Part shown: in pieces, positions 1 to 64,000 of the stretch | Layout: the number at the start of each line of letters is the position of its first letter | Numbering within the stretch: position 1 is the first letter of the stretch | Source of the DNA: Henricia sp. BOLD:AAB3569 | Lineage: Eukaryota; Echinodermata; Asteroidea; Spinulosida; Echinasteridae | NCBI GenBank assembly: GCA_037783545.1 | Contig: JBBELK010001010.1 | Location: 62,001-126,000, forward strand | DNA: 64,000 bases | Direction: 5' to 3' | The notes under the pieces: generated by a model | Database searches by the model: none | Told to the model about the DNA's origin: nothing | Seen by the model: only the letters and a program-made list of their open reading frames with translations | Program-made: the position numbers and the translations under genes

Positions 1-1775
1 GACCTGAAACGTTGATGAGACAAATATTCATGAGGTCGTGGGGGTGAATAAAGAAAAACAAGAGTTTTGGACCTGAAACGTTGATGAGACAAATATTCAT
101 GAGGTCATAAATCGTACCAATTCGTAGGAAATTCGTGGCCAAAATCGCACAGTGGGAGGCCCGCTTAAGGATCATGCCAAAGTAACGGTTAGTGGTTGTA
201 TAGCGGGAAATGGTCGTGTGAAAAAAATTATTTTATCGGGTACTGAGTGCGAATGGATTTGGAAAGGGGGTCATACAATTAAATAGATAAATAACAATAA
301 AAAAAGAATGATTTATTCAGGCAACTAAGATTTTCTCTCTTTTTTGAAAATGTGGGTGGCTCTGAAAAGAGCCGGTTGTTTTTTACGATGAACAATCAAC
401 GGAGAAACCCAGTTCTCACGAAGCGCCGCATAACGGGTGTTAGTCGCACCAACTTGTCGATTGCGGGAACCAGAGGAAGGTATGACGTATCGGCGGGCAG
501 CCCGAGACGACTTCGGATCTTGGCGACGCTCAGGTTGCGCAGAGACATAGTTTCTCCCTCGTAGCGGTAGTGTCGTGCGTCTACGGTATTTAATTTTTGT
601 ATTTTTGTATTTTTTTGTTTGTTATTTATGCATGATTATAATTATGGTACTTTTTATACGCGCGACGGTATATACAACAAAATGAAACACTAAAATACTA
701 TACGCATTACGATAAAAATACATAGGCCTACGATAAATTAAAAAACATTAGACATTACGTGCAATTCTGGACGAATATTTTATATAAAGTTGTACATCCC
801 GTTGTAAGCCAATGTACATTCCATCTGTACACGGTATTGCAGTACCAGCCTCTATAAGGCGTTGGGACAAGTCATACTGGCGAGGCCTTGAACATACTGT
901 GGGCCGGGCTTTGTTTGGGGTTGTGAGGGTCGAAACACAATGACGTCATAACGATGAGTCAGCACAAACGGTCGACGTGATAGTGCTTGTTCTCCAATGG
1001 CGCTATATTTGAAAGCACTAACCCTGCTATTTCAGCTTCATTTTTGGAGTAGCATTCGTTGGATCAACAGCGCCAATACGTTTATTCCTTCATTTCAGCT
1101 CAACGCAGTATACAACATTTTCCAGAAATACTGCGGCAACTTAGCACATCGACGCCGAGAAGGAATTACATGCAGTCAATTTGTTTGTTAATTCCATTGT
1201 GTTTTCCATATAAGATGTTTGCCACATTAATACTGTAGGCTCCTATATCATGTTTATTTGGTGTATCGGGCAGATTATTGCTCCTGTGTGGCCCTACCGA
1301 ACAAAGAAACCGTCCTTGGAGCGCGAAAATCAAATCGCTATCAACAACAAATGCCGTAGACTGGTATGATAAAATAAGTTTACTAACATCATGCGTGGTT
1401 ATATTTGAAGTCTTACATGAGTTTATTTGTACATTTTTTTTAAATATCCTTTTTTTCATTTTGAAATTAATAGTTGCAATTACATAAACAAAACAAATTG
1501 CGGTTGATTTAATCAATAAATATTTACGATCGATCAAAAGTAAATACTCCCGTAAAAGACACTCAATATATCAATCTATAGCATAATATAATCCTGAACG
1601 GGCTGTTTGGTGCTACCCTTATTGATAATGGATTGCTGGAGGAGTGCCTACCAGAGGTAACTATTTTTTATAATAATTTCTTTTCTACCAAAGGCACTTG
1701 AGTTATGTTATTTTAAAATAACAATTTCTTTCTGAAACTACTAGTTTTTAATCACCACCGCGCGTTCCTCATGGT

Positions 1776-2459
1776 CTACCTATGTTGGAACAGTCCGTTA
1801 AATTCGGCCTGGTGTTTGGGCATTACTCTGTTCAAGGCTTTGTTTACTTCCATGCCTTTATTTACTTTTTCTTCGAGCTCTTCCACAATCTCTTGATGAG
1901 TATCATTGTCTTTCAGATATAGGTAACTTGACAAGAAATCCTTGTAGTTATTAAAAAAGATTCTCTCGACTGCCCAGATGGTCTTCCTGTTGGCTTTTTC
2001 CTTGGCTTGATCTCCACCCATACCCTCGCTGACATACTTTTCATATTTTTCACTCCACATGTCTCCAGTGGATTCTTTGGCTTCTTCCAACCAGTCTCGA
2101 TAGGCGACATTGTCTTCCAATTCAGAATCAGACTCATCCGATGATTTGTCATCTTTTTCTGTTTCAGATTCCGATTCATCTTCCTCAACATCTTCGTCAT
2201 CAGCCTGCGTAGAGTCAGTTCCACAGCTTTCTATTTCCGAATCTTCAAATCTACGCCTTTTAAAATCGGTTTCATAATTTTCCATGTCCGAATATTCAGA
2301 TTGAATAGGTTCAATTTCCCGATCATCGTCAACTCTGTCCGTTTGAGATTCATCTTCAGCATGTACATTCTCTGCATGCCGCCGTAGGTTATATTTCCGC
2401 TCAAAGCTTTTGTCACACTGGTGGCAAGCATATGGTTTGATTGCAGAGGTAGCATTCAT
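1776..2459 (-). CDS. acidic single C2H2 zinc-finger protein (palindrome left arm)
   Basis: The predicted 227-residue protein begins with one C2H2 finger at residues 10-33 (Cys-X2-Cys, Phe and Leu core residues, His-X4-His). A very acidic stretch of Asp, Glu and Ser follows at about residues 38-110. The C-terminal region (about 117-227) is helical-looking, with WLEEAKE near its start and many Glu and Lys. The finger suggests nucleic-acid binding and the acidic run a transactivator or chaperone-like role; both are inference. The ATG at 2459 is used because the finger starts ten residues later and the mirrored copy has the same start. A TATA-like run lies about 55 bp upstream. It is probably a gene carried by the palindromic element. 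I do not know the family. Confidence 0.6.
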   Translation of the reverse strand: MNATSAIKPYACHQCDKSFERKYNLRRHAENVHAEDESQTDRVDDDREIEPIQSEYSDMENYETDFKRRRFEDSEIESCGTDSTQADDEDVEEDESESETEKDDKSSDESDSELEDNVAYRDWLEEAKESTGDMWSEKYEKYVSEGMGGDQAKEKANRKTIWAVERIFFNNYKDFLSSYLYLKDNDTHQEIVEELEEKVNKGMEVNKALNRVMPKHQAEFNGLFQHR

Positions 2460-2587
2460 GTTGAATCTTTGAAGGTCGATCTCCGAATGGCAAAAAACGG
2501 ATTAAATCGTTAATATATATAACTACTCATTATGCTTATACCTCTGGTTTTTGTGCTCATTATGAACATATATATTCCCTGCTGTCT

Positions 2588-3040
2588 ATAACTCTGCTCA
2601 CTTCGCTGCTAATTTTACTCATTTTGCTCACTTTCGCTGCTTAAAAGCTTAAACTGTATGTAAAAATTAGCAAATGAGCAAATGAGCAGCGAAAGTGAGC
2701 AAAATTAGTAAAATGAGCAGCGAAGTGAGCAGAGTGAGCAAATGAGCAGCGAAAGTGAGCAAAATGAGTAAAATGAGCAGCGAAGTGAGCAAATGAGCAG
2801 CGAAAGTGAGCAAAATGAGCAAATGAGCAGCGAACGTGAGCAAAATGAGCAGCGAAATGAGCAAATGAGCAGCGAAGTGAGCAAATGAGCAGCGAAGTGA
2901 GCAAATGAGCAGCGAAGTGAGCAAATGAGTGAGCAAATGAGCAGCGAAGTGAGCAAATGAGCAGCGAAGTGAGCAAATGAGCAGCAGAGTGAGCAAATGA
3001 GCAGTGGAGTGATCAAATGAGCAGCGAAAATGAGTAAACA
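2588..3040. repeat. 20-bp minisatellite at palindrome centre
   Basis: Variants of gcaaatgagcagcgaagtga repeat head to tail from about 2670 to 3035. A short stretch in the opposite orientation lies at 2588-2640, so the array spans the palindrome axis. It separates the start codons of the two divergent zinc-finger copies (about 720 bp apart). Open frames across it encode only Leu/Ala/His-rich repeats and are not genes. Confidence 0.9.
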
Positions 3041-3178
3041 CGGACGTTATAGACAGCAGGGAATATATATGTTCATAATGAGCACAAAAACCAGAGGTAT
3101 AAGCATAATGAGTAGTTATATATATTAACGATTTAATCCGATTTTTGCCATTCGGAGATCAACCTTCAAAGATTCAAC

Positions 3179-3858
3179 ATGAATGCTGCTTCTGCAATCA
3201 AACCATATGCTTGTCAGCAGTGTGACAAAAGCTTTGAGCGGAAATATAACCTACGGCGGCATGCAGAGAATGTACATGCTGAAGATGAATCTCAAACGGA
3301 CAGAGTTGACGATGATCGGGAAATTGAACCTATCAATCTGAATATTCGGACATGGAAAATTATGAAACCGATTTTAAAAGGCGTAGATTTGAAGATTCGG
3401 AAATAGAAAGCTGTGGAACTGACTCTACGCAGGCTGATGACGAAGATGTTGAGGAAGATGAATCGGAATCTGAAACAGAAAAAGATGACAAATCATCGGA
3501 TGAGTCTGATTCTGAATTGGAAGACAATGTCGCCTATCGAGACTGGTTGGAAGAAGCCAAAGAATCCACTGGAGACATGTGGAGTGAAAAATATGAAAAG
3601 TATGTCAGCGAGGGTATGGGTGAAGATCAAGCCAAGGAAAAAGCCAACAGGAAGACCATCTGGGCAGTCGAGAGAATCTTTTTTAATAACTACAAGGATT
3701 TATTGTCAAGTTACCTATATCTGAAAGACAATGATACTCATCAAGAGATTGTGGAAGAGCTCGAAGAAAAAGTAAATAAAGGCATGGAAGTAAACAAAGC
3801 CTTGAACAGAGTAATGCCCAAACACCAGGCCAAATTTAACGGACTGTTCCAACAATAG
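3179..3858 (+). pseudogene. frameshifted second copy of the C2H2 acidic protein (right arm)
   Basis: This is the mirror image of the left-arm gene. It keeps the start codon and the finger, but one T is missing near 3333. The N-terminal frame therefore runs out at 3406, while the rest of the protein continues in another frame from about 3352 to 3858. The downstream part is almost identical to the left copy, with about three conservative changes and a slightly different C-terminus. As read it cannot make the full protein. The break is either a real mutation in one arm or a single-base sequence error. Confidence 0.65.
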
Positions 3859-5509
3859 GTAGACCATGAGGAACGCGCGGTGGGGATTAAAAACTAGTAG
3901 TTTGAGAAAGAAATTGTTATTTTAAAATTAAGTGCCTTTGGTAGAAAATAAATTATTACCTCTAGTAGGCACTCCTCCAGCAATCCATTATCAATAAGGG
4001 TAGCACCAAACAGCCCGTTCAGGATTATATTATGCTATAGATTGATATATTGTGTGTCTTTTACGGGAGTATTTACTTTTGATCGATCGTAAATATTTAT
4101 TGATTAAATCAACCGCAATTTGTTTTGTTTATGTAATTGCAACTATTAATTTCAAAATGAAAAAAAGGATATTTAAAAAAAATGTACAAATAAACTCATG
4201 TAAGACTTCAAATATAACCACGCATGATGTTAGTAAACTTATTTTATCATACCAGTCTACGGCATTTGTTGTTGATAGCGATTTGATTTTCGCGCTCCAA
4301 GGACGGTTTCTTTGTTCGGTAGGGCCACACAGGAGCAATAATCTGCCCGATACACCAAATAAACATGATATAGGAGCCTACAGTATTAATGTGGCAAACA
4401 TCTTATATGGAAAACACAATGGAATTAACAAACAAATTGACTGCATGTAATTCCTTCTCGGCGTCGATGTGCTAAGTTGCCGCAGTATTTCTGGAAAATG
4501 TTGTATACTGCGTTGAGCTGAAATGAAGGAATAAACGTATTGGCGCTGTTGATCCAACGAATGCTACTCCAAAAATGAAGCTGAAATAGCAGGGTTAGTG
4601 CTTTCAAATATAGCGCCATTGGAGAACAAGCACTATCACGTCGACCGTTTGTGCTGACTCATCGTTATGACGTCATTGTGTTTCGACCCTCACAACCCCA
4701 AACAAAGCCCGGCCCACAGTATGTTCAAGGCCTCGCCAGTATGACTTGTCCCAACGCCTTATAGAGGCTGGTACTGCAATACCGTGTACAGATGGAATGT
4801 ACATTGGCTTACAACGGGATGTACAACTTTATATAAAATATTCGTCCAGAATTGCACGTAATGTCTAATGTTTTTTAATTTATCGTAGGCCTATGTATTT
4901 TTATCGTAATGCGTATAGTATTTTAGTGTTTCATTTTGTTGTATATACCGTCGCGCGTATAAAAAGTACCATAATTATAATCATGCATAAATAACAAACA
5001 AAAAAATACAAAAATACAAAAATTAAATACCGTAGACGCACGACACTACCGCTACGAGGGAGAAACTATGTCTCTGCGCAACCTGAGCGTCGCCAAGATC
5101 CGAAGTCGTCTCGGGCTGCCCGCCGATACGTCATACCTTCCTCTGGTTCCCGCAATCGACAAGTTGGTGCGACTAACACCCGTTATGCGGCGCTTCGTGA
5201 GAACTGGGTTTCTCCGTTGATTGTTCATCGTAAAAAACAACCGGCTCTTTTCAGAGCCACCCACATTTTCAAAAAAGAGAGAAAATCTTAGTTGCCTGAA
5301 TAAATCATTCTTTTTTTATTGTTATTTATCTATTTAATTGTATGACCCCCTTTCCAAATCCATTCGCACTCAGTACCCGATAAAATAATTTTTTTCACAC
5401 GACCATTTCCCGCTATACAACCACTAACCGTTACTTTGGCATGATCCTTAAGCGGGCCTCCCACTGTGCGATTTTGGCCACGAATTTCCTACGAATTGGT
5501 ACGATTTAT

Positions 5510-5756
5510 GACCTCATGAATATTTGTCTCATCAACGTTTCAGGTCCAAAACTCTTGTTTTTCTTTATTCACCCCCACGACCTCATGAATATTTGTCTCA
5601 TCAACGTTTCAGGTCCAAAACTCTTGTTTTTCTTTATTTCCCCCAATGACCTCATGAATATTTGTCTCATCAACGTTTCAGGTCCAAAACTCTTGTTTTT
5701 CTTTATTTCCCCCAATGACCTCATGAATATTTGTCTCATCAACGTTTCAGGTATTT
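5510..5756. repeat. terminal ~70-bp direct repeats of the palindrome, four copies
   Basis: Four head-to-tail copies of a ~70-bp unit start near 5511, 5579, 5649 and 5718. The core runs from gacctcatgaatatttgtc to caacgtttcaggtc, so it begins gacct and ends aggtc. The same unit in opposite orientation fills positions 1-106 at the other end of the palindrome, cut by the window. Unequal copy number at the two ends is likely but cannot be seen. Confidence 0.85.
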
Positions 5757-6040
5757 GACCCATGACCCTTGACCTTCGATCTGTCACGTGACATGTGACG
5801 TCATGCATAAATTTGCATAAATTAACATAAAGTGTCTCATAAAGACCCCCCACACTACTCATATATAATTAATTGCAGCGTGGTCCATAGTCGTAATTGG
5901 AAATAAGTAAACATTTAATTAAGCAGACGTTTATAGGAAGGCCAAATGTAAATACATGTAAATACAAGCGATCTCTTATTCTCATTTCTTCGTGTGTGTT
6001 AGCCGGTTACCCTGTAAATTAACTACCAAAGGTCCATTCT

Positions 6041-6198
6041 GTGAGAGGGTTAGGCTGGATCCGAATTAGTGGCTTTGGCTGTGGCTATGGCTGTTGCTAT
6101 GCTGTTGCTATGGGCGGACAATGAAAATCCTTAGAAACAACATAGCAACAGCCACAGCCACAGCCAAAGCCACTAATTCGGATCCAGCCTTACTCTCA
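6041..6198. mobile_element. hairpin MITE
   Basis: The two halves are nearly perfect reverse complements. The left starts tgagagggttaggctggatc and the right ends gatccagccttactctca, with a short loop near 6100-6150. The interior is a ggctnt-type micro-repeat. No coding potential is seen. From 5760 to 6040 I see no other feature. Confidence 0.75.
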
Positions 6199-6353
6199 GT
6201 CTGTCACAGATGTAGACTCGTTCCTGCTCGACATATTCCACATACAACGACTGAATATGAGGACCGGGTACCAGACTATCACAAACGTAGACATCAATAT
6301 TTTGCAATTTTTCACTCCACTTTAGCGGAGTGCTGATTTCTCATCAGCATTTA

Positions 6354-8505
6354 ATATAGGTTTTCCCGGCCAATTTCAACAAAAAATCCATTCAAGTTAA
6401 TACCCGACTCATTCAATTTCGCTTGAAAATAAATGCTTGGGTACATCAGCATTCAACAGTTAAGAATAGTAATTTTAAAAAAATCATTCAATTTAAAATG
6501 GTCACTTAGTTCATTCAATTTCGTAACATCCAGCAGCAACGGGCTGGTCGACTATTCATGTTCATCAACTGGCAAACATTTTTAAATTGTTTGCATTCAA
6601 GTTCGTTTCTGTGGTATGCGCGTTCTGGTTCGTTATTGCCTATATTTCAAGAAGTGGCTCAACATAATGTGGGACAAATAACTCATAAAATTGCATGAGA
6701 TGGTACAGCCAAACTTACATACCGAGATGCCTAGCACGTCAGAACATCGAAGGTTAAAGAAAACAATTTCAGATATATAAACGTATATCAGAAATAAACA
6801 GAAAAAGAAATAAAACCTATGAAAAAAATCCACAGGGAAACAACGTTTAAATTTTATAACGATCCCCTTATAAAAAAAATCACATATTAATTAATGTTAA
6901 TTTGCGTGGTCTTAACATTAACGAATAAAAAGACAAAACAGTTAATTAAAGACCAATGCAAACGATTACAATGCAAACAAATGCAAGCAAAATATTGTGT
7001 ATTGTTTTTTTTTTAAACTTATGTGCCATAAAACTTTATTCAACCGTTCTTTAGACACATTTTACAGTTTAATCACGGGGTAATATAGGTTTTCCCGGCC
7101 AATTTCAGCAAAAGATAATTTCATTTCATTATTGCGCTTTCAAATTCACGCGATTTCTCTAATTCAAGCAAAGTTAGCGATAATGTTCTTTTACTGGCAG
7201 TTGTGTGGCTTATCTGTCTTTTGCGTTTCATTAAATTTGTATTGTTAGTCTTAATTGCAAATGTGTTCCTTTTGCTATGTTACCCCATGCATGATTAAAC
7301 TGTAAAATGTGTCTAAAGAACGGTTGAAGAAAGTTTTATGGCACATAAGTATAACAAAAACAATACACAATATTTTGCTTGCATTTTGATTGCATTGTAA
7401 TCGTTTGCATTGGTCTTTAAGTCATTTTTTTTGTTTTCTTTATTCGTTAATGTTAAGACCATGCAAATTTAACATTAATTAATATGTGATTTTCTTATAA
7501 GGGGATCGTTATAAAATGAAAACGTTGTTTCGCTGTGGATTTTTTTCACATGTCCTTTTCTTTTTCTGTTTATTTTCTTTAACCTTCAATGTTCTGACGT
7601 GCTAGGCATCTCGGCATGTAAGTTTGGCTGTTGACCATCTCACCAAATTTTATGAGTTATTTGTCCGACATTCTGTTGAGCAACTTCTTGAAATATAGGC
7701 AAATAGGCCTACGAACCAGAAGGCGCATACCACAGAAACGAACTTGAATACAAATAGTTTTAAAATGTTTGCCAGTTGATGAACATGAATAGTCGACCAT
7801 CCCGTTGCTGCTGGCTGTGACGAAATTGAATGAACTAAGTGACCATTTTAAATTAAATGATTTTATTTGTCGAATGAATGCTCAAGTGTTAAAATTGAAT
7901 GACTCTTTTTAACTGTTGAATGCTAAAATACCCGAGCATTTGTTTTAAAGCGAAATTGAATGAGTCGGGTATTAACTTGAATGGATTTTTGTTCAAATTG
8001 GCCGGGAAAACCTATAAAACAAAAGGAACACATTTGCAATTAAGAATAACAATAAGAATTTAATGAAACGCAAAAGACAGATAAGCCACACAACTGCCAG
8101 TAAAAGAACATTATCGCTAACTTTAAACGCAAGCATGTAAGCCGTATCATACTCATGTTGAATTTGAACGCTCAAATGTTGAAATGCGTTGCCCATAAAC
8201 GAAAAAGAAAACAGCAATAGGTACAAAATTGCAGTGCGCTTCGATGACTCTGAATTTGATTGCACCTATTGGGAAAAGGTGGTGGATATTCAACAAAAGA
8301 ATGGCGATCATATGCATGTAGTCTTGAATGCCTATAAACGAAATAGAATGAACAGAAATGAATCATGGGTGCACGAAAACGAAACTAAATTCAATAATAT
8401 CGAAAGAGTAACCCTAGTTTGCTTGAATTAGAGAAATCGCGTGAATTTGAAAGCGCATAATGAAATTGAATGATCTTTTGCTAAAATTTGCAGGGAAAAC
8501 CTATA
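6354..8505. mobile_element. two overlapping palindromic elements with shared tataggttttcccggcc ends
   Basis: The terminus tataggttttcccggcc occurs at 6354 and 7084 and in inverted form at about 8016 and 8505. Segment 6354-7083 is the inverse of about 7275-8016. The segment between them (7084-7274) is the inverse of the outer parts of 8017-8505. The order is therefore A-B-A'-B', with about 300 bp of extra sequence inside B'. This looks like one TIR element nested in another copy of its own family. No transposase frame is visible. Confidence 0.75.
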
Positions 8506-8830
8506 CTATCCAGCCATATTTACTCATTCAGAAATTACTTGATCACTGTGAGGTACCAAAGTCCCTTCTGTCCTGGATATTAGATTATTTGACAGACAGG
8601 TCACAGTTTGTTAAGATTGTTGCTATACCGGCATACAATCTAGGTTGATTCACTCAAATACTGGTGCACCACAGGGTACAGTCCTGGCTCCATTATTGTT
8701 TGCGCTATATACGTCAGATTGTCATTCCTCTGAAAGATCTTGTCCTTTGATTAAGTTTGCCGACGACACTGTAATGATTGGGTTGATTAGTAAGGATGAT
8801 GATCGGGTATACAAAAGTCAAATTGAGCAG
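8500..8830 (+). pseudogene. LINE reverse transcriptase fragment (CR1/L2/Rex-like)
   Basis: Two consecutive frames, broken near 8645, give a recognisable slice of the RT palm. The first part carries LLSWILDYLTDRSQFV. The second carries GAPQGTVLAPLLFALYTSD and then KFADDTVMIG, the catalytic Asp-Asp box. Only about 110 residues remain. The sequence runs straight into a SINE at about 8831. It is a dead remnant; the clade call rests on motif style alone. Confidence 0.75.
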
Positions 8831-9360
8831 GGGCAGTCGGGTTGGCGTAGCGGTTCTTTCCTCGCCTTTCACCTCTGACGTCCCGGCCGCGATTTTTTTT
8901 TCCGTACCACATATTCGCTATGGGGCTTCATCGATTGGTGCATTGTAAATGAATATTCATATTTTCGTTCGGTAGTCTAGTGGTTAAGACGTAGTGCTAT
9001 CAATCGAGAGATGGCAGGATCGAATCTCCTGAGAGTCGTATTAATTTTTTTTAACTATTAATTGAGGAAAGAGTGTGGTATGGTGTGGGGTTATGTTGAG
9101 GTAGTTATCGACAAAACACATCAGTATGCAGCATATGCATAGGGTTAAACCAATCAGAAGCAATGTTCGCTAAACAGTGGTACGGAAAAAAATATCGCGT
9201 CCCGGCCAGGTTCGAATCCGGGCCGTGTATGTGGATTGGGTTTGCAGTCCCTACTTGATCGCGTGGGTTTTCCCCGGGGATTTCTCTGGGGTTTTCCTCC
9301 CACTTCTAAAACTGCAACTCCTTCTTCGTCATCTCAAGTTGATAATAAAGTATAGTTAAA
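8831..9360 (+). mobile_element. tRNA-derived SINE, interrupted by a TIR element
   Basis: The head has a Pol III A-box-like ttggcgtagcggttc and, after an interruption, a B-box ggttcgaatcc. The body then runs through gtggattgggtttgcagtcc and a gtgggttttcccc segment. Removing 8889-9198 plus one copy of the 9-bp duplication gtcccggcc joins the two tRNA halves. A second copy of the family lies reversed at 9985-10572. Confidence 0.75.
8889..9198. mobile_element. 310-bp TIR element with internal tRNA-like module, inside a SINE
   Basis: The ends are imperfect ~22-bp inverted repeats. The left starts gcgatttttttttccgtacc and the right ends ggtacggaaaaaaatatcgc. The 9-bp word gtcccggcc flanks it on both sides (8880-8888 and 9199-9207), as expected of a target-site duplication. 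Inside, 8970-9030 looks like a degenerate tRNA gene, with tagtctagtggttaagac as A-box and ggatcgaatctcc as B-box. No open frame is present. The family is unknown to me. Confidence 0.7.
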
Positions 9361-9984
9361 GCTAAAACCAAGCTTGGCAGACGTTGGCTTTATAATTGAG
9401 ATCATTCCACTAGCACATATTTGTTTGTCCCAGAATCATGAACACATGAGGCAGGTAACTGCTTATGGATGAGGTACCTGATGTGTTAGTGACTAGCACC
9501 CCAAGTAGCTCAAGTAGATCAAACCACTGTTCCTCATGTGCATCAAGTGATGGTTTAATTTGTTAACTCGCGTCTCATGCACGTGTGGGGCCGGAAAATT
9601 TAAAAATTGAATGGTCACTTCAGGTGTGTGAAGTGGTGGTCAGAGCGTGCTGAGCAGCATATGTTGCACCTGAGGTGTAAGATGATTGACAATCAAAAAG
9701 TTTTTACTAAAAATCATTTCATCTCTCGCACATGAAGTGTTTCCATTTGAACTTTGAAACATGAAACACTTGAGGTGACACTCGCCTCAACATGAAGTGA
9801 CAGTCACCTCAACATAAAGTGACAAAACTCGCCTCACCATGAGGCGTATGCGTTGCACAACCGCAACACCTCAGGTGCATGAGCAATCACGTGCATGATG
9901 TAGAGTCACTTTTTACAGTGTACATGTATGTAACTAAAAGACATTTTAACTCGGCCAAGGAATGGGAAAGAACAGGACGAAATT
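9361..9984. repeat. non-coding stretch with dispersed cctca/tgagg words
   Basis: I see no gene here. Between about 9470 and 9900 the words acctca, cctcaacatgaagtgac and tgaggtg recur in both orientations, which gives the look of a degraded non-autonomous element. The segment ending near 9923 (actttttacagtgt) resembles a transposon end. Confidence 0.4.
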
Positions 9985-10572
9985 CTCAGAGGTAGGAGGA
10001 AGGAGGAAAACCCCGCACACGAAAGTGAGGGGAAAACCCACGGAATCAAGCAGGGACTGAGAACCCAATCCACATACTTGACCCGGACGCGTAATTTATT
10101 TTTACACCACTGCGAGGAGAAAATGAGGGGTTTTGTAAATTTTTAGCGGCTTGAGAGGAGACTATAATAGGTTAGGGTTTAGGGTTGGGGTTTAGAGTTA
10201 GTTATTTTTTAAAGAATTTAGGGTTTTAAATGCGATCAATTTGCAACCAGCTTCGTGGTCTGGTTAGAAGATAGCTCGACTTGCAATCATAACGTCCCTA
10301 GGTTCGAATCTCAGTGTTGTTAGGGATTTTTCGAAATTTCTCGGTTTCTTCTTTTTCTCTAATAGTGAGTTAGAGTTTTGGCTATTTCCAAGATTGTCAC
10401 TGGAGAAGTATCAGTCATTGGAAACTTAGTAGACTCTATTCGGGTTGAACAATTGAGGTGTACACCTCGCTGTGGTGTAAAAAAAAAAACACGCGACCCG
10501 GACGGGAATCGAACCAGGGCCACAGAGGTGGAAGCCGAGGAAAGAACCACTATATGCCAACCTGATTCCCCC
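9985..10572 (-). mobile_element. second copy of the tRNA-derived SINE, reversed and interrupted
   Basis: Read on the minus strand it has the same head (ggttggcatatagtggttc, then B-box ggttcgattccc) and the same body (gtggattgggttctcagtcc, gtgggttttcccctc) as the copy at 8831. It is split by a TIR element at 10089-10494, just downstream of the B-box. The 9-bp word gacccggac is repeated on both sides. Confidence 0.75.
10089..10494. mobile_element. 406-bp TIR element with tRNA-like module and TTAGGG-like words, inside a SINE
   Basis: The left end gcgtaatttatttttacacc and right end ggtgtaaaaaaaaaaacacgc are inverted repeats of the same style (gcg, T-run, then a caccac-type word) as the element at 8889. 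The flanks carry a 9-bp duplication, gacccggac, at 10080-10088 and 10495-10503. A tRNA-like module lies at about 10252-10318 (tggtctggttagaag as A-box, ggttcgaatct as B-box). At 10169-10195 the sequence ggttagggtttagggttggg resembles telomere repeats. Confidence 0.7.
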
Positions 10573-10866
10573 TTTATTTGCTGACAGCAATATTTGTTTG
10601 GGAATGTCACCAAGTGGACCTTTCCTCCTCGTTTACCAATAAAGCACAGTTGTACGTTGATATGTTGACGTTGTTAACAAATCAAAACTGGCATGAAAGA
10701 TTTCAAAGTTAGTTTGTATTTCGTGGATTTATTACCCATGGTACCTGACTGTGTTTTCAAATTAAAACATTAATGCATTGCTTACAAATGTTTTGGGTCG
10801 ACTTTTAATAATCTGTGGGAAAGATTGTGAGTTTATAAGCGTATTTCTGATTTATTATACTTACAG

Positions 10867-11040
10867 GTCTTATCATGGATACAAACCATGACAAAGGGAA
10901 AAACCAGCAACAAGATGGAGATACCAAAATACAGAAAACAGAAAACGAACCTCTGGCTGTAAGGACATCAGAAAGTCAGGATGAGACAAGCGAGGCACAA
11001 GTTTTGGCCATAAAGAGACCTGACAGCCAGGAACAAACAG
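10867..11040 (+). CDS. gene A exon 1 (start-codon exon)
   Basis: The acceptor ttatacttacag precedes the exon and the donor gtgagg follows. The ATG at 10875 lies 8 nt inside it, exactly as in the proposed gene B start exon. It codes a Gln-, Glu- and Ser-rich tail with two or three imperfect repeats of the type LAVRTSESQDE. Outgoing phase is 1. A non-coding 5' exon must lie upstream; I cannot place it. Confidence 0.55.
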
Positions 11041-14000
11041 GTGAGGAAAGGAATCATTAAAGATACTAGCTGAGGTTGCAAGGCGATCAGTCAACCAAAA
11101 CCAAACATAGGTAGTGAACCAGCGCTGGCCGTAAAGAGCTCCAGGAGATCAGACAACCAGGATTGGACAGAAAGCAAGCCCTGGGGCCAATTTCATGGCG
11201 CTGCTAAGCACACAAATTTGCTTATAGCACAGGATTTATTTGCCCTAGGCCTATAAAATGGATTACAATACCTTTCAATACACATCACTTACGATTTTGG
11301 CAAAATAAAACAAACAAATCCTGTGCTAAGCAAATTTTTGTGCTTAATTAGCAGCGCCATGAAATTGGCCCCTGCTCATCAAGAGTTCAGACAACCAGAA
11401 AAGGAACCACCTCGGCATGTAAGGTGATCAGACAACCGAGACCAGACAACATGCTTGGACTCTGTAAGGGTCTAAATCAGACCATGGGTCAATTTCACCA
11501 AACTCTTCGTACGTTAAGGTCCATAATAAGGAACCGCCTCGGTATGTAAGGTGATCAGACAACCGAGACCAGACAACATGCTTGGTCTCTGTAAAGGTCT
11601 AAATCAGACCATGGGTCGATTTCACCAAACTCTTCGTACGTTAAGGTCCATAATAAGGAACCACCTCGGCATGTAAGGTGATCAGACAACCAAGACCAGA
11701 CAACATGCTTGGACTCTGTAAGGGTCTAAATCAGACCATGGGTCGATTTCACCAAACTCTTCGTACGTTAAGGTCCATAATAAGGAACCACCTCGGGATG
11801 TAAGGTGATCAGACAACCGAGACCAGACAACATGCTTGGACTCTGTAAGGGTCTAAATCAGACCATGGGTCGATTTCACCAAACTCTTCGTACGTTAAGG
11901 TCCATAATAAGGAACCACCTCGGGATGTAAGTTGGTTAGACAACCGAGACCAGACAACATGCTTGGACTCTGTAAAGGTCTAAATCAGACCATGGGTCGA
12001 TTTCACCAAACTCTTCGTACGTTAAGGTCCATATTAAGGAACCACCTCGGCATGTAAGGTGATCAGATAACCGAGACCAGACAACATACTTGGACTCTGT
12101 AAGGGTCTAAATCAGACCATGGGTCGATTTCACCAAACCCTTCGTACGTTAAGGTCCATAATAAGGAACCACCTCGGGATGTAAGGTGATCAGACAACCG
12201 AGACCAGACAAACATGCTTGGACTCTGTAAGGGTCTAAATCAGACCATGGGTCGATTTCAACAAACTCTTCGTACGCCAAGGTGCATAATAAGGAACCAC
12301 CTCGGGATGTAAGGTGATCAGACACCCGAGACCAGACAACATGCTTGGACTCTGTAAAGGTCTAAATCAGACCATGGGTCGATTTCACCAAACTCTTCGT
12401 ACGTTAAGGTCCATAATAAGGAACCACCTCGGGATGTAAGGTGATCAGACAACCGAGACCAGAGAACATGCTTGGACTCTGTAAAGGTCTAAATCAGACC
12501 ATGGGTCGATTTCACCAAACTCTTCGTACGTTAAGGTCCATAATAAGGCTTGCGATGGATCGTGCACTGCTATGATTAGTGCTACACATGTATGATCGTT
12601 CAATTATCGATTAGTGATATTTGCATATTTACTCTGAGGCTGTTTGCTGTGCTGAATTATGTTTATAATAAAACGGTCGTCGGCTACACGAGTTCAAAAA
12701 GTCTCCGTGTCAGTTCTGCGTAGTGCAAGCGCGCGCGTTAAATTTGGCGCGCAGCTTGCGGGACGCGTACCTTTTGTGCATTTTGTGCAGTCACCAAGCA
12801 CGTGGGCGGTTTTTGTTTGCGTATAGGACGCGTGTAGAACACGGTAGCATCATTCAAGTTTGTATTCCACGGGTACAAGTACACGAAGTTGTGGCCGACG
12901 TAGACAATGAATGGCCAACTGCATCGTAGCTTCCGTGTTTTTGCATGCAGCAAAAACATCGACTGAACAGTTTTGAAACGACACTTTGTCACCTGCTAAA
13001 GTCGTATACTGTGTACAAAATTTAAAATTGTTCTCTAGTTTAAATCGCTTAGCATATAATCTATCAAGAGTGTCAACCATTTTTTGGGGGAGCCAGAGTT
13101 CGTTTCGTCTTCCAAAAATGGAAAAAAAACCACGACCATGCATCGTTGGTAAAAAAGTACGCTACGATGACCCATTGTAGCTTACGGTGCGTTGCCATAG
13201 CATATACATGTATGCACCGGTACACTCATCGCAAGTTTCTTGAAATCGTTCTTAAGCCGGCCAATTTGGTGTGTCCGTTGCGATTGCACAGACACACCAA
13301 ATTTCGAGCATGCTCGAAATTATGCGATTGCGTTGCGACGGACGCGTACACAAAATCGTGACCACATCGCCATCGGAACGCATCGCAAAACCCGTACACC
13401 TTGTGATGCGACTGCACAACATGCGCTGTCGTGATCGGATCACGGATGAAACGCAAGGTGTACATCCGGCCGGCTTTAGATGCAACACGAGTTACGGAGC
13501 GGTAACCTATCGCATCTTGAGTTACGAAGGATCGTAAACGTTAGTGAAATCAACCCCAGGACCAGCAATAATTAAGGGGCCAATTTCATAAAGCTGTTTA
13601 GCAGAAAAATTTGCTTAATTTAAAATTTGCTTGCTTTATAAAAATGGGTTGATAGTCAAAATTGTATGTCAACTTGTGTTTTTTAGCAATAATGCCAGAA
13701 CAACCAGTCAATTGTAATACACATTAAATAAGATTTTGACTAAAACCCATTTTTATAATGCAAACAAATTTTGGATTAAGCAAATTTTTCTGCTAAACAG
13801 CTTTATGAAATTGACCCCTGGTTGGAGGAAGACGCCACAATGAAGATAAGATGTTATCTGGTTTTTGTCTATTTTTATCTAATAATTTGTTGATTGACTT
13901 AATTGTTTTCTGGCAATTTGCTTAAATTTCAGGAATCGTTCCGTTTACACCTATTCCACCTGTACTGCAGCAGTTGACTTTTGACCAGCAAATAACGGGT

Positions 14001-17000
14001 TCAGGGAACATTCCCATCAATAACCCAACTGGATGCAACATCACTATAGTCCAGATCAAAGGTACATGTAGTGTTGTTTTTCAGCTGTTACATGCAAGAA
14101 CAAAAACCCAAAACGAATACCTTTGTGATTAATTTTGTGAATTTCACAAATTTGTTTACCTTTTTAAGGCTTTTTCCGCACCATACGTTGTCTTACTGTA
14201 GATGGTTTTGCCATATATCAGCTGTTATTTTCATTCAGATGTATAAAAATTGTTCAATACAATTATTACCACTTTATACTTTTCTGTTTTGTTGAAGATT
14301 ATGCCCAAGTATCGCATCATTCGGGCCACCCCACTGTAGACATGTTGGAGAGTGCACAGAGAGAATCACATCGAGCAGCGCTCCGAGATGCTGGAAAACA
14401 AACATCGGGTAAACAAAGAACCTATATCACTATGTTGAATGTCTTAAAGTTAGCAACATTTGAAATGAGCTTGTCCAAATTTTTTTTCCAAAAAGTGGAT
14501 TTCGTTCTAACCTAACAATTACATAAAACACCTCCCATACCATCCATGGGAAGAAAACATGAAATTTGCAATCTCCAATTGGGATGTCGTTCGAATTAGC
14601 ACTGGTCCGTTGGCCAAATGACAGTTGAAATCGTCTCGGGCCAGCTGGAAAGCCTCCCCAAATGGTGCGGCTGTCCAGTTGAAATGAAACAGACCCACAT
14701 CGTACTACAGTTTCTTTTGTAAAAAACCCCCACAGCCATAATTCGCTTTCGATACGGTCCTTGGCCACCCGGTTCCAATTTATTCCCCTGGAGCAAAAGA
14801 CTGCACTTGCAGTTATGTATGTCTCTGGGGCTTGAAACTTGATGACTAGTTTTTATTTCAAGTTTTATTTCAGGCCTACCAAGCTGGCGTTGACGTTACT
14901 ATTTTTTTCTGAGATGCACTTATAACCTGCAGGCGGAGACAAAACCAGCCGTATCGAAAACGGCGTAAACATTACATGTATAACACAGACGACACCATGC
15001 GTCATTTCTACGTATGTGAAGCCGTAGATTTTACCTGACCTACGATTTTTGAGGCGACATTTCAAAAAGAGCTCGTTTTAAGGCGAGAAGAGGCATTTAT
15101 AGTAGAAGTTGGTAACATGCTTAACCCATGGGTGGCTGTTACAGCTGTATTTTTAGGGTATAAGCCGCTATTATGGTAAAACCATACAAAATTGGTTTAT
15201 TAGTTACTAGTTTTTTTAATATTAAAAAGGTATTCATAAATAGAACATGGTAACATAGCTACTCTTACTTAATTTGGAGGTGTTGAATAAAAACAATGGC
15301 TGTGTATATATATACTAAGCTGTATTTTAAGGGTAAATAATTATGAATAGTTTTAAAACAATAGTTTTTGTACAAAACTAGGTATTTTCAAGTAAAACGT
15401 GGTAACATGCTAATCTTACTTAAAGGAGCGTGACCAGATTTGTTTTCATAAAAAAATGGATTTCACTCTAACATAACAATCATATAAAATACATGTAGGC
15501 CTACCTCCCCAAAACTCTATCCATGGGAAGAAAAGAGGAAATTTGCAATCTCTAATTTGGATGTGACACTGGAAGCAAACAAGGTTGGTGTAATCACACT
15601 ATATACATGTACTTTGGAACCGGATAAATTAGTTGGGGGCGCACGTGCCTCCCACACCCCTGTAGCTACGCCGCTGCCCTGACCTGACGCTTCCCTGACG
15701 CCTTTTGAAAATCATTGGTCAGGTAGCAACTCAGATTTTCATTAAAAGCATGAGTGGCATAACTTTGTTTACCATGTTTAACTGAGAATACTCAGTTTAA
15801 CTGAGATTACCAAAATCTGGTGTTTTTGAACTAGTTAAAATTATATTTATTTATTGATTTTGCTCACAAAAGTGCCTTTACTCTCAAAATACAGCTTGGT
15901 AATAAGCCAGTTGCGTGATAGATTTGCATAAATCCTAGAGTCCTGCCTCTGCGCTATGGCGCTCGCATAATAAGAGAGTACTGCACCAGACTACCAGGCC
16001 GTTGGCAACGGTTGCCAAGTGGCAAGGGGGTGCACGCTAGAACATGTTAGCCGGCGCGAAAGTCTGTACGGTACCTGGAATACCTCGCACAGTACTCTAT
16101 GCATTTTGAAGCTGGACCATCCGAAATTACATGTTGAAATTGCATGTTAAAACATGTACTCGCCATGAAGTTTCGTCAAAATAACGAGTTAGAACGTCTT
16201 GTTTGACTCGAAATGAACGTTAACTTTGAAAGCTGGATTGTTCCCAATCTGTGCATGATTAATTCAAGAAAAGAGTAACGATTTCGGGTTATGAGACCGG
16301 TTCAAAGTTGCCGATTGAACGTCGAACCCGAACGAAGGGAGACGTATACACTTTACAGCAAACTTGACTTGAAATAGGGGAAATAAGATGACATGCAGCT
16401 AGTAAATCTTGCCACAATATGATAAAAAATTAATATCGCCGTTGATTGTTTAATATCCATTCGACGGAACTTCGTCAGAAATTGACGAGTTTTGCTGTTT
16501 CAGATCGCCGTTCAACGCGACAGCGAGCGACTCTCGTTTTGCGTACATGACCGGCATATTCCGAAGCCCAAGTAAAATCGCGAGAAATACATCAACGTAC
16601 GCGACTTAATTAAGTGGAGATATAAATACCGTACACCCTCGCCACTAATTCTTTCTAATATTACATGATATTATGCCCCCATAAAGTTTAAATTTGGTTA
16701 GGAAACGTGATTTGGTTTAATAGGAAACATGAATTTTGCGTGTGTGGACCGGGAAAAATGGAAATGCGAAAATTATGCGATGCCTACTAAATATACCAAA
16801 ATAAAAAGGTCGATCGTATCCCGGTTCGTGTTTGCTAGACAGATTTGTGAAACTGAGGACTGTTAGGAGATATAATTGTTTGTCTTTGTTTAAAATTTTA
16901 TTCTAATCGAAGTGTGTTACGGGTGCTGTTTGTCGCCCACAAATTAGAGCCTGCCCTTTTTTCCCATCTCAATTTTTAGTGGTGAATTCCGTATTCCGCA

Positions 17001-20000
17001 CGGATATAGACAAACTCAACAACGTATAACACAACAACCGCTCTGTCAAGTTTTTGCAGCCAAAGTATTTCTAAAATCTGTTGTAACTTGTATGTAGCTA
17101 GATAATCATTTTAATTCATAATTGAATTACTTTTGATTTTACCCAAGTTGCTGCGAGACGTCGATCATTTGCGGAAACAAACAGGCATGACCTTTTCTTT
17201 TCAAAAAATTCGGAAGGTGTATTTGAAATCGTATGCCGGTCTTGTACGCAAAACGAGAGTCGCTCGCTGTTATGTTGAACGCGCGTTTTGGAACAGTAAA
17301 ACTCGCCAATTTCTGACGATGTTCCGTCAAATGGATAAACAATCAACGGCGCTATTAATTTTATCATATTGGCAAGATTTACAATCTGCATGTCATCTTA
17401 TTTCCCCTATTTCAAGTCAAGTTTGGTGTCTAGTGTATACGTCTCCCTTCGTTCGGGTTCGTGACGTTAAATCGGCAGCTTCAAACCAGTCTTATAACCC
17501 GAAATCGTTACTCTTTTTTTTGAATTTATCATGCACAGATTGGGAACGATCCAGCTTTCAAAGTTAACGTCTATTTCGAGTCAAACAAGACGTTCTAACT
17601 CGTTATTTTGACGAAACTTCATGGCGAGTACATGTTTTAACATGCAATTTCAACATGTAATTTCGGATGGTCCAGCTTCAAAATGCATAGAGTACTGTGC
17701 GAGGTATTCCAGGTACCGTACAGACTTTCGCGCCGGCTAACATGTTCTAGCGTGCACCCCCTTGCCACTTGGCAACCGTTGCCAACGGCCTGGTAGTCTG
17801 GTGCAGTACTCTCTTATTATGCGAGCGCCATAGCGCAGAGGCAGGACTCTAGGATTTATGCAAATCTATCACGCAACTGGCTTATTAACAGTCATTTTGG
17901 ATTCAGCATTAATTACAGTCAGGAGTGACATGTTACCTTGTTTAATTAAAGATTACTTTTTACTTTTCCTTAAAATTGTTTAATAGCAGCCATTTTTGAA
18001 ATGTCGCCTAGTCTATACGTTTTGAAGTCTGCTGAGCGGATGTATTCGTACGTAAACCGGTAAATATGGGTTTTAAAGAAATTGGAACATATTTTGTTGT
18101 GCTAGGTAAACGTAAGCGTCACAACGTCGACGAACCAAACACTGATCCACCGAAGCGTCGGAACGTCGATAAGCCAAACACAGGGGAGCAGAACCCTCCG
18201 AACGTCAATGAACCAAACATCTATGCAACGAACCGTCCGAACGTCGATGCGCCAAACGGTAAGAAAATAATTTGTGAGTATAGTACGGCACAACGTTGGA
18301 TTATAAAATTAATGCAGTGCAACAAAACGTGAATGTCGAGATACCCCGGTCAAACATGTATTTTACATAAAACCAACCGAGCTATCCAGTTTGCTGTTGC
18401 CGATCTCCAAGGTGGACAGTTAACCTTCTTTGAGACTGAACCCCCGTCATCACTAGAAAGCTAACTGGTGTAGCATTTTGGTAATCCCGTCTCTTGTTGT
18501 GTACACGTTTGTTGTTGTGATTCTTGAGACGAAATAAAATAAATGAAATGAAATCGTACCTGACTCCAGGGTCGGATTATTCAATAAATGTCTTAAAGAT
18601 ATACAGTCCGTGGTTCTCAGCAAATTATAGTTTATTCTCTGAACGAATTTAAAAAAAACACATACTTTGAACTTTAGACATCGGTAACCCTGTGAAAAAC
18701 GCCGTTTTGTACGGCCGCTTTTGTGCCTTGTCTATATAGACTTGCCCAAGTCTGACTTGGTATTTGGTCAGTGATCGCGACGTGACTAGTGACCTGTCAA
18801 ATCTCTTTTATTTTGCCTCAGAAGACTTTCCGAGACATAAGAAACAAGATTATACAGGCCACCGATACGGGGGGTGCGCTGGGCGCTGCAGACCCAAACA
18901 CAGGTCAGACTTGGGCAAATCTATGCCTTGAGTTATTTTGGATCGCCAATAATTCGAAATATTGACAGTAATTGTTCGATAACTAAACGTTGGTCGATGT
19001 TTTTTGTTGTTAACTTTTCTATTTCTAAATAAATATATATTTTTCGAAGTGCCACACCCAAAACGCACAGAGGGTATATCTTTAGGCACTGTGGCTTTGT
19101 TGTCCACGGAAGCATGAATTACAATCTGCACAAAATGACTTTGCATTTGACATCCGAACTTTGTGGATCATTATTCTTATGGGTGCCGCTTTGGCAACTT
19201 TCAGCTTGTTTAACAATAGGCAGATTAGCTGTCGTTATGCACTATGCATCGTTTTCTGAAAGTAAACCTTGCATCCACGGCCGTTTCGAGGTCCCAAAGC
19301 CCATGGAAAAGGCAAGCTATGCAATAAGAATTTATATAATTTCTCACGGCTCTTTTTAATGCTCACGTATAAATTGATCCTTCTTTCTCCATTGGTGCTC
19401 GGACAAATAATATTTAATGTAGTTCTTCTTTACATTAAACAGGAGAGTCCCTTTCCAGCAGTCCGACCAAGGAGGCTGCTGAAAGATGTGAAGAAGAATT
19501 GAAAAAGTGGTACACTACCACTGGCAGCTATGTGCAGATGCACCCATGGGAGGATGATGACAAGAGACCCATTATGGATATGTACACCGAGCTTCACTTG
19601 GTGAAGGGTGAAGATGATAGCATACAAGGTGAAGTAGAGTCTTATGAGGATATGTTCGCCATTAAAACAAAAGATGGTCAACTCGTTAAACGAGTGATTT
19701 GTGAGGGACAGGCTGGACTGGGGAAGACAACCTTGCTTGACAAAATTGGCTACGACTGGGCAACAGGCAATAATGAGGTACTGAAGCAATTCAAGCTCGT
19801 GTTTGTGTTGAAGTTTAGCGCACTGCATCAATATTCAGACTTAGTGGACGCAATATTTGATCAGCTCCTAGCTAACGACACGCCCGCAGACAAATCTCAC
19901 TTGGAACATTTTATTCGAGAAAACCCCAAAAGGGTTCTTGTATTGATGGATGGTTTTGATGAATTCATGATAACTGATATCAAACCAAAGGAAAAACTTG

Positions 20001-21568
20001 GTACTGTCTTACAACTTCTTAACAGGAAAATTGGCAGAGAGTGTTTTGTGATTGTAACAACCCGTCCTTCTCATAGGGCTAGATTGACAAGTTCAACATT
20101 GATTGTGAAACCTTTCGCGCTAGTTAATGTCACAGGATTTACACCAAACAACGTACAGCGATATGTAGAAAGGTATTACGAAAACGAAGAGAGCAAGGGA
20201 CGTGGGCTTTTGGATAAGATCAATTCGTCGAGGCTTCTTCGTGAATTGGCAACGAGTCCCATGCTTCTGCTGTTGATGTGCCTGTTGTGGAATGCATCAA
20301 GTGCGCTGCCTGAAACAATGTCGCGTCTGTACTCAAATGGAATCAAATACATATTCGGAAGAAAAGGCATTGACATGTTAGAAGTAGGAGACATTATCAT
20401 TGTCAAGCTAGGTGAGGTTGCTCTTAGTGGCCTCATTTCCCCAGAGCAGAGACTTTCATTCAAAGAAACGGAGTTTGACAAAGACAATCTTGATATTGCT
20501 ATAAAAGCTGGTATCGTCACTCGCCAAAGGGTTCGGAAGGTTTTGGATGTTTACAATAGCATTCAGTTTATTCACAAGACATTTCAAGAATACTGCGCTG
20601 CTAAATATTGGCAAAATCTATTTCGTAATGACCCTCACAAATTCCGAGGGACTTTTGCAAACTGCAATTTACAAAGTCTGGAGTACCTACTCCGTTTCTG
20701 TTGTTGCGGCGACAACTTCAATTGCACAGATGCAGTTTTACAGTTGTTGGTGGAGAAAGACCACACAGGGAAATTGGGTCTGGCGTGCTTCTATGAGAGT
20801 CAAGCAGACGCACTGCCCTCGGAAGCGTTTTTAAACGTTGTTTTTCCACCGTATTTGCGCCTGATAGATTATGGTATAGAGGAGATGCAATGGTTCCTGT
20901 ACCTTTTGAAGATTGTGGTGGACCAGGACAATGACATGGTACGCAGGGTTGAAGAGTTCAGTTGCTTGAACTTTTCTGTCTCTTCATTGACCTGGGTAGA
21001 GGTGGACCAGCTAATGCGTAGTATGCCCAACCTCATTGGATTGGATCTGTCCTACAATGGGGATCTTGGTGGCAAAGGTGCACCCTGGTCTCAATTAAAG
21101 GAAATGAAACGCCTTCAGAAGTTGACCCTGTCGTTCTGCTCATTGACGGGTGACGATATGAAAGCCATGGCCGTGCCATTGAGTAGTATGCCCAACCTCA
21201 CCGAATTGGATCTGTCTCGCAATAGGGGTCTTGGCGGCAAGGGTGCACCCTGGTCTCAATTAAAGGAAATGAAACACCTTCAGACGTTGACCCTGTGGGA
21301 CTGCTCATTGACGGGTGACGATTTGAAAGCCATGGCCGTGCCATTGAGTAGTATGCCCAACCTCACCGAATTGAATCTGTTCTTGAATGAGGGTATCCAT
21401 ATCACAGATGAAATCTGGCCTCATTTAAAGAAAATGAAGCACCTTCAGATGTTGACACTGCCTGATGGTCGCATATTGACAGGCGAAGATCTGAGAAACA
21501 GGAACATGCAATGCTTATTGACCTATTATTTGCTTCTCCCACCCCTCCCCAGGGCTACCCCACCTTAG
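10875..21568 (+). CDS. NLR gene A: NACHT-LRR protein with truncated C-terminus
   Basis: Five exons join in frame, all internal junctions phase 1: 10867-11040 (ATG 10875), 13933-14061, 14298-14408, 18106-18258 and 19443-21568, for about 894 residues. The N-terminus is low-complexity, followed by a short Asn/Ile-rich segment and a linker of NVDxPN repeats. The NACHT ATPase has P-loop GQAGLGKTT near residue 275 and Walker B VLVLMDGFDEF near 351. A winged-helix motif IQFIHKTFQEYCAAKY and two 55-residue LRR units follow. NLRs of this kind are cytosolic sensors that oligomerise. Unlike paralogue B it has no Death domain and no ZU5-UPA-Death tail, and the last ~15 residues and stop lie in repeat DNA. 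It may be a regulator, a decoy or a dying gene. Confidence 0.7.
11187..11371. mobile_element. MITE with ggggccaatttcatggcgct ends
   Basis: The inverted ends ggggccaatttcatggcgct and agcgccatgaaattggcccc enclose about 185 bp of AT-rich sequence in intron 1 of gene A. Related elements lie at 13575-13819 and, split, at 35011-36245. Confidence 0.8.
11397..12547. repeat. ~126-bp minisatellite, nine copies, in gene A intron 1
   Basis: Nine near-identical units follow each other with a period of about 126 bp. Each contains ggaaccacctcggcatgtaa, agaccagacaacatgcttgg and aaactcttcgtacgttaagg. Part of the unit (aaggtgatcagacaacc) resembles the internal repeats of exon 1 and the exon-like stretch at 11110-11165, so the array may descend from duplicated exon sequence. 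Confidence 0.9.
12548..13574. other. GC-richer intronic stretch with short palindromes, no gene seen
   Basis: Several overlapping open frames exist on both strands, but none shows a recognisable domain or splice context. CpG-rich sequence around 12720-12800 and 13260-13450 contains palindromes such as aatttcgagcatgctcgaaa at 13300-13322, which suggests an old hairpin transposon. Confidence 0.35.
13575..13819. mobile_element. MITE with ggggccaatttcataaagct ends
   Basis: About 42 bp at each end are inverted copies, starting ggggccaatttcataaagct and ending agctttatgaaattgacccc, with a short AT-rich middle. It is a diverged relative of the element at 11187 and also sits in intron 1 of gene A. 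Confidence 0.8.
13933..14061 (+). CDS. gene A exon 2 (Asn/Ile-rich segment)
   Basis: The acceptor cttaaatttcag and donor gtacat bound a 129-bp phase 1-1 exon. It codes VLQQLTFDQQITGSG, then IPINNPTGCNITIVQIK. Alternating Ile, Asn, Gly and Thr with a terminal IVQI recall short amyloid-type signalling motifs (RHIM: Ile/Val-Gln-Ile/Val-Gly), but the Gly is Lys here. Function is unproven. Confidence 0.55.
14298..14408 (+). CDS. gene A exon 3
   Basis: The acceptor ctgttttgttgaag and donor gtaaac define a 111-bp phase 1-1 exon. It codes a hydrophilic stretch with VDMLESAQRESHRAALRDAG, probably a short helix and linker. No domain is recognised. Confidence 0.5.
14458..15566. repeat. pair of ~130-bp direct repeats in gene A intron 3
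   Basis: Sequence at about 14460-14592 (ggatttcgttctaacctaac, then atccatgggaagaaaa, then tttgcaatctccaatt) recurs at about 15440-15566 with scattered changes. Between and after them up to 15900 I see only AT-rich non-coding DNA. Confidence 0.55.
15901..17886. mobile_element. 2-kb long inverted-repeat element in gene A intron 3
   Basis: The left end aataagccagttgcgtgata is mirrored at the right end, ttatcacgcaactggcttatt-like, finishing at 17886. The arms pair over about 650 bp (for example 16341 with 17443) around a ~560-bp loop at 16578-17136. Only shadow frames are open. Fragments of the same family lie at 28732-28830, 29085-29230 and 34796-34890. Confidence 0.85.
18106..18258 (+). CDS. 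gene A exon 4: NVDxPN-repeat linker without Death domain
   Basis: The acceptor ttgttgtgctag and donor gtaagaaaataa give a 153-bp phase 1-1 exon. It codes five imperfect NVDEPN-type repeats between basic residues. The matching gene B exon (39203-39535) starts with the same repeats and then holds a complete Death domain before the same donor and the same downstream intron. The Death domain was therefore lost here, or gained in B, with the splice sites kept. Confidence 0.7.
18594..19084. mobile_element. ~490-bp TIR element absent from the paralogous intron
   Basis: The termini taaagatatac and gtatatcttta are inverted and lie at a TA. The matching intron of gene B runs directly from the equivalent of 18593 to 19085 (near 40075), so this is a clean insertion made after the genes duplicated, or lost from B. 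A TA duplication would fit Tc1/mariner-type integration; the superfamily is inferred. Confidence 0.7.
19443..21568 (+). CDS. gene A exon 5: NACHT-LRR exon
   Basis: The acceptor acattaaacag opens the exon in phase 1. It codes the pre-NACHT helix (CEEELKKWY), P-loop at 19706-19732, Walker B at about 19934-19966, ECFVIVTTRPSH (sensor 1 region), the winged helix and two 165-bp LRR repeats, then a diverged terminal LRR. Gene B is colinear up to GEDLR near 21497. After that this exon reads into repeat DNA, with the TAG at 21566-21568 inside a 62-bp repeat. Confidence 0.85.
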
Positions 21569-21822
21569 AGGTGGGGATTGACAATTTTCGAAGATTGTGG
21601 TTGACCAGGACAATGACATGGTACGCAGGGTTGAAGAGTTCAGTTGCTTGAACTTTTATGTCTCTTCATTGACCTGGGTAGAGGTGGACCAGCTAATGCG
21701 TAGTATGCCCAACCTCATTGGATTGGATCTGTCCTACAATGGGGATATTGGTGGCAAAGGTGCTTCTCCCACCCCTCCCCAGGGCTACCCCACCTTAGAG
21801 GTGGGGATTGACAATTTTCGAA
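21531..21822. repeat. two 62-bp repeats flanking a duplicated LRR exon fragment
   Basis: The unit starting tgcttctcccacccctcccc and ending attgacaattttcgaa occurs at 21531-21592 and again at 21761-21822, 230 bp apart. Between them, 21591-21760 copies about 170 bp of the LRR-entry region of gene A (20908-21080) with only a few changes. The outer sequence to about 22060 (aaatccccaccccggggcaa) matches the poly-C-linked repeat at 32800-32900, so the 62-bp unit is part of a dispersed element. Confidence 0.8.
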
Positions 21823-22060
21823 CGACAAAATCCCCACCCCGGGGCAAAATTTACGCGGCAAAACCCCACCCAGGGGTGCAAAGCAAAACATGCGCGTTTG
21901 CTCCTATATGCGTATACAATCTGATTTGTGTGTCAAAGTCCCCCACCATAAAGCATGAACAAAGGGACCAAGGGGTGGGGCGGTGGGGCGGGGGAGGTAC
22001 AATTGATAGGTCTATAAAAGCGTATATACCACTACTCGTGCACACAGCGTGGTTCCCTAT

Positions 22061-22515
22061 TCCAAACTGAAATTTTGCCTTGCCATAGAACTAGCTTGAT
22101 AATTGATAGAACTGACAAATCACCAGTGGAAGTTTTACCATTGGAATAGAAGAGTAGAGTTTCAATGACTACATCTAGGCTAAAAACTAGGATGGAAAAC
22201 AAGTGAATTGTTGTGGTACGGCATTCAAAACAGTCCACGTGGTATCGCCATATTAAAGCTATACGATCACCTACCAGTATGCGCCTAAACGTTGGGTATG
22301 CTCCAACTGTGGTCTGGAACCACGTAACTGTTTGAGTTTGTTTTCAATGACGTAGCCATCCACTGTGCGTCGCCATGCTCAGTGCAAAAGGTGATTTTTA
22401 GAAACCTCGACAACATGGGCCTTTTTCCAAATTCCGACTTGGGCTCGGGCTCCGGCTCCGACTTCATGTGGTTTACACCCTAGCATAATAGTGCACAGGC
22501 AAATAAAATTCACTG
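22061..22515. other. intergenic stretch, nothing recognised
   Basis: No gene, splice-phased exon or clear repeat is seen between the truncated end of gene A and the MITE at 22516. Confidence 0.4.
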
Positions 22516-22933
22516 TAGGGTAATTCCCTAAAGTAGGGGTCCAAAAGTGTTTTTAGTGATTGAAAGTGGTTTCCCAGTAGAAAATAATTATTTTTATTTC
22601 AACAAATGCCACTCAAATTTAATATTTGTGTGTAGATATGGCACAAAGGTTAATGCAAACTCATTCTACAGCCAATATTCATTGGCCTACGTAACCCGGG
22701 ACACCAAACTCCTATTCAATACCATGGAACAAACTATAAGCCTTTATGGTCTTTTGTTTCAAATATTTTTCAGGAATCAGAGAACAAAATATTAAAGAAA
22801 ATATATATATAATCACAGGCCACAGTCCATTACTGAGAATTTGTGATCGTTAGTGGTGATTTTTGAAGCAGAGAGTGTCGTACGTAACTGGGACACCAAC
22901 AGTTTTGGAGCCCTAATTTTGGGAATTACCCTG
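22516..22933. mobile_element. MITE with gggtaattcc ends, copy 1
   Basis: It starts gggtaattccctaaa and ends ttttgggaattaccc. The interior (tttcccagtagaaaataatt, tagatatggcacaaaggtta, gcagagagtgtcgtacgtaa) is shared with the copy at 28164. Confidence 0.8.
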
Positions 22934-23228
22934 AAACAAAAATCGCTGAGGCCTGTGGGTATAGTTGTAAACCGAGAACAAATTATTTGAAAGCAGAAAA
23001 TAGAAACAATAGTCATTTGTACACACTTGCATATCGGTGACGTCGTATGTTTGTAAACCAATTTTTTTTTTCAACCACTGGCATACAAACAAATTATGAT
23101 GCCATTAATCATGATTTGGTCGCCGTACACAGAAAACAAGTTGTTTCGTGGAATGCAAAACACAGATTGTATAATAATAGACGGGAGAAATCTCTCTTCC
23201 CAAGACAAAATAATCCGTCATTACCCCT

Positions 23229-23762
23229 GGGGCAGTATTCAATTCAATACTTAAATTAAGTAAAAACTTTACTTAGTATTTGGCTTGGCTAAGAAAATGA
23301 CCTATCTCGTATTCAAAGCCTGCTAAGAATTTTACTGTAGTAAGTCAAATACTTAGATAAATTATGACGTTACAAATGAACGCAGAGCGCAGAACTCCCT
23401 AAGCAGCCAATCGAATACAGCGTGGATGGGATGCGCTATGAACCGCGCCTTCTCATAAGCGTTTTTCTCACGCAAAACGCACAACACGCGCACCAAAACA
23501 AAACCGATCTAAACCGGTTGCAGTATGCGTGTGATGTATGTAAAAAATTGCTTAAGTGTGCTTTCATGCCTTCTCAAATTTAAGTAAAATACTTTCCCAA
23601 AAAGAATCATTTGAATACCAAATGTCCTAAGTATTTTTCTAAAGTAAAAAACTTAGCCACTTGCGAATTGAATACCGATTTTGGCTAAGTATTTTACTTT
23701 AGCCAAAAACTAAGTAAAATTCTTAAATATTTGGCTTAAGTACTGAATTGAATACCGCCCCT
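23229..23762. mobile_element. TIR element with aattgaatac-rich ends
   Basis: The inverted ends run from ggggcagtattcaattcaat to attgaattgaataccgcccc. The interior repeats aagtaaaa and cttagtattt in both orientations. No coding potential. 22934-23228 shows nothing recognisable. Confidence 0.75.
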
Positions 23763-23904
23763 GGTCGTTATGCTCCCAGTATGTCCCTTAAACAGTTCAA
23801 CTGACTGCAGTACACAGCTCTGAGCAATTTATTTGATCCCAGGCCCAGCAAACACAAACCGTTCTCTGCTCTCACAGGTCGGTCTGCCAACTTTCGTGGT
23901 TTAA

Positions 23905-24403
23905 GAGAAGGAGTTTGCAACAAAGTGTCCTGCTCAGGGACACAAGCATTGCACCATGCGTCAAATTCCCTGATATCTTGCATTGAGTGTGCCGAAACTC
24001 TCGACACAAACACGAGCAATGTAACCTGAATGAGAGGAGTTTGCAACAAAGTGTCCTGCTCAGGGACACAAGCAATGCGTCATCTGTCGAATTTCCTGAT
24101 ATCTTGCATTGAGTGTGCCAAAACTCTCGACACAAACACGAGCAATGTAACCTGAATGAGAGGAGTTTCAACAAGGTGTCCTGCTCAGGGACACAAGCAT
24201 TGCGTCATCTGTTGAATTCCCTGATATATTGCATTGAGTGTGCCGAAACTCTCGACACAAACACGAGCAATGTAACCTGAATGAGAGGAGTTTGCAACAA
24301 AGTGTTCTGCTCAGGGACACAAGCAATGCGTCATCTGTCAAATTTCCTGATATCTTGCATTGAGTGTGCTGAAACTCTCGACACAAACACGAGCAATGTA
24401 ACC
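23905..24403. repeat. ~125-bp tandem repeat, four copies
   Basis: Four units start at about 23906, 24032, 24158 and 24282. Each contains ggagtttgcaacaaagtgtc, gcattgagtgtgccgaaact and cgacacaaacacgagcaatg. Open minus-strand frames across it follow the repeat and are not genes. Confidence 0.9.
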
Positions 24404-25462
24404 TTGTTAAATGTTAAATCTTGGAAATATGTCAATTTAACGCTTGACAGATTAAACACTGTATATAGGCCTGTTTTTGTACTGAAGTATAATTGGTATA
24501 TTCTCTGTATTGTGTGTATATTGTATGTATTCAGAGATGGTTCTACTTTGAGAAATAACTTTCGATAAAATATGGAGAATTGTGTTAGATTGCCGAAGTT
24601 GTCAACTTCTGCGATATTCAAACTTTGCACTTTGCACTTTGCACTTTTCGTTTCATTTTTCTTTGATGGATTGGTTTGGCCGGTAGTTCATTCGGAAGCT
24701 GGAAACTCGGACAAATATCCATATTTTAATTATTTTGTTCCATAATTTCTCTGTGATGGGTTGGTTTGGCCAAAAGTTCATTCCTATACCTTCAATAAAC
24801 CACATTTTAAGTCAACTTTATAATTATCTAATATATTTACCACTCAAAACCGCTGTTTGACTCAAAATGTAATTTCGTTCTTAAAGTGTGACACATCGGA
24901 GTTTCACATGTACCTATTGCATTTTTATTGGTAAATATAAAGGAACGCCAACATCTTGTATGTTTGGAGCTCGTTGGGACCTTACAGATTACCTTGTTAT
25001 AACAGGAACCTTGTATTATCAGGAATGAAAACAATGAAGAACAAAATCTCCTTGTTACAAACAGAATGCTGTTATTATCGGGGTCGACTGTATCTTTCAG
25101 ATGATTCATGGCATTCATATACCGCATACTAACGCTGTTGACCCCATTCGTCACACTCGATCTAATACAACTTTGTACTTAAGGTTGGTTGCGAATTGCA
25201 TAAACAAACTAATTCCAGATTTTCTTCAGCTAGCTAAATCGTGGCCTACTTGTCCTAGAAATTGATACCGTGTTATGTACGCAAGCTCCTCAACTGCTAA
25301 CTCCGTATGTAATTTCTACGACTTTTCTTTCACAAATCGCCAGACTGCATTTTCAGATGTTTGTGAAAATGTTTGACTGATCAAAATAGACGTCGAATTT
25401 CATGTAAAGTGGGCATTTACAGTTTGCTGTGAGTTCGTGGGGATAAAAACGTTTACCTGTTC
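24404..25462. other. AT-rich non-coding stretch
   Basis: A short gcactttgcacttt run lies at 24626-24648, and a gatggattggtttggcc-type word is duplicated at 24667 and 24757. Around 24960-25090 the sequence ccttgttataacaggaacc and the later ccttgttacaaacag look like an old TIR transposon remnant. No gene is seen. Confidence 0.35.
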
Positions 25463-26350
25463 ATGTATGCAAGATACCCAGATTAAATAATGAATATGCA
25501 TGCTAGGATGCCCAGATTGCATAATGAACATGTATGCTAAGATGCCCAGATTGCATAATGAATATGTATGCTAAGATGCCCAGATTGCATAATGAATATG
25601 TATGCTAAGATGCCCAGATTGCATAATGAATATGTATGCTAAGATACCCAGATTGCACAATGAATATGTATGCTAAGATACCCAGATTGCATAATGAATA
25701 TGTATGCTAAGATGCCCAGAGTGCATAATGAATATGTATGCTAGGATACCCAGATTGCATAATGGATATGTATGCTAAGATGCACAGATTGCATAATGAA
25801 TATGTATGCTAGGATGCCCAGAGTGCATAATGACTATGTATGCTAAGATACCCAGATTGCATAATGAATATGTATGCTAAGATGCCCAGAGTGCATAATG
25901 AATATGTATGCTAGGATACCCAGATTGCATAATGAATATGTATGCTAGGATGCCCAGAGTGCATAATCAATATGTATGCTAAGATACCCAGATTGCATAA
26001 TGAATATGTATGCTAAGATACCCAGATTGCATAATGAATATGTATGCTAGGATGCCCAGATTGCATAATGAATATGTATGCTAGGATACCCAGATTGCAT
26101 AATGAATATGTATGCTACGATACCCAGATTGCATAATGAATATGTATGCTAGGATGCCCAGATTGCATAATGAATATGTATGCTAGGATACCCAGATTGC
26201 ATAATGAATATGTATGCTACGATACCCAGATTGCATAATGAATATGTATGCTACGATACCCAGATTGCATAATGAATATGTATGCTAGGATGCCCAGATT
26301 GCATAATCAATATGTATGCTAAGATACCCAGATTGCATAATGAATATGCA
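25463..26350. repeat. 34-bp satellite-like tandem array, about 26 copies
   Basis: The unit contains attgcataatgaatatgtat followed by gctaagatgcccag, with a strict 34-bp period. Variable sites (aag/agg/acg, tgccc/taccc, att/agt) form blocks that recur in order, which points to higher-order duplication of multi-unit segments. No unique spacers are present. Confidence 0.95.
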
Positions 26351-28163
26351 ACATTTCGATGTCAATTTGGTTTGGTCTTTTAATTATTGTCAATATACTC
26401 GAATATGACTTCAAAGTTGTTTCTTGATTACGATTTCAGTGGCAGGTTTTGACCTTAAAATGCATTAATATCCAAAAATGATGGCATTCAAACTCTTAGA
26501 AGCTTCACAGTTAAAAAGGTTTAAGTATGATTATTTTTTTATGAATAAGTGATTACATTTGTATTTTTAGGGGTTATGACCCAGGGACCGCCGGAGTGAA
26601 TAAATTCGATACAAATGTAGACAAATGTAATTTGTTTTACTTAATACGTTTGGTGTTGTTCAAAAATACGTTTCGTTCTCAGTTTAATCCCCCATTTAAC
26701 TCGATTATGGAGCCTTTAAGGAGTCAATCCACTGCGTCTTTAAGAGAGTCTGCAGCCAAAACGTACAGTAAGGCAACTGGGATTCAGCGTTCTCGAATTG
26801 TCTTATACCAGTTGTTTTATGGAACAAAAACCTCACAAACAAAAGTCATTAAACAGGCCTGCTATAGGTCTACGGCATTGCAACACAAGGCGACTTGCAT
26901 GACGATATCTAATATAAAGGATTGTTGAACTGAATGCGTCTTGTTACGCCAAGGTATTTCCAAGCGATCTGTCTAAGGTAGTTAAGGTAGTTTAGGATGT
27001 CTGTACTGCTTTCGTTTTACACGTCAATGGAAGGGGGCAAGAATGTAATCCTACCTCTAAAATGTAAAATTGGTGAATAACAAAACAACAGAGCTCGGAA
27101 TGATGACGTCAAGTTTGTTTACATGTCCGCTTTAATATATGTTGCATAGAAATGTGCACATGTAAGAAAGATGACGTCATCGTGTCTCGGGTGTATTGGA
27201 TCTAAGATTAAGACACGATGACATCGGATTGGTTTTATTTCTGTGGGAAATCGACGTCCTGTATGGCCAAGGAACGTCCAGAATCGAAAGCAAAAGCAGG
27301 ATATTCGATACTAACATCGAAATAATAACAGCAGAATTAAATACACAACTAATCGATAAAATGACCGCGCTTGGAAGAAATCCCAAATTTACGAAATCCT
27401 AACAATGTCCGAAATCCAAGACCATAGAAAGTAGGATTTGTTGACACGTGCAGGTTTCTACGGGAGTCTCGGGTAAATAAATGGCTTGTCGGGCCATAAC
27501 AAACCGTGACCCCATGCTGTTTCGGGTTTGTGTTTGTTTGTTTGTACAATGTTCGTTGTAATCGAAATCTTCATTTCAATAGAAGGGAATTTCCCGGGTT
27601 TTCCCGAAGGGTTTTCATTGCTTTTATTCACGCTTATCTGCAGAAAACTACCGATGGATGTAAACTGATATTAGGCTGTAGCCAGTATGTGACATCGCAC
27701 CCTAGAGTTCAAGGATCTTAAACAAAGTTAACAGGCATTCAGAACAACTGACACGTGCAGAGTTTATACAAACAGTCGGGAAGCCAGAAAACTGCAAATA
27801 CACGCAATTGGACTAGTGTACATGTATACTCGCACAACTAGCGGGAAAAGACAACAACCGTCGCCATAAAATGTAATGTTCTTCATGCAAACTTCATGTC
27901 TTACAATCGATCACCACGTTGTAGAAAGCGAGGGGGGTCGTTGTTCTTGCATGCACAGCCTCGCTGTGAGGCCAATATGGCGGTTCTATGCAAGAAGCGA
28001 ATAAACCATCCTGGGGATGCCGATTACCGTACGAGACGAAATTCACGCAATCAGGGCGATTATAAGAACGCTGTCATTTGTTTAGTTATATACTGCACAG
28101 CAAATGAAATTCATTGGTGACTCGTCTAAATTGGAATTGAGAAGTGAGCTCGTCGATAGCTGG
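26351..28163. other. unassigned intergenic DNA
   Basis: Open frames at 26596-26928, 27196-27402 and 27506-27721 lack any recognisable domain, splice support or homologue in the window. I see no repeat structure except short tgacgtca words near 27105 and 27171. Confidence 0.35.
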
Positions 28164-28489
28164 GTAATTCCAAAAATTAGGGGTCCAAAAGTGTGACATG
28201 CTTTTTAAGATTTTCAAGTGTTTTTAATGGTTGAAAGTAGTTTCCCAGTAGAAAATAATTATTTTTATTTGTACAAATGCCACTTAAATTTAATATTGGT
28301 GCGTAGATATGGCACCAAGGTTAATGCAAACTAATTCCGAAGAAGATGACTGCTGCCCCCTATTATCACAGGCTACAGTCCGTTACTGAGAATTTGTTGT
28401 GATTAGTGGCGATTTTTGAAGCAGAGAGTGTCGTACGTAAACCAACAATTTTAGACCCCTAATGTTGGGAATTACCCATCTTCGTTCTA
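28164..28489. mobile_element. MITE with gggtaattcc ends, copy 2
   Basis: It starts gggtaattccaaaaattagg and ends tgttgggaattaccc. It shares its interior with 22516-22933 but has a different middle, near agaagatgactgctgcccc. Confidence 0.8.
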
Positions 28490-28731
28490 GGTAATTTGCT
28501 TGATATATAATAAGAAATAAAATAACTGGGAAATCCTGGATTATTTGAAATTATTAGGGTTGGGAATTTAGAGTTTGGAATGTGAGGTTGGACTGATTAT
28601 CACCGCTGTCAATTGACAGTTATTTAGTGTGGAGCATCCTAAGAAAAATTCCTTTCAGGTTTGAGACATCATAGGTGAACAATGGAAGGGGGTGGTGTAC
28701 CTTCTATGATATTGTGATGCATAATACAATT

Positions 28732-29230
28732 TGCGTTACATTTGCATAAAAATCCCAGAGTCCCGCCTTCGCGCTATGGCGCTGCCGTGTGAGTGAGCCA
28801 AGCACCAGACTACCTGGCAAATCGGGTCGAATGCAGCACGATGGGGCGCGGGTACCGCCCCTACCATTGTTCTCCTATTGTGTCTCGAACATCCAAGGAA
28901 TTCCTTTCAATTTTAAGGGGGAGGGGTGGTGGTGCATGGTGGGGGAGGGGGCAGTGCGGTGTTGGTGCGTTAACAAAAGGGAAGAGTGTGTCGAGTCATA
29001 GGGGCGTTCAGGGGGGGAGTCCTTAGGCCCTTATCGAGAAATAAGCACTGCTATTACAGTATTACGCAAGTGCAACAGCATTCTATTTCATTATTTTGAC
29101 GAAATTTCATGCCGGCGAGTACATGACTCACTCATATCATACGCGAGCGCTGTAGCGTGAAGGCGGGACTATAGGATTTATGTAAATAAGGCGGGACTCT
29201 AGGATTTATGCAAATGTTACACGAAACTGC
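28732..29230. mobile_element. fragmented copy of the 15901 inverted-repeat element
   Basis: The left part (atttgcataaaaatcccaga, then cgcgctatggcgct) and the right part (tattttgacgaaatttcatg, then ggactctaggatttatgcaa) match the two ends of the 15901-17886 element. Most of the interior is replaced by unrelated G-rich sequence. The right terminus is locally duplicated near 29165 and 29195. Confidence 0.65.
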
Positions 29231-29499
29231 TAAAACGTTCTTGCCTTATATGGAAAGGAATTTAGATTGTTCTGTTTTCTTTAGCAAATGCATGCACTGC
29301 AGAGACCAGAATTCGCAGTGTGTGCAGATATTGGTGCCGCGCCTTCGACAGAAGTGACGAAATGTATTTTGCTCAACACATTCACACCAGAGGTAGGCTG
29401 ACCCTTTTGTTTTTGCAAATATTGTAGAGGGCGGAACCGCACGGAGGATACGTGGTTGAAATAACTTGAAAACAATGACGAATGTTAATAAGTTACAGA

Positions 29500-29591
29500 G
29501 GCGGACCCAGCCTCATCAAAATACAGGAAAACAATATAATTCAGGGGGTTGGACCCCCTGAAATCCATTGTTTTAATGAGGCTGGGTCCGC
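29500..29591. mobile_element. short hairpin MITE
   Basis: The end ggcggacccagcctcat is inverted as atgaggctgggtccgc, and the middle also pairs (gaaaacaat with attgttttaa). It is about 92 bp long and abuts the next nested element. Confidence 0.75.
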
Positions 29592-29598
29592 TACTGAG

Positions 29599-30548
29599 TT
29601 AAAGGCAGAGGCTCGCTTGGCAATGCGCGTGTGAGGCCAAAATCTTGCCACAAATACGTAGCTCTATGACTTTGCTATCATAAGCCATGTTCAGACGGGC
29701 ACTACCATCGAAAGTAAAGTTAACAACGACAGTCCCACTAACAACGACGCGTGCCCACACGGTGCTGAAACAACGACGCTCGTAAGTAGCGCGCTACTCA
29801 TAAGATTTCTCGTTGGTAAATCGTCGTTGTTAACTTGTAAGTAAGTGCGTCCACACGGTCACTACTTACGAGCTTACTCACGAGTGCCCACTACCAACGA
29901 CTTAAAGGGCCCTTAAATGGTGTTTTTATCAATGAAATATATGTGCTATGAAACTATTTCATTATGTTACAATCATAAAAACCCTACTTGGAAGTTGTTT
30001 GGGGGGTTAAAATCAAGGTTTTTGAATTTTATGTTAATAAAAAATGTACATATGCAAGAGCAAAGTGATGCACAAAAGTTTCAAATATTTTCGTCAAATT
30101 GTTGAAACTTTTGTAACCCATGACGGTTTAGGTTTGTTTTATATGTTGCCTGTTGCAAACCATGAAAAAACTAAGGCTGGAAACAGAGGCATTTTTCTAC
30201 AATTCCAGTTTGAAGTCTTATTTTTTTTCTAAAGTGACATGCCCCAAACAACGCCCTCTTTCTGTAAGTTTATGTGAAGAAGTTTTCAAAGTTGAAAAAT
30301 TCCACTTTGTATTCATGGGGCATCAACATAAACAGTTTTTTTTCTGTAGTTAAATTGTCTTTCTACACAAGCCAAGTAATCCTTCATATGCAGCAAACAC
30401 TGTGCATAAAGTTATAGAGCATTTCAAGGGACCTTTAAGTTAACTTTAAGTTAACAACGATCGTCTGAACGCACCTATAGCTATGGAGCTGCGTATTTTG
30501 AGGCACGAATTTGACATCACACGCGCATTGACGAGCCTCTGCCTTTAA
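29599..30548. mobile_element. three nested TIR elements
   Basis: The outer ends are ttaaaggcagaggctcg and cgagcctctgcctttaa. Inside, gttcagacg at 29689 pairs with cgtctgaac at 30470. Inside that, ttaaagggccc at 29902 pairs with gggacctttaa at 30438. The innermost ~537 bp is homologous, in reverse orientation, to 38713-39163. This is a readable order of three insertions, oldest outside. Confidence 0.75.
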
Positions 30549-30699
30549 TAAGTTCAGATGTACCCACATGGGGTACGGGTACACACAAATGCTGGACAAA
30601 AACTTTCAGTTTCATGGGTGAATTGGCAATTTTACTTTTGTAAATAGGCTACATTTAATAGGTATGGTTGAATTTGTGTCAACCTTGGGCCAGTGAGCT

Positions 30700-31488
30700 T
30701 TCCTTTCATGTGGATTGTTGTCATTTTGCCTCGAAATTAGAATCACACCCAAAAATTTCCAGCTGGTTGTGTCCTGCATTGGTTTTAGATATTCTTGATT
30801 TGAAAACAAACAAAAAAGAACTACTTACATTGCCGTTTTTCAATAAAAAACGTCTATTTCCGACAATCTTCGACGGAGAAATCTGTCGTTACGATGTGAC
30901 CAGCTAAAATAAAGTTGGCTAGGCTTAACGCTTGGGGGCGCTCCAGCATTTTCGGAGTCGCGACTCCGATTCCAAAAAAGAATCTAAATTCTATTCCAGA
31001 TCGATTCCATTTTTCGTATGAAAACATACGTGTACATTGCGATTTCTTATTGTGTCCAGGACAACCCATTCTAATCGATTCTAGTGTGGAGTCGCGCCAA
31101 AGTTCGACGTGGTCTTTTTTGCGAACGTACAGTTGGTGTGCCTCTACGGAGGCCCAATGAGAGTACGGGTGGCGCTCTTATGTCACGCGCATTTATACGG
31201 CGCGGCATACAATGTACAGTTTCGTTTGACGTTCTCTTTGGGCGCCCGTCAATGCACAACTACACGTTTGCAATCGTTTTTATCGTGATAAGGAGTACAA
31301 CAAATTTCTTAGTCGAAGATTGTCGGGAATAGACGTTTTTGATTTAAAAACGGCAATGTAAGTAGTGCTGTTTATTTGTCTTCTGATCAAGAATATCTAA
31401 AACCACTACAGGAAACAACTAGCTGGAAATAGTTGGGTGTGATTCTAATTTCGAGGCAAAATGACAACAATCCGCTGTATGAAAGGGG
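30700..31488. mobile_element. inverted-repeat element with ~178-bp arms
   Basis: The left arm (gtggattgttgtcattttgc through cgacaatcttcgac, 30710-30877) is the inverse of 31311-31480. The loop (30878-31310) is unique sequence with a short cggagtcgcgactccg palindrome near 30953. Confidence 0.75.
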
Positions 31489-32760
31489 TACCTTCTGTCC
31501 CTACGGGAAATCCCGTAGGGACAGAATAATTCTGTCTACCTTGGGCAATGCTAATTAAACTACATCTACATTATGAAAATACACAATTATATCGATCAAG
31601 TGCTCAAAGCATTTCGCGTTTACATTCGCGTTTTACGAGCATCTAAACCTCCCTATTGTGTGCGCGCTATATGCCGAAAACACGCTCTGTTGCAATGGGG
31701 GAGGGAGAGGAGTACGGACAATTTTAAAATTTAGGTGCTTTCTCCTGCAATCTAAGGCACGTTTTAGAGGCTTTTTATTGAAGGTTTTAGGGGAGAGATT
31801 TTCAATGCAATTTCATTAAACATTCACTTGACAATTAGTTCACCGTCTCAAAGGAGGGGTTGCAACCCCCTCAACTCCCCCTCCAGGTCCACCACTAACA
31901 TAACAGCAAAATTCTGGATTCCACCATATTGTGTTTGTGCGGTGCAGCATATTAACGGGGCTTTCCCATGATTTCGCAATCCCAAAGGAAGGTGCTTTTG
32001 AAAAAGAATTGTTTGCAGCTAGTGTTTACAATATGTATATGGCATTCAACACACAAAAAACCGGCATTTCCAGATGATTTTGATGATATTGAGCAATCGG
32101 TATTATTTATAAATCTATCCACGCACTCTCACGGGAATCCGCTTCCAGCTAGGTCTTGATTCCTGGGTCTTGATGTCCTCATTTCTGTTTGTGACTCCAA
32201 ATTCTGACGATGTTGACTAGCTATGGCGGGATGCAACATTTTCCAGATGATTCTAGTTGTTTGCCTCCTGCTTTTGACGGGAAGTGTTTTTTTCAGCACC
32301 AACTTGGGTATGTAATGAACTCCATGTATAAATCGTGACAAAAACCCTTGGGAATCTTCCTCGCACTTCAATCTCAAGTCGATAAAGATAAAAAAAAAAA
32401 GAAGTAATAATTAAAGTAAAGATATAACTAATACTGTATTGATTGCATAAATAGGCCTCATATAGTTTCCGAAGATGCCATAAACTTAACAATAACGACA
32501 TCTTTTCAAACGGGCTAATATACGTCAGTAACATACAAATGATGTCGAACTACGACAACAAATAAATATTTGTATGAATTAATTTTTAAGCATATTTTAG
32601 GTATACAATCGAGCAAACTAGACACGTAAATTTAAAAACGATTGCTCGTAAATAAAAAATGAAAAGTGTTTTGTCTTTTGTCTGAATAAGTCAGTAGGGG
32701 CTGTCAAAAGTTGTCAACATTTTCACGGTTCTGCAAAACGTATAGAAGGGGGAGGGTGGT
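31489..32760. other. intergenic DNA with one perfect hairpin
   Basis: The hairpin ctgtccctacgggaaatccc / gggatttcccgtagggacag lies at 31497-31525. Otherwise I see AT-rich sequence without gene or repeat support. Confidence 0.35.
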
Positions 32761-33060
32761 CAAGGGCCGCGTAGGACGCATTGTAATACACCTATTAAAC
32801 TGGGCCCCCCCCCCCCCCCCCCCCTCCCCCGTTGCCCACCTAAGACGTGGAGATTGTCACTTTTCGTGTGACAAAATCCCCACCCTGGGGCAAAATGTAG
32901 GTCACAAAAATTATACCGAAGTGAAAACGTCGCCATCCTATGTTTGCCAATGTTACTGGGTCTATACTACAACCATGAACTGGTTCTCTATGCTTCAGCA
33001 ATGGTCTTTGCAGATGACCAGGGAAGGTTTAAACCTTCGCTCGTACCCAGCGCGCCTTAT
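32761..33060. repeat. poly-C tract and dispersed-repeat fragments
   Basis: About 22-25 consecutive C lie near 32803-32824. Next come a relative of the 21780-21870 repeat (caaaatccccaccctggggc) and a fragment (gtgaaaacgtcgcc through gggtctatac) related to the MITE at 40229. Such C runs are prone to length error. Confidence 0.65.
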
Positions 33061-33813
33061 AGCAGTTTAATTAAATTATGTTTCATGCATGCCCGCACAT
33101 GAGGCAAATAAGGGTGTCGGGTGGAACACGACTTGCGCCAACATAAAATTGAAAACAAAGAGACCAAAACAAAACCCGAAACAAACTTGGTTTGTTTATA
33201 GGTTGTGGCTTGTCCCTGGCTTGTCCCTGTGGCTTGGTATTTAAGAACATTTGATTTAATGGTGGCACGAGTTGGACATCTTTGCAATAGGAAATTGCTG
33301 GCGAAAGCTTTGGAACACGGCCATGGCACTTTGTGGGCGGTGAAATTCGCTTACCAAAGGCCCTTTGCAAGGGTGTGAGCTGATAACGAGCAATGTTTTA
33401 AGACGAAGAATAGCCGACAAGATGTTTCACTGACGTACAAACATGTATGTTCGAAGACGCTCTGTTGATCTTTGACAACCACCAATAACTCACTGGCAGA
33501 GCAGTCAACCTTCCCGGGTTTTGGGGAAGACATCTGGGAAAACATGTCTATTCCGTGACTCCAAACACATCTAAAAATCCCCAAGGGTGTTTATTGACCA
33601 CCCAGGAGGGTGTTTCCATTTCAGGACTCACAAAATTAATTATATATTTTCCTTAGAACCTGTTGCAAAATCCGGGACGGATGGCAGCTCTGCACTGGTT
33701 CAAATCCTTTTCTTTTTCCTAGCCATACTGAATTGGCGCAAGTCGTGTTCCACCTGACGCCCTTATTTGCCTCATATGCGGTCATGCATGGAACATAATT
33801 TAATTAAACTGCT
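33061..33813. mobile_element. 753-bp TIR element with ~78-bp ends
   Basis: It begins agcagtttaattaaattatg and ends cataatttaattaaactgct. The ends pair for about 78 bp, through acgacttgcgcca / tggcgcaagtcgt. The interior has short frames only, none recognisable. Confidence 0.8.
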
Positions 33814-34633
33814 ACCAAAAGACACAAGAGAACTTATCCAAAATACATGTCAAAACATCTCAAATAAATATTGATACATCAAAACACGACACAAGTAATT
33901 TTTAAAAGTGTATAGTTTGTTTTTTACTCAACCTGTAGTTGTGTCGAAAAAGTGGCAAAAATGCATCTTTGATCAAGAAGACGTGGTTCACGCCGAAGCC
34001 CGTTGCTTAGCAGTAGCCTGGTAAGATCAACTGTGATGTGCATAAACCGTCATCAGCGGTTCAATGTCGCTAAATATACAACTATGAGTGATTTGTTAAA
34101 TAATTCTCGTTGTGAAACAATCGGATACCGCGGGTACCTGGTACATGAACTCGATCGGGTGTGACTTGTCTGCGTATCTCATAGTAGGGTTGCCGTAGGA
34201 ATGACTCTTGTATTCTATACGAATCCTTGGATGTGAAGTTCCATATGAGTCCTGTAAAATGAATTGTTAACGGATTTATTACCTAAAATTGTGTTTTGTT
34301 TCCCCCCCCCCTCCCCCCCTCCCCCCCCCCCCCCCCCCCCGCCCCATAGTTACGCCACTGACATACTATGTGTGTACGTATTAGCATAATTTAAATTTGA
34401 TTGCATTATCCCACTGTCGTGACAGCTAATCAGTGATAACTTGGAAACATGTTGGAAACATATTGGTTGTTTTACATTCAATTTCAGCCTGATTTCCAAG
34501 CGTCGGAGGCTCATCCAGGTCCGCTTGGTATGGCTCTCCTTGCCTCGATGTGCTGCTGTCTCTTTATCTGTAAGTATAGATGACTTATATTATGAAGATA
34601 GTATTTACAGAATATTACCGTGTCCGAATAGAC
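33814..34633. other. intergenic DNA with C-rich tract
   Basis: No gene is seen. A C-rich run with a few T and G lies at about 34303-34345. Confidence 0.4.
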
Positions 34634-34800
34634 CTGCAGCCGATTTCATGAAAGAGTGCGCAGCTTGCGCAACTTTTTAAAAATGGCGCAAGCCCCATAG
34701 CTTGCGTGTTATCGTAACTAAATTGTTGCGCAACTTACGCAATAAAACGTTGCGCAAGTGGGCTTACGCAACTGCGTAAGTTTTGTGAAATCGGCTGCAG
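34634..34800. mobile_element. 167-bp hairpin MITE
   Basis: It has the ends ctgcagccgatttcatgaaa and ttttgtgaaatcggctgcag. The middle is made of gcgcaagc / gcttgcgc words in both orientations. It abuts a fragment (34796-34890) of the 15901 family. Confidence 0.8.
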
Positions 34801-35036
34801 TTGCATGATAGATTTGCATAAATCCTACATGTTAAATGAACATGTTAAAACATATGTACTCATCGTCAATTTTCGTCAAAATGAACAACTCAGATTCGGT
34901 GAAGAAAACTCAAAGGTATTTATGTGTCGACAGTTATCAAATCGGATGTATGCATACAGTCAATGACTCGGACTAGAAATGATGGGAAACTTGGTAAACG
35001 CTTCCTGCCTGGGGCCAATTTCATGGCGCTGCTTAA

Positions 35037-36230
35037 GCCCCCGTCACACTTATTCGGAATTAGCAGGAATCGAGCAGAACCAGCCGGAATGAAACATTTT
35101 CAAAATTCGTGCCACATTCGGGCGGGAATTTCAAACTGACCAACATTCTTACAGCTTTGTAAGAATGCCGTTCGAATACTTAGAATGCGCTTCGAACCCG
35201 CCTCGAATGATTCTTGCACATTCCGGGTGTATTAGCTTTCGAATGCAGTTCAAATGTAGTTGGAACACAGTAGGAATACCTATAGAATGCTGTTAGAATG
35301 CAGTAAGAATATTAAGAATACACTTCGAATGCCGTACGAGTGCGGTTCGATTGCTGCCCGAATACCACCCGAAGTCTGGTTGGAAGGTGCCTCGAATGCT
35401 GTACGAATTCACCTCAAATGCAGTCAGAACGCTTCCGGAATAGCCGCCGAATATATGTTTCGAACGTCTAATAATTCAAAGAAAATGCAGCTCGAATACT
35501 TAGAATGTACTTCGAATGTGCTTATAATGTAACACGAATGTCCCGAGTGTACCAATTATGCCACCGGAATGGTCCCCAATAGGGTATATAAAACGCTGCG
35601 GAATCTAGCATTTTCATCAGTCTCAGCCCAGACATCATAGAGTATGGACCCCCTGGACCATGTTGCTATGCGATTCGGTGGTGTTCTGAATTACGTCCGG
35701 ACTCATTCAAGGGGCAATCGGGACGTTCCGACTGCATTCGAGATGTATTCGAGCGTCAATCGAAATATTCAGAGAAGGCATTCTAAGTGCATTCCAGCTG
35801 AACTATTTTAATATCGAAATAGATTCCGGCAGCAATCGAGATGCACTCGAGGTGCATTCCGGCTCAATCGATGCACATTGGGGACATTTTGGCAGGATTG
35901 CCATGGCTTGCCATTTCGATTTTTCCCTCGAACGCGATCACAATGTTTCGAATTATGTTGGAATGCCGTAAGAATAGTTAGAATGCAGTCAAAATGCAGT
36001 TAGAATACACTAAGAATGCCGTTCGATATTTCTCCTCTTCGAATGCACCTCGAATGTTTTGAGCAGGAGCAAAACATTTGGGCCGACCACAAGAATGGGC
36101 CCAAATGTTTGGAATGCACTCAGAATGCAGTCAGAGTTTTTAGAATGCACTTCGAATATCCCAGGATATACGAAGAAGTTTCTTCCCGACGGCACCCCGG
36201 CTCATTCCGCCTCTAGTGTGACTGGGGTAT
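35037..36230. mobile_element. PIF/Harbinger-like non-autonomous element, copy 1
   Basis: The terminal repeats gcccccgtcacact and agtgtgactggggtat are inverted. The word taa flanks it at 35034-35036 and 36231-36233, the 3-bp duplication typical of Harbinger elements. It split a MITE that starts ggggccaatttcatggcgct at 35011. The interior is packed with degenerate gaatgc and ttcgaatgc words. At 35644 a stub reads MDPLDHVA, matching the fuller stub of copy 2. Confidence 0.65.
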
Positions 36231-36761
36231 TAAGCGCTAGCTGAAAACGTGTGCTTACTGTATGTATGTAGCAGAAACAATAATCGTGATCTTTTGCTAT
36301 TTCACATTGTGACGTTAATTAGGGATTAAAGTGGGTTTGGTCGTTTGAAACCGGCTAATGGCCTGGACGATCGAGTGAAAATGGTTCGAGATAATGGCCT
36401 GAGTGTTTAGGACTAACGGGCTGATCTTTATCGTCCGTTTGAAACTGGTCATGTGACGTGCTGTCACCAGTAGGAATGTTATAAATTGAAAATAACGCCC
36501 GGGTGCAAAGCGTCGTGCTCCAGTAACAACCCAAGCAGTTTTTGTAAATATATTTAGCTTTTAGGTACATAGACCAAACCCCGTCATGGTCGCCCCTGCA
36601 AAGGATCTATATTCCGTTTGGTGAGAAACCCGTATATGACTTATCACATACATTTTTGATAGTGTACCTTTTAACATTAAAATAAAATTTTAATTGGACT
36701 GGGAGGACATAAAGTATGTCCAACCGTCCGTTAATGTACCCGTGATTTTTCTCTTGTTTAG

Positions 36762-36821
36762 TGACAACGATGCTTGGAGGTATCTTTTCTCGGCGCAGGC
36801 GTAGGCGTACAAGTGCAGGAG
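36762..36821 (+). CDS. gene B exon 1 (proposed start-codon exon, polybasic)
   Basis: The acceptor ttctcttgtttag and donor gtaagg bound a 60-bp phase 1-1 exon. The ATG lies 8 nt inside, as in gene A. It codes MLGGIFSRRRRRRTSAG; the six Arg could act as a nuclear-localisation or nucleic-acid-binding patch (inference). Support rests on splice words, phase and the matching layout in gene A. Confidence 0.45.
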
Positions 36822-39800
36822 GTAAGGCGAACCGTCCGAAAACAGGCATGTACGCAATAATTGGCGTTAAATGTACCAAAGGGTGGAAAATACTTGGTTT
36901 TAAATACTGAACAATTAGCCCTATGGAAAATCAAAGGGATAGTTAGTGTAGCAGGTGGCCTAGGTTCAAGGACAGGATGTAACGTTTTTTCATTGTTATA
37001 GGTTTTCTCGTTTTTTTGCTGAACAAGTATCCGTCATTATGAAGCCAAGATTAGGCCAAAAGTTGTTTAGCATGTCATGGGCCCTTTAATATGTTTGTGC
37101 GCATGGTACTGTATTTGCATAATAGTTCGACAGGTTCGATGAAACGTAGGAATATTATATTTTATTCGCTCGAATTCATCAGAAATGTATTCGATTTCAT
37201 TGGTTCTTATTTATTTGCACGTTATTAAATTTCATTTAATATGCATTCACATTTTGTTCGCTGAGACATCCAGATTATATGTACAATTTGCGTCAATCAA
37301 ATACAAAGCATTGTATCTTCATTCAATCTAGCAGAAGCTCGGGGCTTGGGCGAATATAGTCTGGCAAATATAGTCTAGAATATTAGTTATTTTTAAAAGT
37401 ACCCTTCAAAATCAATTGTCTTTCGATCTGATGGTGCTTTCCGTATACATATTATCCCGTACCAGGTGAAACAGAAGACCAGCGTTTAAGCCCAGCTGTC
37501 TTGAAGAGGTTCGCCGACTGCATGCATGCACAGAAATGGAGGTGTGTCTTCAGAGACCTTATGTCCAACTACTCTGGGCAGCAGCCAGTCAACGTTCTAA
37601 TTGGGGACATTGAGGAGAGTTATCCACAGCAGCCAGTGGAGCAGAGGTATCGGGCGCTCTGTACTTGGCGAGAGAAGATGGGAGATCAAGCTACATTGCA
37701 AGTTCTTATGGAAACATTGGAGAAGAACGACTACCAAAACCCGTATGATGGAGAATCTAGTCACCAGTCAGGATCTATAAAGGATACAAGCAAATCAGAG
37801 CAGGAACATACTGGTGAGTACACATCAGAGTCTAATACTGACTCGGCGATAAGCTCCGTTAATATCAGCATTTTGCCGATATAGATCATATCGGCATCTA
37901 AATATCAACTAAAACCGATAGGGCCTATCAAATATTAAAGCAGTTTTTCAATGTACAAATTAAATTAGTGGTTTAGTTGTTCCTCACTGATTGGGGTTGG
38001 CTATCATGCGAGTATAGCAAGTCCTATACAAACCCTTCAATTGGAAAACCATCCCTCCCAGAGGGTGCAGGGTGCACTATACCGTGATTCGAGACCACCA
38101 GTTGGCTTTATAGCTCAATTGGCGTTAAATGTACCAAAGGGTGCAAAATACTTAAATACTGAACAATTAGTTCATAATATGATACAAACTGATGGAAAAT
38201 CAAAGGGATAGTTAGTATAGCAGGTGGCCTAGGTTCAAGGACAGGATGTGAAGTTTTTTCATTGTTATAGGTTTTCTCGTTTACTGCAAAAAAATGGGGT
38301 GTTAAATTTCTGGCACCAAGGTTTTTTAATTCTTTGGGTGTTACATTTGTGTCAAACGAACACCGGTGTTAGTCGGTTAACAGCAGAAAAAGTGGTGTAG
38401 ATTTTGCACTGTGTTACACTTGATAAACTGCGCTTGATCATAATCCGTGACGCTTATATTAGTTTTCCAATTGCTGATGGGATGTCGGTCACGTGTTCGC
38501 GCTCGCGCTTAAACAGTCGCTTGAGAGACATGACAGACGGTCTGTGGTTGAACACTCTACGTGTCATCGAACATGTCGAACTATTATGCAAATACGGTAC
38601 CATGCGCATAAAACAAAACAACTTTTGGCCTAATCTTGGCTTCATAATGATGGATTACTTGTTCAGCAAGACATACTATTGTTCGTTTGGATGTAAAATC
38701 AATAAAAGGTAGCCTTTTTCAACTTTCAAGATTTCATTGCAATAACCACAGACAGAGGGCGCTGTTTGGAGTGCATCACGTAAGGAAGACAGAAGGGAAA
38801 AGTTAAGAAAAAACAAGACTTCAAGTTGGACTTGTGGCAAATTGCTGCAGTTTTCTTCCCCAGTTTTGTCATGAAAAACAAAATCAAACAGGCATGGATT
38901 ACAAAAGTTCTAAGAAGTTTAAGAAAAAAGGTGAATTTTTTGTGCACAGTTGAGTGGTTTTCCTGTGTTTGCCTCTTGTGACATCATGACCTTCATCATA
39001 AATATGCATATTTACATTAGCATAACAACTAAAAACCTTTGTTTTAACTCAAAACAAGCTCCAAATAGGATGTTTATGACAAACTGAGTAGAGTGGTTTT
39101 ATAACATAGGCCTACATGTACCGTATTTCATTGATACAAATCCCAAATCATGGGCCCTTTAAGCTGGTATATAAGAACTGGCATTATGCTTTGTTGTACT
39201 AGGTGCATCAAACATTCTAAACGTCGATGCACCGAACCGTCCAAACGTCGATGCACTAAACGCAGGCGCACCGAACCGTCTTAACATCGATGAACGGCTG
39301 CTCCTTCGCATTTCTAAAGAGGGCAGTCCTGACTGGAAGCAACTGGCCATTAACTTGGGATTGAGCACCGCTGAAATCGATAGATTCGAAGCCGACAACA
39401 GGAACAACTTGATGGAGCAGTGCCGTAGGATGTTGGTCGCCTGGTGTAGGAAACAAGGCGGTGAGGAAGAAGCACGACAAGGACTCATCAATGCTCTGGA
39501 AGAAACTGGACGAATGGACTTGGTACATCTACTCGGTAAGAAAATAATTTGTGAGTACGGCACAACATTGGATCATAAAGTTAATGCAGTGCAACACATC
39601 ATTGAGCAAATTCGGAAAATGTGAATGTCAAGATACCCTGGTCAAACATACCTGTGTTCACAAAACCAACCGAGCTATCCAGTTTGCTGTTGACGATCTC
39701 CAAGGTGGACAATTAACCTTGTTTGGGACAGGGGACTGCGAAATAATTCTTGATACTAGGTACGGGGGCAGATTGTACCATTTTAGACTTATTTCAAGTC

Positions 39801-42800
39801 TGAGATCGCGCATACTTCACAAATTTATGAGAAGTACCTTAATTGGTGATACGCAATATCAGACTTGAAATAAGTCTAAAAAGCACAACCCATCCCCGTA
39901 CCTGATATCAAGATTTTGCTCTAACGCTTCCCCCTGTTTGAGACTGAAACCCCGTCATCACTAGAAAGCTAACTGTAAATTGTTGTGTTGTTGTGATTTT
40001 TGAGACGAAATAAAAGAAATGAAATGAAATGAAATGGTACCTCACTCCAGGGTTGATTTATCCAATAAACATCATAAGCACTGTGGCTTTGTTGACCACG
40101 TGCGGAAGCAGGGATTACGATCTGCACACATGATTTTGCATTTTGTTCGACATCTGAACTTTGTAGATCATTATTCTTATGGGTGTCCCTTTGGCAACTT
40201 TCAGCATTTTTAACAATATGCAGGTATAGAGTACTACAGTGAAAACGTCACCCTGTGTGTGTTACCAAGGTTACTGGGTCTACACTAAAACCATTGATCT
40301 GTTTCCCTGCGCTTTAGCAATGTACGTTTCAGATTACCAGCGAATGTTTAGACCCAGTTACCATGGCAACTGACGTCACACTTTAGTAGTCAATAGCCCG
40401 ATGTCGTTATGCACTATGCACATTTTCTCTGTAAAGTAAACTTTATTCATTTGGAAAAGAAATTTTTATACAATAAAAATTTATGAAAGGGGAATTTATT
40501 TAAAGAGGCGTTATAGCCAAAGAAAAAATACCTTGTGCTCCACATGTGCAAGTGCAGCTCGTAAATTTTAATGCAAAGCGCAAGCAGTATTACCTACTAC
40601 AATAAAGCTATTACGAACTTCGCAAAGACTGACAATTTTAGCGATGAGTCGCAGTATGGTCACCGCCATTTTTTCCGAATACTGAGCAAAGTCTTGCCGT
40701 ACAGGTTCTTTGTGCATTCCTTTGGCAATACGCACCCCTCCCTCCCCCGGCCCCCGCCCCTCCCCCGGCCCCCGCCAGCATTATGGAATTCCGTTATGCA
40801 TCATGCATGGGTTCCGTCCTGCAATAATGTTTGTTTTCTTGAGGTCATGATACCTGCAAGTGACGGATCTCTGTCGAACAGGAATACCTGAAACATACGC
40901 CAAATTGAAGAAACAATTGTGGGGTGAAAAAGGGCATCCAATCCAATCCAAAAGGGCATCTAATCCAATCCAAAAGGGCATCTAATCCAATCGCCGATCT
41001 TTCCAAAATAGAAAACTCAACCTCATTGGCTGCGCGTTGGACAAGCTAAAAACGTTTTGCGCTTCTCGACTGGCAGCGCACAAGCTGCAAACTGCAGCTC
41101 CTGTGCAAACCAATGGCACACGCGCGTATTTCCGCGATGGTGTGAATGCCCCTTCGGACAGTTTATGCATCCCTATTGGCTGACAGCAGTTTTAAACTGG
41201 CGATAAACGCCCAATCAGTCTTATAAGGGCCGCACTATATCGTAGAAAAATGGCTTTGCGCGCGGCTGCTCCATAGGTTTGTATACAGGAGCTGGTTTGC
41301 CGCTTGTGCGTGGCCAGTCACGACGCGCAAGACGCTTTGGGCTGGGTCAAAGTTCAAATATGGTAAACTTTGACGCGGTGCGCTGAACTTTCCAACGCGC
41401 AGCCAATGAGGCATCAGAGAAGCCCCAAGTTACTGCAGCAGTGAAATTTTTCTATTTTGGAGAGATATATGGCTGGGACCTCATCAGACTCCCGAATTTT
41501 CCGCTTTGTTTTTTTGCCAGATTCCGTTCTTTAAATTTCAAATTCCGTTTTTTGCTGGTGTTAATTTTGGCAAAATTCCGTGAAAACAACGGTGTTATTT
41601 AAAACTACAAAAAAAACACATGTCTGCTACTTTTTGCTGGCTAGATGATCGGCTACGGTGTGTTTGCGACGAAATTCTAAGCTATGGGAACAATATTTGC
41701 AGAATAGGATGCCATCTGAAACATAAAGTATACTTAGGGAAACCGACGAACTCGGAGATCTGGCGATAGAGTTTCGTTTTTCAGTTTTCTGGACGGCAAA
41801 GCCTTCCACCTTTTCAACATTTCTCCAGCATGACAGCTCACATGGAGTGATCACAGCCACAGATCACGCGTCTTGCACATGCATGATGCAGCATAGACTG
41901 GTTCCCATCCACATATTCCACACACTTTGTCCACATGACAAATAAATATCGGAGTATGAATAGGCGATTGGATCGAGTACCAATCTAAAGGCAACACAAA
42001 ATTTAGCGGGTTCTCAGGCCATGCGTTACACATTGCAGGATACCACGGACTGTTTGGCAGCTGCCGATGGATCGATCTATAGGATTACAGGATTGGGCTT
42101 GGGCTTTCTTAATTCTAGGGCATTTCAAGAATTTGGAGAAAAAAACACTATGCGGCTTAAATACAAACTGAATTTGCGACTTTGTTATAATAATAATAAT
42201 AATAGTGGCCTCTTATAGAGCGCTCAGGTCCGTCAGGCATGACGCTCATGGCGCTGTACAAGCAAAATTTATACAAATACAAAAGAAAATACAATATAAC
42301 TATAAGACTATATAAGACACTATATAAGACTAACTTAACTTAGCTTTGGAGAGGATTCTTGCTGAGACTCGGAACAGTTCGGACGTGTTTGTGGGTGCCT
42401 TTGAGCGCGCCAAAATTTAAATCTGCGTCATCAATCACTCTGTGTTTTTCAAGTCTTCAAATCCTCTGATCTTCGATCAACCTTTCTAGCATACTTTGGT
42501 AAGCAATATCATAGAATCAGGAGGCCATATATTACCATTTTTGCATTATTATTTTTTTCCCAATTAGGCCTGAAATCGGTCAGAAATGGCCGATGACAGC
42601 GCCGATCCTGACACTTTATGGGATCAACTATCCCAATCTACGCCAATGGAAACCCAACTACCCAAATATGACGATCAAAAACCCCGTTCAACTATTGACG
42701 TCCTGATCAGCCAAGCCCAGAATAGCTCCCAATCACAAAATAAAAATAGGAAACGACCTAAATCAAGTCAATCCTATAGTGAAATATACACAGACTCCGA

Positions 42801-45800
42801 TAACGACCAGAGTAAACCTAAACGCCGTAACCTAACCCAAAGTAATCCTAACCAGCCAACGCTAATTATCATAAACTCGCCCGACATCAACCTTGCCAAA
42901 GTAAGTCCAATCAAAATTGCTAAAGCTCTTAATAATATAGGCGGTGGCATGATTAAGAATGTAGCTAAGAACAATAAAGGCGGCATAACGGTTCGATGTT
43001 ATACACCAGCCCAAGCACAGAAATTAAAGGGTATATCACAACTTGACCAGTGGGCGGTGACGACTGAGTATGCTAAATCTGAGATACAGAGTAAGGGCGT
43101 CATTACCGGCATACCTAGCGACATTACCGAAGATGACCTCCTTATAGCATGTGACCAGGACGGAGTGATAGATGTAAAACGCCTGATGCGCAGAATAGAC
43201 GGTCAACTGGAACCAAGCCTCTCTGTATGTCTAACCTTCAATACCCCAACCCTTCCCGAAAAACTACAAATAGGATATCAATATTTCACAGTGAAACCCT
43301 ACATCCCCCCGGTGATTCGATGCTACAACTGCCAAAGACTTGGTCATACTGCGACAAACTGCCGAAGTTCAACTCGCTGTGTGCGATGTGGAGAGGCACA
43401 CACTTTCGACCAATGCCACCAAAAAGAAAAGGTCAAGTGCTGCCGTTGCGGGGAGAACCATTCATCTGCATATGGAGGATGCAACACCTTTAAGCAAGAA
43501 AAGAAAATCCAGGGTTTGAGAATCACCTACAACATTTCCTACGCGGACGCTGCCAAGGCCATCAGAACAGACATCTCCATTCAACCGGACGCACTGACCC
43601 AATTAACGCCACGACCAAATCCTATAACAAGCCGATGGAACACCCCAGTAATGACTTTGCCACCCAACAACTCGACCATCAAAACAAAGATTCAGCCCCA
43701 AGCTCCGCCCCAAACAACACCCACCAAACCACGACCTAAACTTCAGGATGCAACAACGCAGACAGATCGAACAACGACTAGTACACAAACAGAACGCACA
43801 CACCAGTGTCTGTTCAATGAACAATACCTCATTGAAGCCCTGACAGGTGCGCTCCAAATCTGGGACACCATTAAGAAGAAAGACGAAAGAGTCACTGCCA
43901 TCAAATCACTCATTGACCACCTGGGCCATTCAGAAGAGGCAGCGAAGCACAAAGAAACTAAGCCAAGCAAACGAAGAGAATCATCTCAGTCTCCAGTTAC
44001 CACAAGGAAAAACGACCAACCGAGCCAGAAAACACCCCAAACTAAAATGCCCCCACCCAATACAACCAAACAAAGTAGCAGTCAATCCGCCAAGTCTAAA
44101 CCAAATAAAACATGATTACTTTCATTATGGCAAGTCTACTAATCCTACAATGGAATGCGCAATCACTTAATGCACATAATAAAGAATTTAAAGGTGCAAT
44201 TAACACTTGGACACCAAAACCTGATATTGTCTGTATCCAAGAAACATGGTTCAAAAAAGACAAAATATATACTTTACCAGGTTACGACATATACCGCAAT
44301 GACAGAAAAAACACATCTAAAAAAAGCGGAGGTGGTTGCGCATTCCTTGTCAAACATGGACTTGCTTTTAAATATATTTTAAGCTCAGACAATGATATTA
44401 TTGAATATCAGATTGGGGAAATTTATGATGCTAATAAAAATAAACTTAATATAGTAAATGTATATAACCCCTGTGCCTTTTTAAAAACCAATTCTTTTAA
44501 TCAAATCTTTGAGAATATCGAAGAAAAACAATGTATTATATGCGGTGACTTTAATGGTCACAATCCCATCTGGGGCAGCTCCAAACTTGATAATAACGGC
44601 CATATTATTGAAGACACCTTTTCCCAGCATAACTTTATCTGCATAAATTCTGGTGAAGGCACTCGGGTTAATACATCTCACAATTCACTCTCTTGCATTG
44701 ATCTCACCTTTGTTTCTCCTGGCATAGCTGCAAAATGCAATTGGACAGTGCTCGATGACACATGGGGAAGCGACCACTGTCCAATTGCTATTGAAGTTAA
44801 TCATCCCACTCATCGAAATGCAACCCATTCTGCTCCTAACTGGTCACTCAAAAAAGCTGACTGGATAAAATTCCAAGACGTTTGCAGTCAATACACCACT
44901 GAACCAAATACCTCTGGTGATATTGATATTGTTTATAATAACTTCATGGAACAACTCGATACAGCAATGACTAGCTCAATCCCTAAAACCAATCCGAACT
45001 ACCCCAAACCTCCAACATCCTGGTGGGATGATGACTGTAAAAAAGTCATTGATGACAAAAAGAATGCTCTGAAACAAGCTAGGAAAACTCGCCTCCCGGC
45101 TGATTTCATAGCCTACAAGAAAGCTTGCGCTATTGCCAGGAAAACAATAAGAAATGCTAAACGTAAAGATTGGGAAACCTTTTGCAATAATCTTAATCCC
45201 AAAACGAACACTAAAGTAATATGGAACAAAATCAAAAGCATCGAGAAAACACATTGTCGCAAAAGTATCCCAGTCATACGGTATGGTGATAACGATGCAA
45301 TTACTGATGAAGACAAGGTTGAGGCTCTTGCAGATAACTTTGCTAAAGTTAGCAGCAATGAGAATTATAGTCCTACCTTTATTAACAATAAACTAGAAAG
45401 AGAAAATGACCTTACTCTGACTGATTATAACGATAGTGTCATTAATGAACCGTTTACTCTGGAGGAATTGAACAGTGCTATTGATACCTCTAAATGTACT
45501 ACCCCAGGGAAAGACGGTATCAGCAATTTTGTGATTAAACACATTCCGACTAAAATTCGTGATTTCCTTTTAATCATTTTTAACATGATATGGCATAATT
45601 CCCAATGCCCCAAACCATGGAAGGATGCTATACTCATCCCCATCCTTAAACCTGGGAAAAATGCTACTAACCCAGTATCTTATAGGCCTATCTCCCTCAC
45701 ATCAACCCTCTGTAAGCTAATGGAGCGTATGGTTAACTCACGCTTAACATGGTACCTAGAAACAAATAATCTTATCTCATCTAAACAGAGTGGTTTCCGA

Positions 45801-48800
45801 AAGGGAAAAAGTACAAAAGACAACATCATCAACCTTGAAACTTCTATTAACAAAGCTAAAGCTAACAAAGAAAGCACACTTGCTGTCTTTCTAGATATCG
45901 AAAAGGCCTATGATATGCTGTGGCGCAAAGGTATTATCATAAAACTTCAAAGTATGGGTATACATGGTAGAATGACAAGATGGATTAACAATTTTCTTAG
46001 TGAAAGAAAATTTCAAGTTAAAATAAACAACGCCCTCTCGAAACCTAGAATACTTGAAAATGGTGTTCCCCAGGGGAGTGTAATTAGCCCCCCTATTGTT
46101 TAATGTGGCCGTCAATGATCTCTCTCATAATTTGACCGATATACATGTGTCTCAATACGCAGATGACATTGCCATATGGAAATCAAACAGAAATATCCCC
46201 TTTCTTGAAAAGAAAATCCAAAGGAGCTTGAACAATATTAATACTTGGTGCGAGAAATGGGGATTTAAGTTATCTGCTCCAAAAACGAATGCTGTTCTCT
46301 TTACCAACAAAAATAAGCCGAACATTTCTTTACGTCTCAAAGACAATGTCATACAGGTTCTAAAATCGGTGAAATTTTTGGGAGTGATCTTTGATGACAA
46401 ATTGACATGGAAAGAACACATTGATAACGTTCTTGTTAAATGTAAAAAGAAAATGAACATCCTGCGTTGTATAAGTGGAAACACATGGGGCGCCAACTGC
46501 AAAACCCTCTTCCAATTCTATTCAGCCCTTATCAAACCACATCTAGAATATGGATGTGAAGCATTCGACTCTGCTTCTGCAACAATTAAAAGCAAACTCG
46601 ATAGTATTCAATTTCAGGCACTTAAAATATGTACCGGGGCCATCCAAGGTTCCCCTTATTTAAACTCAGACTCGAATGTGGTGACCCTCCTCTAGCCTTA
46701 CGCCGTCAGTTTTTGAACAATTTATACTTCCTTAAACTTCAGAGACATGAAAATCATCCTAACAAATGTCTAGAAAAAGACAACTGGCAAAAACATTATT
46801 TTGCTAAGAAATGGTCTGATTCTCATCACAAAACCCCATTCGAGGCTAGAGTCTCTCAACCTTCCATAAACACCTTCCCACTATGGAACACCTTTCCTTT
46901 TTGGCACTTTTATAAACCCCTTGTATCATCAGAAATCCTATCCCGGGTGGCCCATTTAAGCGACATTCGTGATAAGGGCAGTATTAGCACTGAAGTAATC
47001 AACACGTCCTGGAACCATTTCCTTCACATTTACACTGATGGTTCCTTAAATCCCGCTCTAGACACAGTGGGTTGTGGAATTCATATACCACTTTTAAAAA
47101 TCTCCAAAGGTGTCAGACTTAATGATGGAATATCAATTTTCTCAGCCGAACTGTTTGCCATTCTTTTAGCCCTTGAATGGGTCGAAGATGTCAAGCCTAT
47201 GCGTACTTGCATCTTTAGTGATTGCTTAAGTGCTATTCAAGCCATAACAAAATCCCCTCCAGAAAATAAAATTGCTTGTGATATTCGTCATACTCTGATT
47301 AACATCACGCATCAAGGTAATACTGTTTATTTCGAGTGGATTCCTAGCCATTGTGGAATCGCAGGAAATGAAAAAGTAGACAATGTTGCTAAGTGGACCA
47401 CCCACAAACACAACATTGATCACTACATCCCTTTCGCAGATACCGAAATCAAACACCAACTTAAAAAACAACTCCTTGACGAGTGGGAAAAATCTACCCC
47501 TAAACTCGATCCTAACAAACACTGTCAACTCAACCCTTCCTTTTCGTTTACAACATGGGGGAAAAAGCGCCCTCAAGAAGTTATTCTTCATAGACTTCGC
47601 CTTGGCGTTGGAAAAGGCCTCAAGACATTTCTCCATTATTTAGGAAAACATCTGAATGGTATCTGCGAAGACTGTGGTGTGAGTGATAATGTTGAACACT
47701 TTCTGCTTAGTTGCAAACAATTTGACAATCAAAGACAATCTCTCAAACGTGCCTTAAACCTAACGGACTCTCAGATGACATTGACTAAACTTCTTGGGCA
47801 GAAACAACATAGTCAGGAAGTCCTTAATTATGTTAAAAACTGTAATATTAAGATTTAAGTTTTTAGATTAATTCTTATTCATATATGGCCTCTGTGATAT
47901 TTATGATATTGCGCATGTGTGGGGGATTATGTGGAGGACAGTTAACGCTGGCGATTGGACGGGCACAGTGCCGCCCCTCGTCACCCGGAGGAATGCGGAC
48001 CTGAAATGAGTACCGGGTGGGGGCCTTGCGCCCTCACTTGGGAAACGGCCGGCCTTGCGGGACCCTTTGTGGCACTTGTCTGAAAAATCGCCGGCGTACC
48101 TCCCACCTCTAATCATATGCATATTTTCATTTGTTCATGATTAGTGATTTTTGTTACTTTCCACACGTTCCGTCGTTTCCGAGTCTATTTCAAATGCATA
48201 ATTTATTCAGTTGGATAGCACTTGGAACTAGTGACACTGACGTCATGCATCGCAATAAACAGTTCATGGCACAAAGGGCACACTGATTGCCATACGTGCC
48301 ATTTATCCTACTACAACAACAACAACAACTTAACTTAGGTAAAAATGCAGGGTAATCAGTTCAAAGAAAACAGAATTACAAAGTAAACAGGTGAGTTTTG
48401 AGTAGTTGTTTGAAAGAACTAGCGGATGAAGCTTGGCGGAGAAGAAGAGGTAGATTGTTCCAGAGAGATGGGCCTGCGTGGGAAAAGCTGTGGTCACCCC
48501 AAGAGTGCCGTGATCGGGGAACCTGAAGGAGCAAAGAGTGTGACGACCGTAGTCTGTGAGATGGTAGATATGCCTGAATAGAGTTCTGCAAGTAGGTTGG
48601 TGAGAAGCCATGGACTGCGTAGTAGACCAACAACAGAACTTTGAACGTGATTCGCTTTTCAACAGGTAACCAGTGAAGAGACTGAAGAACAGGTGTTATG
48701 TGACATGCTTTCTTGGTGAGGGTTACCAGTCTAGCTGCAGAGTTCTGAAGGCGTTGAAGTTTAGACAGATGTTGTTGGGAAAGGCTGAGAAAGAGGGAAT

Positions 48801-51800
48801 TGCAGAAATCAAGACGAGAAGAGATAAGGGCGTGGACTAGTTGTTCAGTTGCATCTCGGGTCAGGTACTTGCGGACAAAGCTTAGGTTGCGAAGTTGGTA
48901 TCTTATGGACCTCGATATGTGAGAAACATGATCATTGAAGGACATGCTGGTGTCGAAGATAACCCCAAGATTGCGAGTTTTGGAAGATGGGTAGACTGTG
49001 TTGTTTCCTACATGGATGCATATTTATGTATCTGTAGGTACATGTATGAATAAGGAACTACATGTAGCTGTAAACAAACGAGTTGAACAAAGTTCAAAGC
49101 CTGTGATCGAAATTGTATTTTTTCGTAAACACTGTCGCTGTGTCTCTGATCATAGAGCAAGGAACAGATAAATCGCTCGTGTCTGTGGCACAAACATCAC
49201 TGGTACCCGCTCTCACGAGTTGCAACATTGAACACGTGCAACGGAGTAGTGACCAACACCATGATCATAATGTAAAATGGTAAAATGCACCAAGCACTAG
49301 CGGCCAACATTCCCAGTAGGCTACAGCTGCAGAAAAACGTTTTTGGTAATCATTTGAACAGGTACAGGTATTTCTTGCAATCAGATTGATTTATATTCTG
49401 CTGGGAAGAGTTCCCAATGATTGAATTTAGACAGTTTTGGAAGAAAACATGTGATTTCCGTTTTATTTTGAGTATTTTTTTTAATTCAATTTTATTTTCC
49501 GGATTCCGTGTTCTTAATCGGATTCCGTGTTTTTAATCAAATTCCGTTTTTCCGTCCGCGTTCTTCAGTGTGAACTCCCCTTCCAAACACTTTTAAGCGT
49601 GGCTCTCGGCCGCGCCCGCGCCCTGGTCAGCGCGTATGGAACACGCACACGTCACGCACACAAACCAAAGCAAATTGCGTGCACTGTGACCTACCCAGTC
49701 GTGTGCGCGTGCTTGAACAAAAACAACTCGACGCACGGCTAGCAGTTCATACGAACGTGGTAGAAAATTAATTCATGCAAAACATGGCAAAACAACAAGG
49801 TGTTTTGGTTAGTTTTACACAAAAAGGTACTTATGAATGGGATTGAAAGTAGGTTTGGCCAGTCTTTAAAAATCCGTTTAAAACCGGCTGGAGTCCTGGG
49901 CGTTGATAGTGGCCCTCTCCTAGCTGCTCGGGCCATAGACCGTATCGCCAATCGTGTTTTACCAACAGAGGGCGCCCTTTGCAATGCACTTTGGGATTGA
50001 ATATGGGTCAAATTTGCCCCATATTCAATCCCATAGTACATTGCAAAGGGCGCCCTCTGTTGGTGAAACACGATTGGCGATAAGGTCTATTATCAGTGCC
50101 CAAGACCCTAGCCTGTTTTAAACGTATGCTAAGACTGACGAAACCTACTTTTAATCCCTAAATAATTTACAAGTTGCACTTGTTGAGCTCAAAGTATTTT
50201 GTTTCTTGGGTATAATGCACCTTTTAATGCTTAATTATCAATTGCTCTTTATTGCCGCATTGGTGCTTGGACAAATGATCTTTGAAACCATAGTTCTTCT
50301 TGACGTTCAACAGGAGAGTCCCTTTCCAGCCGTGAGACCGAGGAGGCTGCTGATAGATGTGAAGAAGAATTGAAAAAGTGGTACACCGACGCTGGAGGCT
50401 ATGTGCAGATGCACCCATGGGAGGATGAAGACAAGAGGCCCATTGGGGATATGTACACCGAGCTTCACTTGGTGAAGGGTAAAGATGATGGCATACAAGG
50501 TGAAGTAGAGTCTTATAGGGATATGTTCGGCATTAAAAGAAAAGATGGTCATCTCGTTAAACGAGTAATTTGTGAGGGACAGGCTGGACTGGGGAAGACA
50601 ACCTTGCTTGACAAAATTGCCTACGACTGGGCAAAAGGCAATAATGAGGTACTGAAGCAATTCAAGCTCGTGTTTGTGTTGAAATTTAGCGCACTGCGTC
50701 AAGATTCAGACTTAGTGGCCGCAATATTTGACCAGCTCTTACCCGAGGACGCAGGTGTAGATCAATCTCACCTGAACACGTTCATTCGAGACAACCCAGA
50801 TAAGGTGCTTGTACTCATGGATGGTTTTGATGAATTCATTACAACTAATATCAATGCAAACGAAACCTTTGGTACCGTCTTAAAACTTCTCAACAGGAAG
50901 GTTAACCGAGAGTGTTTTGTGATTGTAACAACCCGCCCTTCTCATTATGCTACATTGACAAGTACAACGTTGATTGTGAAACCTTTCGCGCTAGTTAACG
51001 TCACGGGATTTACACGAAAAAACGTACAGCGATATGTAGAAAGGTATTACGAAAACGAAGAGAGCAAAGGACGTGGGCTTTGGGATAGGATCAAGTCGTC
51101 GAGTCTTCTTCATGAATTGGCAACGAGTCCCATGCTTCTGTTGTTGATGTGTCTGTTGTGGAATGAATCAAGTGCGCTGCCTGAAACAATGTCGCGTCTG
51201 TACTTCACGGGAATAGAATACATATTCGGAAGAAAAGGCCCTGACAAGTTAAAAGTACATGTAGCAGACATTATTATCAAGTTAGGTAAGGTTGCTCTTA
51301 GTGGCCTCACTTCCCCAGAGCAGAGACTTTCATTCAAAGAAACGGAGTTTGACAAAAACGATCTTGATATTGCTATTACAGCCGGTATCCTCACTCGCCA
51401 AAGGGTTCGGAAAGGTTTTAATGATGTTCACAATAGCATTCAGTTTATTCACAAGACATTTCAAGAATACTGCGCTGCTAAATATTGCCAAAATCTGTTT
51501 CAAAATGACCCTTACAAATTCCGAGGGACTTTTGCAAACTGCAATTTAGAAAGTCTGGAGTACCTACTTCGTTTCTGTTGCGGTGACAACGTCAATTGCA
51601 CAGATGCAGTTTTACAGTTGTTGGTAGAGAAGCAAATGGACGAAGACGAGAAAAGGAAATTGGGTCTGGCGTGGTTCTATGAGAGTCAAGCAGACGCACT
51701 GCCCTCGGAAGCGTTTTTAAATGTTGTTTTTCAAAAGAATTTGGACCTGAAGAATTATGGTATAGAGGGGATGCAATCGTTCCTGTACCTTTTGAAGATT

Positions 51801-54800
51801 GCGGTGGACCAGGACAATGACATGGTACGCAGGGTAGAAGGGTTCCGATGCTTCAACCTTTATGCCTCTTCATGGACCTGGGTAGAGGTGGATCAGCTAA
51901 TGCGTGGTATGCCCAACCTCATCACATTGAATCTGTTCTTCAATAGGGATCTTGGTGGTAAGGGTGCACCCTGGTCTCAATTAAAGGAAATGAAACACCT
52001 TCAGAAGTTGATCCTGTGGAGCTGCTCATTGACGGGTGACGATTTGAAAGCCATGGCCGTGCCATTGAGTAGTATGCCCAACCTCACCGAATTGGATCTG
52101 TCCCACAATAAGGATCTTGGTGGCATGGGTGCACCCTGGTCTCAATTAAAGGAAATTAAACACCTTCAGACGTTGACCCTGGTAGGCTGCTCATTGACGG
52201 GTGACGATTTGAAAGCCATGGCCGTGCCATTGAGTAGTATGCCCAACCTCACCGAATTGGATCTGTCCCACAATAAGGATCTTGGTGGCATGGGTGTACC
52301 CTGGTCTCAATTAAAGGAGATGAAACACTTTAAGAAGTTGGTCCTGCAGTACTGCTCATTGACGGGTGACAGTTTGGAGGCCATGGCCGTGACATTGAGT
52401 TGTATGCCCAACCTTGTCGAATTGGACCTGCACGGCGGTAATGATATCCGTGTCACAAAAGAAACCTGGCCTCATTTAAAGAAAATGAAGCACCTTCAGA
52501 AGTTGAGACTGGATGGTCGCACATTGACTGACGAAGATCTGAGTAGGGACATACCACCGATAACTTGGCGGAGTCGGATTCATTGTTATAGTAAGTATTT
52601 CTATCATTTTATCAGTAACTTTATATAGGCCTTTCGGGTCAGCTGGGCGCAATATTTTGACTGTTTTCTAATTAAATTCGACTCGGGTGTTTTTACAGTG
52701 CATATACAGGGTGTATATAAAAACAAGTATACACTCATGAGATTGTAGATAAAATGGAAATTGTATTATATTTAGAAAACTGGCTCAAAAATGAACGGGC
52801 TGGATCACTCACTATGCATTTGCTACGTACTTTGTGTGGAAAAATCAGACAATTTAAGAGTTGGTAATTGTAGTTTCCTTAAAATGTAGTGCCTTTCGTG
52901 TTTTCTTTTCACCAGTAACCTATTAATCCAGGATTTTCTTCTTCGTACAGATGAAGACAAGGATAGAGAAGCCAGTAAAACTCAAGATGATTCCGTTGTC
53001 ATGAAATCTGACAAATCTATGACCAAAATATTGCATACTGCACAAGACGATGTGAGTCCACTGCCCACAGTACGGAAATAATTGTTTGGTCGGGATTTCC
53101 TTCAAGATTTGAAGAGAAATTCTGAAAGTTTAACTTTTTTCTTGTTTTCTGAAATTAAGAAGACTTCAAAAAAAAATTTCATTTGTTTTGTTTTATTTAG
53201 ATATGCAGGAATGTATACATGCATGACTTTTTTTAAACATTAATAGGGCCCTATTGTTTTTATATCCTTAGTCTTTTCATTAAGTAAATATCAGCAGCAA
53301 CAGGATGATCATTGCATGTTTATATAGCAATCAAGTACATCATTACGTTGTTATCGAAGATTGTTGCCCTTTGTTGTGGTTTCAAATGTAGAATACAAAT
53401 TAAATTAAATTTTGGTGCAAATTCACCCGTTACAGCTTGCAGATTACAATTTTAATTTGCAGTATCTCAAACCTGTCATTTCAGGTGAGAGGACCACATT
53501 CCTGCCCAAAGACTCATCTACGGTTGGTGTTGGATGAATTCAACAAGTATACAGTTAACAAGGGTAAGAGGGACCGATGGGAAACACGCCTTCATCTGCC
53601 GTATATCGCTCTTGGTTACTTTGACCATAGAGGAGGGAATCTGGATCTTGAGGAGTATGGCGTCCACCTTACCATTCCACAAGGCGCATTACCCCAAGGC
53701 CGGGATCCCCAGATTGTGTATATCTACGTTGATCCCACATCACCACCACTCGAGAAAATGACACCACCAGAGGTGCCGCTTGCGCCCGTAGTTCAGTGCG
53801 GGCCTCAGGGCTTGAAGTTTGAAAAGAGCGTAATTCTGTCATTCCCACACAGTGCTAGCGGAAAAGATGACCAGATAAATCCACGCATGCGCCATGACGA
53901 CCCCACAGAGGGTGGATGGGAGGAATTTGACGGCAAAGCTATGCTTGTAACGGATGATAGAGTCATTTTTCTGGTTGACCATTTCACCCTGTTTACTGTA
54001 AGCCAACTACTGTCTGATGGAAGTGCTAAACTCCTGACCTTGGCTGCCTTTGGGCCTGACCTCGACTCAACATCTGGACGATATAGATTTCGTGTTCACG
54101 GTTGGAACTACGGTGACGAGGAAACACAAATGGTAAAATCCCACATTAATTATTTCATTTGTAAAAGTCACTTGGCTTGTAACCAGTAAAAGAATCGGTT
54201 TTAACAATGGGCAATATGGTCCACACACTCCTCTTAATTGTGCACGGTAAACTATTTATAATAGCTTGGATGAGTCTTCAAAATAAGAAAATAAAGTGTC
54301 TGTAAGATAAAGATTCTTGTTGTCAGTCTAATCTTTGGTGCTCACATGACAATGTGTGGAGAACAAATTCATTAATCTTTTGTGTTTCTTTACGAAAGAA
54401 TGTGAAAGGACAAGAAAAGGAGATGTCTTCAAAAATGTTGGACGTCTTCAACAGTCTTGTATTTTTCTGGAATCAAGGACACTTGGTTGTCGAAGTGACT
54501 GACTTAATTGAAGGCTGGACTACATGCGGATCGCGTCAGGAGGTAAGTGTTGTGATGCGAAGTATCCTGTATTTAGGGCACTATCCGGCAGAAATGTGTA
54601 ATTTTGCACTTCAATTGTTACCATAGCTTTTTTATTTGAAAATGCATTTGTGGTTTATCCTGGGAAGGGGTGGGGGAGGAAACCTGTATTCGTAATCCTC
54701 AGATAACTAGTGAAAATGGCATAGTAAGTAACCTCCATTTCTGATAACTGTAGAAAATCGCCAATGAGAAAATTCGTCATATTCCATCAAACTGGGTGGC

Positions 54801-57800
54801 CTTTGAGCTGACACAGCAGCAGCAGGCAGCATCATCCAGTGCAAGTGACCCAGATCTCTCCTGCAATGTGTTGAGTTACCAGGATTCGGCAGATGAGTAC
54901 ACACGCTCCTGGAACAAAGTCCGGTTTTCCATCCGCCCACAACTGGTCAGTACACATTTATGCAACAAAAACGAAACAGGACAATATACAAAACATTATT
55001 ACTACCCCTGATCATAGGGCTCTATTACATCACTCCATATATACGGGGTGGAGCCGTGCAGCACTTGTTTACATCTAGCACGCCCTCTGTTGTTTAACGG
55101 CAGGCAAACTAATTAATACAGCTTGGTCTATGATACTTCATAAAATCTATACATAATATTGACTTGTAAAACACAAGCTGTCTTTATTTGGCTAAATCAT
55201 GTAGCTTATGACACATGTGAGCTAGTTTAATGACAATTTTAGAAGTATTTGCTTTGAAACCAAAGATACGTAGAAAAAAACATGGACTTGCCTAGATGTA
55301 AACTAATGGGCTTTTTGCCTGTCCACTTTTGTCTCAAATAAACAGAGGGCGCCCCAAATGTAAACACATTTCACATCGTCTAGACCATCTCAGCTCTCTG
55401 GGAAGTATACAGCCCCAGCTGCGCTGCCTAATGGGCACTCAATGATACATTGAATCATTCTTGAAGTCTTGTACACACTTAATTTAAAAATTCACTTCTG
55501 GGTCTTTCTATAAATTAGGGGTACATTTTTGGTGTCCCCTGTTACATCTGACATCTTGGTTTTTTTGTAAATTCGGGACACGATCTTTAAACTTTCCATC
55601 TCAAAGAGTGAGTACATAAAGTACAGTTCATAAACAATTATTCTTGTATGAAACATAACACGTGTCACACTTTTGGACCCCTTTATAGAAAGCTCCTTCT
55701 CTAAAAACATCTTGCATGCAGAATGGACCCAGGGGACGTCGGAAGTGTGAGGAGCTGGCATGCCGCTGTACGTACGTTGGGGTAAGCGCAGTCAAACCTT
55801 AATACCCGTACCCTAGTCACACTAGAGGCGGAATGCCGTCGGAAGTGTGAGGAGCTGGCATGCCGCTGTACGTACGTTGGGGTAAGCGCAGTCAAACCTT
55901 AATACCCGTACCCTAGTCACACTAGAGGCGGAATGCCGTCGGAAGTGTGAGGAGCTGGCATGCCGCTGTACGTACGTTGGGGTAAGCGCAGTTAAACCTT
56001 AATACCCTAGTCACACTAGAGGCGGAATGCCGTCGGAAGTGTGAGGAGCTGGCATGCCGCTGTACGTACGTTGGGGTAAGCGCAGTCAAACCTTAATACC
56101 CGTACCCTAGTCACACTAGAGGCGGAATGCCGTCGGAAGTGTGAGGAGCTGGCATGCCGCTGTACGTACGTTGGGGTAAGCGCAGTTAAACCTTAATACC
56201 CTAGTCACACTAGAGGCGGAATGCCGTCGGAAGTGTGAGGAGCTGGCATGCCGCTGTACGTACGTTGGGGTAAGCGCAGTCAAACCTTAATACCCGTACC
56301 CTAGTCACACTAGAGGCGGAATGCCGTCGGAAGTGTGAGGAGCTGGCATGCCGCTGTACGTACGTTGGGGTAAGCGCAGTCAAACCTTAATACCCGTACC
56401 CTAGTCACACTAGAGGCGGAATGCCGTCGGAAGTGTGAGGAGCTGGCATGCCGCTGTACGTACGTTGGGGTAAGCGCAGTCAAACCTTAATACCCTAGTC
56501 ACACTAGAGGCGGAATGCCGTCGGAATGAAAATTATTCGTATATTCCGGGATATTCGAAGTGCATTCTATAAATTCTGACAGCATTCTGAGTGCATTCCA
56601 AACATTTGGGCTCATTCTTGTGGCCGGCCCAAATGTTTTGCTCATGCTCAAAACATTCGAGGTGCATTCGAAGAGGAGAAATATCAAACGACATTCGAAG
56701 TGTATTCTAACTGCATTCTGACTGCATTCTAAATATTCTTACGGCATTCCAACAGAATTTGAAACCTTCTGATCGCGTTCGTGGGAAAAATCGAAATGGC
56801 AAGCCATGGCAATCCTGCCAGAATGTTCCGAATGTGCCTCGAATGAGCCGGAATGCACCTCGAGTGCATCTTGATTGCTGCTGGAATCTATTTCGATATT
56901 AAAATAGTTCAGCTGGAATGCACTTCGAATGCCTTCTGAATATTTTGATTGCCGCTCAAAATCCTCGAATACATCTCGAATGCAGTCGGAACGTCCCGAT
57001 TGACCCTTGAATGAGTCCGGACGTAATACCTTCTGGGTTTTCTCCTCCTAATGTTTTTTCTTATAGCCTCCTCCACATCTCTTTCAAGCAGGTCTTGCTG
57101 GAGGACAGAAATCTGGAGCAAAGCAACATGGTCCAGGGGGTACATACTCTATGGTGTCTGGGCTGAGACTGATGAAAATACTAGATTCGGCAGCGTTTGA
57201 TACCCTAATCGGGTACCATTCCGGTGGCATTCTTGGTACACTCGGGACATTCGTGTTACATTCTTAGCACATTCGCCAAGTACATTATAAGTATTCCAGC
57301 TGCATTCTCTTTGAATTATTAGACGTTCGAAACACATTCGGGGGCTATTCCGGGAGCGTTCTGACTGCATTTGAGGTGAATTCGTACAGCATTCGAGGCA
57401 CCTTCCAACCAGACTTCGGGTGGTATTCGGGCAGCAATCGAACCGCACTCGTACGGCATTCGAAGTGCATTATTAATATTCTTACTGCATTCTAACATCA
57501 TTCTAAGTATTCCTACTGTGTTCCAACTACATTTGAACTGCATTCGAAAGCTAATACACCCGGAATGTGCAAGAATCATTCGAGGCGGGTTCGAAGCGCA
57601 TTCTAAGTATTCGAACAGCATTCTTACAAAGCTGTAAGAATGTTGGTTAGTTTGAAATTCCCGCCCGAATGTGGCACGAATTTTGAATTATTTTTTTTAT
57701 TCCGGCTGGTTCTGCTTGATTCCTGCTAATGCCGAATAAGTGTGACGGGGACTTTACAGCCTTGCTTCTTAGTAATAGATCCTTATCTTTGCAAGCAGTA

Positions 57801-58619
57801 TGTCACCTTCCCAATCAGCAGTTTGCGTCTGATTCGCTCCATAGACCGATACAGAGGGATGATGAGCGAAGCAGACAAACGATACAGACGAATGAAAAAC
57901 GGACCCAAGGAAATGTGGCTCACAGCCCTGAGCGTTAGTACGCATCAGTCTGCAAAGACTGTATTTTTGGAAAATTTGGAAGAAAATCAGCATTTTTCTT
58001 GATGTGTCGTTTGCTTTCAGAATGCCGAGTCAGCTTGTTCATCGAATCTTTGCGACTTCTGCAAAGTAAGAATCTTCCACAAGTTCAATATACAGTTTAT
58101 GCGGTCTTAATTTATAATTCCTTAATGTTCCTTATTGTTTTTGTATCAAAATTGGTTTATCCTTTAAAATGCATTTGTCACAAAAGTCGAATCATTTATT
58201 GATGACTTTCTGTCACACAGGAGCAATTCCGTCTGATGCAGTTCAGAAAACAGCACCGTGACGGCAATCCTAGACCACAGCAATTTTGTGGTTTGCCTGA
58301 AAAAGTCGTTATGAAACTCTGCAACCATCTTGATGAGGATGACGCCGATAAACGTCCCAGATGGAAACAACTTACCGACACCATCGGTAAAATGGGTAAA
58401 TTCAAACAGGATTTCGGGGCGTATGACTTTCTAGAAATGTTTTTTGAAGTGTGTCGAGCAAACGGTAAGGACAATGAGCAGTCGGTAAAATTTCTAGTTG
58501 CGGGCCTTCTTTCAGTACATTATGGTCGGGCAGCTCAGATTATAAAAGAAGGGATGGAGGATCGGGTGTCGGAGGTGGCCCCAGAAGGCCAAGCCTGTCC
58601 CAGGTCTGGTCATGAATAG
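36770..58619 (+). CDS. NLR gene B: Death-Death-NACHT-LRR-ZU5-UPA-Death protein
   Basis: Eleven exons join in frame: 36762-36821 (ATG 36770), 37466-37813, 39203-39535, 50314-52590, 52951-53051, 53485-54132, 54399-54542, 54754-54945, 57799-57933, 58021-58065 and 58221-58619. Junctions are phase 1 up to 52590 and phase 0 after. The protein is about 1557 residues: Death at 27-100, Death at about 160-243, NACHT with P-loop near 333 and Walker B near 409, LRRs at about 776-1000, ZU5 and UPA at about 1075-1365, Death at about 1449-1535. The tail resembles UNC5/PIDD. It is likely a cytosolic sensor signalling through Death adaptors. His1203-Phe-Thr closes the ZU5 module, where FIIND proteins self-cleave. 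No break is seen. Confidence 0.75.
36860..38660. repeat. rearranged repeat copies flanking the first Death exon
   Basis: The stretch from ggcgttaaatgtaccaaagg to tgttataggttttctcgttt occurs at 36863-37014 and again at 38123-38281. The continuation of the first copy (tgaacaagtatccgtcatta, tgaagccaagattaggccaa) returns in inverted orientation at about 38560-38675. The Death exon at 37466 thus sits between two copies of one element. A SINE head fragment (accaccagttggctttatag) lies at 38095-38125. Confidence 0.65.
37466..37813 (+). CDS. gene B exon 2: first Death domain
   Basis: The acceptor tatcccgtaccag and donor gtgagt bound a 348-bp phase 1-1 exon. The fold reads LKRFADCMHAQKWRCVFRDL, then IGDIEESYPQQPVEQRYRAL and CTWREKMGDQATLQVLMETL, which has the Trp, Leu and Ala-Thr-Leu pattern of Death domains. 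A Ser/Glu-rich linker follows. Confidence 0.75.
38713..39163 (-). mobile_element. MITE of the cttaaagggccc family
   Basis: In reverse complement it starts cttaaagggcccatga and shares tatcaatgaaata, cttttgtaatccatg, ttgaagtctt and cgccctctgtctgt with the innermost element at 29902-30438. It lies in gene B intron 2. Confidence 0.7.
39203..39535 (+). CDS. gene B exon 3: NVDxPN linker plus second Death domain
   Basis: The acceptor ttgttgtactag and donor gtaagaaaataa match gene A exon 4. Short repeats (NVDAPNRPNVDALN) precede a canonical Death domain: ERLLLRISKEGSPDWKQLAI, NLGLSTAEIDRFEADN, ARQGLINALEETGRMDLVHL. The Trp-Lys-Gln-Leu-Ala core is clear. Confidence 0.85.
39729..39936. mobile_element. 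208-bp TIR element in gene B intron 3, absent from gene A
   Basis: The ends caggggac and gcttcccctg-like, then ttgatactaggtacgggg and ccccgtacctgatatcaa, pair as inverted repeats. The words tttggga and tttgaga flank it, a likely 7-bp duplication. The colinear intron of gene A (near 18430) is uninterrupted. Confidence 0.65.
40229..40391. mobile_element. MITE in gene B intron 3
   Basis: The ends actacagtgaaaacgtcac and gacgtcacactttagtagt are inverted, and the inner parts ggttactgggtctacac and tagacccagttaccatgg also pair. A relative lies at 32916-33060. Confidence 0.7.
40730..41465. repeat. short tandem repeats and a TIR-like segment
   Basis: A C/G-rich duplicated word (cccctcccccggcccccgc) lies at 40736-40777. 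Three copies of a 24-bp aaagggcatctaatccaatc unit lie at 40929-40992. From 40996 (ccaaaatagaaaactcaacctcattggct) to about 41465 the ends are inverted copies (agccaatgaggc, then tttctattttgg), so this is probably another MITE. Confidence 0.6.
41466..42186. other. intronic stretch, nothing recognised
   Basis: No exon with proper splice phase and no clear repeat is seen between the TIR-like segment and the LINE cluster in gene B intron 3. Confidence 0.35.
42586..44115 (+). CDS. LINE ORF1, gag-like protein with three zinc knuckles
   Basis: The 509-residue product probably binds the element RNA in a nucleoprotein particle. Residues 1-100 are Ser/Gln/Asn-rich and basic. An RRM-like middle (ITGIPSDITEDDLLIACDQD) follows. 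Three CCHC-type knuckles start near residue 246: CYNCQRLGHTATNC, CVRCGEAHTFDQC and CCRCGENHSSAYGGC. The rest is Pro/Thr/Lys-rich. The ATG at 42586 opens 242 bp after the element start. Its stop overlaps the ORF2 start as atga (44112-44115), which suggests termination-reinitiation. The frame is intact, so the copy is fairly young. Confidence 0.85.
   Translation: MADDSADPDTLWDQLSQSTPMETQLPKYDDQKPRSTIDVLISQAQNSSQSQNKNRKRPKSSQSYSEIYTDSDNDQSKPKRRNLTQSNPNQPTLIIINSPDINLAKVSPIKIAKALNNIGGGMIKNVAKNNKGGITVRCYTPAQAQKLKGISQLDQWAVTTEYAKSEIQSKGVITGIPSDITEDDLLIACDQDGVIDVKRLMRRIDGQLEPSLSVCLTFNTPTLPEKLQIGYQYFTVKPYIPPVIRCYNCQRLGHTATNCRSSTRCVRCGEAHTFDQCHQKEKVKCCRCGENHSSAYGGCNTFKQEKKIQGLRITYNISYADAAKAIRTDISIQPDALTQLTPRPNPITSRWNTPVMTLPPNNSTIKTKIQPQAPPQTTPTKPRPKLQDATTQTDRTTTSTQTERTHQCLFNEQYLIEALTGALQIWDTIKKKDERVTAIKSLIDHLGHSEEAAKHKETKPSKRRESSQSPVTTRKNDQPSQKTPQTKMPPPNTTKQSSSQSAKSKPNKT
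44112..47858 (+). pseudogene. LINE ORF2: endonuclease, reverse transcriptase, RNase H (two frameshifts)
   Basis: Frame one (44112-46103) carries an APE-type endonuclease (LLILQWNAQSLNAHNKEF, ICGDFNGHNPIWGS, GSDHCPIAIEV) and the RT fingers and palm (SYRPISLTSTLCKLMERMV, AVFLDIEKAYD, NGVPQGSVISP). An extra C in the run at 46088-46093 shifts to the frame with QYADDIAIW, the catalytic box. A second shift near 46652, one base short in another C run, leads to the RNase H part (FLHIYTDGSLNPALD, FSAELFAILLALEW, FEWIPSHCGIAGNE) and a terminal CEDCGVSDNVEHFLLSC knuckle. All catalytic motifs are present; only the two indels disable it. Confidence 0.85.
48376..49011 (-). pseudogene. C-terminal RT remnant of CR1/L2-like LINE
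   Basis: The open frame reads NLGVIFDTSMSFNDHVSHIS, then HALISSRLDFCNSLF, SAARLVTLTKKACHITPVLQ and SLHWLPVEKRITFKVLLLVY, the familiar thumb and post-RT region of CR1 and L2 elements. It ends with a natural stop at 48376. The catalytic palm and endonuclease are missing, so it is a 5'-truncated dead copy. Confidence 0.8.
49013..49835. other. intronic stretch, nothing recognised
   Basis: AT-rich DNA to about 49560 is followed by CpG-rich sequence at 49570-49740. No exon with fitting phase or recognisable repeat was found. Confidence 0.35.
49836..50158. mobile_element. ~320-bp hairpin element in gene B intron 3
   Basis: The two halves pair almost throughout: gggattgaaagtaggttt with aaacctacttttaatccc, and cagagggcgccctttgca with tgcaaagggcgccctctg. 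The symmetry centre is near 50018. Confidence 0.85.
50314..52590 (+). CDS. gene B exon 4: NACHT-LRR exon
   Basis: The acceptor ttgacgttcaacag and the perfect donor gtaagt bound 2277 bp, phase 1 at both ends. P-loop GQAGLGKTT lies at 50577-50603 and Walker B LVLMDGFDEF near 50808-50837. ECFVIVTTRPSH and the winged-helix word FIHKTFQEYCAAKYCQ follow. Three LRR pairs repeat with a 165-bp period from about 51956, each with PWSQLKEMKHLQ, CSLTGDDLKAMAVPLSSMPN and LTELDLSHN. Gene A has two such units. Confidence 0.9.
52951..53051 (+). CDS. gene B exon 5: charged linker
   Basis: The acceptor cttcgtacag and donor gtgagt give a 101-bp exon that changes phase from 1 to 0. It codes a Lys/Asp/Ser-rich linker (EDKDREASKTQDDSVVMKSD) between the LRRs and ZU5. 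Confidence 0.6.
53485..54132 (+). CDS. gene B exon 6: ZU5 and start of UPA domain
   Basis: The acceptor cctgtcatttcag and donor gtaaaa bound 648 bp in phase 0. ZU5 is recognised by GYFDHRGGNLDLEEYGVHLT and IPQGALPQGRDPQIVYIYVD, then FEKSVILSFPHSA. The module ends FLVDHFTLFTV; His-Phe-Thr lies at 53980-53988. The UPA domain opens with LLTLAAFGPDLDSTSGRYRF, matching the LAVFGP style of UNC5. Confidence 0.85.
54399..54542 (+). CDS. gene B exon 7: UPA domain, middle
   Basis: The acceptor ctttacgaaag and donor gtaagt bound 144 bp, phase 0-0. It codes SSKMLDVFNSLVFFWNQGHL and VVEVTDLIEGW, which correspond to the loop and strand order of UPA domains in UNC5 proteins (inference from pattern). Confidence 0.7.
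54754..54945 (+). CDS. gene B exon 8: UPA domain, end
   Basis: The acceptor gataactgtag and donor gtcagt bound 192 bp, phase 0-0. It codes KIANEKIRHIPSNWVAFELT, a Gln/Ala/Ser-rich loop and SWNKVRFSIRPQL, the expected closing strand of UPA. Confidence 0.7.
55498..55692. mobile_element. TIR element in gene B intron 8
   Basis: The ends ggtctttctataaattaggg and ggacccctttatagaaagct are imperfect inverted repeats about 195 bp apart. From 54946 to 55497 I see no other feature. Confidence 0.5.
55738..56519. repeat. 91/101-bp tandem array built from a transposon end plus flank, eight copies
   Basis: Eight units each read gtcggaagtgtgaggagctg, cgctgtacgtacgttggggt, then ccctagtcacactagaggcg. The last part is the terminus of the Harbinger-like element that follows. 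Two length classes differ by a 10-bp cccgtaccct-type insertion and recur in mixed order. Confidence 0.9.
56490..57755 (-). mobile_element. PIF/Harbinger-like element, copy 2, with transposase N-terminal stub
   Basis: In reverse complement it starts gtccccgtcacacttattcg and ends ctctagtgtgactaggg, matching copy 1 at 35037. Much of the interior is gcattcgaa-type degenerate repeat shared with copy 1. Minus frame 56909-57145 begins with a stub reading DHVALLQISVLQQDLLERDV, EEAIRKNIRRRKPRRYYVR. This resembles the N-terminus of Harbinger transposases (Arg-rich then a Pro-Arg-Arg-aromatic word) before it runs into repeats. It is non-autonomous and lies in gene B intron 8. Confidence 0.65.
57799..57933 (+). 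CDS. gene B exon 9: linker to C-terminal Death domain
   Basis: The donor gttagt and phase 0 at both ends fit the flanking exons. The acceptor is tandem (gcaagcag): using the first AG starts the exon at 57796 and adds one Gln. It codes YVTFPISSLRLIRSIDRYRG and MSEADKRYRRMKNGPKEMW. No domain is recognised, so it is less certain than its neighbours. Confidence 0.5.
58021..58065 (+). CDS. gene B exon 10: 45-bp microexon
   Basis: The acceptor tttgctttcag and donor gtaaga enclose 15 codons (NAESACSSNLCDFCK), phase 0-0. It contains three Cys. Confidence 0.5.
58221..58619 (+). CDS. gene B exon 11: C-terminal Death domain and stop
   Basis: The acceptor ctgtcacacag opens the last exon in phase 0. LPEKVVMKLCNHLD and RPRWKQLTDTIGKMG match the KLC-x2-LD and W-x2-L start of UNC5-type Death domains. 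Later helices read AYDFLEMFFEVCRANGKDNE and QSVKFLVAGLLSVHYGRAAQ. The TAG is at 58617-58619 and an attaaa polyadenylation-like word follows about 25 bp later. Confidence 0.8.
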   Translation, partial: EQFRLMQFRKQHRDGNPRPQQFCGLPEKVVMKLCNHLDEDDADKRPRWKQLTDTIGKMGKFKQDFGAYDFLEMFFEVCRANGKDNEQSVKFLVAGLLSVHYGRAAQIIKEGMEDRVSEVAPEGQACPRSGHE

Positions 58620-59590
58620 TACCCAACTGTGTGTCTCCTAAGACATTAAAGGGGCCATTTCCACACACACTCTTTCCTGGATTCCCTGTGTGGCATCTTA
58701 CCAGCCACAAGCTGGTTGATGACTTTGAACAAATTCAAAGAAAAGCAAAGAATTGCGTCAAATCTTAAAACGACAAGAATGGATGCGATCTGTTGGAAAC
58801 AAAAGCGTCGAAATCATACTTTTTTAAAAATGGTCTGGTCATAGAAACCACTCGAGTTTTACAAAATGTGTCAATTTTATAACTATAAACTCAACATCGG
58901 TTGTACATGTAGTTAGAATTTTTAAAGATTAACATGTTGAATTTAGCATTTTAAACATAGTCACTATAAACGAAGCATTAAAAGTATTGATTAATTGCTT
59001 ACTTTTTCAGTGTGTACTTGATAGACATAAGGCATGACGCCATGGTCTGTTTACATGTGTGAGGTTGCATGAGAGTCTTATTGGGAACCAGACAGTTTGT
59101 TGAGCCACAGGTAAAACAAACCACAATGCATTGGGTCCATTGCCAGACTCTGGAATTTCTACGTCAAAAGTCGCACAATATTAAGAAACTATTTTTATGC
59201 CAAAACATTTTAATCATTGATGATTGAGTGCACTTAAAAACAGTTTGTACAGATACTTAAAGAGCTAGTATCCCTCTTGAAGAAAAATATAACATTTGCA
59301 CCTTTTTCGATAGTCCACATATCCCTCCAGCCGACTTATACCGATGTTTATTTCAAATTGTCCGTTCTAAGTGGGTAAATCGCAAGCAAAAGTGCAGTTT
59401 TCGAAAATGAAATTTTCGCGATTTCTGAAACGTCATTAGGTAATTATGATATGCGCGTGACCCCGTGACGCAATCCTGAAAAAGAGAGGTAACCACGATT
59501 GTCGGCTCCATAGGTTTGGGAAACTGTCTCTGGATTGAAAACCGTCTCTGTTAGATGGTGTTTTTAATGAATTTGTTGAGTGCAAAAAGC
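58620..59590. other. 3' flank of gene B, nothing further recognised
   Basis: Probable 3' UTR and intergenic DNA. No other domain or clear repeat is seen. Confidence 0.4.
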
Positions 59591-59597
59591 CAGAGAT

Positions 59598-59860
59598 ATG
59601 CCCAGTAGTTGTGTGGTTGTATGTTTTACCAGACACTATAAATAAAAAGAGCAGAAACATTTTCTTTCCTTTATTTTAAAGAAATAGACAAATTTGTCTC
59701 GTGTAAACAAAGTTCGAAGGAGTAGGCAAACTTGTACCGGCTGTAGCGTGCGTGTGCGCGCGATCCATAAAAATGCATCGCGTTGGAACACGCACACGCA
59801 GTACACAGCGCTCATGCATTTTGGACCGCGTAGATGCGAACCAAAAATAAGTACTAAATC
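59598..59860 (+). pseudogene. possible decayed THAP domain (transposase remnant)
   Basis: From the ATG at 59598 the frame gives MPSSCVVVCFTRHYK and then a stop. Other frames continue with a FFP-like word, and near 59755-59835 with RAIHKNASRWNTHTQ and LMHFGP. The Cys-x3-Cys start, the Trp and the His-Phe recall a THAP zinc-binding domain as found in P-element-like and Kolobok transposases. Several frame breaks and a missing second Cys make this weak. Confidence 0.25.
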
Positions 59861-60271
59861 GTTTGCAAACGATCTAAATAATTTCATCTTTACGGACTAT
59901 TTTCTGGTAAAATTATATCATTTTGAGCGGAAACCTTTCATTTAGTCAGGTTCATTGTGTAATTTCGCTCACTTTTTTTGGAGATTAGATAAACTATACA
60001 TTTTTGAAAACTGCAACAAATAACAAACCAGAAAACATATGTTTCCATTTGCCCGAAAGCCTGTATGGCAGCCATCTTGGATTTTTAAAAATAGCGTCTT
60101 TCAGGTGGGATTTCAGCACTTAAATGATACAGAATTATAATTTTTGTGGCTAAACCTATATTTTTTGGTACATGTACAAGGAATCAAGTCATGCTGATTA
60201 CAAAATGGTACCAGACTGTCAAATACACTGGTGTGGGCCGCCATCTTAGATTTTGTTAGAATTAAACTGCA

Positions 60272-60605
60272 GGAAGTGCCGTGGCCGAGCGGTTTAGGTT
60301 ATCAATTCTTAAACTGGAGGTGGAAATAACACATTCAAATTGTAGCTTCGAAATCACTCGTGGCACTTTGGCCCTGATCAAGTTGATTAACCCTGACTGC
60401 TCCGTCCTTCGGATGGGATGTAAGCACTTTTAAGTGTCCCAGAGCATTCATTCGCACAGAGAAGGAGATTCTCCCCGGTGTTTCTGGCTTGGCTTGGTTG
60501 CCTAAGGGCATCCCTCGGCTTTAGGCCTACATGGATTCTGTGAAGTCTGTCACCATGACCAATTATGCACACAAATTGCACCTGGGTATCATGGATTATC
60601 TTGTG
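60272..60605 (+). mobile_element. tRNA-derived SINE (Leu/Ser-like head)
   Basis: The head gtgccgtggccgagcggttt is a class II tRNA-like A-box region. About 90 bp later the sequence cgtggcac can pair with the 5' end, closing an acceptor-like stem. The body contains ctccgtccttcggatgggat, a word seen in several animal SINE families. It is unlikely to be a working tRNA because the B-box is degenerate. Confidence 0.65.
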
Positions 60606-60734
60606 GCTATGGATTTAAGCACTACAGTCGAAACCTATGTAGGTTAACAAGAAGCTGAGGTTATGATCTTAATCTTGATGAGTACATGAGGAGTCTCAGT
60701 GCCATATCAGTTGTAAAAGTCATTCTGTAGTGGA

Positions 60735-61919
60735 TCAAGGAACTCCTTCTGAGCGCTGGCAGCCTGTCCCCACACTCTGATCTGGACCATAAGGACTTAG
60801 AATTGTCATCGTCTCGGCAAAGATCACGGCGTCATCGGCGAAGTCCAGATCGGTGTTCTGAACATCCCCGAACGACACTCCATCGTCGGTTCCTCCCACC
60901 ATCCGTCCCATAATCCAGTCCATGCAAGTGTTGAAAACTGACAGGGCCAGTACGCATGCCTGCCTCACTCTAGTATTAACTGGAAAGAAATCAGAGATGC
61001 CACTGCCGCACTTCACATCACTCTCTGTTCCGGAGTACAGGGAGGCGATGAGATGCACCAACCGAGGAGGGATCCCAAAGGGTATCCTTACTGACTGAGT
61101 CGAACGCCTTTTTGATGTCGATGTATAGGCTGCCATCAGCCTACATGTACGATTGAACTTACGAAAGCGCTTGAAGATTCGGAGGGCCAAAATGCGGTCT
61201 ACAGTGGACCTCTTCAGAGTAAACCCGGACTGCTCAGGGCGCTGTTGGCCAAGCAGCTTGCTGGCGCACCCGATTGGAAGCACGCGCGCAATGACCTTGC
61301 CTGGAACTGAGAGGAGGGTTACTCCCCTGTAGTTGTTACACTCCAGAATGCCACCCTTCCTGTTCCAGATTTGGACAATAATGCCCTTCCTCCAGTCGGA
61401 TGGGACGACACCCGATTTCCAGACTGAACAAAATTTGTGCAACCACAGGAGAGATGCCTCGCCGCCCGCCTTGAGCATCTCCGTGTAGATGCCGCACACA
61501 CCTGGTGCCTTGCCGTCCTTAATGTCGCAGATCACTGTCGGTTCGGCAGTCAGGGGCTCGATGCCTTCCGCAGAGAATTTGCAGTCAGGCGGGTCAGCAC
61601 TATATAGCTTCTCAAAGTACCCGGCCCAACGTTTCCTTACGGCGCGCTCCTCGGTCAGAATCTCGCCGTCAGCCGCACGAATCGTCAGGCTTCTCACAGG
61701 GGCACCCGAAGAGCGCAGTTTCCAGATTGCCCTGTAGGCCGGCTGGGAGTCACTTGTGCTTAGGTGGCCCTCAACCATCTCGCAGAGGTCACAGACTCTG
61801 GCCTCCCGGTCCCCACGCATCGCCCGAAGCGCTTCGCGCCGCAGTTCCCTAAGCTGCCCGGCATTGCAGTTTCCCTGGAGATCACGCGGTCTTGCCTTTT
61901 CGGGTTCTCCGGAATGCAC
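60735..61919 (-). pseudogene. reverse transcriptase part of the decayed LINE
   Basis: The 394-codon open stretch contains WRKGIIVQIWNRKGG, NNYRGVTLLSVPGKVIARV, RPEQSGFTLKRSTVDRILAL, LIASLYSGTESDVKCG and LDFADDAVIFAE (catalytic Asp-Asp). The usual Arg-Gln-Gly-Cys turn reads Arg-Gln-Ala-Cys, and the palm segment with the first catalytic Asp is scrambled (LMAAYTSTSKRRSTQSV where AYVDLKKAFD-type sequence is expected). It is therefore inactive even where the frame is open. Confidence 0.75.
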
Positions 61920-62113
61920 TCACCGGCAGCCTTCAAGATTAAGACGTGGGCTCTGAAGGCCGACCATATCATATCCGGATGCATATCAGCAGCCATACCC
62001 CCGAGCGCCCCCCCCCCCCCCCCCAGCCTGCCAGGCATAGGCCTGAGCCACGTGCTGGTCCCTGTGGTCAGTGCTGAAGAACTGGGCACTCGTGTAAACC
62101 CGACAGGTCTCGA

Positions 62114-62763
62114 TCAGCCTCCAGCGCCATCAACAAGTACATGGTCGATCTCCTTCCTGGTGACGCCGTTGTTGGAATACCAAGTCCAGCGCCGCCAATC
62201 CGGTCTCTCGAACCACGATCCAGATATCCTCAACCCGCGACTTACTGCAAAGTCAAGCAACATGGTCCAGAGCCGTGAGGACCGATACATGGCTCGTATC
62301 TGTCCAGCGGTAGCATTGAAGTCACCGAGAAGGACTAGCGTATCCCCCTTGGGTACCGCATCCACCACCGTGTGGAGTTGGGCATAGAATGCCTCCTTCG
62401 TGGAGCGGTCACTATCCCTGGTCGGAGCATACACTGCAACAAATGAGACTACGTCCAAAATATGGGCAAGCCTCAGTCGCATCATACGCTCTGAGACTGG
62501 CGTGACCTCCCTTACCAACGGAGCAAGCCGGTCAGCAATCGCCACTGCCACGCCCTGTCGGCTGCACCTCCAATCTCACCCGAGCGTGGCGTCCTCACCT
62601 CAGACAAGGCAGCGACGGTTATGTCGAGCCGGGCGAGCTCCGCCGATAAAGGCAGGATCACACGGGCGTCCTCCTGAAGGGAAAGGATGTTCCAGGCGCC
62701 AAGCCGGACCGACTGCTTCAGGTTGAGCCGAGGTCCAGTGATCGAACGGCGCCTCGGCACCAC
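62114..62763 (-). pseudogene. AP endonuclease part of the decayed LINE, two frames
   Basis: Two overlapping frames (62763-62512 and 62551-62114) supply the N-terminal Asn-containing GAWNILSL motif and the later LLGDFNA and EIDHVLV motifs of APE-type endonucleases. The frame change near 62550 inactivates it. Confidence 0.7.
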
Positions 62764-62775
62764 CGCGCCGACTTG

Positions 62776-63510
62776 TTTGCATGATCACGGTCACCAGCAA
62801 CCAGAGTCGACCACGTATGTGCCACCTCCGGAAGCAGAGGTAATAGGCTCCCACCTGAGTTACAGGCTGGCTTGTGGACATCGGGATTTTGCTGGAATCC
62901 TGGTCCCTCTTTAGTCTAGATGTTACAAAAGCAATAAGCCATACCAGGTGTTTCAGCTGACACTTTCCAGGGATACCCTGCTTGTTGACCGGAAATGTAT
63001 TTGTCCTTTCACTTGTTTGTGGTATGGTGTGACTGAAAGACTTTTTGCATCCCCAATGGTCAGCATTGGAGCAATTGTTTCTCCCGCAGCATCAGCTTTC
63101 TGGTACGCATACAGCTACAATTGTCGTACCCTTTCCATCAGCAGTGTCTTCCGCGAAATCAGTGTTGCCAGCAGCGGAATGGGGGTACATGTACATATAG
63201 AAGCCTTGAAACTGCTTAGTGTTTTCCACCACAGCTTTGCCAAGACCAGTTTCTAGGACCAGGGTGCGGCTATGCAGGATGCAATAACACAGTGCATTGA
63301 GAAGCTTCATCGGTGATTTGTTTCTTGTGTTAGACTGGCTCTGAGTAATCATTTTGAGGACTTGCCCAGCTTTGACCAATTTCGGTTTGGGGCATATCTT
63401 AGGTACTAGGTGATCTCAGGGAGGGGTACGTGGTTATCTCATTGAAGGGTTTATCCCTCTGTAGGGCTTGCTAAGCTCACGTGGTAGCCAATCACAATCA
63501 CTGCACTGCC
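62776..63510. other. stretch without recognised features
   Basis: Sequence between the LINE 5' end and the next SINE shows no domain or repeat I can name. Confidence 0.35.
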
Positions 63511-63514
63511 GTGA

Positions 63515-63620
63515 TTTGAAACCACCAGTTGGCTTCATAGCGCAATTGGTAGGGCGTCTGGACGTTGAGCAGAAGGTCCGCGGTTCAAATCCCGGTGGAC
63601 ACAAGTTGCTTTTCACTGCA
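63515..63620 (+). mobile_element. tRNA-like SINE head
   Basis: A-box-like tagcgcaattggtagggcg and a perfect-looking B-box ggttcaaatcc lie 50 bp apart within about 75 bp. The presumed acceptor ends do not pair, and the upstream word accaccagttggcttcatag recurs at 38095, so this is a SINE rather than a tRNA gene. Confidence 0.6.
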
Positions 63621-63721
63621 TCCAGATTGCCCAAACTCATGGACATCTGTCAAAATTTGTATTTAAATATATATTTATGCTTTGTAATGTAATTAATATA
63701 ACAATGTAACCAACAATGGAT

Positions 63722-63835
63722 TGTTTGTAGTGTGGTCTAGTGGGTATGAAGCAAGACTTGCAATTACAGGTTGAGGTTTCAAGACCCACTATGTTTGTGT
63801 CCCTGGGCAAGACACTTAATCCCATATGCCTTGCC
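63722..63835 (+). mobile_element. second SINE type with ctgggcaagacacttaatcc body
   Basis: A tRNA-like head (gtggtctagtgggtatg, ggtttcaagac) is followed by tgtccctgggcaagacactt, a body word shared by V-SINE/DeuSINE-type families in animals. The rest to the window end shows nothing else. Confidence 0.6.
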
Positions 63836-64000
63836 AATACCTTTGCCTTTGACAATTTGTACCCTTTTGCTATTAACATAATCGCAAAACTGTAAGCTTG
63901 GTTGCAAAAAAATGTGATTCTTGGTGACCTGGCAGTTAAAATAGAGCGAAATCTCAACTTTCAGGTGGCAATTTTGGACAATCCAAGATGGCCGCCTTAC

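Follow-up and report, generated by a model that had tools for sequence, protein, structure and literature searches.

A candidate chimeric gene joining a Death-Death-NACHT-LRR receptor to the ZU5-UPA tail of a TRIM-NHL family

Vertebrate NLRP1 has the domain order (PYD)-NACHT-LRR-ZU5-UPA-CARD, and the cytoplasmic part of the receptor UNC5B has the order ZU5-UPA-Death. PIDD1 comprises LRRs, two ZU5 domains, a UPA domain and a Death domain. Part of this order is given in PMC3210808, which places the CARD8 cut at F296/S297 and the PIDD cut at HF/S, equates CARD8 F296 with UNC5B L677, and describes threonine as generally capable of acting in autoproteolysis. For rat NLRP1, PMC8081665 locates the cut at F968/S969 and names H942 as the proposed catalytic residue.

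For invertebrates, a 2024 survey, in its available portion, lists Death-NACHT-LRR in sea urchin and mentions FIIND-CARD in human and fish (PMC11508797). These NLRD receptors, found in sea urchin, amphioxus and sponge, are described there without a ZU5-UPA-Death tail. NACHT and ZU5 in one predicted protein are already reported, in cnidarians (PMC8260672) and, as NACHT-Zu5, in early diverging animals (PMC12909245); the accessible text of both gives the function as not known and leaves the order, LRR, UPA and Death unstated. The main text of a ctenophore paper (PMC11797021) contains no ZU5, and PMC8195603 reports TRADD-N proteins fused to FIIND or UPA-ZU5. Among the papers listed by literature searches with most subscription journals outside them, none was seen to describe the order Death-Death-NACHT-LRR-ZU5-UPA-Death or a TRIM-NHL-ZU5 protein.

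Within a window of 64,000 nucleotides (C1010:62001-126000 of a 740.7-Mb genome), we rebuilt a plus-strand gene of 11 exons from the sequence. All introns are bordered by GT-AG, the phases are compatible, and the joined frame is open over 1558 aa, which bears out the claim of an earlier note that eleven phase-compatible exons share one frame. Exon 1 (36770..36821), a putative start of 17 codons and one base, has an ATG with an in-frame stop upstream at 36743 and a strong donor, GAG/gtaagg; beyond this donor, its support from codon usage is weak, with a score above 92% of the background segments. Codon scores of exons 2-4, 6 and 11 lie above all 300 background segments and those of exons 5, 7, 8 and 9 above 98-99% of them; exon 10 does not stand out. 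By a general splice matrix, not one specific to the source organism, the acceptor of exon 5 is the best of the gene (7.2 bits, 99.8th percentile of 3529 AGs), the exon 4 donor (ATA/GTAAGT) reaches only the 95th percentile, and the exon 6 donor and the acceptors of exons 7-9 only the 85th-89th. The weakest donor of the model (75.9th percentile) is that of exon 9 (57796..57933), a linker whose 3' end is uncertain, and exons 1 and 9 are the least certain of the model.

The N-terminal half begins with two Death domains. Exon 2 (37466..37813) encodes Death domain 1 (Pfam Death, 1.7e-6; 28.5 bits, cut-off 22.6), and exon 3 (39203..39535) encodes Death domain 2 (Pfam Death, 2.8e-15; 56.6 bits, above cut-off), whose nearest solved chain is the PIDD Death domain (PDB 9tuf, 3.6e-11; 2of5, 1.8e-10). 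Exon 4 (50314..52590) comprises a NACHT domain (about 50562-51059; Pfam, 9.8e-29; 100.8 bits, above cut-off) followed by ribonuclease-inhibitor-like LRRs (Pfam LRR_4, 3e-15, above cut-off), with tandem 165-bp units at 51907-52506, about 3.6 in number. The best PDB match of the exon is NLRC4 (3.3e-27), in the NACHT part, and the nearest solved structures to the LRR part are NLRP1 or ribonuclease inhibitor. The features of an NLR are present, namely NACHT, LRRs C-terminal to it and N-terminal death-fold domains, here two Death domains. From the intron phases, we infer that these two domains are carried on the same transcript as the NACHT-LRR exon.

The C-terminal half begins with a linker, exon 5 (52951..53051), which is the first exon of a tail cassette discussed below. 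Exon 6 (53485..54132) carries a ZU5 domain (Pfam, 7.1e-21; 74.7 bits, above cut-off) and the start of a UPA domain, which continues in exon 7 (54399..54542) and ends in exon 8 (54754..54945), itself with counterparts in the family loci. Among solved chains, the ZU5 is closest to ZO-1 and UNC5B (phmmer E 3.2e-9 for UNC5B). The UPA scores 14.5 bits in the whole window protein against a Pfam cut-off of 27, and no UPA was reported by Pfam when fragments of the protein were scanned. In five of five same-genome relatives scanned, a UPA follows directly after the ZU5, every one under the cut-off (E-values 8.8e-5, 1.3e-4, 3.6e-4, 4e-4 and 0.1), and we accept the UPA of the window protein as likely real. 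If the predicted LRR-ZU5 junction lies on one transcript, a FIIND-type ZU5, above the cut-off, and UPA, below it, would stand behind the LRRs.

After exon 10 (58021..58065; 15 codons), exon 11 (58221..58619) encodes a C-terminal helical domain and the stop. Neither a Death nor a CARD match was reported by Pfam for this exon in the window protein or its fragments, and its sole PDB match is an unrelated enzyme at E 0.47. Locally, it aligns where expected with the Death domain of UNC5B, with a score reached by 25 of 2000 shuffles, and a profile of the exon-11 family against UNC5-type Death domains gave a probability of 2.9% and P 0.015. In a profile search of the PDB, three unrelated bacterial chains came top and the p105 Death domain appeared only at E 0.7; among four exon-11 family members scanned with Pfam, one gave Death at 0.031, but one also gave DUF4802 at 0.00065. 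Against a home-made profile of UNC5-type Death domains, the score of the C-terminal domain was reached by 52 of 5000 shuffles and equalled by one of 213 window ORFs; against a mixed-set Death profile, 764 of 5000 shuffles reached it and at least four of 204 window ORFs scored higher. Because the UNC5-type profile also missed Death domain 1, a low score with it is not decisive. From its place after ZU5-UPA, exon 11 is likely a divergent Death domain, which we treat as a candidate only. The order Death-Death-NACHT-LRR-ZU5-UPA-Death put forward in the earlier note holds at Pfam cut-offs for the two N-terminal Death domains, NACHT, LRRs and ZU5; its UPA stays under the cut-off, and its C-terminal Death domain is without a Pfam match.

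This predicted protein shares NACHT, LRR, ZU5, a likely UPA and a further C-terminal domain with NLRP1, as well as a Phe at the cleavage position. It differs in having Thr after that Phe, a candidate Death domain instead of CARD at its end, two Death domains instead of PYD, and a tail that is common to a TRIM-NHL-ZU5 family of the same genome. With PIDD1 it shares LRRs followed by ZU5, a likely UPA and a probable Death domain, an HF[S/T]-type motif and, in Death domain 2, a closest match to the PIDD Death domain; unlike PIDD1, it has a NACHT domain, N-terminal Death domains and one ZU5. The order of the tail is that of UNC5B, a receptor with an ectodomain and Gln-Leu-Gly at the cleavage position, whereas no Ig or thrombospondin ectodomain is among the Pfam families of the conceptual protein. 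Judged on the conceptual protein, the predicted gene is not classed as an NLRP1 (no Phe-Ser, no CARD), a PIDD (NACHT present) or an UNC5 (no ectodomain). Its NLR half resembles the NLRD receptors, and the presence of NACHT and ZU5 in one protein resembles the cnidarian and early-animal predictions.

To place the tail, we used a whole-genome ZU5 search, which gave 35 ZU5 exon places on 20 contigs; of the 34 beyond the window, 24 were compared in 10-kb stretches. Twelve loci (L013-L016, L018, L019, L022-L025, L027 and L028) carry relatives of both exon 5 and the ZU5, the latter 65-80% identical in amino acids to the window ZU5. Three of them, L023, L024 and L025, are near-copies of one another; they are three of the four ZU5 places of equal score and frame at C490:352210, 695394 and 1038944 and C1245:144511, those on C490 being spaced about 343 kb apart. 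Within the sequence examined, exons 7 and 8 were found in seven of the 12 loci. Exon 11 was found in three of four downstream stretches, 60-62% identical to that of the window; the fourth, L031, downstream of L028, gave no exon-11 match. Exon 10 has a counterpart in order in all three loci examined, and exon 9 has one for its first 10-13 codons only in two of three relatives, with a weaker match of 8 codons in the third. Except for the 3' part of exon 9, the predicted exons 5-11 are a family cassette, and the window gene has its sequence of exon 5, ZU5, UPA, exon 10 and exon 11. Counting the window, 11 of 12 rows keep the acceptor of exon 5 (L025 is without it, and L024 is outside the set), and exon 5 is for this reason read as an internal exon. 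At the donor, several of its relatives carry GC in place of GT (GATGCGAGT in L016, L019, L022, L027 and L028).

Upstream of exon 5, eight of the 12 loci (L013, L014, L015, L016, L018, L022, L027 and, in the extended stretch L033, L019) have mutually related propeller-type exons. The head of L027 is, by its domains, of TRIM-NHL type, with a Pfam NHL match (8.3e-9) preceded by RING (6.9e-9) and three B-box stretches (4.3e-24). Pfam scans of other propeller exons yielded only sub-threshold propeller or NHL matches, and these exons were assigned to the NHL type by similarity to L027 (38-45% over long matches). In six of seven loci tested, the exception being L027, the last propeller exon ends in CAG/GTAAGT in phase 1, which is also the phase of exon 4 of the window. 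The tails of L023, L024, L025 and L028 have no detected NHL head in the 7 to 14.8 kb examined upstream, and no NACHT-LRR was detected upstream of exon 5 in any of the 12 loci at E<=1e-3 over the 5.5-14.8 kb examined. The window, for its part, gave no TRIM (RING/B-box) or NHL match at E<=1. The tail relatives are like TRIM-NHL proteins in their NHL-like propellers and, in one, RING and B-boxes, and unlike them in adding ZU5-UPA and, in the three read, the exon-11 domain; the window gene is without the TRIM/NHL part. As an observation in its own right, the genome holds a multigene family with NHL propeller, ZU5-UPA and C-terminal domain (for example L027:3284-8655 and L016:3194-9612). Four members (L013, L016, L018 and L019) have two successive ZU5 exons, comparable to the two ZU5 domains of PIDD. 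Pattern scans of viral contigs with the ZU5 and NACHT exons and of prokaryote genomes with the ZU5 exon confirmed no relative.

The tail exons of the window appear to be under constraint rather than decaying. Against ten family sequences, the ZU5 exon has dN/dS of 0.36-0.68 and no stops, and exon 11 has 0.50, 0.58 and 0.88 against three relatives. Private codon changes in exons 6-8 number eight synonymous and 12 replacement, an N/S of 1.5; ten family members range over 1.0-9.0, and the window gene falls close to the constrained extreme, with fewer rows in exons 7 and 8. These values speak for constraint; in the ZU5 exon, the family as a whole shows it too.

The NLR half belongs to a second multigene family. 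A search with exon 4 gave at least 77 matches on at least 32 contigs, a lower bound with 59 of 103 candidates scored. C1010 carries a tandem cluster at 17740, 45875, 81445 (the 19-kb copy), 112316 (the window gene) and 149526, and among the matches listed it is the only contig found both in the ZU5 list (20 contigs) and in the NACHT-exon list (at least 32). In three of five copies read (L036 and L037 on C1010, and L039 on C291), the stop comes 6-7 codons behind the EDL of the last LRR, and in L038 (C1010) it comes earlier. Over its residues 1-508, exon 4 has 97% amino-acid identity with one NLR copy (95.8% over 769 bases). The 19-kb copy (18117..21495, plus strand) consists of an exon 3 counterpart at 18117-18258 and a NACHT-LRR exon at 19354-21495. 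It has also lost the LRR-end stop, reads about 24 codons further and is rearranged in its 3' part; compared with exon 4, it has a dN/dS of 0.74 as a whole, 0.52 in NACHT and 1.13 in the LRRs, where synonymous changes are few. No ZU5 tail was found behind it, and with its 3' part rearranged we rejected it as a sign of an ancestral tail. In its exon 3, the linker, frame and donor are kept and the Death domain is gone, 39263-39533 being without a counterpart. The 165-bp LRR units number 2.4 in this copy, compared with about 3.6 in the window gene and more in other copies, reaching an open frame of 1079 aa at C1010:149526, which suggests copy-number change of the LRR sensor part.

Homology to the two families ends and begins within a short stretch of the window. 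NLR-family homology reaches 52552 at most, and tail-family homology starts inside intron 4, at 52779-52787 in six of ten loci and at 52854-52940 in the other four, which sets a breakpoint interval of 52552..52779 (plus strand). This interval holds a new coding extension and the donor ATA/GTAAGT at 52590/52591; the LRR-end stop is gone, and the exon 4 donor would join exon 5 in phase 1. Within the interval, 52571-52702 resembles a piece of L020 outside the ZU5 exon of that locus (74% over 138 columns), in which GTAACT stands at the position of the window donor, and L023, like L024 and L025, has a separate 55-base match (52671-52723), which in L023 is 5.5 kb upstream of exon 5. Since the acceptor of exon 5 is strong and conserved, the exon should be spliced to something upstream, and the nearest upstream coding exon found is exon 4 of the NLR, in matching phase.

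The loss of the stop alone is no sign of fusion, as the 19-kb copy has lost it with no tail found, and this copy lowered our estimate for a single fused gene; on the sequence, we still regard such a gene, with a transcript spanning both halves, as probable. A reading as two neighbours, an NLR ending 12 codons past 52590 and a 5'-truncated TRIM-NHL-ZU5 gene whose beheaded tail is a remnant or starts inside exon 5, seems to us unlikely. It draws on the NLR copies that stop right after the last LRR, on the tail-less read-through of the 19-kb copy and on the NHL heads of the tail relatives. Without splicing, translation of the window NLR would end at 52626-52628, and an ATTAAA follows at 52671; ATGs that lie in frame within exon 5 would permit a separate start, and the exon 4 donor, at the 95th percentile, lies in the L020-like stretch. 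Against it stand the conserved acceptor, with no TRIM/NHL exon in the window to feed it, the mere 360 bp between exons 4 and 5, the absence of AATAAA from 52591-53484, and tail exons that have no stops and a constraint like that of the family, although the 97% identical NLR copy allows a fusion so recent that tail constraint could not decide the matter. A phase-matched donor this good would also be a rare coincidence. In 20,000 random read-throughs, with frames started in selected non-exonic parts of the window, a phase-1 donor as good preceded the first stop in 4.7% and a phase-1 GTAAGT in 0.6%. A junction made by assembly or by joining two haplotypes or loci is far less likely again. The region is repeat-rich: a minus-strand repeat element at 35035..36234 recurs in inverted orientation at 56486-57754, inside intron 8, positions 1-5615 form a near-perfect palindrome, and sequence like that of the junction interval occurs in other parts of the genome. 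Against this reading, the window contains no N, the junction is away from the large inverted repeats, its phase matches, and three relatives are colinear with the window from intron 8 to exon 11, also across the inverted repeat.

If the gene is fused, its tail may act with or without self-cleavage. By alignment to UNC5B around L677, His1203-Phe1204-Thr1205 (HFT; 53980..53988, plus strand) falls on Q676-L677-G678 of UNC5B, the place of CARD8 F296/S297; the aligner sets a one-residue gap at HFT, so the placement is good to one residue. The Phe-Ser of NLRP1 and CARD8 is absent, with Phe-Thr at the aligned position, and Thr would take the part of nucleophile that Ser has in the known SF/S or HF/S motif. 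HFT is the only HF[S/T] in the whole window protein, and from composition the chance of such a motif at a fixed place is about 1e-4, or 3e-4 given the hydrophobic middle residue. It is the commonest state in the tail family (nine of 15 rows), and in the four double-ZU5 loci the downstream ZU5 reads HFT in every case, with a UPA seen behind it in two; their first ZU5 copies read HLA, HSA, HFA and HFA, all ending in Ala. At the possible cut site, two UPA-adjacent relatives read HVA and HFG. The nearest candidate catalytic His is at -30, not -26, and is kept in 14 of 15 rows. We know of no test of Thr autoproteolysis in a ZU5 protein. Self-cleavage of the window protein at HFT seems possible, if doubtful; NLRP1-like release of the C-terminal part, at which HFT hints without demonstrating it, seems slightly less likely. 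Conditional on the fusion, a tail of UNC5 kind, in which ZU5-UPA-Death is a closed module opened by the sensor with no cut, comes close to an even prospect: Thr stands in place of the motif Ser, the His before the Phe position is kept in 15 of 15 rows irrespective of the residues that follow, and ZO-1 and UNC5B are the closest solved chains. UNC5B itself, however, has Gln-Leu-Gly at the three positions, and HFT is both the commonest state and the one kept downstream in all the double-ZU5 loci.

On balance, the best explanation overall, which we hold somewhat more likely than not, is a chimeric gene, an NLR with the tail cassette of a TRIM-NHL-ZU5-UPA-(Death) gene. An NLR of the multicopy Death-Death-NACHT-LRR family would have lost its stop, and recombination, either at the end of its final exon or a little way into the intron behind it, would have attached exons 5-11 from a TRIM-NHL-ZU5-UPA-(Death) donor, the joint using a phase-1 intron already present in the tail family and bringing ZU5-UPA-(Death) into frame. 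The earlier note had offered two origins. An independent solution to the NLRP1 design gains support, as the halves come from two separate multigene families of the same genome, in which unfused members of both are present. A layout close to an ancestral one we reject: the halves lie in separate families, and their homologies end at different places, at 52552 for one and at 52779 or later for the other. We favour a local chimera that has converged on the NLRP1/PIDD plan over an ancestral design. That it is a second, non-vertebrate origin of an NLRP1-like self-cleaving sensor, made by one recombination and with Thr replacing Ser, is a little less likely than the release itself.

As for function, we infer a signalling route from the domains. 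The NACHT-LRR half would sense a signal and, with the ZU5, keep the UPA-(Death) end silent; the chain might cut itself at His-Phe/Thr (1204/1205), as NLRP1, CARD8 and PIDD do at Phe-Ser; and, with the N-terminal part removed or opened, UPA-(Death) may oligomerise. The PIDD-like N-terminal Death domain may recruit RAIDD- or FADD-like adaptors. If the gene is transcribed, the NLRP1/PIDD plan would have been reached by convergence, from identified donor families and at an identified breakpoint, and the way in which an NLR gains a releasable C-terminal effector could be tested by setting the fusion beside its unfused relatives. The same-genome family of TRIM-NHL with ZU5-UPA, whose single and double ZU5 copies vary at the possible cut residue, provides a natural series in which ZU5 autoproteolysis can be tested.

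The large introns of the gene hold further elements. Intron 3 contains a LINE-type retrotransposon (42574..47855, plus strand) with zinc knuckle, endonuclease, RT and RNase H as separate ORFs, identified by Pfam, and intron 8 contains a 100-bp tandem unit in about eight copies (55737..56526). At the start of the window, 1-5615 is largely an inverted repeat, with 1-1669 and 3947-5615 100% complementary, and is either a fold-back element or an assembly artefact; a C2H2 zinc-finger ORF lies within it at 1779-2501 on the minus strand. Downstream of the gene, a second endonuclease-RT element occupies 60738-62575 on the minus strand.
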